The notes under the pieces: generated by a model
What the model was told of the DNA's origin: nothing
Database searches by the model: none
Seen by the model: only the letters and a program-made list of their open reading frames with translations
From: Plasmopara viticola
Taxonomy: Eukaryota > Oomycota > Peronosporomycetes > Peronosporales > Peronosporaceae
Assembly (NCBI GenBank): GCA_001695595.3
Contig: MBPM02000140.1
Span: forward strand, 50,372-114,371
Length of the DNA: 64,000 nucleotides
Reading direction: 5' to 3'
Translations under genes and position numbers: made by a program
In this document: piece by piece, positions 1 to 64,000 of the stretch
How the letters are laid out: the number at the start of each line of letters is the position of its first letter
Numbering within the stretch: the stretch's first letter is position 1

Positions 1-3000
1 AACGCACTTCGTACTCGGAGATTTAAATACGCCACTTGACCCTCAACTCGATTGCTCGAAACCTGACTTGCACTACGACCAGAGCCGCTCTTCTTGTCTT
101 GAGTGGATTGCCAAACTAGGTGTAGTTGATGCGTGGCGTACCCACCATGACTCTAAGCGAGTGTTTACTGGTCCTCTTCCTCGAAAAAATCGATTGGACT
201 ACATTCTGATTTCGGAGCAATTCTGCGACCGCTTCTACGAAAATGCCGAATATTTCCTGCCAATGCATGCTGGCGATCATCTTGCTCATAGCGTTTCCCT
301 TCGAAGTGGTACGCAGCTACATGGTCGTGGTTATTGGAAATTTCGGTGATACCTCCTCGAATATCCGAAGGTTGTATCAGCAATTGAAAGGGAGGCCGAG
401 CAGGTCCTGGACCAGCTTCGCCATTCAGAAAACCCCGGAAAAATTTGGGAAAATTGGAAAAAAAGCATCAAGACTCAGCTTCAAGACGTCCAGAAAAAGC
501 TCAGGCAACAAGACACGCGGGAGATCGAAGATGCTCGCGTCGCATTAGATCAAGCAGCCGCCCGATACCGTGCATTGTCAGGCAAAGAGAATCGAGACAT
601 TTTTGACGATGCTTTACGAAGCTATAAGGATATAGTCACGAGAACCCGCCAACACAATCATGATGCTTCTTTTGACTTTCAAGTCAACAACTCGGAACGC
701 TCAACATCTCATTTTTTTCGTCCTTAGACACAAGTTTGCGACGCGTTTCGATTGAGGAGGTTATAACACCAAGTGGAATGTCTCAACGAATCCTCAAGAA
801 ATCTCTCTGCGTTTCTTGGAGCACTGGGGATCTGAGATGGGTGATGTCAAGAGTCCAATCGAATCGGCCTCTGAGCCAAATGTCGCGCAGCAACGCATAC
901 TTCTTGACTCAATTTCGAGAGTCGTCCCAGTCACGAGCTGCACAGCTTTGGAAGCCGACCTGACCACTGCTGACCTTGCAACTGCAATCCGGCATATGAG
1001 AGCGACATCCTCTCCAGGCATGGACGGTTTAACGGCTGGATTTTATCAGGTGGCACCATCAGTATTTGGCGAGTGCCTCGCGATTGTTTTCAAGGATAGA
1101 CTGAGGCGCGGCGAGCTTCTAGCGTCTCAGCGTAAATCAGCGGTCGTACTGCTACATAAGAAAGGTTCACGCGCTGAGCCTGGCAATTATCGTCCAATTG
1201 CACTCGTGCCAGTCGACGTGAAGGTGCTGTCAAAAGCACTGACATATCGATTACAAAAAGTAATGCTGGACCTGATCCATCCAGACCAAAAAGGCTTCGT
1301 CAAGACCCGATCAATTCATCATCATGTACGCTTTCTTGCCGATCTGCAAGACCTTGTGACAAATCGAGACGAAGAGACCTACGCACTTTTCCTGGACTTT
1401 CAAAAGGCATTCGACCGTGTAAATTGGTCGTATATGTTTCGGCTGCTGGCTTGCATGGGCTTCGGACCAGTTTTTATTTCATGGATTCAGCTCTTGTACA
1501 CCAAACCGAAGGCACACCTGCTCATCAATGGTAATATCCAGCCAGCTTTGCACCCTACTCGAGGCGTGAAGCAAGGAGACCCTTTGTCGGCACTCCTATT
1601 TGTGCTTACAATTGATCCTCTTGGAAATTTACTTCGCAAACATGACGAATACGGGATATGTCTGAATGCGAATTGTATGGTGACAAGTATGTTTTTCGCG
1701 GATGACTCGACGTTGCTCGCCGGGTCAATTGATCACGTTCGGGCTCAGCTTGCAATTGTAGACGTGTACTGTGCTGGCTCTGGAGCAAGACTTAATTTGT
1801 CCAAGTCGGTACTGCTGGCCCTAAATCGTAGCATGGTGTGTCCTGCACTTCCCGGGGTCCAAGTTCTTGGACGTTCCGACACCACAAAATACTTAGGCAT
1901 CCCGTTCGGTCAGGCGTCAGTCAACGACATGATTACCAATTTTTTGGACGCTCGCTTCTTTGAGAGCATAAAATCATGGTACAGGCGTGCCCGCACACTT
2001 CGAGGTAGACTGCTCGTTGCACAGACGATGGTGCTATCGCGTTTGTGGCACTACACTCAGCACGCGAATATATCTCGGGTCATTGTGCGGCGTTGGCAAT
2101 CGATGCTTAACCGGTTTGTTCTGAGTCGTAAGCATGATCGTGACGAAAAGCACGTGATGCTCATCCCGAGCGAATTTCTTTATCACAAGCGCACCCACGG
2201 TGGTCTTGGTATTCCACGTCTCGATGCCCAGCTCAAAAAGCAACGTCTTGCGCTGTTATTGCAGTTTATCGGAGCTGTAATTGGTGATGATGAGCAGAAC
2301 TGGACGGCGGCGAGCATTGAGCTGCTGACGTCTGGATTACCTTGCTATGGCGGATGCCACGCACTCGACTTTCTTACAATCTCACCGCTTCGTCACGGCA
2401 AGCCTACTCACTTGGCCGAACTGCAATGTGGTGGAGAGAGACGTGGGTGTGTTGGTACAAGACACGATGGAATGTCACGTGGCATGACTTGAGTTTGCAC
2501 GAACGCGCCATGTATGGCCTACATCAGCCAATTTGGCTCCATGCTGATGCTGATCTTCACTACGAGAAGCGAACACGATCCGATACGGTGGTGGTGCATC
2601 GACGTTGTCTAGGTATGGTCGCCGAACCACAACGAAGCTTTCGTCTCCATATCTCATGTAGCTTCAAATTACGGTCACTCGCTGACTTCAGGTGTGAAGG
2701 TGAAGCGTGGCCAGCTGCAACCACCTTCGTACAGCGACATATCGACTACACGCTTGTCTCAGTGCGACCGTACACACAGATGAAGTGGCTGCGCTCGCTG
2801 TACCGGGAAGCGACGCAAATTGTTGACCGCCTTGGAGCACGACAACTTGTACGGGACTCGTCAAGCATAGACGCACACGGATGTCTGCTTCCACGAGTTG
2901 GCTACAGAAAAAAAGCGAAGATATTCTTGATCCCGAAGATTCCACGGTCAGCGATCCTGAAAATTGTCTGGGCGCCTGACCCTCCAAAAAAGCCGCACCC

Positions 3001-3688
3001 GATGAAAATTTACTCAAAGCGTGTCGACGACCAACAGATTGAAGCATTCGCGGAGTATCGAAAGCGGCTGCGCCAGATCCTGCTTCCGGTCTTCGAAGAC
3101 TTGCAATTTCGTCTTGCGTTTCGCTTGCTACCCGTGCGATCGCGCTTCTGGTTCTTGGAGACGTCACATCCAGGCATCCGTAAATGCGTGCGCGCAGGAT
3201 GCAAAGCGATAGAGACTGAGAAGCATTTATTTTTCGACTGCACGCTGGCGTCAAGGCTCTGGTGTCAGATCTTGCAGCTTGTCTCACCATTCTTTGTCTC
3301 TCGACCGTCGTGGCTTGATATTACTCTCGCGAACAAGGTGCACGTACGCGACGACTGGGTTCAATGTTCTGGTGTGGTACGAGATGTATGGCATGTGCTT
3401 CGAGCTGTGGTACTTCACACGATCTGGACGAACCGCAATCGATGCTTGTTCGACGGACGGCAACCGATACCGGTAGCTCCAGCACTCTCAGTCATATTGT
3501 CGACTTTCTGTGCGCACATTCGCTTTTTCCAGCGACACCTGTACGACCGGCAGCTGAGACAAGATCTAAAACAAGTGATTGACTCGCTGAAGACCCATTC
3601 CGTGTTTCACAGCTTCACTTGTCAGCACCCGGGCATCACCCATAACCTGCAAGGCAGCACCATCAAGACCTGTGCGCACATGAACTAA
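1..3688 (+). pseudogene. LINE A ORF2 (endonuclease C-terminus, reverse transcriptase, zinc knuckle), broken
   Basis: The product would nick target DNA and prime reverse transcription of the element RNA. Visible parts in order are the end of the APE endonuclease (GDLN near 20-30, RLDYIL near 195, GDHLAH near 270), the reverse transcriptase at 816-2492 (SSPGMDGLTAGFY, FLDFQKAFDRVNW, KQGDPLSALLF, FADDSTLL) and the C-terminal region at 2342-3688 with a zf-RVT-like C/H pattern. Compared with LINE B it has a CGA to TGA nonsense change at 347-349, a lost C near 722 and a lost C near 777. It shares with B a one-base loss near 2413-2428 that splits the reverse transcriptase from the C-terminal region. 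LINE C lacks that loss, so the break is older than the A/B duplication. Not functional as read. Confidence 0.88.
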
Positions 3689-4714
3689 TAAACAACGTCT
3701 AGAAAAGAACACGGTTAATGTCGGCAAATACTGAGTTCATTCCAATCGTTTAAAAAGCCGTCGTCCGAAGATGTGGGTGCTATCTGGTCGGGCAGCCTGC
3801 CGGGCGCCCTTACGGGTAAAGCCTCATCACTTGAAGAACGTCCGAATTTTCTGGGGTCCGCTGCCGCAAGTCTCGCACTTGATGTAGCCATACAGTGCAC
3901 CTGGAGGGTAACTGGATACGAGCCAGCCGCGTAAAAGACCGGAGTAGGGGGCGCCTGTAACAAAGCAGTGAGAAAGCGGCTTCGTAAGTCAAGAGCTTTG
4001 TCTTCTGTGAACCCTGGGGGCCAAGGGTACCTTGATGAAGTCTGAGAGCTGAATCCCAGTGGTTATGGTGACCCGAAGAGGCCTAAAAGGCCAATTTACC
4101 TGTGGTGCCATACCGGTCACTTTTTTATCTTTACTGTGAGGCCTGGAGAATCAAGAAATTTTCACTCCTCACGACGAATAAGAAGCGAGGGATTTTTGTC
4201 TTATAAAGTATAACGATCCCAAAAATGGGTCGGCCCACGGATTGGGCTGCGGATTACGCCGTCGCGAAACGACGCGACAGTGTGCTGAAAGACCGGACTT
4301 CCGTTTAAGCCCCTGAAGTCTTGATACGCGTGAGCAATTGGCATGCAATGGGCGCTGTATGTGCTGCCTAAGTGCCAAAAGTTGCGGCTGTTGATCGACC
4401 GCAGTTATCGAGCAACGTTGCCACGCACAAAGGGTCTAAATGGCCTTTTTCGCCCGAAGTTGAAGTCAAATCGGGGGCAAAAGTGTAGAACCGAAACCCT
4501 CCCAGACCAGTGATTGGATGAGATCCAAAAAATTACGTGGAAAACATAAGTTATGTATTTTCCTTTTTTTGAGGAAATTACATAAATTTTTGTATATTTC
4601 TATTTTGGGGGAAAATGCATAATTATATATAGTACACTAGAGAAGTTTAGAACAGATACTACGCCAGGCAAGTTGGGTAGACATTCGCCTATATCACATA
4701 ATATAGACGACCTT
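1..4714 (+). mobile_element. LINE A: Tx1/L1-like non-LTR retrotransposon, 5' part outside the window
   Basis: This is the right-hand part of an APE-type LINE that enters the window inside the endonuclease domain. It is almost identical to 10353-15071 of LINE B, offset by 10352 bases. It holds the end of the endonuclease, the reverse transcriptase, the C-terminal zinc-knuckle region and about 1 kb of 3' non-coding sequence (3689-4714) with no recognisable gene. The 3' end is set at 4714, because the following bases are the first 18 bases of the tRNA-Lys unit. The array unit to its right carries the same rare variant (AGCTAAACGGG) as the one right of LINE B, so A and B look like copies made by segmental duplication rather than by two transpositions. 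Confidence 0.9.
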
Positions 4715-4733
4715 CAACTGAGCTAAACGGGTA
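4715..4733. repeat. tRNA-Lys 5' stub (right-hand target-site duplication of LINE A)
   Basis: CAACTGAGCTAAACGGGTA is the complement of tRNA-Lys nucleotides 1-18 plus one flanking base. It follows directly on the LINE 3' end. It differs by one base from the duplication left of LINE B. Confidence 0.75.
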
Positions 4734-5216
4734 TACTCGAGTTAAGATAATATCAAATGTACACAAAAAGAGAAACACAACCAGGAGCAAGCACACCGAC
4801 AAACACACAAACACCAAGTATAAGCTCTTGGTATGCACGCACGCAACCACATTATTCTACTCGCATAAGCCGGACAAGAACGTCGTGACAAACGCATGAT
4901 TGAACATTCTTTTCCGAAGATCATACATAGTTTTCGTGTTTACGAACAGAATTCTAACTGCTGAGTGCAGACAGGCAGCCCATTTCCTAACAACGGAAAT
5001 GGTTCGATTATAGTCGAGCAGAAAATTTTTTTCTTTGCTGTTCAAAACAGCTAATTGCGTCGCTCTTGTAGTCAAGAGTAATTGCACCGTGAACGACCAT
5101 GACGATCGTTAAACTTAAAGAGAAATCTAAACAAATACGAAGAAGGAGCATGTGCTGCTTTCTAGTATAAATGCATAGCGCACAAATCTTTCACGCACGA
5201 CTCTTAGGCCATTTAC

Positions 5217-5289
5217 ACCCCCCCGTGGGGCTCGAACCCACGACCACTGGCTTAAAAGGCCAGCGCTCTACCAACTGAGCTAGACGGGT
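5217..5289 (-). tRNA. tRNA-Lys(UUU)-like gene, unit 1
   Basis: Read on the minus strand, a cloverleaf can be drawn: acceptor ACCCGTC, D arm GCTC-AGTTGGTA-GAGC, anticodon arm CTGGC-CTTTTAA-GCCAG with anticodon UUU, and T arm GTGGG-TTCGAGC-CCCAC. The A and B boxes of a pol III promoter are present. The 3' acceptor strand is a run of seven G, so the stem has a G5/G68 mismatch and lacks the A1-U72 pair seen in other units. No clear T-run terminator follows. Could be functional or a close pseudogene. Confidence 0.65.
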
Positions 5290-5804
5290 ATACTCGAGTT
5301 AAGATAATATCAAATGTACACAAAAAGAGAAACACAACCAGGAGCAAGGACACCGACAAACACACAAACACCAAGTACAAGCTCTTGGTATGCACGCACG
5401 CAACCACATTATTCTACTCGCATAAGCCGGACAAGAACGTCGTGAAAAACGCATGATTGAACATTCTCTTGCGAAGATCATACATAGTTTCGTGTTTACG
5501 AACAGAATTCTAACTGCTGAGTGCAGACAGGCAGCCCATTTCCTAACAACGGAAATGGTTCGATTATAGTCGAGCAGAAAATTTTATTCTTTGCTGTTTA
5601 AAACAGCTACTTGCGTCGCTCTTGTAATTGCACCGTGAACGACCATGACGATTGTTAGACTTAAAGAGAAATCTAAACCAGAATACGAAGAAGGAGCATG
5701 TCTGCTTTTGAGTATAAATGCATGGCGCAAGAAAGAGCATGTGCTGCTTTCTAGTATAAATGCATGGCGCACAAATCTTTCACGCACGACTCTTAGGCAA
5801 TTTA

Positions 5805-5877
5805 CACCCCCCGTGGGGCTCGAACCCACGACCACTGGCTTAAAAGGCCAGTGCTCTACCAACTGAGCTATACGGTT
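5805..5877 (-). tRNA. tRNA-Lys(UUU)-like, probable pseudogene, unit 2
   Basis: Same cloverleaf with anticodon UUU. The acceptor 5' strand is AACCGTA instead of ACCCGTC, which breaks pairs 2 and 7. Also one anticodon-stem-side change (GTGCTC for GCGCTC on the plus strand). A sister of the copy at 17555-17627. Confidence 0.55.
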
Positions 5878-6361
5878 AACTCGAGTCAAGATAACTTCAA
5901 ATGTACACAAAAAGAGAAACATAACCAGGAGCAAGCACACCGACAAACACACAAACACCAAGTACAAGCTCTTGGTATGCACGCACGCAACCACATTATT
6001 CTACTCGCATACAGCCGGACTAGAACGTCGTGACAAACGCATAATTAAACATTCTCTTGCGAAGACCATACATAGTTTCGTGTTTACGAACAGAATTCAA
6101 AATGCTGAGTGCAGACAGGCAGCCCATCTCCTAACAACGGAAATGGTACGATTATAGTCGAGCAGAAAATTGTATTCTTTGCTGTTCAAAACAGCTAATT
6201 GCGTCGCTCTTGTAGTCAAGAGTAATTGCACCGTGAACGACCATGCCGATTGCTAGACTTAAAGAGAAATCTAAACCAAAATACGAAGAAGGAGCATGTG
6301 CTGCTTTCTAGTATAAATGCATGGCGCACTAATCTTTCACGCACGACTATTAGGCAATATA

Positions 6362-6434
6362 CAACCCCCGTGGGGCTCGAACCCACAACCACTGGCTTAA
6401 AAGACCTGCGCTCTACCAACTGAGCTAGACGGAT
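6362..6434 (-). tRNA. tRNA-Lys(UUU)-like, probable pseudogene, unit 3
   Basis: T arm and D arm are intact and the anticodon is UUU. The anticodon stem CAGGT/GCCAG has an A/A mismatch and a G-U pair, and the 3' acceptor is one base changed. A SINE has inserted at its 5' end with a 19-base duplication (6417-6435 and 6692-6710), leaving this full-length copy on the left. Confidence 0.5.
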
Positions 6435-6435
6435 A

Positions 6436-6691
6436 CCCGGTGGCGTGGGTTAGTGGATTATGCTTCTGGTCCTCACGGTGTGTGGTGCGGGTTCGAGCCC
6501 CACACCGGACAAACTTCGTAATCAACCAGACTTGGGGAGAGGACGGCCCCAAGCGAAATGTTTCCGACCCCGATCAAGAAAAAGACAATAACAAGACGAA
6601 AAAGAATCTTCAGACTAAAAATGTAAATGTAGAAATCCTAGCCAAGCCGAGAAGGTATAGGTTGTGTTAGGATTAAATACATGACAACTTT
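6436..6691 (+). mobile_element. SINE copy 1, tRNA-like head, inserted in tRNA-Lys
   Basis: A 256-base element. The head (about 6436-6510) has pol III-like boxes: an A-box-like GTGGGTTAGTGG and a B box GGGTTCGAGCCCC, with CCGGTG/CACCGG ends that can pair. I cannot fold it into a clean tRNA, so its parent tRNA is uncertain. The body (GACGGCCCCAAGCGAAAT onwards) resembles no gene. The tail AATACATGACAACTTT resembles the LINE C end AATATAGACAAACTTT. The flanks are a 19-base duplication of the tRNA 5' end (GGATA left, GGGTA right). No coding capacity, so it would need the LINE proteins. Confidence 0.75.
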
Positions 6692-7194
6692 CAACTGAGC
6701 TAGACGGGTATACTCGAGTTAAGATAATATCAAATGTACACAAAAAGAGAAACACAACCAGGAGCAAGCACACCGACAAACACACAAACACCAAGTATAA
6801 GCTCTTGGTATGCACGCACGCAACCATATTATTCTACTCGCATAAGCCGGACAAGAACGTCGTGACAAACGCGTGATTGAACATTTTCTTGCAAAGATCA
6901 TACATAGTGTTCGTGTTTACGAACAGAATTCTAAGTGCTGAGTGCAGACAGGCAGCCCATTTCCTAACAACGGAAATGGTTCCATTATAGTCGAGCAGAA
7001 AATTTTATTCTTTGCTGTTTAAAACAGCTACTTGCGTCGCTCTTGTAGTCAAGAGTAATTGCACCGTGAACGACCATGACGATTGTTAGACTTGAAGAGA
7101 AATCTAAACCAGAATACGAAGAAGGAGCATGTGCTGCTTTCTAGTATAAATACATGGCGCACAAATCTTTCACGCACGACTCTTAGGCAATTTA

Positions 7195-7267
7195 CACCCC
7201 CCTTGGGGCTCGAACCCACGACCACTGGCTTAAAAGGCCAGCGCTCTACCAACTGAGCTAGACGGGT
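7195..7267 (-). tRNA. tRNA-Lys(UUU)-like gene left of LINE B
   Basis: Full-length copy with a good anticodon arm and anticodon UUU. One T-stem change (CCCAA for CCCAC) gives a mismatch. Its 5' end now abuts LINE B, because the 19-base duplication made by the insertion restored nucleotides 1-18 here. Confidence 0.55.
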
Positions 7268-7268
7268 A
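7250..7268. repeat. Left target-site duplication of LINE B
   Basis: CAACTGAGCTAGACGGGTA at 7250-7268 recurs with one change (G to A) at 15072-15090, just after the LINE 3' end. LINE C begins GGTACTTC, so up to four bases (GGTA) at the left edge could belong to either the target or the element. Confidence 0.75.
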
Positions 7269-7353
7269 CTTCCCAATTTGCCGGCAACTACGCAAGTCAA
7301 ATCATAGGAAGTACCCCCTTTCAACCACCTTTTCTACCCTTCGTTCTATCGCA

Positions 7354-9884
7354 ATGGACAGCCCTGACATTTCTTCCCGCGCGTTTCGCAAAGAATCTTT
7401 CGAAAACGTCAAATCTGTCCCGTCTGCGTTGTTACTTACTGTAAGTAATCATCAATTGGAGAAGGGACTCGATATAGAGTTGCCTCTGACATCCAGTTCA
7501 ACTGACGACGCGGCTACGGTCACGCTGCCGAAACTTAATGCTTCCACCTCGGACGCGTTCGCTGGGTCAAGTGCGCCTGGTGGTACGGACAGCGAATCGA
7601 TTCTTTCCCCTCAGTCAGGCGTCAAGAATGTCTCGTCCCCACCAGATGAAGACATGCGTCCGACTATGGCTAGCTTACTTGCGCAGCAAGAAACCATTCG
7701 TCGGAGCACCGAGGACGTTGACGCTGCGCGTCGGCGTGTAGAAACGCCCAAGCCACTCGCCTGCGACATTGAAGCAATCGAACGTCAGTACGGTGCTGGC
7801 GGGGACTGGTCATTTATCGCCTCTCACATGGAGCAGGCGCGGCCATATACCCTTCCTCGTGCCAAGTACGATATGGTTATCGATACCGGACGCATGTTGC
7901 AAAAACACCGCTCCAGAAGATTATGGCATCGCTAACGGGCAAGCATCACGGCAATGATGTACTTGAGTGCCTGTACAGCAACTTCGAGATTGGCCAAGTG
8001 TCCAAACTTCCCGGTGGCAAAATTCGAATTAAAGTTAAGTCGAAGGACGCCTGCATCGCTCTCGAACGCACAAAGATAAACATCTTAGGGGGTGTATTTA
8101 TGTTTAAGGAATTCGACGTGCTAGGTGGCAAGTACTTTGTCGATATTTCTAATGTTGACTCGGACACGAAAACGGACGTAATGTTGCACCGCTTATTCTT
8201 GATGGGCTGCAAACCGGTGTACGATACCTTCCGTGAAGTGAACCTTGCAACTGGAATAACGTCAGCCACCTGGAGAGTATACTTCCTTAGCACGACATGC
8301 CCTGGTCCTCTCATTGTGAATGGATCGGTTTGTGACCAGCTCCAATTCGACAACAAACTGCACCCCGTGCACGGAAAGAACGCTCCATATCCTTCCGAGC
8401 GCTTGCCGTTCGGCTATCGTTCGCATCATTTCATCGACCTGTGCACGAGCGACACCAACTTGCAACGTCCAGCCACTCCAACCGGGTCATCGCCACTGCA
8501 AACTGTCACGGCACTTGCTGTAGCAAAACAGGAGCATCAAACGAACCCAAACATAGCCATTTCGAAGTCCAAGTCGATGACCTCGCTGCAGCGTGCAGTA
8601 CAAGAGTCCAGAGCGAAAAATGATAAGAAGCTTCAACAAGAAGTTCAGCATGGTCTGCCACACAACTGCAATCAGCTCGCGAGTCCTCCAAGCTGCACTG
8701 ACGATATTCTGTCAGTTGCAACGTTCGAAGGGTCGAGCGGAAAGATTTCTCCGCCCCGCAGTCCCGAAAGCAGTATGAAGAGACCAACGATGTATCTTAC
8801 AAACGGAGAAACCTCAGACGGATTCGCCACCGTCTGCAACAGCAAAAAACGGAGCCGCGGAGACATTGACTTCTCAAATCTTCTTACCAAAAAACAGACG
8901 CAATCACTCGATGGAATCGCGACTAAAAACTTCTTTGACGTCCTGCAGAACATGGAAGTCGATCTTGAGCTTAAAGACGTCACGGCAAGCAAGAAGTATG
9001 GCTTACGCAAGCAGATTGTACCAGTAGCCGTGGCACGTCCTATGGGAATGGCCACCGCAAAGGAGTCGGTATTTCTCATGGAAAAACACCACACAAAAAT
9101 TAAAAAAGCAGCGAAGGCTACGTCGATCCAAGAGGTTACCGAGGCAATGATCAATGATGAAAATACTGCCCTGCTTGATACGTTGCCAGATCGTCTTGTG
9201 CTTGCAGACGAAAAGGTCGATGGCATGGTCAAGTTACTTGATAATGCATCAAATCCAGACCTTGTGATGAAACCGGCAGCTCAATGTCCGATGGCTTTCA
9301 ACAGTGCGTTGTCCCTTAAAATGGCAGGTGACCACCGCATCATCGCTGAAATTGCGCAACTGCATGCAATCAATCGCGTATTATCAGCTACGTACCCGAC
9401 AGAAGACACAACTTTTGTTACAAAGTGGAAACGTGTCATGAATATGCCACTACCATCCAACCGCCATGACATCTTCAAGGCATGTGCCAAGTGGTGGACC
9501 CACTCTGACACGATTACGGAGCTTGCGCGTGCGTCGAAGGCACTCGGTATATTTGAGCTTGCGCTCATGTCCATTGCTCCGACACTCTTTACAAATGACC
9601 ACTGGATTCAATACTTTACAGGCCAGCCAGTCGAATGGATCTTGGCACACCACATGCGCTTTTTGCATCCCAACACACTGCTACGGCTGCTGCGTTCTAA
9701 GGTTGGAGAGCTTTGTATGGAGCAGTGGCGTGATGTACAATGGCAAGGTCACCTTCTAGACGATCTCGAAGTGCTCCGCCAGCTTGAAGGATACTATCCG
9801 GACGACTCATCGGTGTTAAAGATTCAATTAAATGCTGGCTCCTTGGCTACGACTGTGGCTGGAGCTGTTTCCAGTCGCTGCTAA
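7354..9884 (+). pseudogene. LINE B ORF1 protein (RNA-binding type, about 840 codons), one frameshift
   Basis: In LINEs ORF1 usually coats the element RNA; that role is inferred from position. Two overlapping frames (7354-7935 and 7923-9884) join at GCAAAAAC near 7897-7904, where one A appears to be missing. LINE C reads straight through the same point. Regions: a Ser/Thr/Pro-rich N-terminus (residues 1-110), a conserved block with ETPKPLACDIEAIERQYGAG (about 130-150), a region of alternating strands and helices with LPGGKIRIKVK and GKYFVDISNVDS that could be an RRM-like fold (about 205-290), a variable linker, and a helix-rich C-terminus with WWTHSDTITELARASKALG and HHMRFLHPNTLLRLL. I recognise no named domain in the C-terminal half. 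Start ATG 7354 follows the 5' end by 85 bases. Confidence 0.8.
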
Positions 9885-9927
9885 AGTTGGGTTGAAAGAA
9901 CAACACGCCTGGAACGCTCTCTCGCTT

Positions 9928-12900
9928 ATGACCGTGAACACAAACGGCATCAAGCGAAATGGTCACCTCTTCATTGACAATCTTTTAGCCAAGCACTCGC
10001 TAACATGCGTCCAAGAAACCAAGTTTGCTGACGCGCAGCATCTTAATACGTTCAAGTTTCACCTCTGCTCAAATTTTGCCCACAAACTCTTCGTCAATGA
10101 CAGTAACACGCGGCTCGATCGACCCACGCGCGGTCGCAGTAGTGGAGTACTGACACTGCTACGTTCTGATTTTCCTGGTATCGAAACGGCTGCAGAAATG
10201 GTACACCTGACTGTGCCGGGAAGGTATCTTGTTGTAAAGGTAACGGTTCAACGTGCTCCCGTCTACATTCACAATGTGTACGCGCCTGTCGATAGACACG
10301 AAAAGCAATCGTTCTTTCTAAACCTTCCAACAGATGGGTTTGAAAATGATGCAACGCACTTCGTACTCGGAGATTTAAATACGCCACTTGACCCTCAACT
10401 CGATTGCTCGAAACCTGACTTGCACTACGACCAGAGCCGCTCTTCTTGTCTTGAGTGGATTGCCAAACTAGGTGTAGTTGATGCGTGGCGTACCCACCAT
10501 GACTCTAAGCGAGTGTTTACTGGTCCTCTTCCTCGAAAAAATCGATTGGACTACATTCTGATTTCGGAGCAATTCTGCGACCGCTTCTACGAAAATGCCG
10601 AATATTTCCTGCCAATGCATGCTGGCGATCATCTTGCTCATAGCGTTTCCCTTCGAAGTGGTACGCAGCTACATGGTCGTGGTTATTGGAAATTTCGGCG
10701 ATACCTCCTCGAATATCCGAAGGTTGTATCAGCAATTGAAAGGGAGGCCGAGCAGGTCCTGGACCAGCTTCGCCATTCAGAAAACCCCGGAAAAATTTGG
10801 GAAAATTGGAAAAAAAGCATCAAGACTCAGCTTCAAGACGTCCAGAAAAAGCTCAGGCAACAAGACACGCGGGAGATCGAAGATGCTCGCGTCGCATTAG
10901 ATCAAGCAGCCGCCCGATACCGTGCATTGTCAGGCAAAGAGAATCGAGACTTTTTGACGATGCTTTGCGAAGCTATAAGGATATAGTCACGAGAACCCGC
11001 CAACACAATCATGATGCTTCTTTTGACTTTCAAGTCAACAACTCGGAACGCTCAACATCTCATTTTTTTCGTCCCTTAGACACAAGTTTGCGACGCGTTT
11101 CGATTGAGGAGGTTATAACACCAAGTGGACATGTCTCAACGAATCCTCAAGAAATCTCTCTGCGTTTCTTGGAGCACTGGGGATCTGAGATGGGTGATGT
11201 CAAGAGTCCAATCGAATCGGCCTCTGAGCCAAATGTCGCGCAGCAACGCATACTTCTTGACTCAATTTCGAGAGTCGTCCCAGTCACGAGCTGCACAGCT
11301 TTGGAAGCCGACCTGACCACTGCTGACCTTGCAACTGCAATCCGGCATATGAGAGCGACATCCTCTCCAGGCATGGACGGTTTAACGGCTGGATTTTATC
11401 AGGTGGCACCATCAGTATTTGGCGAGTGCCTCGCGATTGTTTTCAAGGATAGACTGAGGCGCGGCGAGCTTCTAGCGTCTCAGCGTAAATCAGCGGTCGT
11501 ACTGCTACATAAGAAAGGTTCACGCGCTGAGCCTGGCAATTATCGTCCAATTGCACTCGTGCCAGTCGACGTGAAGGTGCTGTCAAAAGCACTGACATAT
11601 CGATTACAAAAAGTAATACTGAACCTGATCCATCCAGACCAAAAAGGCTTCGTCAAGACCCGATCAATTCATCATCATGTACGCTTTCTTGCCGATCTGC
11701 AAGACCTTGTGACAAATCGAGACGAAGAGACCTACGCACTTTTCCTGGACTTTCAAAAGGCATTCGACCGTGTAAATTGGTCGTATATGTTTCGGCTGCT
11801 GGCTTGCATGGGCTTCGGACCAGTTTTTATTTCATGGATTCAGCTCTTGTACACCAAACCGAAGGCACACCTGCTCATCAATGGTAATATCCAGCCAGCT
11901 TTGCACCCTACTCGAGGCGTGAAGCAAGGAGACCCTTTGTCGGCACTCCTATTTGTGCTTACAATTGATCCTCTTGGAAATTTACTTCGCAAACATGACG
12001 AATACGGGATATGTCTGAATGCGAATTGTATGGTGACAAGTATGTTTTTCGCGGATGACTCGACGTTGCTCGCCGGGTCAATTGATCACGTTCGGGCTCA
12101 GCTTGCAATTGTAGACGTGTACTGTGCTGGCTCTGGAGCAAGACTTAATTTGTCCAAGTCGGTACTGCTGGCCCTAAATCGTAGCATGGTGTGTCCTGCA
12201 CTTCCCGGGGTCCAAGTTCTTGGACGTTCCGACACCACAAAATACTTAGGCATCCCGTTCGGTCAGGCGTCAGTCAACGACATGATTACCAATTTTTTGG
12301 ACGCTCGCTTCTTTGAGAGCATAAAATCATGGTACAGGCGTGCCCGCACACTTCGAGGTAGACTGCTCGTTGCACAGACGATGGTGCTATCGCGTTTGTG
12401 GCACTACACTCAGCACGCGAATATATCTCGGGTCATTGTGCGGCGTTGGCAATCGATGCTTAATCGGTTTGTTCTGAGTCGTAAGCATGATCGTGACGAA
12501 AAGCACGTGATGCTCATCCCGAGCGAATTTCTTTATCACAAGCGCACCCACGGTGGTCTTGGTATTCCACGTCTCGATGCCCAGCTCAAAAAGCAACGTC
12601 TTGCGCTGTTATTGCAGGTTATCGGAGCTGTAATTGGTGATGATGAGCAGAACTGGACGGCGGCGAGCATGGAGCTGCTGACGTCTGGATTACCTTGCTA
12701 TGGCGGATGCCACGCACTCGACTTTCTTACAATCTCACCGCTTCGTCACGGCAAGCCTACTCACTTGGCCGAACTGCAATGTGGTGGAGAGAGACGTGGG
12801 TGTGTTGGTACAAGACACGATGGAATGTCACGTGGCATGACTTGAGTTTGCACGAACGCGCCATGTATGGCCTACATCAGCCAATTTGGCTCCATGCTGA

Positions 12901-14041
12901 TGCTGATCTTCACTACGAGAGGCGAACACGATCCGATACGGTGGTGGTGCATCGACGTTGTCTAGGTCTGGTCGCCGAACCACAACGAAGCTTTCGTCTC
13001 CATATCTCATGTAGCTTCAAATTACGGTCACTCGCTGACTTCAGGTGTGTAGGTGAAGCGTGGCCAGCTGCAACCACCTTCGTACAGCGACATATCGACT
13101 ACACGCTTGTCTCAGTGCGACCGTACACACAGATGAAGTGGCTGCGCTCGCTGTACCGGGATGCGACGCAAATTGTTGACCGCCTTGGAGCACAACAACT
13201 TGTACGGGAATCGTCAAGCATAGACGCACACGGATGTCTGCTTCCACGAGTTGGCTACAGAAAAAAAGCGAAGATATTCTTGATCCCGAAGATTCCACGG
13301 TCAGCGATCCTGAAAATTGTCTGGGCGCCTAACCCTCCAAAAAAGCCGCACCCGATGAAAATTTACTCAAAGCGTGGCGACGACCAACAGATTGAAGCAT
13401 TCGCGGAGTATCGAAAGCGGCTGCGCCAGATCCTGCTTCCGGTCTTCGAAGACTTGCAATTTCGTCTTGCGTTTCGCTTGCTACCCGTGCGATCGCGCTT
13501 CTGGTTCTTGGAGACGTCACATCCAGGCATCCGTAAATGCGTGCGCGCAGGATGCAAAGCGATAGAGACTGAGAAGCATTTATTTTTCGACTGCACGCTG
13601 GCGTCAAGGCTCTGGTGTCAGATCTTGCAGCTTGTCTCACCATTCTTTGTCTCTCGACCGTCGTGGCTTGATATAACTCTCGCGAACAAGATGCACGTAC
13701 GCGACGACTGGGTTCAATGTTCTGGTGTGGTACGAGATGTATGGCATGTGCTTCGAGCTGTGGTACTTCACACGATCTGGACGAACCGCAATCGATGCTT
13801 GTTCGACGGACGGCAACCGATACCGGTAGCTCCAGCACTCTCAGTCATATTGTCGACTTTCTGTGCGCACATTCGCTTTTTCCAGCGACACCTGTACTAC
13901 CGGAAGCTGAGACAAGATCTAAAACAAGTGATTGACTCGCTGAAGACCCATTCCGTGTTCCACAGCTTCACTTGTCAGCACCCGGGCATCACCAATAACC
14001 TGCAAGGCAGCACCATCAAGACCTGTGCGCACATGAACTAA
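9928..14041 (+). pseudogene. LINE B ORF2: APE endonuclease, reverse transcriptase, zinc-knuckle region; two frameshifts
   Basis: Start chosen at ATG 9928 (MTVNTNGIKRNG), 44 bases after the ORF1 stop; LINE C has the same start context. The APE endonuclease covers about residues 1-240 with motifs TVNTNG, QETKF, VYAPV, LGDLN, RLDYIL and GDHLAH. The reverse transcriptase follows with SSPGMDGLTAGFY, NYRPIALVPVDVKVLSK, HPDQKGFV, FLDFQKAFDRVNW, KQGDPLSALLF, FADDSTLL and KYLGIPFG. The C-terminal part has RLAFRLLPVRSRFW, a zf-RVT-like spacing (C-x4-C ... H-LFFDC) and WTNRNRCLF. The overall style is closest to the Tx1/L1 group, which includes known target-specific elements. Frame breaks: a base lost at the T run 10951-10955 (LINE A has ACATTTTT), and one lost near 12766-12781, shared with A. 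Confidence 0.88.
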
Positions 14042-15071
14042 TAAACAACGTCTAGAAAAGAACACGGTTAATGTCGGCAAATACTGAGTTCATTCCAATC
14101 GTTTAAAAAGCCGTCGTCCGAAGATGTGGGTGCTATCTGGTCGGGCAGCCTGCCGGGCGCCCTTACGGGTAAAGCCACATCACTTGAAGAACGTCCGAAT
14201 TTTCTGGGGGGTCCGCTGCCGCAAGTCTCGCACTTGATGTAGCCATACAGTGCACCTGGAGGGTAACTGGATACGAGCCAGCCGCGTAAAAGACCGGAGT
14301 AGGGGGCGCCTGTAACAAAGCAGTGAGAAAGCGGCTTCGTAAGTCAAGAGCTTTGTCTTCTGTGAACCCTGGGGGGCCAAGGGTACCTTGATGAAGTCTG
14401 AGAGCTGAATCCCAGTGGTTATGGTGACCCGAAGAGGCCTAAAAGGCCAATTTACCTGTGGGGCCATACCGGTCACTTTTTTATCTTTACTGTGAGGCCT
14501 GGAGAATCAAGAAATTTCTCACTCCTCACGACGAATAAGAAGCGAGGGATTTTTGTCTTATAAAGTATAACGATCCCAAAAATGGGTCGGCCCACGGATT
14601 GGGCTGCGGATTACGCCGTCGCGAAACGACGCGACAGTGTGCTGAAAGACCGGACTTCCGTTTAAGCCCCTGAAGTCTTGATACGCGTGAGCAATTGGCA
14701 TGCAATGGGCGCTGTATGTGCTGCCTAAGTGCCAAAAGTTGCGGCTGTTGATCGACCGCAGTTATCGAGCAACGTTGCCACGCACAAAGGGTCTAAATGG
14801 CCTTTTTCGCCCGAAGTTGAAGTCAAATCGGGGGCAAAAGTGTAGAACCGAAACCCTCCCAGACCAGTGATTGGATGAGATCCAAAAAAATACGTGGAAA
14901 ACATAAGTTATGTATTTTCCTTTTTTTGAGGAAATTACATAAATTTTTGTATATTTCTATTTTGGGGGAAAATGCATAATTATATATAGTACACTAGAGA
15001 AGTTTAGAGCAGATACTACGCCAGGCAAGTTGGGTAGACATTCGCCTATATCACATAATATAGACGACCTT
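14042..15071 (+). other. LINE B 3' non-coding region
   Basis: About 1 kb with no supported gene, matching 3689-4714 of LINE A almost base for base. It ends GCCAGGCAAGTTGGGTAGAC ... ATAATATAGACGACCTT. The end of LINE D (GCCAGGCAAGTTGATTAGTC ... TAATATAGACAATTTAA) and of LINE C (ATAATATAGACAAACTTT) share this tail, so it is the probable recognition end for reverse transcription. Confidence 0.7.
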
Positions 15072-15575
15072 CAACTGAGCTAAACGGGTATACTCGAGTT
15101 AAGATAATATCAAATGTACACAAAAAGAGAAACACAACCAGGAGCAAGCACACCGACAAACACACAAACACCAAGTATAAGCTCTTGGTATGCACGCACG
15201 CAACCACATTATTCTACTCGCATAAGCCGGACAAGCACGTCGTGATAAACGCATGATTGAACATTCTTTTGCGAAGATCATACATAGTTTTCGTGTTTAC
15301 GACAGAATTCTAAGTGCTGAGTGCAGACAGGCAGCTCATTTCCTAACAACGGAAATGGTTCGATTATAGTCGAGCAGAAAACTGTATTCTTTGCTGTTCA
15401 AAACAGCTAATTGCGTCGCTCTTGTAGTCAAGAGTAATTGCACCGTGAACGACCATGACGATCGTTAAACTTAAAGAGAAATCTAAATCAGAATACGAAG
15501 AAGGAGCATGTGCTACTTTCTAGTATAAATGCATGGCGCACAAATCTTTCACGCACGACTCTTAGGCAATTTACA

Positions 15576-15648
15576 CCCCCCCCTTGGGGCTCGAACCCAC
15601 GACCACTGGCTTAAAAGGCCAGCGCTCTACCAACTGAGCTAGACGGGT
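15576..15648 (-). tRNA. tRNA-Lys(UUU)-like
   Basis: Intact D and anticodon arms, anticodon UUU. The T stem carries the same CCCAA change as the copy at 7195, and the 3' acceptor run has eight G. Confidence 0.55.
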
Positions 15649-16133
15649 ATACTCGAGTTAAGATAATATCAAATGTACACAAAAAGAGAAACACAACCAG
15701 GAGCAAGGACACCGACAAACACACAAACACCAAGTGTAAGCTCTTGGTATGCACGCACGCAGCCACATTATTCTACTCGCATAAGCCGGACAAGAACGTC
15801 GTGAAAAACGCATGATTGAACATTCTCTTACGAAGATCATACATAGTTTTCGTGTTTACGAACAGAATTCTAACTGCTGAGTGCAGACAGGCAGCCCATT
15901 TCCTAACAACGGAAATGCTTCGAATATAGTCGAGCAGAAAATTGTATTCTTTGCTGTTTAAAACAGCTACTTGCGTCGCTCTTGTAGTCAAGAGTAATCG
16001 CACCGTGAACGACCATGACGATTGTTAGACTTAAAGAGAAATCCAAGCCAAAATACGAAGAAGGAGCATGTGCTGCTTTCTAGTATAAATGCATGGCGCA
16101 CTAATCTTTCACGCACGACTATTAGGCAATATA

Positions 16134-16206
16134 CAACCCCCGTGGGGCTCGAACCCACAACCACTGGCTTAAAAGACCTGCGCTCTACCAACTGAGCTAG
16201 ACGGAT
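16134..16206 (-). tRNA. tRNA-Lys(UUU)-like, probable pseudogene
   Basis: Near copy of 6362-6434 with the same weakened anticodon stem; a SINE is inserted at its 5' end. Confidence 0.5.
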
Positions 16207-16207
16207 A

Positions 16208-16463
16208 CCCGGTGGCGTGGGTTAGTGGATTATGCTTCTGGTCCTCACGGTGTGTGGTGCGGGTTCGAGCCCCACACCGGACAAACTTCGTAATCAACCA
16301 GACTTGGGGAGAGGACGGCCCCAAGCGAAATGTTTCCGACCCCGATCAAGAAAAAGACAATAACAAGACGAAAAAGAATCTTCAGACTAAAAATGTAAAT
16401 GTAGAAATCCTAGCCAAGCCGAGAAGGTATAGGTTGTGTTAGGATTAAATACATGACAACTTT
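16208..16463 (+). mobile_element. SINE copy 2
   Basis: 256 bases, nearly identical to SINE copy 1 and in the same setting, so probably duplicated together with the array. Followed by the tRNA stub CAACTGAGCTAGACGGGTA at 16464-16482. Confidence 0.75.
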
Positions 16464-16965
16464 CAACTGAGCTAGACGGGTATACTAGAGATAAGATAAT
16501 ATCAAATGTACACAAAAAAAGAAACACAACCAGGAGCAAGCACACCGACAAACACACAAACACCAAGTATAAGCTCTTGGTATGCACGCACGCAACCACA
16601 TTATTCTACTCGCATAAGTAGGACAAGAACGTCGTCACAAACGCATGATTGAACATTCTCTTGCGAAGATCATACATAGTTTCGTGTTTACGAACAGAAT
16701 TCTAAGTGCTGAGTGCAGACAGGCAGCCCATTTCCTAACAACGGAAATGATTCCATTATAGTCGAGCAGAAAATTGTATTCTTTGCTGTTCAAAACAGCT
16801 AATTGCGTCGCTCTTGTAGTCAAGAGTAATTGCACCGTGAACGACCATGCCGATTGCTAGACTTTAAGAGAAATCTAAACCAAAATACGAAGAAGGAGCA
16901 TGTGCTGCTTTCTAGTATAAATGCATGGCGCACTAATCTTTCACGCACGACTCTTAGGCAATACA

Positions 16966-17038
16966 CAACCCCCGTGGGGCTCGAACCCACAACCACTTGC
17001 TTAAAAGACCAGCGCTCTACCAACTGAGCTAGACGGGT
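16966..17038 (-). tRNA. tRNA-Lys(UUU)-like, probable pseudogene
   Basis: Anticodon UUU. The anticodon stem CTGGT/GCAAG has a G/A mismatch; the other arms are good. Confidence 0.5.
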
Positions 17039-17554
17039 ATACTCGAGTTAAGATAATATCAAATGTACACAATAAGAGAAACACAACCAGGAGCAAGCCC
17101 ACCGACAAACACACCAACACCAAGTATAAGCTCTTGGTATGCACGCACGCAACCACATTATTCTACCCGCATAGGCCGGACAAGAACGTCTTGACAAACG
17201 CATGTTTAAACATTCTCTTGCGAAGATCATACATAGTTTTCGTGTTTACGAACAGAATTCTAACTGCTGAGTGCAGACAGGCAGCCCATTTCCTAACAAC
17301 GGAAATGGTTCCATTATAGTCGAGCAGAAAATTTTATTCTTTGCTGTTTGAAACAGCTACTTGCGTCGCTCTTGTAATTGCACCGTGAACGACCATGACG
17401 ATTGTTAGACTTAAAGAGAAATCTAAACCAGAATACGAAGAAGGAGCATGTCTGCTTTTGAGTATAAATGCATGGCGCAAGAAAGAGCATGTGCTGCTTT
17501 CTAGTATAAATGCATGGTGCACAAATCTTTCACGCACGACTCTTAGGCAATTTA

Positions 17555-17627
17555 CACCCCCCGTGGGGCTCGAACCCACGACCACTGGCTTAAAAAGCCA
17601 GTGCTCTACCAACTGAGCTATACGGTT
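17555..17627 (-). tRNA. tRNA-Lys(UUU)-like, probable pseudogene
   Basis: Anticodon stem fully paired around loop TTTTTAA, anticodon UUU. The acceptor 5' strand AACCGTA is mismatched as in 5805-5877. Confidence 0.5.
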
Positions 17628-18111
17628 AACTCGAGTCAAGATAACTTCAAATGTACACAAAAAGAGAAACATAACCAGGAGCAAGCACACCGACAAACAC
17701 ACAAACACCAAGTACAAGCTCTTGGTATGCACGCACGCAACCACATTATTCTACTCGCATACAGCCGGACTAGAACGTCGTGACAGACGCATGATTAAAC
17801 ATTCTCTTGCGAAGATCATACATATTTTCGTGTTTACGAACAGAATTCTAAATGCTGAGTGCAGACAGGCAGCCCATCTCCTAACAACGGAAATGGTACG
17901 ATTATAGTCGAGCAGAAAATTGTATTCTTTGCTGTTCAAAACAGCTAATTGCGTCGCTCTTGTAGTCAAGAGTAATTGCACCGTGAACGACCATGCCGAT
18001 TGCTAAACTTAAAGAGAAATCTAAACCAAAATACGAAGAAGGAGCATGTGCTGCTTTCTAGCATAAATGCATGGCGCACTAATCTTTCACGCACGACTAT
18101 TAGGCAATATA

Positions 18112-18184
18112 CAACCCCCGTGGGGCTCGAACCCACAACCACTGGCTTAAAAGACCTGCGCTCTACCAACTGAGCTAGACGGAT
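18112..18184 (-). tRNA. tRNA-Lys(UUU)-like, probable pseudogene
   Basis: Same type as 6362-6434, with a weakened anticodon stem and a SINE at its 5' end. Confidence 0.5.
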
Positions 18185-18185
18185 A

Positions 18186-18440
18186 CCCGGTGGCGTGAGT
18201 TAGTGGATTATGCTTCTGGTTCTCACGATGTGTGTTGCGGGTTTGAGCCCCACACCGGACAAACTTCGTAATCAACCAGACTTGGGGAGAGGGCGGCTCC
18301 AAGCGAAATATTTTCGACCCCGATCAAGAAAAGACGATAACAAGACGAAAAAGAATCTTCAGACTAAAAATGTAAATGAAGAAGTCCTAGCCAAGCCGAG
18401 AAGGTATAGGTTGTGTTAAGATGAAATCCATGACAACTTT
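18186..18440 (+). mobile_element. SINE copy 3
   Basis: 255 bases. The B-box-like stretch reads GGGTTTGAGCCCC here (one change). Tail ATGAAATCCATGACAACTTT, then stub CAACTGAGCTATACGGGTA at 18441-18459. Confidence 0.7.
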
Positions 18441-18974
18441 CAACTGAGCTATACGGGTATACTCGAGTCAAGATATTATCAAATGTACACAAAAAGAGAA
18501 AAACAACTAGGAGCAAGCACACCGACAAACACACCAACACCAAGTATGAGCTCTTGGTATGCACGCACGCAGCCACATTATTCTACTCGCATAAGCCGGA
18601 CAAGAACGTCGTGAAAAACGCATGATTGAACATTCTCTTGCGAAGATCATACATAGTTTTCGTGTTTACGAACAGAATTCTAAATGCTGAGTGCAGACAG
18701 GCAGCCCATTTCCTAACAACGGAAATGGTTCGAATATAGTCGAGCAGAAAATCTTAATCTTTGCTGTTTAAAACAGGTACTTGCGTCGCTCTTGTAATAG
18801 CACCGTGAACGACCATGACGATTGTTAGACTTAAAGAGAAATCTAAATCGAAATACGAAGAAGGAGCATGTCTGCTTTTGAGTATAAATGCATGGAGCAA
18901 GAAAGAGCATGTGCTGCTTTCTAGTATAAATGCATGGCGCACAAATCTTTCACGCACGACTCTTAGGCAATTTA

Positions 18975-19047
18975 CACCCCCCGTGGGGCTCGAACCCACG
19001 ACTTCTGGCTTAAAAGACCTGCGCTCTACCAACTGAGCTAGACGAAT
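18975..19047 (-). tRNA. tRNA-Lys(UUU)-like, probable pseudogene
   Basis: Anticodon UUU. Changes in the variable region (ACTTCT for ACCACT on the plus strand), anticodon stem and acceptor (GACGAAT). The spacer to its left has the partial internal duplication also seen near 5695-5760. Confidence 0.45.
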
Positions 19048-19048
19048 A

Positions 19049-19304
19049 CCCGGTGGCGTGGGTTAGTGGATTATGCTTCTGGTTCTCACGGTGTGTGTTG
19101 CGGGATCGAGCCCCACACCGGACAAACTTCGTAATCAACCAGACTTGGGGAGAGGGCGGCCCCAAGCGAAATAACTCCGACCCCGATCAAGAATAAGACG
19201 ATAACAAGACGAAAAAGAATCTTCAGACTAAAAATGTAAGTGAAGAAGTCCTAGCCAAGCCGAGAAGGTATAGGTTGTGTTAAGATGAAATCCATGACAA
19301 CTTT
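19049..19304 (+). mobile_element. SINE copy 4
   Basis: 256 bases, same subgroup as copies 3 and 5. B-box-like stretch GGGATCGAGCCCC (one change). Stub CAACTGAGCTATACGGGTA follows at 19305-19323. Confidence 0.7.
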
Positions 19305-19807
19305 CAACTGAGCTATACGGGTATACTCGAGTCAAGATAATATCAAATGTACACAAAAAGAGAAAAACAACCAGGAGCAAGCACACCGACAAACACACAA
19401 ACACCAAGTATGAGCTCTTGGTATGCACGCACGCAACCACATTATTCTACTCGCATAAGCCGGACAAGAACGTCGTGAAAAACGCATGATTGAACATTCT
19501 CTTGCGAAGATCATACATAGTTTTCGTGTTTACGAACAGAATTCTAACTGCTGAGTGCAGACAGGCAGCCCATCTCCTAACAACGGAAATGGTACGATTA
19601 TAGTCGAGCAGAAAATTGTATTCTTTGCTGTTCAAAACAGCTAATTGCGTCGCTCTTGTAGTCAAGAGTAATTGCACCGTGAACGATCATGCCGATTGCT
19701 AGACTTAAAGAGAAATCTAAACCAAAATACGAAGAAGGAGCATGTGCTGCTTTCTAGTATAAATGCATGGCGCACTAATCTTTCACGCACGACTATTAGG
19801 CAATATA

Positions 19808-19880
19808 CAACCCCCGTGGGGCTCGAACCCACAACCACTGGCTTAAAAGACCTGCGCTCTACCAACTGAGCTAGACGGAT
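19808..19880 (-). tRNA. tRNA-Lys(UUU)-like, probable pseudogene
   Basis: Same type as 18112-18184, with a SINE at its 5' end. Confidence 0.5.
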
Positions 19881-19881
19881 A

Positions 19882-20136
19882 CCCGGTGGCGTGAGTTAGT
19901 GGATTATGCTTCTGGTTCTCACGATGTGTGTTGCGGGTTTGAGCCCCACACCGGACAAACTTCGTAATCAACCAGACTTGGGGAGAGGGCGGCTCCAAGC
20001 GAAATATTTTCGACCCCGATCAAGAAAAGACGATAACAAGACGAAAAAGAATCTTCAGACTAAAAATGTAAATGAAGAAGTCCTAGCCAAGCCGAGAAGG
20101 TATAGGTTGTGTTAAGATGAAATCCATGACAACTTT
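19882..20136 (+). mobile_element. SINE copy 5
   Basis: 255 bases, practically identical to copy 3. Stub CAACTGAGCTATATGGGTA follows at 20137-20155. Confidence 0.7.
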
Positions 20137-20680
20137 CAACTGAGCTATATGGGTATACTCGAGTCAAGATAATATCAAATGTACACAAAAAGAGAAAAAC
20201 AACCAGGAGCAAGCACACCGACAAACACACAAACACCAAGTATGAGCTCTTGGTATGCACGCACGCAACCACATTATTCTACTCGCATAAGCCGGACAAG
20301 AACGTCGTGAAAAACGCATGATTGAACATTCTCTTGCGAAGATCATACATAGTTTTCGTGTTTACGAACAGAATTCTAACTGCTGAGTGCAGACAGGCAG
20401 CCCATCTCCTAACAACGGAAATGGTACGATTATAGTCGAGCAGAAAACTGTATTCTTTGCTGTTCAAAACAGCTAATTGCGTCGCTCTTGTAGTCAAGAG
20501 TAATTGCACCGTGAACGACCATGCCAATTGCTAGACTTAAAGAGAAATCTAAACCAAAATACGAAGAAGGAGCATGTCTGCTTTTGAGTATAAATGCATG
20601 GCGCAAGAAAGAGCATGTGCTGCTTTCTAGTATAAATGCTTGGCGCACAAATCTTTCACGCACGACAAATAGGCAATATA

Positions 20681-20753
20681 CATCCCGTGATGGGCTCGAA
20701 CCGACGATCACTGGCTTAAAAGGCCAGCGCTCTACCAACTGAGCTAGACGGGT
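20681..20753 (-). tRNA. tRNA-Lys(UUU)-like pseudogene
   Basis: D and anticodon arms are intact, but the T arm is altered (plus strand CCCGTGATGGGCTCGAACCG), which breaks the T stem. Confidence 0.45.
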
Positions 20754-21235
20754 ATACTCGAGTCAAGATAATATCAGATGTACACAAAGAGAGAAACACA
20801 ACCAGGAGCAAGCAAATCGACAAACACACAAACACCAAGTATAAGCTCTTTGTATGCACGCACGCAACCACATTATTCTACTCGCATATAGCCGGACAAG
20901 AACGTCGTGTCAAACGCATGATTAAACATTCTCTTACGAAGATCATACATAGTTTTCGTGTTTACGAACAGAATTCTAACTGCTGAGTGCAGACAGGCAG
21001 CCCATCTCTAACAACGGAAATGGTTCTACTTTAGTCGAGCAGAAAATTGTATTCTATGCTGTTTAAAACAGCTACTTGCGTCGCTCTTGTAGTCAAGAAT
21101 AATTGCACCGTGAACGACCATGCCGATTGCTAGACTTAAAGAGAAACCAAAATAAAATAAAGAAGGAGCATGTGCTGCTTTCTAGTATAAATGTATGGCG
21201 CACAAATCTTTCATGCACGACTATTAGGCAATATA

Positions 21236-21300
21236 CACCCCCCGTGGGGCTCGAACCCACGACCACTGGCTTAAAAGGCCATCACTCTACCAACTGAGCG
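21236..21300 (-). pseudogene. tRNA-Lys-like gene cut by LINE D
   Basis: The 3' part of a tRNA-Lys unit, with an intact T arm and anticodon UUU. It ends after CAACTGAGC, where LINE D starts, so nucleotides 1-9 of the tRNA are missing. The matching stub lies after LINE D at 27667. Confidence 0.65.
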
Positions 21301-22864
21301 AGTGCCCACCTTCACTGGTGGTGAACGGCTCCGTGTGCAACCAGCTCGTGTTTAGCAACAAATTATATACGGTGCGTGGCAAAGACGCGCCATTTGCGTC
21401 TGAGCGGCTTCCATTCGGCTTCCGCTCCCACCATAGCATTGACTTAGGGTCGCTCAACTCGTCGAATGCTAATTTTTCTCGAACAGTCCAAAGAAAGACC
21501 GCACAGCCTGCCAAAGCCATCACGGACTCAGTCGAAAAGATCACATGCTTCACAGGCCGAACGAGTTTTTTTCTTGATTGCCAACGCGCTTGAGAATGGA
21601 GAGACGAAAGAGGATGGCCAGCTCCAGCCCGGAGCTCAGCATGGCCAGCAAATCATGGCCACCCAACTCGCAAAGAGGGTCATCGACATCGATGGCGTGC
21701 TCTCGATTTCAACATTTACTGGATCCGGAAGTCGTCTTTCGCCTCCAGCGAGTCCAAAGGCTTCACCTAAGCAAATGCTCATGCTGACGAATGGTTCAGC
21801 CGAATTAATCACTGTCACGAACAAAAAGAAACGCTCGCGTGGAGGTATCGACTTCACTAATACGTTGACAAACAGATGCCAAAACCACTGGATGGAGTCG
21901 CAAAAATGAACTACTTTCAGGCACTCCAGACGCTAGAAGTCAAGTTTGAGTTGATTGATGTGACCAGGGACAAGAAGTACGGCATCCGTCATCACGTTCG
22001 TCCGGTCGACGTAAAGCATCCCGAAGCCCCAAATCGTCCAAAGAGTCCGCGTTCTTTGTCGAGAAGCATCATACAAAAATTCGGAAGGCGTCTATTCCTT
22101 CGCCTGTTGTTGAGGTAACTGACTCTATGATCAGCGATGAAAATACGGCGCTATTGAACACACTTGACGACCGTCACGAGGATGCGGACAGAAAAGTTGA
22201 GAGCACATCCACCATTCTTAGAAACACGATTAATCCGGTCCACATCATGAAGAAAGCCACTGAGTCTCCGCTCGCATTTAACAGTGCGCTGTCCGTCAAG
22301 ATGGTAGCTAGCGGTAACGAGATCGAGGAGCTTGCGCAATTGCACATATTTAATCGAGTGCTGGGCGCGAACAAGCCGAACGAAGACACGACATTCGTAG
22401 CAAAATGAAACAGGCTTATGAAGAAATCGGTTCCGTCTAAGCGTCAGGATATCTTCGCTGCGTGTGGCAAGTGGTGGAAGGCGACGCCGAAGATCTTTGA
22501 GCTGACCCGTTTTACTAAGGCGCTGTCTGCATTTGAGCTAACGCTCATGTCGATCGCACCAACGCTGTTTGCAAATGACTACTGGATTCAATACGTCACG
22601 GGTCATCCGGTTGAGTGGATTCCCGCCCACCACGCTCGCCTGCTACACCCGAACACGCTGCTGAGTCTTCTGCGGTCGAAGCTTGGCGAGCTATGCATGG
22701 TGCATTGGCGTGAGATCCAATGGCAAGGTTTCTTGCTCGACGAGCTCGAAGAATTGTGAAAACTAGAAGGTCATTACCCAACACATAAATCGGTTCTCCA
22801 GCTTTTTGTCGCAGACGACGGATCGGTGGCACCAGTAGCGGGTGGCATAGCCACTCGCTGCTAA
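21301..22864 (+). pseudogene. LINE D ORF1, truncated and broken
   Basis: Matches the C-terminal two thirds of LINE B ORF1, starting at the equivalent of VNGSVCDQL. Matching pieces fall in several frames: 21318-21593, 21466-21909, 21876-22118, 22127-22408 and 22418-22759, with TGA stops near 22406 and 22757. It ends with the CGC TGC TAA seen in LINE B. Confidence 0.8.
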
Positions 22865-22904
22865 GCTGATCTCGACGTCGCACCTGACTTGGAACAACAC
22901 CAGT

Positions 22905-25900
22905 GTGCTAATTGTGAACATGAATGGCGTCAAGAAGAACGGGCACCTTCTGATCGACAATCTGCTATCAAAGTACGGGATGTCGTGCATTCAAGAGACT
23001 AAATTTGCGGACCGCTCGCATCTTGCAAGTTTCAAGTTTCACCTTGAGTGTACCTTCAAGCACAACTTGTTCCTGAGCGATGTGAACACACTCCTGGACC
23101 GGCCGACACGCGGTCGAAGCAACGGAGTACTAACATTGCTGCGGTCCGACTTTCCAGGCTTTAAATCGGCAGTGGATCTTACCCATCTGACCGTCCCTGG
23201 CCGGGTTCTCGACGTGCGTGTAATGGTCAAGCTTGCTCCCGTCTATATCCACAACGCCTACGCGCCTGTGCATAAACAAGAGAAACAAGCGTTCTTTTCA
23301 GATTAAGCAACGGAAGAATTCGAAGACGACGCAACACAGCTGGTACTTGGCAACCTTAATACTCTGCTGGACCCGACCTTGGAGTGTTTAATGTTGGATT
23401 TGCGTTATGACTCAAGTCGTTCGTGCTGCTTGGATTGGTTGGCCCGACTGGGCGTCGTAGACGCCTGGCAAATTCGCCACAATACAGCACGCGCGTTCAC
23501 GAGACCGATGCCTTGCAAGAACCGCCTTGACTGCATCCTTGTCTCGGACATATTTTGTAGCAGCTTCTACGGTGATGCCAAGTGCTTCTTACCATCACAT
23601 ACCGGAGACCATCTGGCACATAGCGTGACTTTCAAGTCGGGATCCCAGCTGCATGGTAGAGGTTACTGGAAGTTTCCGCACTATCTGCTCGAATACCCGC
23701 TAGTGGTATCGGCAATTCAGCGCGAAGCTGATGACATCCTATCGAAGCTTCACACTTCGAAGAATCCAGGGCGGATGTGGGAGCAGTGGAAGTCGGACAT
23801 CAAAATGCAGCTGCAGAAGTTGCAGAAGAAGCTCCGAGCTCAAGATTGCCAGCAGTTGAAAACACCTGCGTCGTGCTGGATCGCACGGCCGCGTGTCACC
23901 GAGCTGCTGCCCACGATGCTAATTGTAAGATGTACGAGGAAGCTATGAAAAACTACAAGGAGACAGTGACCTGGTCGAGCCAGTATCATCAAGACACTGC
24001 GTTCGATTTCCAAGCTGCAAACTCCGAGAAGTCGACGAAGCACTTTTTTCGACGATTGGACACAAGCTTGCGGCGAATCTCGATTGAGGAAGTCTTACTC
24101 CCGAATGGAAGTGTCTCAACCAACCCAAACGAGATCAGCCTTCACTTCCTCGAGCATTGGAGGTCGGGAATGGGTGACCCAGACAATCAAACGGGAACAG
24201 CAGCCCCACCAGACAACACGATGCAACGTAAGCTTCTCGACTCTGTCGTTCGCACGCTATCAGAGCCCGACAGGCAGGCTCTTGACAAGGACGTGAGCTC
24301 CATCGACTTGATAGAAGCTATCAAGCGCATGAAAACGACGTCATCTCCAGGTATCGATGGCTTGACAGCGGGATTTTACCAAGTCGCACCGGATGTGTTT
24401 GGCCAGTGCCTAGTGCTGGTCTTCAATGATCGACTCAAGCGCGGAGAACTGCTTGCGTCACAGCGAAAGTCGGCGGCGGTGTTGTTGCACAAAAAGGGTT
24501 CGCGAGCAGATCCAGACAACTACCGACCTATCGCGCTCATCCCAGTCGATGTAAAGATTCTTTCTAAGGCGCTGACGTATCGGCTGCAGTCAGCTATCCC
24601 AAAATTGGTCCATACGGACCAAAACCGCTTTGTCCGCGGTCGCTCGATTCACCACCACGTACGTTTCCTAGCTGATTTTCACGACCTTGTGACTAGTAGA
24701 GCCGAAGAGGCGTACGCGCTATTCTTGGATTTACAGAAGGCATTTGATCGAGTCAACTGGGATTACATGTTCCGGTTGCTTGAGCGTATGGGGATCGGCA
24801 CAGGCTTCACACGCTGGGTAAAGTTGCTCTACACGGATCCGCTGGCTCACCTGCTGATCAACGGCGTCATTCAGCCAGCGCTGCATCCTTCACGCGGAGT
24901 GAAACAGAGAGACCCTCTGTCCGCACTGCTGTTCATCTTAACGATTGAGCCACTTGGAAACATGCTGCGCTCACACGAAGAGTACGGTGTGTGTCTGAAT
25001 GACAACGATACTGCAACGAGTTTATTCTTCGCAGATGACTCGACGCTGATCGGAAGCTCCATCCCAAATCTGCAGGCACAACTTGAGACTGTGGAGAAGT
25101 ATTGCCAAGGCTCGGGCGCAAGGCTGAACTTGTCAAAGTCGGTGCTGCTGGCTTTAAACCGGAATCAAGACTGCCCGCATATGCCCGGTGTACGCGTCCT
25201 CGGACGCTCGGAGTCGGTCAAGTATCTTGGCATTCCTTTCAGTCAGTCACCCGTCGACGATCGCATCCTCGTGTCGCTTGACCAGCGCTTTTATGAAGGC
25301 TTCAAACTGTGGTACCGTCGCGCTCGAACGCTTCGCGGGCGCCTCCTGGTTGCTCAGACCATGATTCTGTCGCGCTTATGGCACTGCACACAGCACGTGT
25401 CAATTCCGTTGGCGGTCGTCAAAAGATGGCAGTCGACGCTAAGCCGATTTGTGCTGAGTCGCAAGCACGACCGCGACGCGACACACATACAGCTGTTCCC
25501 AAATGAATATCTTTATCTTCGACGGGCGGACGGTGGTATTGGTATATCGAGTCTCGAAGCACAGCTTAAGCGGCGACCTTTCGTGCTTCTGATGCACTTC
25601 GTAGCACAGGCTCGAGCGTCTACCGGACGTTGATAGAGTTATTGAGGTCAATCCTTCCTCGGTACAGCAAATGCCATGCGCTCGATCTGCTTACAATATC
25701 TCCACAGCGCCACGGCGAGATGATCAAGTGGAGTCATACGTCGACGTGGTGGAAGACAACTTGGACCTGGTGGCACCGCTTAAGCTGGGAAATGACGTGG
25801 CACGACTTGCCGTCCAACGAGCGCATCGACTATGCCCTTTTCAAACCGATCTGGTTTCACTCAGACGCCAGTCTCCACTACGAACAACGAATGCGTGATG

Positions 25901-26985
25901 GCACGACTTCGGCGCATCGGCGCTGCATTGGTATGGTGCCAGAGCCATAACGAAGCTTTCGCCTACACATTTCTCGCGTCTTCGGTCTTCGGTCGCTTGC
26001 TGACTTTATGCGCGGTCTGGGCACGTGGCTGTCGCAAGTCGACTTCGTGGATCGACACATTGACTTTACGCTGGTGGACACCACGCCGGGTCAACAAATC
26101 AAGTGGCTACGCGTATTGTATAATGAGGCGACGCAGATCGTGGATCGGCTAAAATCATGTGGTGCTACTTTTTCGATATCTGACAGAGGTAGCCCGAGAT
26201 TAATATTATACGTCGGAGTTTTCAGTGACGAGAAGCTGCAATTATTTCCTGCGATCTCACGCTCGGCGGTACTGCGTACCGTATAAATGCCAAAATCACC
26301 AATAAAGCCGCATCCGATGAAGGTCTATTGGGATAATATCGACGTCCGATTCATAAGAGAGCATGCAAAGCGAGGCAAGCGACTGCGGAAGGTACTGCTT
26401 CTAGTCTTTGAGGACCTCCAGTTCAGATTGGCATTCCGACTGCTGCCAGTCCGGTCGCGCTTCCGGTTTTTGGAACATACAAATACTGGCATTCGCACAT
26501 GTGTGCGCGATAATTGTGATGCAATTGAGTCGGAACAACATCTGTTGTTTGACTGCTCGCTTGCGTCGGACTTGTGGCTACATGTGCTTGACATCGCAAG
26601 CAGGCTCTTCAAACAGAAGCCAACGTGACTCGACATCGCACTTGCGCGAAGGAGGCGAGTGCGCGATAAATGGAAGGACCATGAGGCGATCGCAGATGAC
26701 GTATGGCATGTCCTCCGCGCAATGACGCTTCATTTTCTGTGGTCGGATCGCAATCGGTGTTTGTTCGACGGGAGACAGCCTACGCCACCGATCCCGGCGC
26801 TGCAAATGGTATTTACGACATTTGCGGCGCACGTTCGACACTTTTATAGGCGCTTATATGGGGTCGATGATAAGCTGACCCTGACCAAATTGTGCGCAAG
26901 ATGCAGTCCCAGCCGGCTTTCGGCAAGTTCGCTGATCTCCATCCTGGTATCACCAGTGTCCATGGTATGCTATTTGGAGGGATTT
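22905..26985 (+). pseudogene. LINE D ORF2, broken
   Basis: Endonuclease at 22905-23948 (NMNGVKKNG, QETKFAD, VYIHNAYAPV; stop near 23304), reverse transcriptase at 23777-25633 (SSPGIDGLTAGFY, FLDLQKAFDRVNW, FADDSTLI) and C-terminal region at 25630-26880 (RLAFRLLPVRSRFRF, WSDRNRCLF). The start codon is lost (CTA in place of ATG before the IVNMNG stretch). The conserved QGDP of the polymerase reads QRDP, which would impair catalysis. Several stops and shifts. Confidence 0.82.
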
Positions 26986-27058
26986 TTTGTCCGCCACAAG
27001 TTTTATTATTCACTTTCGATTTTGCCGGCTAAGGCTCAAGCGTCCCAGCAACTCCAGT

Positions 27059-27287
27059 ACTCGCCGGCTAAAAGTGGACTCTCCTCTGCGGACTGTGTTG
27101 TCTCCAGCTGCACCCGAAAGGGGGACGGGGGGCATGAGCCCAGAGGGTGTTTACTTTAATGCCGACATGAGGAAAGTCCCGGACCCCTCCATACTGAAGC
27201 TCGACTCGCCGGCTTAAAAACGAGCTCTCCTCTAAGGACCGTGTTGCCTCCGGCTGCACCCGAAAGGGGGACGGGGGACATGATCCC
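27059..27287 (+). repeat. Two direct repeats of about 83 bases in the LINE D 3' region
   Basis: Copies at about 27059-27141 and 27204-27287 share ACTCGCCGGCT, CTCTCCTCT, GCTGCACCCGAAAGGGGGAC and CATGA-CCC. Short CCGGCTAA or CCGGCTCG pieces also lie near 27022 and 27305. I see no equivalent in the A/B 3' region. Confidence 0.75.
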
Positions 27288-27666
27288 TGAAGATAGCCCG
27301 TTGTATAGCCGGCTCGTGGAAAGTGACGATCTAAAGGCGGAACGAAGCGACAGTGAGCTAGAGAACCAGTCGTGCGTTTCGGCGCCAGAGTGAACTACAC
27401 GTGCAGCCAGTTGGTACACACCTGGCTATATATATGCTGCACAGATGGCAGAAGCACCAGCAGGTAACTCGCAGAAGCTACCGAGAAATTTCGACCCGCG
27501 CGAAGGGTCCAGCAGCCATTTTCCGATTCAACACATGGCAAAATGTAGAACCCTACACACCAACCTAACACTAGATTATGTATATTACACAGAATTAGTT
27601 CAGATTAGATATTAGGCCAGGCAAGTTGATTAGTCAATCGTCTATAAAGTTAATATAGACAATTTA

Positions 27667-27738
27667 AACTGAGCTAGACGGGTATACTCGAGTCAAGAAA
27701 ATATCAAATGTACCCAAAAAGAGAAACACAACCAAGAG
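27667..27738. repeat. tRNA-Lys stub and spacer between LINE D and LINE C
   Basis: Holds the tRNA 5' stub and about 54 bases of array spacer (TATACTCGAGTCAAG ... ACAACCAAGAG). The same stretch follows LINE C (35472 onwards), so it can be read as an unusually long (about 72-base) target-site duplication of LINE C. Confidence 0.65.
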
Positions 27739-27837
27739 GGTACTTCTCAATTTGCCGGCAACCCCTCAAGTCGACTCATCAGAAGAACCTAACCCTCCCC
27801 CCTTCTCTGACCACCTTTCGCTCTTTCGTCAGTACAG

Positions 27838-30518
27838 ATGGAAATTCAAGCCGCAGAAATTGCCGCAACCCCCTTCCCAATGCCTCTGCACCGTCCACCG
27901 TTTAGTCGCCGCGTGATGCAGCTGGATCTTCGCCTGTCTCTGCACCAAGAATCCAGTCGGCACCCAACAATCTGGGTACCGCGGGGAGCTCATCTCCCTT
28001 GGATTCTCCGACTAGCTCTAAATCCTCTGGCGACTCCTCGGCAGCCACTCGTCCAGCTGCGCCACCATCACCTCCCGTACCTTTGTTGCATCCCTCGTCC
28101 GCGCTTTTCGAGCCGCCTGCACCCGTGCTCGAAGACTCGAGCGACGAGCCGATAGATGCGCCTCCCGATGCTGTCTCTACCGTCGCTGCTACTGCTGACG
28201 TGTCTGCTGACGTGTCTGGTGTTCCCGCCAACACTGTCGCCCCCAGCACGTCAGTGATCGCAGATCACGAAGACGAGCTGATGGAGCCGCCTCCAACTGA
28301 TAAAGCGTCGACTGCACCTGTCGACACGCGTTCGACGATGGCCGCACTGCTGCGAGAGCAGGAGACCATCCGTCGCGACGAAGCCAAAGTCGAAGCGAAG
28401 CGAAGCCGCATCGAGACGCCAAAACCGCTTGCATGTGACGTCGAGTCGATCGAGCGCCAGTACACTGCTGGACGGGGCTGGTCGTTAATCGCCTCACAGA
28501 TAGAGCACCCGCGCGCGTAACGACATGGTCATAGACACGGGACGCACTTTCGCGAAGACTCCACTGCAGAAGAACATGGCGTTGCTGACTGATTCGCACC
28601 ACGGAAACGACGCGCTTGAGAAACTGTACAGCGAGCACGCGATCGGCCAAGTGTCATAGCTCCCTGGCGGCAACCTACGCGTGAAGATCAAAACAAAGGA
28701 AGCCTGCCTCAAGCTCGAGCGCACGACGGTGAACATATTGGGCGGTATATTCTTGTTCGAGGAGTTCGATGTCCTTGCAGGCAAATACTTCCTCGACATC
28801 TCTACCGTCGATTCAGACACCAACACGGATGCGATCCTGTTTCGGCTCTTTATTCTTGGGTGCAAGCCGATCTATGACACGTTCCGCGAGGTGAACATGG
28901 CGACCGGCATCCCTTCGGCGACGTGGCGAGTGTACTTCCTCTCGAACACGTGTCCAAAGCCGCTGATGGTGAACGGCTCGGTATGTGACCAGATTCTGTT
29001 CGACAACAAGCTGCACCCAGCTCACGGCAAGAGCGCACCGTATCAGTCCGAGCGTCTGCCTTATGGCTATCGCTCGCTCCACGGCATCGATCTGCTCACA
29101 AGTGACGAAGTCTTCCCGCGTCCGATCCCCCCGGCCGAGTCGTTGTCGTCGCAGACACCAAAGCAACCCACGAAGCAGCAACAAGCTATGCCGACGATTC
29201 CTGCGCAAGCGACGACGAACGGCAAGCGAATGACCTCGCTGCAAAAGGCAGTTGAGGAGTCCGAGAAACGCAATGGGAAGCTTCAGAACGGAGCTCCGCA
29301 TGGCTCGCCTCCTGGCACCAACCAGCTTGCGAACATTCCAAGCACCCAAGGTGATGCTCTGTCGATCTCAACATTCGAAGGATCCAACGGCAAGATTTCT
29401 TCCCCCGGCAGTTCTAAAGGCAAGACGAAAGCTCCACTCTTCCTTTTAATGAATGGCGGCAACTCGGACAGATTCTCGACAGTCCAGAAAAAAAGAGGCG
29501 CAGACGCAGCGAGATCGACTTCACTGCTCTGCTCACGAAGCAGCGATCGCGGCCTTTCGATGGCGTCGCGACTGTGAACTACTTCGAAGCACTCCAGTCT
29601 ATGGAAGTCGATCTTGTAGTCAAAAATGCCATCGCGAACAAGAAGCACGGCGTGCCAACCAATGTGAAGCGTCCCGAGGCGGTGAAGACTGCAGCGGAGT
29701 CGGCGTTCTTCGTCGAGAAGCACCACACAAAGATCAAGAAGGCAGCTAAGGCATCGTCAATACTTGAGGTGACCGAGTCGATGATCAACGATGAGAACAC
29801 AGCACTGCTCAACATTCTCCCGGACCGTCTCGCAGAAGCTGACGCAAAGGTGTTTGGTATGGAGAAGCTCATCGAGAACGCGACGAACCCCGACCACAAT
29901 GTGAAGTCGGCCGCTGCCTGCCCACTCGCGTTCAACAGCGCGCTGTCACTCGCGATGGATGGTGACGGTAGACCAATCGAGGAGCTTGCGCAGCTTCGCG
30001 CAATAAACCGCGTGCTATGCGCGACGTACCCCGACGAAGACACAACATTCGTGACGAAGTGGAAGCGCGTCATGAGGATGTCGATACTTCCGAAACGTCA
30101 AGACATTTTCGAGGAGTGTGCCAAGTGGTGGACCCACACAGACGCGATCACAGAGCTGTCTCACGCATCCAAGGCGCTTGGCATGTTCGACCTCGCGCTC
30201 ATGTCGATCGCGCCGACTTTGTTTAAGAAAAATCATTGGGTCCAGTATTTCACAGATCAGCCTGTTGAGTGTATTCCGGCGCACCACATGCGTTTCCTCC
30301 ACCCCAACACGCTGCTGCGACTGCTGCGGTCGGACCTCGGCTCACACTGCATGCAGCAGTGGCGTGAAGTACAGTGGCAGGGTCACTTGCTCGACGATCT
30401 GGAAGCGCTGCGCCAGCTTGATGGCTACTATCCGGTCGACTCGTCGGTACTGAAAATCTGCGTGGATGCTGATGGCCTCGCAATGACAGTAGCGAGCAGC
30501 TTGTCCACCCGTTCCTAA
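27838..30518 (+). pseudogene. LINE C ORF1, broken
   Basis: ATG at 27838, then a shift into the frame of 27999-28520, which is rich in Ser, Pro, Ala and Asp and contains ETPKPLACDVESIERQY. A further shift near 28518, a stop near 28660 (TAG in place of the K of SKLPGG) and a shift near 29490-29574 follow. The C-terminal part 29574-30518 is open and matches LINE B (KWWTHTDAITELSHASKALG). At the site of the LINE B frameshift, C reads in one frame (GRTFAKTPLQKNMA). Confidence 0.82.
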
Positions 30519-30561
30519 AGCTCCCTCTGCTGCACAGCACGCCTGGGTTCCCGTCTCTCTG

Positions 30562-33500
30562 ATGACCGTAAACACCAATGGCATCAAGAAGAACGGCCAC
30601 CTCTTCATTGACAACCTCCTCTCCAAGCATTCGGTGTTGTGCGTCCAAGAAACCAAATTCGGCGACGCACAACACCTCTCAACCTTCAATTTCCACCTCG
30701 ACTCGAGCTTCACGCACAAGATCTTCGTCAACGATCCAAACGCGTTGCGGGATCGACCCACGCGCGGTCGATGAAGCGGAGTATTGACGCTGTTGCGCTC
30801 CGACTTCCCAGGCTTCGACACGGCTGCTGAAATACCGCGCCTTTCAGTGACAGGCAGGTACCTCGTCGTGAAAGTGACGGTCGAGTCTGCTCTCGTCAAC
30901 ATCCACAACGTATACGCGCCAGTTGATCGCCAAGAGAAGCAGCAATTCTTCATGAGTCTGTCGACCGATGAGTTTGAGGATGACGCGACGCACTTCGTAC
31001 TCGGAGACCTGAACACGCCGCTCGATCCGCGACTAGACTGCTCAACACCCGACCTGCGCTACGACTCAAGTCGCTCCAGCTGTCTGGAGTGGCTCGCGAA
31101 GCTTGGGTACGTCGACGCTTTGCGGATCCACAACGACACTAAGCACGTATTCACCGGTCCGCTTCCACGGAAGAACCGGCTGGACTACATTTTGATGTCG
31201 GAACGGTTTAGTGACTGCTTCTACGACAAGTTCGAGTACTTCTTGCCCAAACACGCCAGCGACCACCTTGCGCACAACATCTCGCTTCGCTCCGGCACGC
31301 AGCTTCACGGTCGCGGATACTGGAAGTTTCCACGGTATCTGCTAGATTTCCCACAGGTCGTTTTGGCGATCGAGAAGGAAGCCGAGATGGAACGTGATCA
31401 CCTGCGCGCAGTGGAAACCCGGGAAAGTTCTGGGAGCAGTGGAAAACGAGCATCAAGAAGCAGCTACAAGGCATACAGAAGAAGCTTCGACAGCAGGACT
31501 CACAAGCCATCGAGGACTCCCGCGTCACGCTGGACCAAGCTGCCGCGAGGTTCCGCGTGTCACCGAGTGAAAACGATCGCGAGCTCTTTGACGAAGCCAT
31601 GAGTAACTATAAGGAGACGGTGACGCGGACGAGCCAGTACAACCACGATACTGCATTCGACTTCCAAGCCGCCAACTCCGAGAAGTCCACCATGCACTTC
31701 TTCCATCCACTGGACACGAGCTTGCGACGAGTCTCGATTGAGGAAGTTGTGACACCGAGTGGAGGTGTCTCGAACCCTTACGAGATCTCGCTCCGTTTCC
31801 TGGAGCACTGGGGGTCTGAGATGGGAGACCTTGACAGTCCGACAGGAAGAGTTCCTCCACCCGACGACGCCATGCAGCGCAAGCTCTCGACTCAGTCTCG
31901 TTCTTCGTCTCGGACTCTGACCGCGAAATGCTTGACGCTGAGTTAACAGCAGCAGACCTCGCAGGTGCGATCAAGCATATGAAGGCGACGTCATCGCCCG
32001 GAATGGATGGCTTGACCGCTGGTTTCTACCAAGTGGCGCCAGATGCGTTCGGCGAGTGCTTGGCGATTGTGTTCTCAGACCGACTTCGACGTGGCGAGCT
32101 CATGACGTCTCAGCGCAACTTGGCAGTCGTGCTACTACACAAGAAGGGCTCACGCGCCGATCCTGGCAACTACCGGCCGATCGCGCTCATACCAGTCGAT
32201 GTGAAGGTGCTGTCAAAAGCGCTGACGTATCGGTTGCAGGGCGTGATCCCCGACTTGATTCATCCGGACCAAAAGGGGTTCGTCAAAGGCCGCTCGATAT
32301 ATCTCCAAGTGCGCTTCCTCTTCGATCTGCAAGATCTTGTCACAAGCCGCGACGAAGAGGCATACGCGCTGTTCTTAGACTTCCAGAAGGCCTTCGACCG
32401 TGTCAACTGGGACTACATGTTCCGGCTGCTTGAGTGCATGGGCTTCGGACAGGGCTTCATTAAGTGGATCCAGCTTTTGTACACAAATCCCCAAGCGCAC
32501 TTGCTGGTCAACGGCAACGTCCAACCAGCATTGCATCCGACGCGCGGCGTGAGGCAAGGCGATCCGCTCTCGGCGCTGCTCTTCGTGCTCACGATCAAGC
32601 CGCTCGGGAACATGCTGCGCGCGCATGAAGAGCACGGTGTGTGTCTGGATGAAGATCACACGGTGACGAGCATATTCTTTGCGGATGACTCGACGCTTCT
32701 CGCCAGATCACTCGTGAATTTTTAGGAGCAGCTTGTGACCGTGGACGAGTATTGCCAAGGCTCTGGAGCAAAACTCAACTTGTCCAAGTCTGTGCTGCTG
32801 ACGCTAAACCGAAATGCCGAATGTCCTGCACTGCCTGGCGTTCATAAGCTCGCGCCCATGGACACGGTCATATACTTGGGCATCCCATTTGGACAAGCGC
32901 CTCTGGACAACATGACCATCGAATTCCTGGATCAGCGCTTCTACGACGGCTTCAAGACTTGGTACCGGCGCGCGCGCACGCTTTGTGGTCGACTCCTGGA
33001 AGCACAGACGATGGTGTTCTCGCGCCTGTGGCACTACACACAGCTTGAACCGATTCCGCAGACAGTGGTGCGACGTTGGCAGTCGATGCTTAACCGTTTC
33101 GTCTTGAGTCGCAAGCACGACCGCGATACAAAGCATGTGCAGCTCATCCCGAGTGAGTTCTTGCACCAGCAGCGCAGCGACGGTGGATTGGGAATTCCAA
33201 AACTCGATGCCCGGCTCAAGCGTCAACGTCTCTCCCTACTGCTGCAGTTCATGAGCGTGGCGAGTGTGACGCACGAGAGGCATTGGGAAACGGCGAGCGT
33301 CGAGTTACTGACGGCCGTGATGCCTTGCTACGCCAATTGCAATGCGCTGGACTTCCTCACGATCTCTCCACTTCGACACGGCAAGCTTATCCGATGGGGT
33401 CGAGTGTCGGCATGGTGGAGAGCAACATGGATGTGGTAGAACAAGACGCGCTGGGGAATCACGTGGCGCGACCTGCGTCCAAACGAGCACGCGATGTATG

Positions 33501-34557
33501 GTCTAAATCAGCCGATCTGGTTCCACGCAGATGCAGAGCTGCACTATGAGAAGACCATGCGGACAGCAACGACAGAAGCGCATCGAAGGTGTCTCGGGAT
33601 GGTTCCCGAGCCACAGCGCAGCTTTCGTCTGCATGTCTCGCGCGTATTCGACCTGTGATCGCTTACTGACTTCCGACACGAGGGTGAGGCGTAGTTGACT
33701 TGTGATGAGTTTGTCCAACGCCACCTCGACCTCACATTCGTACCGGTTATACCGGGTGTACAGGCAAAGTGGCTTCGTGCGCTGCATTACGAGGCAACGC
33801 AGATTGTGAATCGACTTAGTGCACTGCAGCTGGTGCGAGACTCGTCAAACGCTAGCTCGAGGCGCCTGCTCCAGTGCTTGGGATGTACGAGCGGCACAAG
33901 GACGTGCTTAAATCCGGCAATTCCGAAATCGGCGCTATTGCAAGTCGTCTGAACACTACAGCTTTCGAGCAAGCCACATCCGATGGCAAACTTCTCTTGG
34001 CTCGTCGACGAGCAGCGGATTAAGGCATTCGCCAAGCACGGCAGGTGACTGAGTAAGATCTTACTGCCGGTTTTCGATGACTTGCAGTTTCGACTCGCGT
34101 TGCGGCTGCTTCCCGTGCGCTCACGCTCTTGGTTCCTGGAAGTATCAAATTCAGGTATACGAATTTGTTTCGCGATGGCTGCGAAGCAATCGAGACAGAA
34201 CAACACTTGTTCTTCGACTGCATGCCCGCATCGCAGGTGTGGTGGCAAATCTTAAGACTCGTCTCGCCGTTCTTCGTCTCTCGCTCTGGCTGGATTGACA
34301 TCGCTCTCGGAAACAAGCTGCGCGTCCGCGGAGCGTGAGACGAGTGCGCCGACGTGGTGCGCGACGTGTGGCACGTTCTTCGAGGAGCGACGCTGCACAC
34401 GATCTGGACGGATTGCAACAGGTGCCTGTTTGACGGAAGACAGCCGACACCAGCAGCTCCGGCGCTCGCGGTGATCTTCTCGACGTTCTGCGCGCACATT
34501 CGGTTCTTCAACGGCGATTGTACGATCGAGAAGAGAATCGCAAGCTACAGCGAGTGA
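30562..34557 (+). pseudogene. LINE C ORF2, broken
   Basis: Starts MTVNTNGIKKNG. The endonuclease is interrupted by TGA near 30772 and continues at 30784-31602 (LGDLNTPLD, RLDYIL). The reverse transcriptase at 31928-33439 has FLDFQKAFDRVNW, VRQGDPLSALLF and FADDSTLL; a stop lies near 32723. The C-terminal region 33440-34557 has further stops. Through 33360-33420 it reads ISPLRHGKLIRWGRVSAWW in one frame, which shows that A and B lost a base there. Confidence 0.82.
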
Positions 34558-34638
34558 TCGAAGCGATGAAGACTCATCCAGCTTTCGGTGACCTTACAGA
34601 CCGACAACCAGATATCATCAGTGTTCGGTCAGGGGCGG

Positions 34639-34954
34639 AGCCGGGGTAGCTTTGACGAAGTCAGACCACACACACTCCGTACCCCATAGAAACCCTTCCT
34701 CCTGCGCACCGTTAACCCCAGCCGATTCTGCACAAGCTTCAGAGTTACCCACACCTTGGAGGGTTGAAGCCGTGGCCGCTTCAACGAAATCGGACCGAAC
34801 ACACTCCGATCCCTCCGCCGATAAGGTTATTTCTGCGAGCACAGAACCGGCGCCATTACCAGCGGACCCATCGCGAGGTCCCGAGCTTTTCTCATTGAGG
34901 AGGGAAGCCGGAACAGCTTCAACGGAATCAATTCGCACACACTCCGTTCCCTCC
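34639..34954 (+). repeat. Three degenerate repeats of about 130 bases in the LINE C 3' region
   Basis: Cores at 34639-34684, 34768-34816 and 34906-34954 share GCCG-GG/GC--GCTT--ACGAA-TC ... ACACACTCCGT-CCC. In the open frame 34652-35206 they encode variants of A-STKSDRTHSVPS (TKSDHTHSVPH, STKSDRTHSDPS, STESIRTHSVPS). It is unclear whether this was ever translated. Confidence 0.65.
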
Positions 34955-34995
34955 ACCAGGTTGGGGCTCTCCTCAAGCGCGATCGTTGGCATTCT

Positions 34996-35117
34996 AAAAA
35001 AAAAAAAAATGCGTCAGACCAGCGAGCCAAGTCGGGACCCCAAAATGTACCCATTTTTTGGTACCTCCATCGAACAAAGTCGGACACCTAAAATGTACCT
35101 TTCTTTTGGTACCACTT
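34996..35117 (+). repeat. Run of 14 A and a pair of 48-base-spaced direct repeats
   Basis: A run of 14 A at 34996-35009 is followed by two copies (from 35030 and 35078) of AGTCGG-AC-C--AAATGTACC with TTTTGGTACC. This might mark an older 3' end joined to foreign sequence before the true LINE end at 35471. 35118-35440 holds nothing I recognise. Confidence 0.6.
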
Positions 35118-35471
35118 GGGGTTTTGGCAAATTCGAAAATGAGAGCTCTCCCAACCAACCACAATTTCGGAAAACCTTCCGACAAAACTCCAGACCTCCC
35201 AAATAACCTGCATATTTTGAAGACCTTTCAAACATCATCCGAAGCTTGGCTCAGAACCTCCGAAAACGCATAATCAAGGTGGAACACATATTTTGTGTCC
35301 CACACCAGCTTGGTGTGCCAAAGAGATCGTTGAATCCACCATTGCTGTATCGACAACTTCATTTCTTTAAGTACTCATTAGACTGTATATTAGTATTTAT
35401 AGTTTATACTTATAGCTTGGTACAATTGAGAAGTCACATCGTCTAAATTATTCATAATATAGACAAACTTT

Positions 35472-36051
35472 CAACTGAGCTAGACGGGTATACTCGAGTT
35501 AAGATAATGTCCAATGTGCACAAAAAGAGAAACACAACCAGGAGCAAGCACACCGACAAACACACAAACACCAAGTATAAGCTCTTGGTATGCATGCACG
35601 CAACCATATTATTCTACTCGCATATAGCCGGACAAGAACGTCGTGACAAACGCATGATTGAACATTCCCTTGCGAAGATCATACATAGTTTTCGTGTTTA
35701 CGAACAGATATCTAACTGCTGAGTGCAGACAGGCAGCCCATCTCCTTACAACGGAAATGGTTCTATTATAGTCGAGCAGAAAGTTGTATACTTTGCTGTT
35801 TAAAACAGCTACTTGCGTCGCTCTTGTAGTCAAGAGTAATTGCACCGTGAACGACCATGACGATTGTTAGACTTAAAGAGAAATCTAAACCAAAATACGA
35901 ATAGGAGCATGTGGTGCTTTCTAGTATAAATGCATGGCGCACAAATCTTTCACGCACGACTATTAGGCAATATACACCCCCCGTGGGGCTCGAACCCACG
36001 ACCACTGGCTTTAAAGGCCAGCGCTCTACCAACTGAGCTAGACGGGTACAA
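35472..36051. repeat. tRNA-Lys array, block III (one unit)
   Basis: Begins with the stub CAACTGAGCTAGACGGGTA left by LINE C and continues with the usual spacer to a full-length tRNA ending at 36047. Confidence 0.8.
35975..36047 (-). tRNA. tRNA-Lys-like gene with anticodon UUA
   Basis: Best acceptor of the set (A1-U72 restored, six-C run on the plus strand) and intact D, T and anticodon stems. The anticodon loop reads CTTTAAA in place of CTTTTAA, so positions 34-36 are UUA, which would pair with the stop codon UAA. Most simply a pseudogene mutation. Confidence 0.6.
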
Positions 36052-36308
36052 CCCGGTGGCGTGGGTTAGTGGACTATGCTTCTGGTTCTCACGGTGTGTG
36101 TCGCGGGTTGGAGCCCCACACCGGACAAATTTCGTAATCAACCAGACTTGGGGAGAGGACGGCCCCGAGCGAAATGTTTTCGACCCCGATCAAGAATAAG
36201 CCAATTACAAGACGAAAAAGAATATTCAGACTAAAAGACTAAAATGTAGAAATTCTAGTCGAGCTGAGAAAGTATAAGTTGTGTTAAGATTAAATACATG
36301 ACAACTTT
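36052..36308 (+). mobile_element. SINE copy 6
   Basis: About 257 bases and the most diverged copy (GGGTTGGAGCCCC at the B box; internal repeat GACTAAAAGACTAAAA). Three extra bases (CAA) lie between the tRNA flank GGGTA and the SINE. Ends ACATGACAACTTT, then stub CAACTGAGCTAGTCGGGTA at 36309-36327. Confidence 0.7.
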
Positions 36309-36327
36309 CAACTGAGCTAGTCGGGTA
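36309..36327. repeat. tRNA-Lys stub between SINE 6 and LINE E
   Basis: CAACTGAGCTAGTCGGGTA. LINE E starts straight after GGGTA, the same left junction used by LINE B and the SINEs. Confidence 0.65.
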
Positions 36328-38460
36328 GGCACCCCGTTTTGTCAGGCGCCAGGCAACGACCTGATCGCCGCATTCTTGGATGCTCGCTTCTTTGAGGGCA
36401 TTAAGTCATGGTGCCGGCGCACCCGAACACTTGATGATATTTTAACGAGGCCTCTTGGATATTCAAAACATCACGACCCAGTAAAGCATAGGTAGACTGC
36501 TCGTTGCACAGACGATGGTGCTATCGCGCTTGTGGCACTAGCGAATATATCTCAGGTCATTGTGCGGCATTGGAAACTGATGCTCGACGGATATGTGCCT
36601 GATTGTAATCGGAAGCACTTAATGCTCCTTCCGTGTTAATTTCTTTATCATCGGCACAAGCAAGGTGGTCTTGGAATTCCGCGTCTGGGTCACAGCTCAA
36701 GAAGCAACGTATTCCGCTGTTTTTGCAATTTGTCGGGACTGTAAGTACTGCTGCTAGCGAAATGGACGACGGCGAGTGTTGAGCTGCTGATGTCAGGGTT
36801 ACCCTCCTATGGTGAATGCCACGCACTCGACTTTCTCTCGATTTTACCGCTTCGTCACGGCCAGTTTTTCTCACTTGGCCACAGTGCAATGTGGTGAAGA
36901 TAGACGTGGGTGTGCTGGTACAAGGCTGAATGGGACGTCACGTGGCATGACTTGGATTCGCATGAACGCGTCATGTATGGCCTATATCGGCCGATTTGGT
37001 TTCATGCTGATGCTGATCTTCACTACGAGAAGTGAACACAATCAGATACGGTGGTGGTGCATCGACGTTGTCTAGGTATGGTTACTGAACCACAACGAAG
37101 CTTTCATCTCCATATCTCACGTATCTTCAAAATATGGTCACTCGCTGAGTTAAGGTGTGAAGATGAAACGTGACCAGCTGCAACCACCTCCGTACAGCGA
37201 CATATCGACTTCACGTTCGTCTTAGTGTGACCGTATACACAGATATAGTGGCCACAGTCGTTGTAGTGTGGAGCGACACAGATTTTAGACCGCCTTGGAG
37301 CAAGACAACTCGTACGAGACTAGCGCCGCACAAAAATGTCTGCTTCTACGAGTTGATTACAGGAATAAAGCAAAAAATATTCTGGATCTCGAAGATTCCA
37401 CGGCCAGTGATCCTAAAAGCTGTCTGGGCTCCTGATCCTCCAAGAAAGCCGTACCCGATGAAAATTCACTCGAAGCGTGTCGACAACCAACAGATTGAAG
37501 CTTTCGCGGAGTATAGCAAGCGACTGCGCCAGACCCTGCTTCCGGCCTTCGATGACTTGTAGTTTCGTCTAGCGTTTTGCTTGCTGCCCTTGTGACCGCG
37601 CTTTTGGTTCTTGGAGACGTCGCATCGAGGCATCCACATATGCGTGCGTGCACGCAATCGAGACTGATCAGCATCTATTTTTTGACTGCCCAATTGCGTC
37701 GCAGCTGTGGTGTCAGGTCTTACAGCTCTTCTCGCTTTCTGTGTCGCTTGTCCGTCTTGGTGCAGCATTGCTCTTGCGAGAAAGCTGCGCGAATACGAAA
37801 ACTCGATTAAATGAATTAATGTGATACGAAAAGTACGACATGTGCTCCAAGCTGTAGTGCTACACACAATCTGTACGAGCACCAATCGAGCTTGTTCGAT
37901 GGGCGGCAATCAATACCAACAGCTTCAGCGCTCTCGCTGCGCTTGTTGATGTTCTGTGTGCATATTTGCTCTTTCCAACGGCACTTGTACGACCTTAAGC
38001 TGATAAAGATCTATAACGAGCGATCGACTCGCTGAAAACTCATTCCATGTAATGAGACTTCACCGGCCTGCACTCGTGTGCGTAGTCTGTAATTTTGAAC
38101 GACAAAACGAGTGCCAACAAGACCTGTACGCATAGAAAGTACCGGCAGCGTCTACAATCAATATCGGCAAATATTGCGTTTATTACAACTGTATTTTGTC
38201 TGTTGTGCGCTGCTGTGGGAGCCTACGGGTCGGTCAGCCTGCCGGTCCGTTAACCGGTGAAGTTACATCACTTGGAGAGCGTCTAGGGGCTCTTGGGTTC
38301 GTCTCTGCGAGCGTCACACTTGATAAAGCCATATAGCGTTCTTGGAGGATTGGCAATGGTGTGGGACGACGCCAGAGGCCGTAGAAGGCAGCGACTGCTG
38401 AGGTAGCGGAAAGTCAAAGGAAATGATACCAGATGCTTTTTATCGATACCGGACCCGAGA
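36328..38460 (+). mobile_element. LINE E: strongly 5'-truncated, decayed copy
   Basis: Starts inside the reverse transcriptase at the equivalent of GIPFGQASVNDMI and runs through the zinc-knuckle region (37400-37780) into the A/B-type 3' region (AATATCGGCAAATATT near 38161, TCACACTTGATAAAGCC near 38312). Full of stops. A stretch of about 55 bases near 36433-36490 (GATGATATTTTAACGAGG onward) interrupts the homology, so something small was inserted. The 3' end is uncertain. Confidence 0.8.
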
Positions 38461-38464
38461 GGCC

Positions 38465-38560
38465 AGCAAGCCAATATACAAAGTAAGTGCATGTGCTGCT
38501 TTCCAGAAAAACGCTTGATGCACAAACCTACCATGCACGCCTCTGGTAAAGTTGAATCAA
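38465..38560. repeat. Remnant of tRNA-array spacer
   Basis: CATGTGCTGCTTTCCAG ... CGCTTGATGCACAAACCTACCATGCACG matches the spacer just left of the tRNA genes in the array. The tRNA itself is missing. Confidence 0.6.
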
Positions 38561-39815
38561 AGGGACGACCGAGACGTATTGATTATCCAGCTGACTCCAC
38601 AAAAGGTTCTATTTCAGCAACAGAGACATGGAGTTTTGGTATTCCAAGCCTAGAAGTCCAACAACAGCGTCAGTGTCTACAGCTACATCTGCAATTTGTT
38701 CGCGGTGGTTGAGTGAAATTGGAAGAGAGCGAGTTGTGATCTCCTAAAGCTGTATCTTTCTTGCACGGGTGACATGAAAGCTTTTACTTACTCACAATTT
38801 CTGCACTGCATCACAACAATCTTTTCAGTTGCAACGGTGAAAGGTATGTCGATGTGGTGGTAGGGCAATTGCTCGAACGTCATGTGGCGAGACTTGCCTC
38901 CTGAATAGTGTGCCTTCGATTGTCGATTTGATTTCACTCGGATACAGATATCAACTATAAGTAGACTTCACAAACTCACAACACCCTCGGTGCGTCGAAA
39001 TGGTGATCCAGCCTTACGGAGGTTTAGACTGCCCAAGTCAAAAGCCATCGGGTGCGTTCACTTGTCGACTTTATACGCGAAGCAATTGCCTGGCCGTCGC
39101 AACAAGACTTTGAACAGTGTCATCCTGACTTCCCGTTCCTTATTGTGACGCCTGGTCGTCAGATACAGTGGCTGCGACTGCTGCACATAGAGGCCACACA
39201 AATGTCGAGCAGCTTGGCGCGAAACAACTCATATTTATTCTGCGGTCCTCCAGCAGAGTACGACAATAATTTCCTCTTTAGACTGCAACAGCAATGCATG
39301 GTTCCTACGAATCCACAAGCAGCACTACTCGTAACAAAGCCACCACAAAACCACATCTGATGACTGTGCATTCCCATCTCGTGGACGATGTACAGATCAA
39401 GGCTTAAGTGAAGTACAACGTCAATCTGCGCAGGATACTGCTGTTTATGTATGAAGACTTACAACTTCGCTTCGCGTTACGCCTCCTATCGCGCGTTCGA
39501 GGTTCTGGTCCTAGAGGCATCCAACCTATGCATTCGCTGCTGCGCTCGTGTAGATATGACGCAAAAGATACCAAGGTGCATATTCGCTCACAGCACAGCT
39601 GGGAGCTCATGTACATCAGCCGATGTCGCCGTTTCACCTAGCATGACTGACGTGGCTGAGCATTGTCCTGGAAGAGACACGTGTTGTGTGTATCTCTCGA
39701 AAGAAATGTCCGTGACTTCTGGCACATACTACATGCTATAGCACTTCGCTTTATCTGGTTAGATCGCAATCGCTGCCTGTTTGACGGTACATTGTCGCTC
39801 CGTGCGCAACGCAAT
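38561..39815 (+). mobile_element. LINE F: heavily decayed fragment
   Basis: Protein-level traces of the end of ORF2 only: FGIPSLEVQQQRQCLQLHL near 38635-38695, IQWLRLLHIEATQ near 39158-39200, RILLFMYEDLQLRFALRLL near 39430-39490 and DRNRCLFDG near 39762-39788. Order and spacing match LINE B ORF2. No open frame of useful length. Confidence 0.72.
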
Positions 39816-42306
39816 TAATGGGGCATTCGCAAAATGTAGGTAAATGTGCGAGAGCGAGATAAAGCTGGCTTTGGCCAAGGCTGTGCGAGCGAGATGATTT
39901 CAGCCGACCTTTGGCCATTTTACCAATTTCTGCCTCGCACTAACGAGTATACATGACCGACTGCATATTAACATGACATACCGTTTAAAAAAGTTTGTGA
40001 AATCCGACACCTTTTTTGCATTAGCACTTGTTGCAATGATGTCGCAAAATGTCAATTGCCTGTACTTCCCAACTTTTTTGGAAAGATCATTTATAGTTTC
40101 TTTGCACAAGGTTTTGAGACTCACTCTTTGTTTTACCTCATGTACTGACTATCTTGAGTACCGTCGTGGGACAGGTAAGTTTTGCCCTACTGACGGCCCC
40201 AAGCGAAATATTTCCGCCCCGATCATGTAACAGAACTGCCTATTGATCTGATGGTACGTAAGCTTGTATGAAGTGGTAGCGTGTGCGTGTATATTAAAGA
40301 GCTTGTTGTTGTTCATGCGTTTTTGTGGGTGTACTTGCCCTTAATGTGATGCCATTTTGCGTAACTCGGCGCTACATTACCGTTTAGCGAGGTAATAAAG
40401 CGCTGAACGGAAGTTGAAGGATGTATGATTTGCTAAAAGCGGCAGATTACTTAGCGGTAAGTAAGCACATATGGAGTAGTCACGCTTGCGTGTGAAGATG
40501 AACCTTAAGTTTCTGTTTGCAGATTTGTTGGTGTGTTTGCTCTTAGTGGTGTTGCTAGTTTGTGTAAGTTTGGTGCTACCTTGGCTTTCAGTGTTTTTTG
40601 TTCAGCTTAGCTGAACACGGCCACAAATTTAGTTCTGTGCCGCCTTGTACGCCCCAGCTCAGCTAAGATTTTTCATTGCTTTCTTAAGAAGCTTTCTTTT
40701 TGTACTTTGCTATCGGGATCCGCAATTTTTCTCTCAAATATCGAGTCTAATTTGATCATGCTTTTAGCTTGGTGTGGGGCCAGAACTCGCGGCCACGCCG
40801 TACCCGTTCATCAAAGATTGCCTAGATTTTGTATGATCAAGATGTGACTACCCAAAACATCTCGCTCAAGTCAACACTATACCATTTGAGTATATCTATG
40901 TATACTTGTCGCTCTTTTTCTTCACTCATTCACAGCGCCAAAAAAATCTTCACTTCTACAATTTGGTTCAGTATTGACGTGACTTCAGTTGAACGTGCAA
41001 CTGGGGCCTTCTGCGCTGGGAAACTTTGCTCAGTAACTACGGCGATTTAGCAGCTGCAACTTTAGACACATGCATCACCCACTGCATGGCAATTGCTTTC
41101 GCATGCCGGAACTTATAATAATGTCGTTCGTTTAGCTCACTACCACATCGTTTTGCATATATGCGACACATAAAAGCTTTTGTGTGCTGGCTTCGAGCTG
41201 GGATCACGCCTCTTCTCTGAAATTAATCAAATCAAAATTCCATTCCCTCTTGAACCACAAGCACAGGATTATTTTCATCCCGCGGAATAATTTAACGTGC
41301 AAGTAGTAAATGAGGTCAATTTAATAGCGGAGCGGCTTAGAATCCCCGGTCTTTTATCTTTCACTGGCAACCAATAAATGATGGCCTCTTAGCCCGTACT
41401 TATTCGCCATTTGCCACAGCGTGTGCCGCTTACTACGCCCTATGGCACGGCTTGCAAGCCTTCACCGAACCTTGAAGCGCGCCATACGGCCTCATCAAGC
41501 GCAAGCTTTGCGACGACGAGCCCCAGCGCGTCTCAAATACTTTGGCAATGTAACACCGCCCAAAGGAAGACTAGCAGGCTGATAATTAGGTAGCGCGCAA
41601 CAACGCATTGTTATTAGTTGTGATGTACCCAGCTTTGTCAACATCAATCGTATCATTTACAGGCGGTACCTTGCGTATTCTATTACGCTGTTGGATTTTC
41701 TTCGCCGTCTAAAGCTGGTGACTACGCACTTAAGCCAGCACTGATTATGCTCAGTAAGAATCTAGTCTGGAGACATGACATAAGTCTTTATCGAGTCGAT
41801 TACTCGCTGCTGATTTTGATTCATATCTTGGTCGTATGAGTGCCGCTGTAAATACGAAATGTGCACGAAACGTCGAAAAGGTCGACGAGAGCGCTAAAGC
41901 TGTAAAGCTCTATCATTATATTCGTCTTTATATTGCAGTCTTTTGCACACTCATATATCTTTAGACCGAGGGGAAAGTGGACAGTCGTTTTACGGAAAAA
42001 CAGCATAGCTTCTTACACACCAGCTCTGTTCAAGGTGTTGTGCCCGCCACAAGGTGCGCTATGTTAAATACATACACACATTCAACCGAATCTGTACGAA
42101 ATGAGTAGCCACATATCAAGCGAGGTAAACAGCGAGTGAGACGCAGACGGTGCTTGGCCCGGAAATGCATAGTTGCTTAAAAAAATGATACATTTCTCTT
42201 TCTTTCGTTTGTAGTTTATAATGCCAACCAAACTTTTAAATTTCATGTTAAGTACATAAATGAAAGATATCATCATATCAAATTTGGATACAATCAATAC
42301 TATAAA
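39816..42306. other. Gene-poor stretch
   Basis: No supported gene. Contains a SINE body fragment at 40192-40226. The first ten or so bases after LINE F and the rest up to the phosphatase gene show only short, unconvincing frames. Confidence 0.5.
40192..40226 (+). repeat. SINE body fragment
   Basis: GACGGCCCCAAGCGAAATAT followed by TTCCG-CCCCGATCA matches the SINE body near 6541-6575. It shows copies of this sequence outside the tRNA array, without the tRNA target around it. Confidence 0.6.
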
Positions 42307-43135
42307 ATGAGCGCCAACAAGACGCTGTACTGTATCCGTCATGGCGAGTCAACGTTTAATGAGTGGCGCACGCGCAGCCTATGGAACTTTTCATGGATCT
42401 GGGTACGTGACCCCATGATAGTGGATGCACCGTTGAGCAACACGGGCCGAAATCAGACGGCCAAGCTTCACAAACTGATTCAATCCAAGCATCTCGAGGG
42501 CAAGATCGAATTGGTACGACAAAATTCATTTATTTGACAATATCTAACGTTCAGAGTTAATAGATTATAACAAGTCCTTTAACTCGTGCAATTGAGACAA
42601 CGATCGCAGTTTTCCCTAGCGCAAATATTCCCATCATAGGTAATTACAGTGCTACAATTTTCGTCAATAATACATTTGACAACGCGATAATAATTCCGCA
42701 GTTGAGTCTTCATGCCGCGAAATGCTAAAAACAGCTTGCGATATCGGGCGCGTTCCTACCGAGCTAACGCAGCAGTTTCGATTGCGAACAGATCTTGATT
42801 TTTCACAGCTAGACCAATTTTGGTGGTTAAACAAGAAAAATCCTGCACGATCGGGACCTGAAAATGCTCCTCATGTCCAAAATGTCAGACCGGCGACTCC
42901 GGACGAAGTGCTTCCACTTCGAGAAACCGAAGAAGATGTAGAATCCCGGATTCGTGAGTTTGTGGTCATGTTGAAAGAAAGGCCGGAGCAGCATATTGTT
43001 GTGGTGGGACATTCGTCGTTCTTTAAGCGCATGCTAGCAATGAATCGAAAACTTCATAATTGCGAACTTTACGAGACTTCGTTCCAACACGTCCAGCTTC
43101 GATACTTGCAAAAAGAGGCACAACCAATGACTTAA
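42307..43135 (+). CDS. Histidine phosphatase family protein (phosphoglycerate mutase-like), two exons
   Basis: Members of this family use a phospho-histidine intermediate to remove or move phosphate groups; the substrate cannot be told here. Exon 1 (42307-42513) has the catalytic motif YCIRHGESTFNEW near residue 10. Exon 2 (42707-43135) opens with SSCREMLKTA, equivalent to the usual SPLRRALQTA, and ends with VVVGHSSFFKRML, which carries the second catalytic histidine. The join at 42513/42707 (GT...AG, 193 bases, longer than other introns here) keeps the frame and restores this order. About 211 residues, within the family's normal range. The splice acceptor is my choice among nearby AGs, because the CAG at 42701 would break the frame. 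No frameshift seen. The gene is probably real and intact. Confidence 0.85.
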
Positions 43136-43249
43136 GAGAAATCAGGGTTGTTTACCGTTATATAAGTTAAAATAACTATCATCGTGTCGATACCAAGGAA
43201 AGTATCTGCTACAAGCACTACCTCGTGCTTCAACTCGTTTCTTTGTCGA

Positions 43250-44502
43250 TCAACTGATCTGAATGAGATAAGTAAAAATAACTGCAACAAATCCAAAGAT
43301 CATTGCTGGCATCATGGTGAAGAAGAAGATCGGCTCCCCACCGTGCATTCGGCTGTAAATAACAGCTTGAAGCGGGAATTTAAAAGTCATTTCGAGCCAG
43401 GATGTGGAATTGCCAGAACGGGTGTCGCGTAATTCGTGACCTGCTGCGGACATAAATGGGTAAAGCAGTCGCGCTGGCTTCGGAAGTGTTGTACGTTAGC
43501 AATGTTTCCAAAGAGACATGGCGTAGGAGAAACTCGTGCACAGGTTTGATCCACTTGCGAGCAAACTCGTCGTATATTGTGCTGCTCCACCAGTCACGGT
43601 AAAAGTTCCGATCCGCCAAAAAAGTTTACCCAGCAAAGCCATTGCAAATGCACTCAAGGATGACACACCACGTGAGCAGGTGGCAGCCAATAAACGAAAG
43701 TAAAAGACTCAAGGTCGATAACAAAAGACTCACGATTCTAGAAATCTTTAAACGAGGGATCACGTGAGTTGATACGGTGATATAAAACATCGAAATGTCT
43801 ATAATGACGGTAAAAAAATTTTCAGCGTCGTATGTTTAGCGTATCCGGATGATGCGCGGAATTGAGTACATGGTGAAGTCCTTAACATCTGTTTTTTTTT
43901 GTGCTTGGTGCGGATATAAAATGCATCTTCACCAACAGCAGGAGCCCTTTAATGAAAACAGAGACAGCACGAATGCGCTTCCAATCGCGCCACACGATGA
44001 TTGTGGAGAAAAAAGTAAACTGCAAAGTGTGGTGCACGATATTGATCGCCAATCGGTTCGACAACTTGTCGGTACTTACCATGTATATTAGAGTGAGAGC
44101 TGTGTGAGCGTACAGAGATTGACACACAAAGGTAGCGAGCACCTCGAGCAATTGAACTGAGTAAAAGACTGGTGGTAAAAACTTTAAATCGGCCGATTCT
44201 TTCCACGCAAGCAAAATTGTAAAGAGCGTCGTATACACGTAAAGCACACCAGCGAGCGTAATCAGATTGCATAACCCACAAAACTCGGAGCTGAGCACGC
44301 CAGGGCGCGCATCCGCCGGGTCCAGTGGGGACAAGACGTCGTGGAAATTTTTACTCTTGCTGACCATGGGCGACTGCACATTACTCGAAATCGCTTCGCG
44401 CGGCCCCAACAATTTATACGATGCACAACTGGCGACGCTAAACTTTATCGATCTGTGCAGCGGCATTGTTGTAATCACGAAAGTGTGACCCACATGGGCC
44501 AT
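43250..44502 (-). pseudogene. DGAT1/SOAT-type MBOAT acyltransferase, decayed
   Basis: The family esterifies diacylglycerol or sterols with acyl-CoA in the ER membrane. The N-terminal part (44502 down to 43882, 206 residues) has hydrophobic segments and the DGAT1/SOAT-like KMH motif in LLLLVKMHF. Further down, 43619-43455 reads LADRNFYRDWWSS ... KWIKPVHEFLLRH, a hallmark of DGAT1. Then MSAAGHEL, the active-site histidine region, appears in another frame from 43453. The FADRxFYxDWW block and the HEL block are not in one frame, and the stretches between KMH and ADRNF, and after HEL, are shorter than normal. Introns could explain some gaps but not the shift near 43455. It could be a real gene with a sequence error, but the missing blocks favour a pseudogene. 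Confidence 0.65.
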
Positions 44503-47037
44503 TTATGGCTTCAACGGCTTCAAATTTGTTATTACATCAAGCATGCTAGTTAAACGTCATCAACGCTGTCATCTAAAATTAGGGTGTTTAATGCTGGACA
44601 GACTGTAAAGCTAAAGTTTTTACAACCATAGGTGTCCGAAATGTGCATGTTGGATAATGTGAGAAGGATGAACGGAGCAAAATTTACAACTGCGCAACAT
44701 GTGGTACGGACCAACTTGGGCAGACGATAATAGATTTCCGATTAGGATTTTATGTTGATTTTGGTTTCAGAATTTGTAAATTTCGAGTGTGAGGTGTTCA
44801 GTTGCACCCTATAATTTTTTACCATGTCAGCACATCAAAAATTAGCTCTGCTTATCAAGAGTTGGCTTAATTTTTGATGATGTCTCACGTCGTCACTTTG
44901 ATCGGGTACTCTGGGGTTTGAAACCTCGCGTACGTCATTTCAGCAAACACTTGCTTCGAAAGTGGTCGCCTCGACTTAAATCGATGTGGACTACTTAGGG
45001 ATGATGCAGAGACGTTGAAAGAAAATGTGTTGAGATTTGTACCGGTTTGTATTTAAGAAATTACATAAATCCCAAAATGTATAGTTTCATATATAAACTT
45101 ATAGGTAGGACCAAACTCAGCCCTTTTATTGCAATCTATTCCACACTTTATCATTTAATGAGCGGCCATTCTTCGAAAGATCATACATCTTCCTGCTAGA
45201 AGGTTTTAATACACTCAACATGGATGATATAGCTACCATCTAGCCAAGGACCGTCCTGGATTGACGCTCGGCTCCCTCGCTGACTTGCGTTACCGGGCTC
45301 GACGCGCACCCAGTCCTCGGGTGGAATTCTCAAATATGCCAAATTATCTGGACAATACAACTTTTTTTTCTTTTGTGCCTGCTTTTGTCAATTCCGCGGG
45401 TAGTCAATGAACCCTATTTTTTCTCTCTTACTACTTAAATGGTCACACGTGCAGAGAGGACCTTCAAGCCCGCTTTCAGATACAGCTCGCGAACTAAAAG
45501 CAGCCCTCAACGTATTCTTCAAATCGATGCAGTCCATCGTACCAGCACCACTACGGCCTTTAGATAACAACTATTTGGCGAGAAACCTACAGTATCTAAG
45601 GTCAACGCAATCTAAATTAGCTTACGCAACGGCTTTTTAGGCCGTGGCATGTATAATATAACTGCTAAAGAGTACTTGGACCAGCTCACGATAGAGGTCT
45701 CAGCTAAAAATGCAAACCCCGGGGGCACCTTAAAAATCCTTTTACTGGGTGCCACGTCGCGCCTTTGTCTTCTCTGCCAGGTCTACCCACTATCGGTAGC
45801 CCCCTTCTTTGACAGATCTTTCTTCAGAAGCGACTGCAGCTCCACTTAAGACAAAAACTTTGCTGTGTAGCCTCCTACGACGCCTACATGTACGATGCTG
45901 GGCATGCCTCTAATGAAGTACGCCGCTTGTCTGTCGTTGCTGCTGCTGGTTGAGACTATGCTAACGCATTCTTTTTTATTCGCCAGCTTTAGAAACTTCT
46001 ACCACACCCTGTTTGAGGATGACAGCGGTGCTGCCCGCTTCGATTGAAAGGCAATAGCTAAGCCTTCAGCCTCTTAAAGTAAAAAAGAGCCTCTTAGTTC
46101 AAGCACACGATCAATAAGACAGCCGTTGCCGTATTATTAGAGTTGTGAGACCCTAATCTGAATAATCCAAAAATATTCGCTTAAGTCAAGGCCACTACAA
46201 AACTGGCCCCTTACAGGCCAGGCTATTTGGCATAAGCCAGCTGACAATCCTTCTTTGCATGTGGCACATGAGCTCTTTTAAAAGGCGCATCGGCTTGAAG
46301 GCCTCGCAAGCTCTTCTCCGGCCCGAGAAATTTTTGTGCACTCAAAATTCGCGCGGTCTGAGCACTCGAGAACGTATGCGGTCTACATGAAGCTTATTTG
46401 TTTATGTTTGGCCAGTAGGGTCACTAGCACGCGAAATTTAAGGGTGGCGCCACCCTTTGCGCGAAAGACCCTGATCGCTATCGATCAGCCATTGTCAAAA
46501 CTCTAGCAACGAAGAAGCTTAGCAAGTACGGCGATCCAAGTGTCCGCGCTTTCCTTAAGATCACGGACGATATCAATCGGCAGACCGACCCCAAGAATCG
46601 GCTGTCCATGTCTGCAATTACAGTAAATTTACAATGTATTTGGCGTAGTCTCTCTGGCGATTACAGCCGACTCGTCGAGCACGAGCTTGCAGCTTGCCCG
46701 CGAATATACATTCAGTCTCAACCTATTGCGTTTCTATTGATACTCGAGCTCGTGCGCTTCTCCAAGGTTGTTGATATGAGCTTTAATTTATCAGGCACAA
46801 AAGTTCGATCGGACCTGAAGCATGAAACACGCAGAGTGCGCGATGAGTACTGGGTCACTTGCGAGTAAGCGGTGTGCTACGCACGATCTTGTATGTATGT
46901 GATGCTGCGTATGCAGGGAGACATCCAAAACTCCCGGAATACAAGCCAAGCAAGACTTGAACTTCACCGAAGAGAACACTCATCCACTTCACTTTTTGAC
47001 GCCGAGCAAATTAAAGTTGACCATAAAGCTTGAGCTT
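44503..47037. other. Gene-poor stretch
   Basis: Nothing recognisable apart from two orphan open frames (45407-45640 and 46428-46868). The smaller, 77 codons from MNPIFSLLLL to the stop at 45640, has no known motif and may be chance. Confidence 0.45.
46428..46868 (+). other. Orphan open frame of 146 codons without an early ATG
   Basis: Open from just after a TAG at 46425 to the stop at 46868; the first ATG is at 46608. The translated sequence is ordinary in composition (KTLATKKLSKYGDPSVRAFL, LSMSAITVNLQCIWRSL), which suggests a real former coding exon, possibly from a mobile element. I do not recognise the family. Confidence 0.35.
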
Positions 47038-47366
47038 GGAAAAGCTTGGGGTGACGCCCTCCTTCCAAGCGCGGGGGCTAAATGCTCGCGCGCTTCGGGC
47101 AGGTGCTCTCGGGCATCTGCAGGTTATCTAACGAGTCTCACCCTCGACGCGACGGTGTCCAGCACCGGGCGCCACCTGGGCTCTTACCAAGTCAGAGCTA
47201 AGCAAAATAATGGAAGACCCTTACGACCTCGGCGCTGGCTGCACTGCCCGCCGAACGAGACCCTACGTATGCGGACACCACTCTATGCCGTGGACTAGCC
47301 AGACTGAGCCTAGCACGTGCATAACTTGGCAACGCGATAACGTAATACATTACATTACATTACATA
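47038..47366 (+). repeat. SINE-like repeat R, copy 1
   Basis: About 330 bases from GGAAAAGCTTGGGGTGACGC to a tail of repeated ATTAC units (GTAATACATTACATTACATT). A second copy lies inverted at 50269-50589. The simple pentamer tail is typical of a short retroposon. No clear tRNA promoter boxes. Confidence 0.75.
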
Positions 47367-47833
47367 AAGCTTGCACTTTGAACTGAGGGTGATTGATGTA
47401 GTATGTCCCACAAGAGACCGCATTGTCAATTAACGGTAGAACGTACTTACGTCGAGATGCGTTTTAGCATTAGGGTACTGGGATTTGGCTAGTTTTTGAA
47501 GGATGATATCGATATCGGGCCTCGACGATATACTACAAGATAGTAGGGTTTGATTTTTCCTTTATGTATAAGGCTATTTTAGTTTGTTGAGCGGGATTCT
47601 GAGAAGTGGCACAAGTCTACGGCGGGGTAAACAGGAAATAAGCGCCTTATAAAAGATGCAGTAATTTCGTAATCCTAAAGCGGTTCTTTTGATAATCATA
47701 TTTGAGAGGATACCGATTTGGCACTCAAACTAAAGCAGATGCAAATAGTTGGATAAATATCGATCATGTAAGCTAGCATGACGCATGAAAATCTCTCTAC
47801 TTGTGCTCAGCAATTTTTGCTGCCATTGGTATT
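47367..47833. other. Upstream region of the TCF25 homologue
   Basis: No gene seen. This should hold the promoter and 5' leader of the TCF25 homologue; no motif stands out. Confidence 0.4.
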
Positions 47834-50145
47834 AGGTCTGCCCGCCAAGCGAAGCGGCTAGCCAAAGAGCGTGGAGATGAGGCTTATGTCAACTCTGACG
47901 AAGACGAGGGAATGGAGGACAAGCGCCCAGCCAATTTAGGCTTTTCGTATTTAATAGAGTCGGATGAAAGCGAGAGTGAGGACAGCGAAGACGAGGAGCA
48001 AGAAAATCAAGAGGTAGAAGAGGCGAAAAAGCTGCCAATGGCTTTAGAGTCACTCGAGAGCATGAAAGCGTGCGAGCTGCTACAGTCTGTGTGAATTATA
48101 ATTATGCTTACTGATGTATATGCGGTGAATACTGCAGTAAAAGCAAGAGCAAGAACAAGAAAAAAAGTAAAAAAGGGAACACTGGTGAAGACATTGAACA
48201 GGAGAGGCAGTCGGTGGACGATATTCTAGACGCGTTGGCGGCCGAAGCGGGTAACGAGAGCGTCGACGAAGCCACATCTATTCGCAATGAAGAGGAACAG
48301 TCACTTTTGGGTGTACAGCTCAAATTTGCAAACGCAGACAAGGAGTTGAAGCGCATTTTTGGTGTAAGCGTCTTGCATAAGAACTGGGCTTTTCACAGCT
48401 AATATAATGTCTTGGATTAGATGAATGAAAGCGGCCCAACTTTCAATCGGAAGCGTGGAGATCCTCGGTACGATAGTTAAGCTTCCGTTGCAAAATTTGA
48501 ACACGTATATATCTTTAATGTTGCGCGTGTAGGAGTGCACGACTGACTGCGAAAAAGGTGATGATGGTGTCACCTTTAGACGAATGGCCGCGTCCACCGA
48601 CGTTTGTTGGTGGTGGCATTCGGTGGACACGATCTAATAAACCTAAGGGTATGGGGTGGAACAGTTTGTGCGACTATTATGAAGTTTCGTGGTCCATTGC
48701 TTACAAAAAGGTAAAAAATAAGCTCAACCATTTCATTCTCAGGTAAATTAATGCAACGTGTACTGTCTTCTAGACACAAGATGAATTTGAGCTTCTTCAG
48801 CGGACGCACGATCCGAATCTCATTGCTAATTTCTTGCAGCGTCATCCGTACCACATTGATGCTTTGCTTACATTAAGCGAAGTATTCCAGCATCATGGAC
48901 AAATGGACCATGCCATGGACTGCATCAAGCGGTGTATGTACGCGTTCGAGCTGGCGTGGACCGAGCAGTTTGACGTGTCGAAAGGAAAATGCCGTATGGA
49001 TATTAGAACGGAAAGCAATAATGGCTTTTTTAGAGCGCTCTTCTTGCTAATGAAGCAGGCCGGACGTCGGGGATGCATGCGCAGCGCTTTTGAAATAAAC
49101 AAACTCCTGCTCAGTCTGGACCCGCAAGGCGACCCAATGAATGTGCTCTTAGCGCTTGACTACTATGCACTCACATCTCGTCAGTGCCAGTTTGTTGTCG
49201 ATTTATTCGACTCAAATTTACCTGCAGTGGATCGTTTTAACAGCGAAGATGCTTTGTTAACGAAAAAGTCTGGCAAAATTACATTTTCAAATGCATCAGA
49301 CAGCATTACTGCGCTGCCGAACCTCCAATTTTCGCTGGCGCTCGCTCAGTAAGTACAACTTACAATCTTGGTTTTTTACACCGAAGAAACTAACGCTCAA
49401 CATATCTTAAGCTTTTTTTTAGGGAATGAGATTAAAGCCAAGGATAAATTAGCCTTAGCTTTGCTTAAATTTCCGACGATTCTCAAGCCACTATTGGAGA
49501 AAATAGCTGTTAATCCGTTGTCCTGTACGTTTGGCTGTATCAGTCTAAAAAGTTCCTGATCATACACTCACACATTTGTATTTGTTGACGCTGCAGCTTC
49601 ATGGACACAAGTTTTATCAAGTCACATGTTTGCCAATGCTCGTAAAGTCAATAAAGAGCAGAGCGTGCTCCAGCATTTACTGGACATTTACGTCACGAGA
49701 AATCACTCCATCTGGAAGGTGAAAGACGTTCAATCGTTTCTGCTAAATAGTGCACAACACGCCCTTGCGTCTCTGACTTTAACGTCTGCAAACGTTCAAG
49801 TGCTTGAGCTACCTGCGTGTTTGCAAAAGTACGCTCGTGCTGTCACAGCGGGTAAATAAGATGGCCATCATTATGATGGCTGCTAGTTACAAACTAACAA
49901 TTTGCTGAGTGAACCTCGATACAGATTACTCGGACGAGATCACGACGTTGCCTGCAGACCACCCGATGTTGCAGCCACCGCAACTTCAAAATGGGCAACC
50001 GCTGGATGCTGCGGCTTTAATACAAGCCCAAGAACAACTTGTGACTGGCAACTTGCCGGCTGATACCAACCCGTTGTTGTTGTTCCTGCAGACGCTGCTT
50101 CCCTGGAATCAAGTGCGAGGCGTGGGCCCTTTGCCGCCACAGTAA
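47834..50145 (+). CDS. TCF25: TCF25/NULP1 homologue (RQC1-type), eight exons
   Basis: TCF25 (Rqc1 in yeast) belongs to the ribosome quality control complex that marks stalled nascent chains. Proposed exons: 47834-48090, 48138-48363, 48421-48467, 48533-48710, 48774-49348, 49412-49524, 49597-49851 and 49925-50145, all with GT-AG borders and one continuous frame. Visible parts: an acidic N-terminus (DESESEDSEDEEQENQEVEE), a lysine-rich stretch (KSKSKNKKKSKK), then the TCF25 core with WPRPP, DYYEVSWSIAYKK, RHPYHIDALLTLSEVFQHHG, NNGFFRALFLLMKQAGRRGC, LLLSLDPQGDP and FSLALAHFFLGN. The expected start of this protein style, M-SARQAKRL, reads AGG TCT GCC here: the ATG appears changed to AGG at 47834, and no in-frame ATG lies upstream before a stop. 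Either an upstream exon supplies the start, or the gene is damaged or misread. Confidence 0.85.
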
Positions 50146-50268
50146 GTGGCTTATGTGTTTAGTCTTACATTCAGCACAACTTAGGTAAATAGGCATTAAA
50201 AACTCTTCCTGGCGGTTCATGTAAAAGTCGGGGTATTTATACCGGCAAGACACTGTGTCGCTATATAT

Positions 50269-50589
50269 TTGTATTGTATTGTATTACGTTATCGCGTTGC
50301 CAAGTTATGCACGTGCTAGGCTCTATGGCTAGTCCACGGCATAGAGTGGTGTCCGCATACGTCGAGTCTCGTTCGGCGGGCAGTGCAGCCAGCACCGAGG
50401 CCGTGAGGGTCTTCCATTATTTTGTGTACTTCTGACTTGGTAAGAGCCCAGGTGGCGCCCTGGTGCTGGAGACCGTCGCGTCGAGGGTGAGACTCGTTAG
50501 AGACCTGCAGATGCCCGAGAGCACCTGCCCGAAGCGCGCGAGCATTTAGCCCCCGCGCTTGGAAGGAGGGCGTCACCCCAACCTTTTCC
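50269..50589 (-). repeat. SINE-like repeat R, copy 2 (inverted)
   Basis: Reverse complement of the repeat at 47038-47366, with roughly nine in ten bases alike by eye. Tail on the left as GTATT repeats (50271-50285). It lies about 120 bases after the TCF25 stop, so together the two copies enclose that gene. Confidence 0.75.
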
Positions 50590-51889
50590 GAAAATCGCTA
50601 TATATCTTGCAATAAAAAAAAAGTAGAATGATAATCCACGTGTACTAAGCACCTTTACGGTTTGATAATATTATTTGAGCAAAATATGCGTTAGCTCTAG
50701 AACATAATATGTTAGACTATTCATATCTCCAATTTATCATAGATATTTTCATAACCAACCGCGACACCGCTACTTCAGAAGTGTCCATATTCTTTTTTTA
50801 AAGCGAAGCAATTATTGTGTCCAATCACTGTGAATTATTGAAGGTTAATTTGATTTTGTAAGCTCACTTCAAGCCTTTGCAAATTCGTCTTTACAGCATC
50901 AACTTAATTTAAGGGCATTTACGACTTTATACCTAAATTTTACGCAGATTGTACGCTTACCTGATCGAAAAGCATATGCCGTTTCTTTATTGTCTCACAT
51001 CTATTACAAATATCGAGATGGCAGGGGAAAGTTGGATAAGCAACTGTATTCGGAGTGTTCATATTTCGCTCTATATTGTGTTCAGCCTTTTATCTTTCTA
51101 ATACTAAGCGATAAAGGCTTAAAACTCAAGAACGAAAAAGCTTCGTGTTTATAGCTTTGCGTGCGTCCTCGCGAGAGCTGAAGACACGCTGGCCAAGAGT
51201 TCACAGGGTGTTTATGGTGATGTTACTGCGGAAGAATACGTCAAAGTTGCGTGGAAAGTCGCGGTTTTAACGTCGAAAAGTAGTTTTGGGATAAGTTGCA
51301 TCTGAGATTGATATCACGACTGAGAATTAACCCTCCAGCCAATCACAGAGAAGAAATGCCAATGAATTTAATTCATATAAACATCAGTGCCTGCCCGTTA
51401 TTGAAAAGTGTCTGCCTGGTATCATTTCCCTAAATTAAATACTGGTGGTATTTAAGACTTTGGCAGCTTGTCTTAGGTGATTAAAATGCAGACCGATTGC
51501 GTTTAAACGGCTCGAACAAATGTATTGTTACTAATCGCCGCAATGGGTATATCTGCCCGCTCTTTCTACCCAATTTAGTGTCCCTTCTCCAGACGATATG
51601 TGTAGCAACACGTCCACGATCTGAATGGCGATTGGTTAAGGTGTTTTTAAGTCGACACATTCCGTTTTGACAAAAATTGGTGACAAAGGCGAGAATATCG
51701 ACTACCGTACCTTTACGCTTTTTGCCTGTAAGCGAAGTATGCATCAATGACCTTGCACTACAAGCAATTGCCTGATAACACAGTACACGGTGTTTTCACC
51801 CTTTCATTTATTTCTAGAACACAAAATGTTTGGTGATGTGGTTCCAAGAGTAAGCGCTCAGCTTTAAGCCCAGCCTTTCAGGTGAGAGA

Positions 51890-53290
51890 GTGCGAACGTC
51901 ACACGCACCTGGTAATAATTAAAAGGCCGCCCAAGAGAAGAAAATCAAAGTTTTGGCTCTCTCCGTTTCCATCGGTGTGAACCATTAATTTGGAATTTAC
52001 AGTTGGCACTATCGCTGGAACTGCCGAAACCTGTGCTTCCAGATTCGTTGAGCATAGACTTTGGGCGAGCTCGAACACCGTGACGCGTTTAGCGGTTCGG
52101 CAGCAGGGATGGCGTGCAGCCGCCTCTTTAGGTCTCAGAAGTTAGAAAGTATTCTGAGCAATGCAAATTGCGCGTCCGACATGTGCGAGAATGTGGCTCT
52201 ATCCATTCTGAAAAGGGTTCAGGAAGACATTATAGCCGCGTGAGTATAGGATTGACTACAAAGTGCTACTAAATGTGACCTGGTCACACAGCACCTTGCA
52301 ACAGAGAAAATGTGTATTGCCCAAGGCGTTAAAGCTGGTGAAGGTTATGCCAGTGCTCTAAGCTTGACATAGAGCCTAGTAGTAAAGCTGTTTTAGAATA
52401 ACGGAATAGAAAATTAATCAAGATCGCCTTACGGAGCTAGTTTTTAGTTTGAGAGACTGGAAGTTTATCTACGAGGGCCAAAATTTAATATCTGAAAAAC
52501 AGGAGATAATCATGGTACATATAATTCTAAGTTCTAACGTTCCTCGAAACCTCACACTCTGAAACGGCTGCTGGTCACGCAGCACCTTGCCTAGAAAAGC
52601 CGCACAAAGAGCCATGTGACACTAATTTAATTGTGTTAACGTTTCGAGTGTTTTAGTTTTGCCTTTAGACCTTGATACGCACCAGAAATTGCTACTGTAA
52701 TTCTAGCAGAGTAAAACCTGTACCATTATAAATGTCAAAATGGTGCTTATCGTGCACAACGAGGTATTTGCTAACAACGTTGCTTTGAGTGCAAAAAATC
52801 TTTCAAAGTCGAGAAGTAACTTGATCTAACGGCCACGACCTCGGTGGGTGAAAATTTTGTGACACGACGAAATGGTAGTGTGCGCATGCAGTTTTATGAC
52901 TCGCATTATGTACAAGCGACTGTACCGAGCACGCTCAAATCCGCCAGTATTAGATGTGACTTATCATTTTATCATTAATCGTTTCGCTCATTGTGACTTA
53001 CTCCCGGCTTCACGCACACGCACAGATACGCAATATTGAGATAAAGCACTTGACATAAATTTACTAAAAAATGAGTCTTTACTAAAACTTTGAGTTTAAG
53101 CGCTTAAGTGTCCAACTGACCTTCGTTGATCGCTAATCGGTAGAGCTCAAAGCGATTAAGTAAGAAATCAATGTGGCTTTACTGGCAATTATTTATGCCA
53201 TTTCGTTTTACTCCTGGTGCCGTAGACGGCAAAGTGCGCGCGCGTCTCTCTCCTCTTAAGTTACTGAAGCTGACTGCGGACATTGATATT
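51890..53290. repeat. Degenerate dispersed repeat, block 1
   Basis: Pieces matching block 2 in the same order: GAACACCGTGACGCGTTTAG ... GCCGCCTCTTTAGGTC (52070-52135), GCGCGTCCGACAT (52169-52181), AAGTGTCCAACTGA (53106-53119), GATCGCTAATCGG (53129-53141) and GTAGACGGCAAAGTGCGCGC (53221-53240). Confidence 0.6.
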
Positions 53291-54612
53291 TATAAGGTGA
53301 TAGCGTCCGGGAATATTTTTCAAAAACCGTGTAAGAATTGTTATCAGACTCGCTGGCTATGCACTAGGCCTTACCCGTTAAGACAGGGTATTTATGGCGA
53401 TTAACAGTAGAGATACAACCTGGAGTGCCCTCATTAATCAAGAGCAGTGTCAAAGGTGATAAATAACACCACATCCTTTAGTTCAGCGAAGTGGCCGAAA
53501 ATCTTCGATGTAGTTATAGATGGAATTTGTGACTCTCCTAACGCCTGGTACCGACGCAAGTCGCCATTTCACAATTGCTTGTCTCACAAGATGATACAAT
53601 TCAAAAAGGCCTTACCTGACCGATGTAGACCATGATTCCGGGCAATGCGCGTATTTACTTCGCACGTCGCGAGGTTTAGCCAGTTCCACTCCTCGCGTGA
53701 CTTATACAAAACTGATTTAATTGTAGAGAAAACGCTTTACTAAGGCGACTTTATGGCGTTTTTACGCTTGCTTTTAGTACCACATCAAACCCACTACAAG
53801 CTTAAAACGACGTCGCAAGAAGCCCAAAGATAAGGGTGTCTAGCACCCGGTGTAGAGAAATCCCTAAATTATTTTTCGGCTACGATTTATTCTGAGATCT
53901 TCTAAAGAATTGGGCGAGCCTCTTGGTGTTTCAGCTCAAATGCAATATCCTTGAGTATCTTCCGTAACGTCCGTAAGAGTTCGCTCAACTGAAGGCTGGA
54001 AGACGAATTACTTAAGATATCTCTGCTACGGCATAATACCGATATAGGCAGAGCTTTCAGACTGTCAAAAGCTCACGGATTACCCGCAAAAGCTGTTGCT
54101 ATTCATCACACATCTCAGCGGCCTTTAAGGTAATCACGTCAGAGCCGGTCAAATGACTCTTATTAGTCCTGTGAAGCGAGACAAGCACAGCGCTGTGCAA
54201 AAAGCTCACGACACCCGCAACAAGCGTCTCAAAAGAGTACTTGCCGAGGAGCAGCCCAAAAGGCTGTTGCCTAGATCTTACATTTAGTTTACGAGAAGGA
54301 ACAACTCTTGCACGACTGAGTGTATTTGCTAGGGACTGCTCTTGTAAATTGCCCTGGCGGCCCTGCCGTAATTTTTGGGGTGACCTCGGGCCTCAGAAAT
54401 AAGCAGGACTACTTTGCTCATGCGACTCATTAGTTCACGATCAAAGCGACCGCCGCGCGTCTTCGTGCGAGGTGTTCTAGCTGCACCGGTGAGTCTTTTT
54501 TTATATTAAGCTCCAGGCTCGTCTGGCCACTCAATGCATTGTGGATGTCAACGACTGTTGTATAGCCGACTGAATTCACTTTTTTCCAACACGATCGAGC
54601 GCATCGACTGTA

Positions 54613-55122
54613 CTATAAAAAAAAAACTCCTGGGAACTTTCGGGACCAAGGACAAAAAAAATGTGTTTTTAAGCCTTCCCACACTAAATCATAAACGATC
54701 TTCCGATGGTATAAGGTACGATGAAGAATTTTTTTGCTCTTGATTACCGGTTTCACCCTTTCTACAGGTTTTCTAATTTTACAAAACTTTTTATCGCTTA
54801 TCACTAATTTTTTATTTCCATTCAGTGTTTGTCCATGAAACACTTTTGTTTCTATTAGGCAGATGTAGTTGCATTTCTTGCTCTGCTGACTATAGTTAAT
54901 CCGGCTGGTCGCGAAGCCAGCCAACTGTATCCGAATTTTTTTGTTAAAACTGTCAATGTGAGAGAAACAAAACTTTCGAACCTCTCCATCACCAACTTCG
55001 GAGACATGTATTTTTTTATTAGTCAACGTATCTTGTAGATGCTGCAGCACATTTAATAAAGGTGTAAAGCATGTCGATGGGTGATCCGCATCGTTGAATT
55101 TGAACACGACCATCATAAGCAT
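54613..55122 (-). other. Unassigned open frame, 169 codons
   Basis: Starts ATG (MLMMVVFKFND) at 55122. Rich in Lys, Phe and Ile, with stretches such as HLQDTLTNKKIHVSEVGDG. No motif, signal peptide or RXLR seen. It stands alone in a repeat-rich stretch, so a chance frame or remnant of an element is as likely as a gene. Confidence 0.25.
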
Positions 55123-57759
55123 ATGGACCCGCAGAATGGCGCCTCAGTGCACATACCGTTCAATTTGTTTATACGCACACCCAAATATCTCTTCACATTT
55201 AGTCATCCGTCTGAGATTACTACTGTGCCCAATTTACCACAAACACCTAGCAGGCCAAAGACGAAGTCAAGGTATGTAAACTGCGAGTAGTTCGCTACTA
55301 CTGGCACCGCAAGTTCGACCCATTCGACAGATATTCATGTACTTGGCTTCCCACTCGTTCTGGTGGCGTGGTCAAAAATCGAAAAAAGAGGTTTGTTCTC
55401 AATGATCGCTTATTGGAGAATCATATGCCTTTAACAGGATTTCACATTGTCGTTTCGTTCAAAGCAATTACTTTGGATGGATCAGCCGGACCTACCCTAT
55501 AATACAGCAGACCGTCAAGTTGCTCATAACGATTAAGTTGTGATTTTCACCTGCGATGAGATTCGCATTCAGGACAAAGACTGACATATTTGCTCGGCAT
55601 TAGAGCTCCAATTCCCGGTGACGTGGACTCTTCATAACATGGCCGGCATTAAAGCGCATCGGCAAGCACATTGAGCTTGTCAGGTTTAATATAGCGCAAA
55701 TCTTATTCCGCGAAGAATAGCAATCATCTCGCCATGTGTTAGGGCAAGTGGGTGCTTTATTCACTGCATACAAGAATGCGCCCTACAGAGGGCTCAAAGT
55801 TCAGACTTGCACTCGTAATCTAATAGACTACGAAGGTCTCAAAATCAAAACTATGCACTCGAAACTTAGCAGTGCTTACTTTCTGGCAGGAATGGGGTAG
55901 CTTAATTGAGCAGCTTTAAGTTGCCCGAACTGGAACATGAGCGTCACCAGTAACTTGACCGCTAATTTCGTCGTAAATATTGCGTACAACTACATCTCAC
56001 TCGGCAGGGCCATAATGGGTTGCTGGTGAAGGAGATTCTCGACGCTATGAAAAGAATATCTGTGCTGGCTCTCTCACCATCACTTAATGTCCTTTCTCAA
56101 TCAACCATGCATGGACAGTACTTAACTAGTGCAGATATGATCACTTCCTTATATCCTCTTTTATTTTAGGCGTGGACCAAGATAATATAACTTGCACTTC
56201 TTCGTGGTCTGCAAGAATCCTCAAGGCTGTATACACAGCAGCCGAAACTATCACCTTCTCTTGTGCAAAAGCACATTCGCCGATGTTGATGTATTTTTCA
56301 TCGGTCCAACTGCCCAAGTGGACCTTTAGAGCCGACTTTACCCCTCAAGAGCGGATACATCGCCAAAGTATGTCTGGACAAAAGCTCGTCATAATCGAAA
56401 TAATTGTGTGATCAGCCGATTAAATGCTGATAGGGCATTTGATTGCTCGCTCATGTAGCATCACTAACCACTCCCGCGGCATGCGGCTGGATGTATTAAT
56501 CGCCGCGAGGGGGACACCCACCTCCCTCTTTGGTAATTACCTACGCTCGATACAATTTCCGCTTATCCATGTTTAGAAACACATCCCTGCTTGAGATAGG
56601 TATTTGTACTATTGCATGTTTCAGCTTTATATGAACCCGAGCTAGTTGCCACTTCTTTCGGTTTACGAAAGCAGGAAGTCTGGGACCAGTGCGAGGCGAT
56701 GACTTTCTCACCATGCCACTGTTTGCCATTCAGCAAACTAGGCATCAATGAGCTCATGTCGCTCTCGTGGTCCTGCCTGGTACGAGATCAATCTCTTTCC
56801 TCTCCCTCTATATGGCAGGAGTTTAATGATGGATTTCTGGACTCCACATCTGAGAATCTCTTCAATATTTAAACTCCGGCCCGACGTGCGCTACCTATAA
56901 GGCTGGTCTAAGATGCCTTTGTCTAGAACGAAGGATGCATTATTATGCCCAACATAGATTTTCGTCTTCAGGTATACCATATTAAAATTATCTTCGGCAT
57001 GACTTCTGCCAACAACTCAGTATCTCCAGCCTTTCTTGCAGCGCCTACAATCGAAGCGCACCTGCCGTGGTACGACAACCGGTTAAATTGTATATATTTC
57101 CTGTGGATTTTGTCTCTCTGTTGTTAATGGTCGATATTCCTTTTTGTAGAATCAGCGTGCACAACAGAAGTGGGGACATGCCTCATTAATAGCTGTGTTG
57201 TGCGTATTTATGCGGTAAGCACTTTTGGACTTGCCTCGCCAGCGGATATGATCCTCGCGCCTTTTTGCCACGACATACTTGAAAGTAATCGTGCTTGCAA
57301 TGGCAAAGACAAGAAAAGCCCATGTTCTTTCGAAATCCCCAAATTTGAAAGTCAAGTCGTCTAGGACTGTTTTAAATTAATGTACCGCTTTCCCGCTTAA
57401 GAATTCGTCAGCGCGCAAAATTTCTCGACGCGCCTACTACCAAGACTTGAATTAGTTCTTGATTTAAATATCGTGAGCTTGCGCGTAGAGTGAGCAGTAG
57501 ACCCTTCTTTTGTGTATTTCACGTGATGATACTTAGAGTCAAGTCCGAGGCTTACGCTATCCGTGTACACATTAGCTTTAAGTTGCCCCTTGCGGAATGT
57601 AAGCCTTTATGAAGTTTGGAATCCCCTGCTTACACACAAGGAATAGTGAGCGCTAACAAACTCAAACATCGCCTGAGGGAATCGTTATATTAACGGTTCC
57701 TACATTTGTTTCCAGGACAAGAAACATCCCAGTTACGCGGTTTCACGGGTGAGTGCCCC

Positions 57760-58240
57760 ACTTTTTGCTCAGCCTTCTGAATCAAAAGTTCGAACGCCAC
57801 GCGTACCTGATCATTTGGTGTTGCACCCTTTTGTCTGCAGGCCACATTTCACCGGCTTCGTCCTCACAATAGTAGCGACTATAGAGGCCACCGGAGCCTG
57901 TGTCAATTAAGTTCTAGAGCATAAATCCTGCTTGTACAATTCGAAAACCGTGTTGCGCTTAATAAGCTTAGCAGCAGCGAGAGCTGCAAATGCAACCGCC
58001 TCTTCGGTCCATAAAGGCCAGTAATTTCTTTCGAACTGCGCGTTCGACATTGCCATACCAAATATAGTATCATAGTAATATATTTGAGTTGATGTTTACT
58101 AACTTTGAGTCCTAACGTTCAAGTGTCCAACTGATCGCTAATCGTCAAACATCGCGCATACGGTATCGTAAACGGCAAAGTGAGTGCGCGTCCCTCCACT
58201 TCCACGTTACTTCAATTGACTGCGTACGGTAGTAAGGGCT
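57760..58240. repeat. Degenerate dispersed repeat, block 2
   Basis: Shorter relative of the block at 51890-53290: GAAAACCGTGTTGCGCTTAA (57941-57960), AACCGCCTCTTCGGTCC (57993-58009), GCGCGTTCGACAT (58038-58050), AAGTGTCCAACTGATCGCTA (58121-58140) and GTAAACGGCAAAGTGAGTGC (58168-58187). Order is conserved but about 900 bases between the two halves of block 1 are missing here. Confidence 0.6.
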
Positions 58241-58410
58241 GATTGTGTACTGGGCGTTCCCAGCAAGTCTCAATATATCGTGCCATCGCTTCAGCTTTGA
58301 ATTTGATATTGGCTGTTTTTGGGGCCGTAGCTTTACCAAGCATACTAAAGCGTGAGGATAAGGGCTAGCTCATTTGCAAATTGCTTTGCACCGAACGGAT
58401 TGAAGGAGGT

Positions 58411-60201
58411 ATGCATAGCAATAATATTTTGATTGTCGGCGCAAATGGGGTGGGTAAAAAGAGCTTTGCTATCGCGCTGGGCGCCACAGAGCTCGTGAAG
58501 AATGCACAAGAGCGGCCCCAGTTTCGTTGGCAGCTGCCTGGTCATAATGGTCATAAAGAAATTTTTGTGCACATCCTGCGCACTACAAAAGAAATCCTAA
58601 ACAGCGACCACGGCGTTGTTGTGGTGCTATTTAATCTCATGCGGCGCGACTCACTTAAAGCGGTACGTTCACAATGGGCGCACGTGGTAGACATAATTGG
58701 ACGAAGGCTGATGCTCGTAGGCACGCATGCCGACTGTACGTGTCTGCGCAAAATTTCATCGTCGGAAGTGCGTGAATTTGCGGGAGATTTTGATGGGTAC
58801 GAGGAAGTCTGCTGTCGTCCTGGTGATAGCAGCATGGTTCAAGTACAAATAATTCTCAAGCAGTGGGCGACAAGTGGACTCGCATCGATAGCGACCGATA
58901 TCCCGCTTGCGCGAGCCTCAATTTGTAGCGGTTTTCCAAGATCTGTTGTAACGATGATGATGCCTAATACAACGTGCTGTCTATCCGCATGCTCTACAGA
59001 CCAACGGAGGCGAGCAGACTTGTGGTTATATGATTCGAAGGAAGATGTGTGTGCAACTCCGGTGGCAACAGGCGCAGATGGCGATCTGAAGCTACGCACG
59101 ATTTCCAAGGCAATTTACGATATTCGTGGTGCTGTTGCTGAGAAGAGCAAAGCACTGGCAAAGTACCGTGACCGACAAGTGAGTCACTGGTTAACGCGCA
59201 GTCGATACTTTGGGCCAACCGAAAGCAGTCGCCATAAACGGTGGCAGAAGGAACAAAAAAAACATCAATTGACTCAAAGTCATTTGCATCATCTCCATGC
59301 AAGCACTCCAAGACAACGATCAAGTGCTCATGATTTCTTGCGAGAGCAAAATTTACGAAGCACAAGCCACTCTTATAAAGCCGAACCCCCAAGTAAAAAG
59401 TCCACAGCACGGCGTGGTCCAGCAAGTCCAGGACGTGAGTTAAGCTCTCATTGTATCGACCACGAAAAGAGTCTTAGTACTTCATTGGAAAATACTTTTT
59501 TTATACAACCTACAGAAAGCACCAAACAACAGCAACGTCAGCTTGAAACAGGTCATGCACAGGAGCAAATGAAGCGCTTAAGAACAAAACGTGTATTGCG
59601 CAAGAAGCAACGCGCAGCCTCCAACGACATGTTTGAGCGGAGCACAAGAACAGCAGCAGCGTATCTGGACTGTTACGATGAGATGGATATGCCGCCCCAG
59701 TTGCAGCCGATTTCGCCCTCATTATGCCGAAAGATGCCGCCTTCGATAATGTCACCAGCATCCTCATCTCGTTGCAACAGTTTTAAAGGCAATTGCAAAT
59801 TGCTTGAAGCAGGCATTTTAGACCCGTCGGGACGCCATTCGTTCGAGTCGCTCTCTCTTGCTAATAAACAAGTTGGTTGCCTGTCGACTTCGCTGCCTAC
59901 CACGATGCTGCCCGTTTCTGCGTCAGCAACGATGACATCAGCCCCATCCACCCCATCGTCTCAGGCGCCTTCAAATCGAAGCCGGCGTAGTGTTGACGTT
60001 GCCACGCTCGATAATTTTCAGTACGGCAGCTTTTCTGACGACTCGATGCGCCGGACAAGTTGCAGACTGAGTGTAAAGCCTTGCACACAACTGCCACAGA
60101 CAAGGCTCTTTCTGAGCCCATACGACCTCTCTCAGTTACTTTACAAGAAGACCTGGTCATTAATGAAACTAGTACTAGCAGCAACTTCGTACAGTAGGTG
60201 A
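58411..60201 (+). CDS. P-loop GTPase-domain protein with a long disordered tail, function unknown
   Basis: One exon of 596 residues from ATG 58411. The frame is open ten codons further left but without an ATG. The N-terminus has a Walker A motif (ILIVGANGVGKKSF, residues 5-18), a hydrophobic strand (VVVVLFNLM) and MLVGTHADC near residue 105, where T-H-A-D sits where small GTPases have N-K-x-D. Roc-type GTPases often have THxD there, so this may be a Ras/Roc-like GTPase domain of about 170 residues. The rest is low complexity: basic and Gln-rich (KRLRTKRVLRKKQRA, near 390) and Ser-rich (ATMTSAPSTPSSQAPSNRS, near 525). Such tails are common in scaffold or cytoskeletal proteins, but no partner can be named. 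No frameshift seen, unlike its neighbours. Confidence 0.65.
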   Translation: MHSNNILIVGANGVGKKSFAIALGATELVKNAQERPQFRWQLPGHNGHKEIFVHILRTTKEILNSDHGVVVVLFNLMRRDSLKAVRSQWAHVVDIIGRRLMLVGTHADCTCLRKISSSEVREFAGDFDGYEEVCCRPGDSSMVQVQIILKQWATSGLASIATDIPLARASICSGFPRSVVTMMMPNTTCCLSACSTDQRRRADLWLYDSKEDVCATPVATGADGDLKLRTISKAIYDIRGAVAEKSKALAKYRDRQVSHWLTRSRYFGPTESSRHKRWQKEQKKHQLTQSHLHHLHASTPRQRSSAHDFLREQNLRSTSHSYKAEPPSKKSTARRGPASPGRELSSHCIDHEKSLSTSLENTFFIQPTESTKQQQRQLETGHAQEQMKRLRTKRVLRKKQRAASNDMFERSTRTAAAYLDCYDEMDMPPQLQPISPSLCRKMPPSIMSPASSSRCNSFKGNCKLLEAGILDPSGRHSFESLSLANKQVGCLSTSLPTTMLPVSASATMTSAPSTPSSQAPSNRSRRSVDVATLDNFQYGSFSDDSMRRTSCRLSVKPCTQLPQTRLFLSPYDLSQLLYKKTWSLMKLVLAATSYSR

Positions 60202-60262
60202 AAAGTTCCAATCATAAAAACATTTTGCCCAAAACAATTAGCATTTTGCCACTCAGACGACA

Positions 60263-62155
60263 ATGCTTCGGCGTTTATGCGCACCGCGCTGCCGCGCTCT
60301 AGCTGCCCGTGCTCGGCGGTTTGCCAATGTGCCTTGTCACACAACATTGGATGATAACGAAGTCAGTGTCCGTGAGCTCGACTCCATCTACGCGTTGTCT
60401 TCTTCGCCAGGAAGGGCTGGCGTAGCTGTCATCCGCATCTCCGGCCACCAGGCTGACCCGTGTCTGCAACAGCTGAGCCTGTCCTCTGTGTTACCAAAGC
60501 CTCGATTGTTAGCTCATCGCAGCAATTTATTTAGTGATTGGATGGGATTATTGGCTCTGACTCTCTTATGACACAGTGCCGCATTGAGGAAATTATATCA
60601 CCCCGTGACGAAGGAGCACCTGGACAATGCGCTCGTCCTTCGATTCCCACACCCACATAGGTAACAAAGGTCGATACTATTGCTGCAGAGAACAAGACGC
60701 ATTGAGTGTTAGATATCTACTGTGTCAGTTTTACTGGTGAAGACATCGTAGAGTTGCATACCCACGGTAGTATTGCTGTGATTTCTGGTGTACTAGAAGC
60801 GCTGAGCCATGTGCCCGTGAGTATATGGTCGTAGTAAATTGTCTTGTAGCAATTGACCGCGGTCATGATGCTGCAGCATTGTCGTGCTGCTGAAGCGGGA
60901 GAATTTACTGAGCGAGCTTTTAACAACAACAAAATCGATTTGGTGCAAGTGGAGGGGCTGGCTGACCTGCTTGGTGCTGAGACAGAAGCTCAGCGTAGTC
61001 AGGCACTCCGACAGCTTTCAGGGGATGTTGGAGAGATTTACGAAGGGTGGCGTGACAGCCTTGTAAAGTGTCTGGCTACACGGAAGCCATTATTGATTTT
61101 GGAGATGACGAAGATGATGTCACAGATGCTGCTTACGAAGCTGCAGTGGATCGGTGATATTATTATTCTATATGCGTGGGAATTTTAATCAAATATTTTA
61201 CATGCTGTTATGTGTGAGACTTGTAGAGTTTGTGCGCTTGCTCGTTCCATTCGCGATCACTTGGCAGACAACAGACGTGGAGAAATATTGCGCAGTGGTG
61301 TTCATGTGGCTATCCTTGGCCCGCCTAATGCAGGCAAGAGCAGTCTATTAAATATTATTGCCCGACGTCCTGCCGCAATCGTCTCATCCGTTGCTGGAAC
61401 TACGCGAGACATTGTGCAGGTGCCGCTAAATATTGCAGGATATCCTGTCATCGTTAGCGACACAGCTGGACTTCGCGAAACCGAAGACCTTGTTGAAAAA
61501 GAGGGCTTGTTAAGGGCCCAGGAATGTGCCAGTGACGCAGACATTTGTGTAGTCATGATGGACATTCAGGTATGGGATATCATCGAAACTTAACACAGTC
61601 AAATGCCATAACTTTCCGTTTCGTGCAGAATGCTGAACAACTATTTGATGATACTTATCGAGCTTATTTGCGGGACGGTGCAATTGTTGTGCTGAACAAG
61701 AGCGATCAAATTGACGACTCCCAGATTGCAAGCGTAATAGAAACTTTTGACTTGGAGCAACGCGACAAATTGCTCGTAATTTCCTGTACAAAGAGAAAAA
61801 ATATCGAGGCTTTCATTAATAAACTTGAGTTTACCGTGAGAGAAAAGTACGTAATCTGTTGTATGACTTAGGTCTACACTTTGACACTTTTCTAATTCGT
61901 GGTGGTTCGATCATTAGATTGAAAATGTCTACGGGAGGCCAGACAAACGCCGCACTAATTACAAGAGAGCGGCACCGACAAAATCTTGTGGAGTGCCTCT
62001 CACATTTAGATCGATTTCTTAGTGATAGCTATTCCAGTGAAATTGCGGCGGAGGACCTGCGTCGAGCTGTCATGGCTATCGGGCGCATTTTGGGGCGGAT
62101 CGACGTTGAGGACGTATTGGACGCTCTGTTTGCCGACTTTTGCATTGGCAAATGA
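60263..62155 (+). CDS. mnmE: Mitochondrial tRNA-modifying GTPase MnmE (GTPBP3/MSS1), seven exons, one frameshift
   Basis: MnmE works with MnmG to modify the wobble uridine (U34) of mitochondrial tRNAs, including those reading Lys and Glu codons. Proposed exons: 60263-60507, 60577-60660, 60729-60816, 60850-61153, 61227-61569, 61629-61846 and 61918-62155. The start is Arg-rich ([20 protein letters not shown]), fitting a mitochondrial targeting peptide. Motifs: [48 protein letters not shown], Walker [27 protein letters not shown], and the C-terminal CIGK, whose cysteine is conserved. In exon 4, near 61070-61076, one base seems to be missing: before it the frame reads LVKCLA, after it [14 protein letters not shown] appears in another frame. 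This is a real frameshift or a sequence error; the rest of the gene is well kept. Confidence 0.88.
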
Positions 62156-62219
62156 ACGGCCACCCTGAGGTCTTTAAAAAGACGTTCTAATAAGACTTAC
62201 CCGCTTATATAATTCAGGA

Positions 62220-64000
62220 ATGATTGAGTTTACAGTGCGAGAAGTCTATGCGTACGAAGATAGCAAAATTATTGTCAGTGCTCCAAGCAAAGGCCACCAA
62301 GGATTGCATGATACCTTAGGTAAATCCAAGTCCCAGTGTGGTTTTCAAAGTAGTGACCGAGTCGAGCCAAATACGCTTGCGAATCGTTTGCCACCAGTAA
62401 GCAACGTATCTTCTAGCTTCTCTGCTATCTGCTCTTAAAATTGATCCGCTTTTCACGGTACCAGCTTTTAGAAGAAGGCCATACCTTCGAAAGCTATCAC
62501 GTAGATCCCACCGAGGGAATTTTTGGTGGCAGAGTTTGTGACTTAAATTGTACTTTGGTTCAAACAATTTACTCAACTTTGTTGTGTGTGTGCAGCATGA
62601 TGGGACCATTATGCACTGGTCTCTGTCTCAGTCGCAAAACGTGGCAAATTCAATTGTACGCTACTTTTGGCTTCAATTGTCATTGACAATTGTCATTGTC
62701 TGAAATATTACGTAATGTATGCGATATCGTTTCAAGGCAAATACACTGCGTGGGCACGTAGGTGCTGTGCTAACGCTTGACTTCGCACTCGATCTGGGCC
62801 CCCAAGGTCTGCTCTTTTCAGGTTCGGCGATCGATCCATCAAAATATGGGATCCATGGGGTGACAACGAGACTTCTCTGGTTACGAAAAGTAATAAAATG
62901 TGCGTGCAAACTTTAACTGAGCATCGCGGTAGCGTCGTATGCTTGCGAATCTTAGAACAGCATAACCATGGCATCGTCAGCTGTAGCTTGGATCGGACTG
63001 TCAAGACGTGGTATCCAGCCGAGGACTATGCTCCGCTGTTTTACCCGAGGTATCTTCCAGCCCAAACCATCTTACAACCGGGAGTAGCTGGCCTTCTGCG
63101 CTTTGTGTTCGCTCAGAAACGCTCTTTGTCGGCGATTCAGATGGGAACATCTCAATGTACGCACTTACCGAAAATGTCGTGAATTCTGAGACAGCAAAGA
63201 TTGTGGACGACAAGCATTTTATTTATCATTTGGATAAAAAAAAGCTGTTCGCTTTTAAACGAAAGTTTTCACGTTACCATTCGCTCGGCATTTCGAGACT
63301 TCAGGTAATCGCTGACAATTGTTTCGTTGTGTCACTCGGGTATGACGAAAAGGCTCAGATAATTGACGCTATATCGGTGCTCTCTCGTCTGCAATCTACA
63401 GTTCTAAAGCTGCGCGCTTTATCTCGTGCACTTGGGATATACGAAGCCAAACTTTACTGCTAGGTGATGTAGCAGGGTATGTCCACTTGTGGAACATATT
63501 TGAAGACAAGCTGTTCGATAAAAAGCGAATGGTTGCTACATATCCGTTGGCCATCGTAATGATGTATTCGCTGTCCAATCCCTCTGGCGACTTCCTACTT
63601 ACAGGATTGGCAAATGGTGTCAAGCTATGGCATTTTAACCACAATGTTGGATATGTAAGTTGTAATGGTCACTCTGATGCAGTTGTTGCTGTTGTTGTGA
63701 TTGATAACGATACCGATTCGCTCCCAATCGATAAAAATAAGTCCGATGAACAAGTTTGTCTAAAAGAACGTGAAGTTCAACTTAAATCTGAAGAAAACTA
63801 TGCGCAAAGAATGCATCCTTTTCTCAGCGCTTCACTGGACGGCTCAATACGTTGCTGGGAGTCGCATGACATGAAAATGTCACTTGAATTCGAAGATAAA
63901 GACTCGGACATTACGTGCATGGTCGCCTCCCTGCGATTTCACAAATTTTTACGGGCACACTGGCGGGATTGTCAAAGTTTGGAACAATTACGCAGGTAAA
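62220..64000 (+). CDS. WD40 repeat protein, partial at right edge, several frame breaks
   Basis: WD40 proteins act as scaffolds; the specific role is not clear. Likely exons: 62220-62396, 62465-62533, 62596-62655 and from 62737 onward, with GT-AG borders and consistent frame. WD-type pieces: FGGR/HDGTIMHW across an intron, LRGHVGAVLTLDF ... DRSIKIWDPWGD, EHRGSVVCL ... DRTVKTW, LFVGDSDGNISMY, LLLGDVAGYVHLWN, LANGVKLWHFN, SASLDGSIRCWE and, in another frame at the very end, GHTGGIVKVWNNYAG. Reading these in order needs frame changes near 62828, 63090, 63400 and 63945. Two lie at a GG or T5 run, which fits homopolymer errors; otherwise it is a pseudogene. The start at 62220 is uncertain. It lies 65 bases after MnmE. 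Confidence 0.6.

What the first reader, a model, noticed from the sequence alone, without database searches (positions are those of the whole stretch)
4711..36330. A LINE and a SINE that insert at one exact base of tRNA-Lys genes
LINE A/B, C and D (clearly different subfamilies) and all six SINEs have their 3' end at the same point: the next bases are CAACTGAGCTA, the complement of tRNA-Lys nucleotides 1-18. The cut falls in the D loop between G18 and G19, inside the A box. All elements run opposite to the tRNA. Target-specific APE LINEs are known, including in the Tx1 group this one resembles, and Dictyostelium TREs insert near tRNA genes, but a LINE/SINE pair cutting inside tRNA-Lys is not something I can match to a described system.
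Basis: partly seen in the sequence, partly recalled or inferred. Interest (0 to 1): 0.88.

Follow-up and report, generated by a model that had tools for sequence, protein, structure and literature searches.

The report
LINE and SINE targeting tRNA A-boxes
In one unnamed, probably oomycete genome, related LINE retrotransposons and a small SINE sit at one exact point inside at least 14 kinds of tRNA gene, and where both ends were read the short stretch duplicated at insertion leaves a whole tRNA gene beside the element, so they likely multiply by nicking that point and priming copying there while sparing the gene.

Summary
The window lies in a 92.9 Mb eukaryotic genome that could be searched. 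Exact element-only 3' tails were located genome-wide. LINE A/B: 36 of 36 end in a tRNA A box. LINE C type: 26 of 26 (one on the other strand). LINE D: 10 of 10 fetched. SINE: 124 of 136 tails are followed by TCAACTGAG (46 read further); of the other 12, 8 are tRNA sites with changed letters, 2 are not tRNA, 2 unread. Hosts are not only tRNA-Lys but at least 14 anticodons for nine amino acids, plus one tRNA-Leu. Where the host D loop differs, the junction still mostly reads the element's own CAAC, TAAAC or TAAC, so the cut most likely lies after A14, not between G18 and G19. The duplication (15-17 bp exact in 21 of 30 SINE loci) covers tRNA nucleotides 1-14, so a whole tRNA gene stays 1-3 bp from the element's 5' end. 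In mixed arrays only the gene with the AGCTCA core was found hit. tRNA-targeted LINEs are known (TRE, NLTR-A, NeSL/LIN). A base-exact APE LINE/SINE pair sharing one A-box site across many tRNA species was not found in my literature searches.

The parts
1..4718 (+). LINE A (5' part lies before the window; last CAAC taken as element-encoded)
   Evidence: 99.3% identical to LINE B positions 3085-7803; RVT_1 in ORF 816-2492
4719..4733 (.). 3' copy of the target duplication TGAGCTAAACGGGTA (antisense of tRNA-Lys nt 1-14 plus 1)
5216..5289 (-). tRNA-Lys(TTT) gene, empty target site
6361..6435 (-). tRNA-Lys gene whose 5' end borders SINE 1
6436..6695 (+). SINE 1, from CCCGGTGGCGTG (A- and B-box-like motifs seen by eye) to GACAACTTTCAAC
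   Evidence: head not called tRNA by ARAGORN or Rfam
6696..6710 (.). 3' target duplication of SINE 1
7194..7268 (-). tRNA-Lys gene kept whole at the 5' end of LINE B; 7254-7268 is the 5' copy of the duplication
7269..15075 (+). LINE B, full-length by its 5' end, frames broken
7923..9884 (+). ORF1-like frame of LINE B, no Pfam match
9832..10986 (+). APE-type endonuclease (PF03372) with NTNG, QET, GDLNT, LDYI and GDH motifs
10797..12845 (+). reverse transcriptase (RVT_1)
12695..14041 (+). C-terminal part of ORF2 with CX4CX7HX4C
   Evidence: no Pfam match
15076..15090 (.). 3' target duplication of LINE B
16208..16467 (+). SINE 2
18186..18444 (+). SINE 3
19049..19308 (+). SINE 4
19882..20140 (+). 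SINE 5
21301..27669 (+). LINE C, 5'-truncated, ends ...GACAATTTAAAC before TGAGCTAGACGGGTA
27739..35475 (+). LINE D, 3' end ...GACAAACTTTCAAC; start approximate
36052..36312 (+). SINE 6
36328..38300 (+). LINE E, 5'-truncated fragment after SINE 6; 3' end not found
   Evidence: end approximate

Best explanation
These LINEs, and a SINE that is likely their partner, sit at one exact point in the A box of many tRNA genes, and likely got there because the LINE's APE-type endonuclease nicks the tRNA sense strand after A14, at the core T(A/G)GC(T/C)CA, and its reverse transcriptase primes on that end. Shown by the sequence: 3' ends fixed to the base across element families; elements opposite to the tRNA (one exception); a duplication of about tRNA nt 1-14 plus 1-3 bp, which leaves a whole tRNA gene head-to-head with the element's 5' end and a 14-nt tRNA stub after its 3' end; family-specific last letters (CAAC, TAAAC, TAAC) mostly regardless of host. 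Inferred: nick and priming by target-primed reverse transcription; the second-strand cut 1-3 bp before tRNA nt 1; mobilisation of the SINE by the LINE through the shared tail (GACAACTTT plus an AAC-type end); recognition that needs both the core and further D-arm sequence or Pol III context; annealing of the RNA's 3' end to the nicked A box.
For: Element-only tail patterns: LINE A 36 of 36 places followed by CAACTGAG, LINE C type 26 of 26 in tRNA A-box sequence (every place read, recount; flanks in 14, 16, 17, 33, 34, 44). SINE: 124 of 136 followed by TCAACTGAG plus 8 changed tRNA sites. LINE D: 10 of 10 fetched, out of 40 rows. Backwards-pattern controls 0, 0 and 2 hits. Distinct 30-nt host flanks: LINE A 10, LINE C 17, SINE 16, LINE D 4 (some belong to one tRNA family or to nested copies), so not one amplified array. 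Hosts: Lys-TTT, Lys-CTT, Ile-AAT, Ile-TAT (one locus), Tyr-GTA (with intron), Thr-AGT, Thr-CGT, Thr-TGT, Ala-CGC, Ala-AGC, Phe, Met, Cys (one locus), Arg-ACG (one locus). Duplications: exact 15-17 bp in 21 of 30 SINE loci, 12-14 in 5, none exact in 4 that carry a substitution. Sequence choice: in Ser-GCT/Thr-CGT arrays the SINE borders Thr in 10 of 10 loci, and 15 of 15 distinct LINE or SINE junctions on three contigs carry the Thr stub; in His/Ala-AGC arrays the stub is Ala in 3 of 3. More than the 7-mer: TAGCTCA occurs 14433 times, only 2760 times in a tRNA D-arm pattern. Endonuclease and RT. L072 repeats TAAAC at the junction, as expected if TAAAC is the RNA's own end.
Against: L115-L117 (one contig) read CGAC like their Lys-CTT host, which would fit a cut further into the D loop, or a variant template. 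Two SINE tails (L114, L120, identical flanks) are not in tRNA sequence. L084 lies in tRNA-Leu on the other strand. Of the 124 SINE places only 46 were read beyond the motif. Many copies are array duplicates, so independent events are fewer than copies. No biochemistry; the LINE copies in the window have broken frames. SINE mobilisation by this LINE rests on a short shared tail and a shared site.
Confidence: 0.86

Rival explanations
1. Targeting through the Pol III machinery: the LINE complex is brought to any tRNA gene by TFIIIB/TFIIIC, as proposed for TRE5-A, and the exact base merely reflects geometry.
For: All read sites but two are tRNA genes although 81% of TAGCTCA 7-mers lie outside the tRNA D-arm pattern. 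TRE5-A needs a B box and its ORF1 binds TFIIIB components (PMC5391098 and PMC5911963 passages).
Against: Ser-GCT and His genes in the same arrays were not found hit. The site is fixed to the base within the gene, at an AGCTCA-like core; the Leu case lies on the other strand at TTAGACCA. TRE5-A inserts about 47 bp outside the gene.
Confidence: 0.15
2. Array amplification: one insertion copied with tRNA arrays, no true specificity.
For: Within arrays the copies clearly multiplied: LINE A/B 99.3% alike, SINE tails often 650-660 bp apart on contig C76.
Against: Four element families at the same base in tRNA genes of many species with unrelated flanks.
Confidence: 0.02
3. The tRNA-like stub is part of the element, which inserts anywhere.
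For: The last letters CAAC/TAAAC appear to be element-encoded.
Against: From TGAG on, the letters change with the host and match the tRNA gene on the 5' side; the 14-mer is within 1 mismatch of a catalogued tRNA in 37 of 37 LINE A rows, which are 36 places, and the upstream flank of that tRNA family follows.
Confidence: 0.02
4. The cut is between G18 and G19, and host letters 15-18 were later overwritten, for example by gene conversion.
For: In Lys-TTT, Met, Tyr and Phe hosts GTTG is also the host's own sequence; L115-L117 read CGAC like their Lys-CTT host.
Against: The LINE C-type ends TAAAC and TAAC match none of the host D loops catalogued; Ala hosts (AAATGG) still show CAAC.
Confidence: 0.08

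Closest known systems
Dictyostelium purpureum NLTR-A (PMC5006619, passages and section 9 read; PMC5911963 passages)
   Same: APE non-LTR element whose border lies 2-6 bp upstream of tRNA nt 1, as here 1-3 bp
   Different: NLTR-A has an RNase H domain, none was found in the ORFs tested here; in what I read no A-box stub, duplication or SINE is mentioned for it
Dictyostelium TRE5/TRE3 (PMC5391098, PMC5911963, PMC5006619 passages read)
   Same: APE LINEs bound to many tRNA genes
   Different: insert about 47-50 bp upstream or about 100 bp downstream, poly(A) end, linked to TFIIIB/TFIIIC
NeSL-1_TV, LIN15_SM, LIN25_SM (PMC4640811 passages read)
   Same: LINEs specific to tRNA genes
   Different: NeSL-related, RLE-type lineages; each reported for one tRNA species (Pro, Arg, Glu)
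Dada DNA transposons (PMC8869645 passages read)
   Same: several target tRNA nt 8-13, inside the same A box, some TAGCTC followed by AG
   Different: DNA transposons; duplication of nt 8-13 within the gene
Utopia LINEs of oomycetes (PMC4640811 passages read)
   Same: small-RNA-gene-specific LINE in oomycetes
   Different: U2 snRNA target, restriction-like endonuclease
Tx1-clade site-specific LINEs (Kojima and Fujiwara 2004; seen only as a reference entry, content recalled)
   Same: APE LINEs with exact targets in small RNA genes
   Different: recalled targets are 5S rRNA, U2 and microsatellites; clade membership not shown here

Membership tests
APE-type non-LTR retrotransposon (L1/Tx1-like) | APE endonuclease domain before RT | tested here: met
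   PF03372 3e-9, RVT_1 2.4e-35; L1 ORF2p best PDB matches; motifs present
APE-type non-LTR retrotransposon (L1/Tx1-like) | C-terminal CCHC-like motif | tested here: met
   CX4CX7HX4C read in ORF 12695-14041
APE-type non-LTR retrotransposon (L1/Tx1-like) | flanking target duplications and a fixed 3' end | tested here: met
   LINE B in the window and 26 of 30 SINE loci with an exact repeat
Tx1 clade | RT groups with Tx1 elements | tested here: inconclusive
   no labelled Tx1 reference; clade of 26 rows (98/99; 4 are the window's), all named members oomycete, outside the group with human L1 and vertebrate rows
TRE (Dictyostelium) | insertion at a fixed distance outside the tRNA gene | tested here: not met
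   3' end lies inside the gene at about A14/15
NLTR-A | RNase H domain downstream of RT | tested here: not met
   no Pfam match in the ORFs after RT of LINE A and B
NeSL / RLE tRNA-specific LINEs | restriction-like endonuclease | tested here: not met
   APE endonuclease instead
SINE of a stringent LINE/SINE pair | Pol III head and 3' tail shared with a LINE | tested here: inconclusive
   A/B-box-like motifs by eye, not called by Rfam or ARAGORN; tail GACAACTTT shared with LINE C relatives, short
SINE of a stringent LINE/SINE pair | mobilised by the LINE's proteins | not testable with these tools
   needs a retrotransposition assay

The most novel reading that the evidence does not exclude
An oomycete LINE lineage and its SINE have turned the tRNA A box itself into a general, gene-sparing docking site: one nuclease reads a core shared by more than a dozen tRNA species, the staggered cut duplicates exactly the tRNA's first 14 nucleotides so that every insertion rebuilds the gene, and the element RNA ends in an antisense D-arm sequence that pairs with the nicked A box to start copying.
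Probability: 0.55. Interest if true: 0.82.

Novelty: new variant of a known kind. Interest (0 to 1): 0.74.

Why it matters
It shows a mobile element that can enter essential genes at one base, at any of thousands of candidate sites, without destroying them, because its duplication rebuilds the gene. It gives a natural APE nuclease with a target inside tRNA genes, of use for the study of site choice and of safe-site insertion. It also bears on oomycete genomics: tRNA gene clusters of Peronospora effusa were classified as SINE-like (PMC11540230, section 9 read), while here tRNA arrays and a SINE inside them can be told apart. And the mixed arrays (Ser/Thr, His/Ala) make the question 'DNA sequence or Pol III machinery?' directly testable.

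Tried and rejected
Rejected: amplification of one array as the whole story; element-borne tRNA stub; tRNA-Lys-only target; cut at G18/G19 (see rivals). Led nowhere: relatives of the RT in viral contigs (none confirmed); exact tail patterns in viral contigs and genome contigs (none); the two hits were not read and may be chance matches of 17 letters. Rfam did not call the SINE head. Clade naming failed for lack of labelled references (literature). Structure prediction was not used. The question whether a stub alone can be a target (SINE directly after SINE in L034, SINE after LINE in L081 and L087) cannot be settled, because a new insertion at the whole tRNA gives the same order. Literature searches for a matching described system; most subscription journals are not in that library, so a prior description cannot be excluded.
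Full report
Setting. The closest named relatives of its reverse transcriptase are oomycete proteins (Peronospora, Globisporangium, Phytophthora, Aphanomyces, Albugo), so an oomycete is likely. The window holds a tandem array of tRNA-Lys(TTT) genes on the minus strand, unit about 557-600 bp, broken by LINEs A-E and six SINEs.

Observation. LINE A/B, LINE D and the six SINEs end directly before CAACTGAGCTA; LINE C ends before AAACTGAGCTA. The 11-mer is far above chance. Empty units of the same array (for example at 5272 and 15631) show the uninterrupted gene, so filled and empty sites lie side by side.

Genome-wide test. I searched for element-only tails, without target letters, and then read what follows. 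LINE A tail AATATAGACGACCTT: 36 places, backwards control 0; all 36 were read (26 in L001-L030, 10 in L091-L100) and all 36 continue with CAACTGAG (recount 71) and a 14-mer within 1 mismatch of a catalogued tRNA. LINE C-type tail: 26 places, control 2, all read: 25 in the A-box sequence of a tRNA gene (two of them changed: L086 with TAACCGAGC, and L087 with one base missing) and one, L084, in tRNA-Leu on the other strand. SINE tail AAATACATGACAACTT: 136 places, control 0; 124 are followed by TCAACTGAG, of which 46 were read further. Of the other 12 I read 10: eight are tRNA sites with one or two changed letters (L111-L113, L115-L119), two (L114, L120, with identical flanks) are not tRNA sequence; two were not in the printed list and stay unread. 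SINEs with a variant tail, such as three of the six in the window, are not in this count; nor are LINE A copies with a variant tail (L008, L013, L016, L021), which end in the site too. LINE D: of 40 rows ten were fetched, from the best 14, and all ten end in the site, L110 with changed letters. Merging host flanks at up to 5 mismatches in 30 letters leaves 10 (A), 17 (C), 16 (SINE) and 4 (D) distinct flanks; some are variants of one tRNA family or nested copies, but tRNA genes of nine amino acids are involved, so the pattern cannot come from one array.

Which tRNAs. ARAGORN on the fetched loci, with introns allowed for Tyr, and 14-mer matching give Lys-TTT, Lys-CTT, Ile-AAT, Ile-TAT, Tyr-GTA, Thr-AGT, Thr-CGT, Thr-TGT, Ala-CGC, Ala-AGC, Phe-GAA, Met-CAT, Cys-GCA and Arg-ACG, plus Leu-CAA on the other strand; Ile-TAT, Cys, Arg and Leu rest on one locus each. 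Thr-AGT and Thr-CGT share the 14-mer and are told apart by the array they lie in. The core on the nicked strand is TAGCTCA, TGGCTCA or TGGCCCA, and TTAGACCA in the Leu case. Arrays that alternate two tRNA genes act as a control: in Ser-GCT/Thr-CGT arrays the SINE borders Thr in 10 of 10 loci, and all 15 distinct LINE or SINE junctions found there, on contigs C166, C254 and C328, carry the Thr stub (the 14 rows printed include repeats); in His/Ala-AGC arrays the three LINE stubs are Ala. Ser and His genes lack the AGCTCA core. These loci were fetched through the elements' tails, so they say which gene of an array is hit, not how often arrays are empty. On the other hand TAGCTCA alone occurs 14433 times in the genome and only 2760 places fit a tRNA D-arm pattern, so the 7-mer alone cannot be the whole signal.

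Where the cut lies. The host letters after A14 are GTTG in Lys-TTT, Met, Tyr and Phe; GTCG in Lys-CTT and Ile-AAT; GTGG in Thr and Cys; AATG in Ala; ATGG in Arg. The junctions read CAAC for LINE A and mostly for SINE and LINE D, and TAAAC or TAAC (once each TGAAC, ATAAC and the doubled TAAAC of L072) for LINE C relatives, largely without regard to the host. The letters up to A14 follow the host (for example GGCCCA in Arg, GACCA in Leu). So the element most likely ends in ...AAC and the host begins with TGAG: the first-strand nick then lies after A14 (after C13 is not excluded, since A14 could be templated). Rows against: L115-L117 show CGAC like their Lys-CTT host. L101, a LINE D copy, shows CGAC, and L102 and two SINEs (L111, L118) show TAAC, in hosts that lack those letters, which fits variation of the template.

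Duplication. Between the 5' and 3' flanks of 30 SINE loci the exact repeat counted from TGAG is 15-17 bp in 21, 14 in 1, 12 in 4 and broken by a substitution in 4. It runs from A14 to 1-3 bp before tRNA nt 1. LINE B in the window shows the same with one mismatch: tRNA nt 1 at 7267, LINE start at 7269. Hence the tRNA gene on the 5' side is whole, head-to-head with the element, and a 14-nt stub remains after the 3' end. This is read directly from the sequence; that the gene still works is not shown, and some array copies carry substitutions (for example the tRNA beside SINE 1).

Proteins. LINE B has an ORF1-like frame without Pfam match, an APE endonuclease with the catalytic motifs expected from L1 (motif identities recalled; alignment), RVT_1, and a C-terminal CX4CX7HX4C. 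Frames are broken and were left so. In a tree of 49 RT rows the window LINEs lie in a 26-row clade (98/99) whose named members are all oomycete, outside the group with human L1 and vertebrate rows; 44 rows were chosen by me from the 120 listed, some have long branches, and the tree program warned of them. No labelled Tx1 sequence was at hand.

Literature. Passages read: PMC4640811 names NeSL-1_TV, LIN15_SM and LIN25_SM as tRNA-Pro-, Arg- and Glu-specific; PMC8869645 places Dada transposons at tRNA nt 8-13; PMC5391098 and PMC5911963 describe TRE targeting; PMC9584435 describes tandem tRNA arrays of Phytophthora infestans; PMC5035012 only mentions tRNA targets. Section 9 of PMC5006619 (passages in 49, 53) reports NLTR-A 2-6 bp upstream of tRNA genes, the nearest in geometry. 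Section 9 of PMC11540230 (passages in 64) interprets P. effusa tRNA clusters as SINE-like. None of these texts as read, and no title or abstract start in the listings, describes an APE LINE with a SINE at one A-box base in many tRNA species. Repbase reports and subscription journals were not searched.

Verdict. The site specificity is established by the sequence; the nicking and priming mechanism is inferred from anatomy and from what is known of target-primed reverse transcription. I rate it a new variant of a known kind, site-specific LINE/SINE insertion, with an unusual gene-rebuilding geometry.

Noticed in passing
window 47038-47301 and 50326-50589: Inverted repeat arms (87 and 135 nt, 99% and 93% complementary) about 3 kb apart around a TCF25-like ORF at 48834-49352.
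   Followed up: no
window 58381-60201 and 63008-63999: An ORF with a weak Ras-family match and two with weak WD40-like matches to the right of the tRNA array.
   Followed up: no
G000 contig C76, about 447-22949: SINE tails on one strand, often 650-660 bp apart: the SINE seems to have become part of an amplified tRNA-Tyr array unit and to multiply with it.
   Followed up: partly
window units starting at 5272, 17021, 18441 and 20137: These longer units carry a duplicated stretch of about 30 bp with TATAAATGCATGG near the 3' end of the next tRNA gene.
   Followed up: no
L084 (contig C349): A LINE C-type copy inserted in tRNA-Leu(CAA) on the other strand, at TTAGACCA, the only such case among the 26 exact tails.
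   Followed up: partly
L114, L120: Two SINE-like tails with identical non-tRNA flanks, perhaps one off-target insertion later copied, or a chance match.
   Followed up: no
L034, L081, L087, L057: Tandem elements separated only by the stub: SINE-SINE, LINE-SINE, SINE-LINE.
   Followed up: partly
window 35974-36048: One tRNA of the array reads anticodon TTA (ARAGORN 'Stop'), a changed Lys-type gene next to SINE 6.
   Followed up: no
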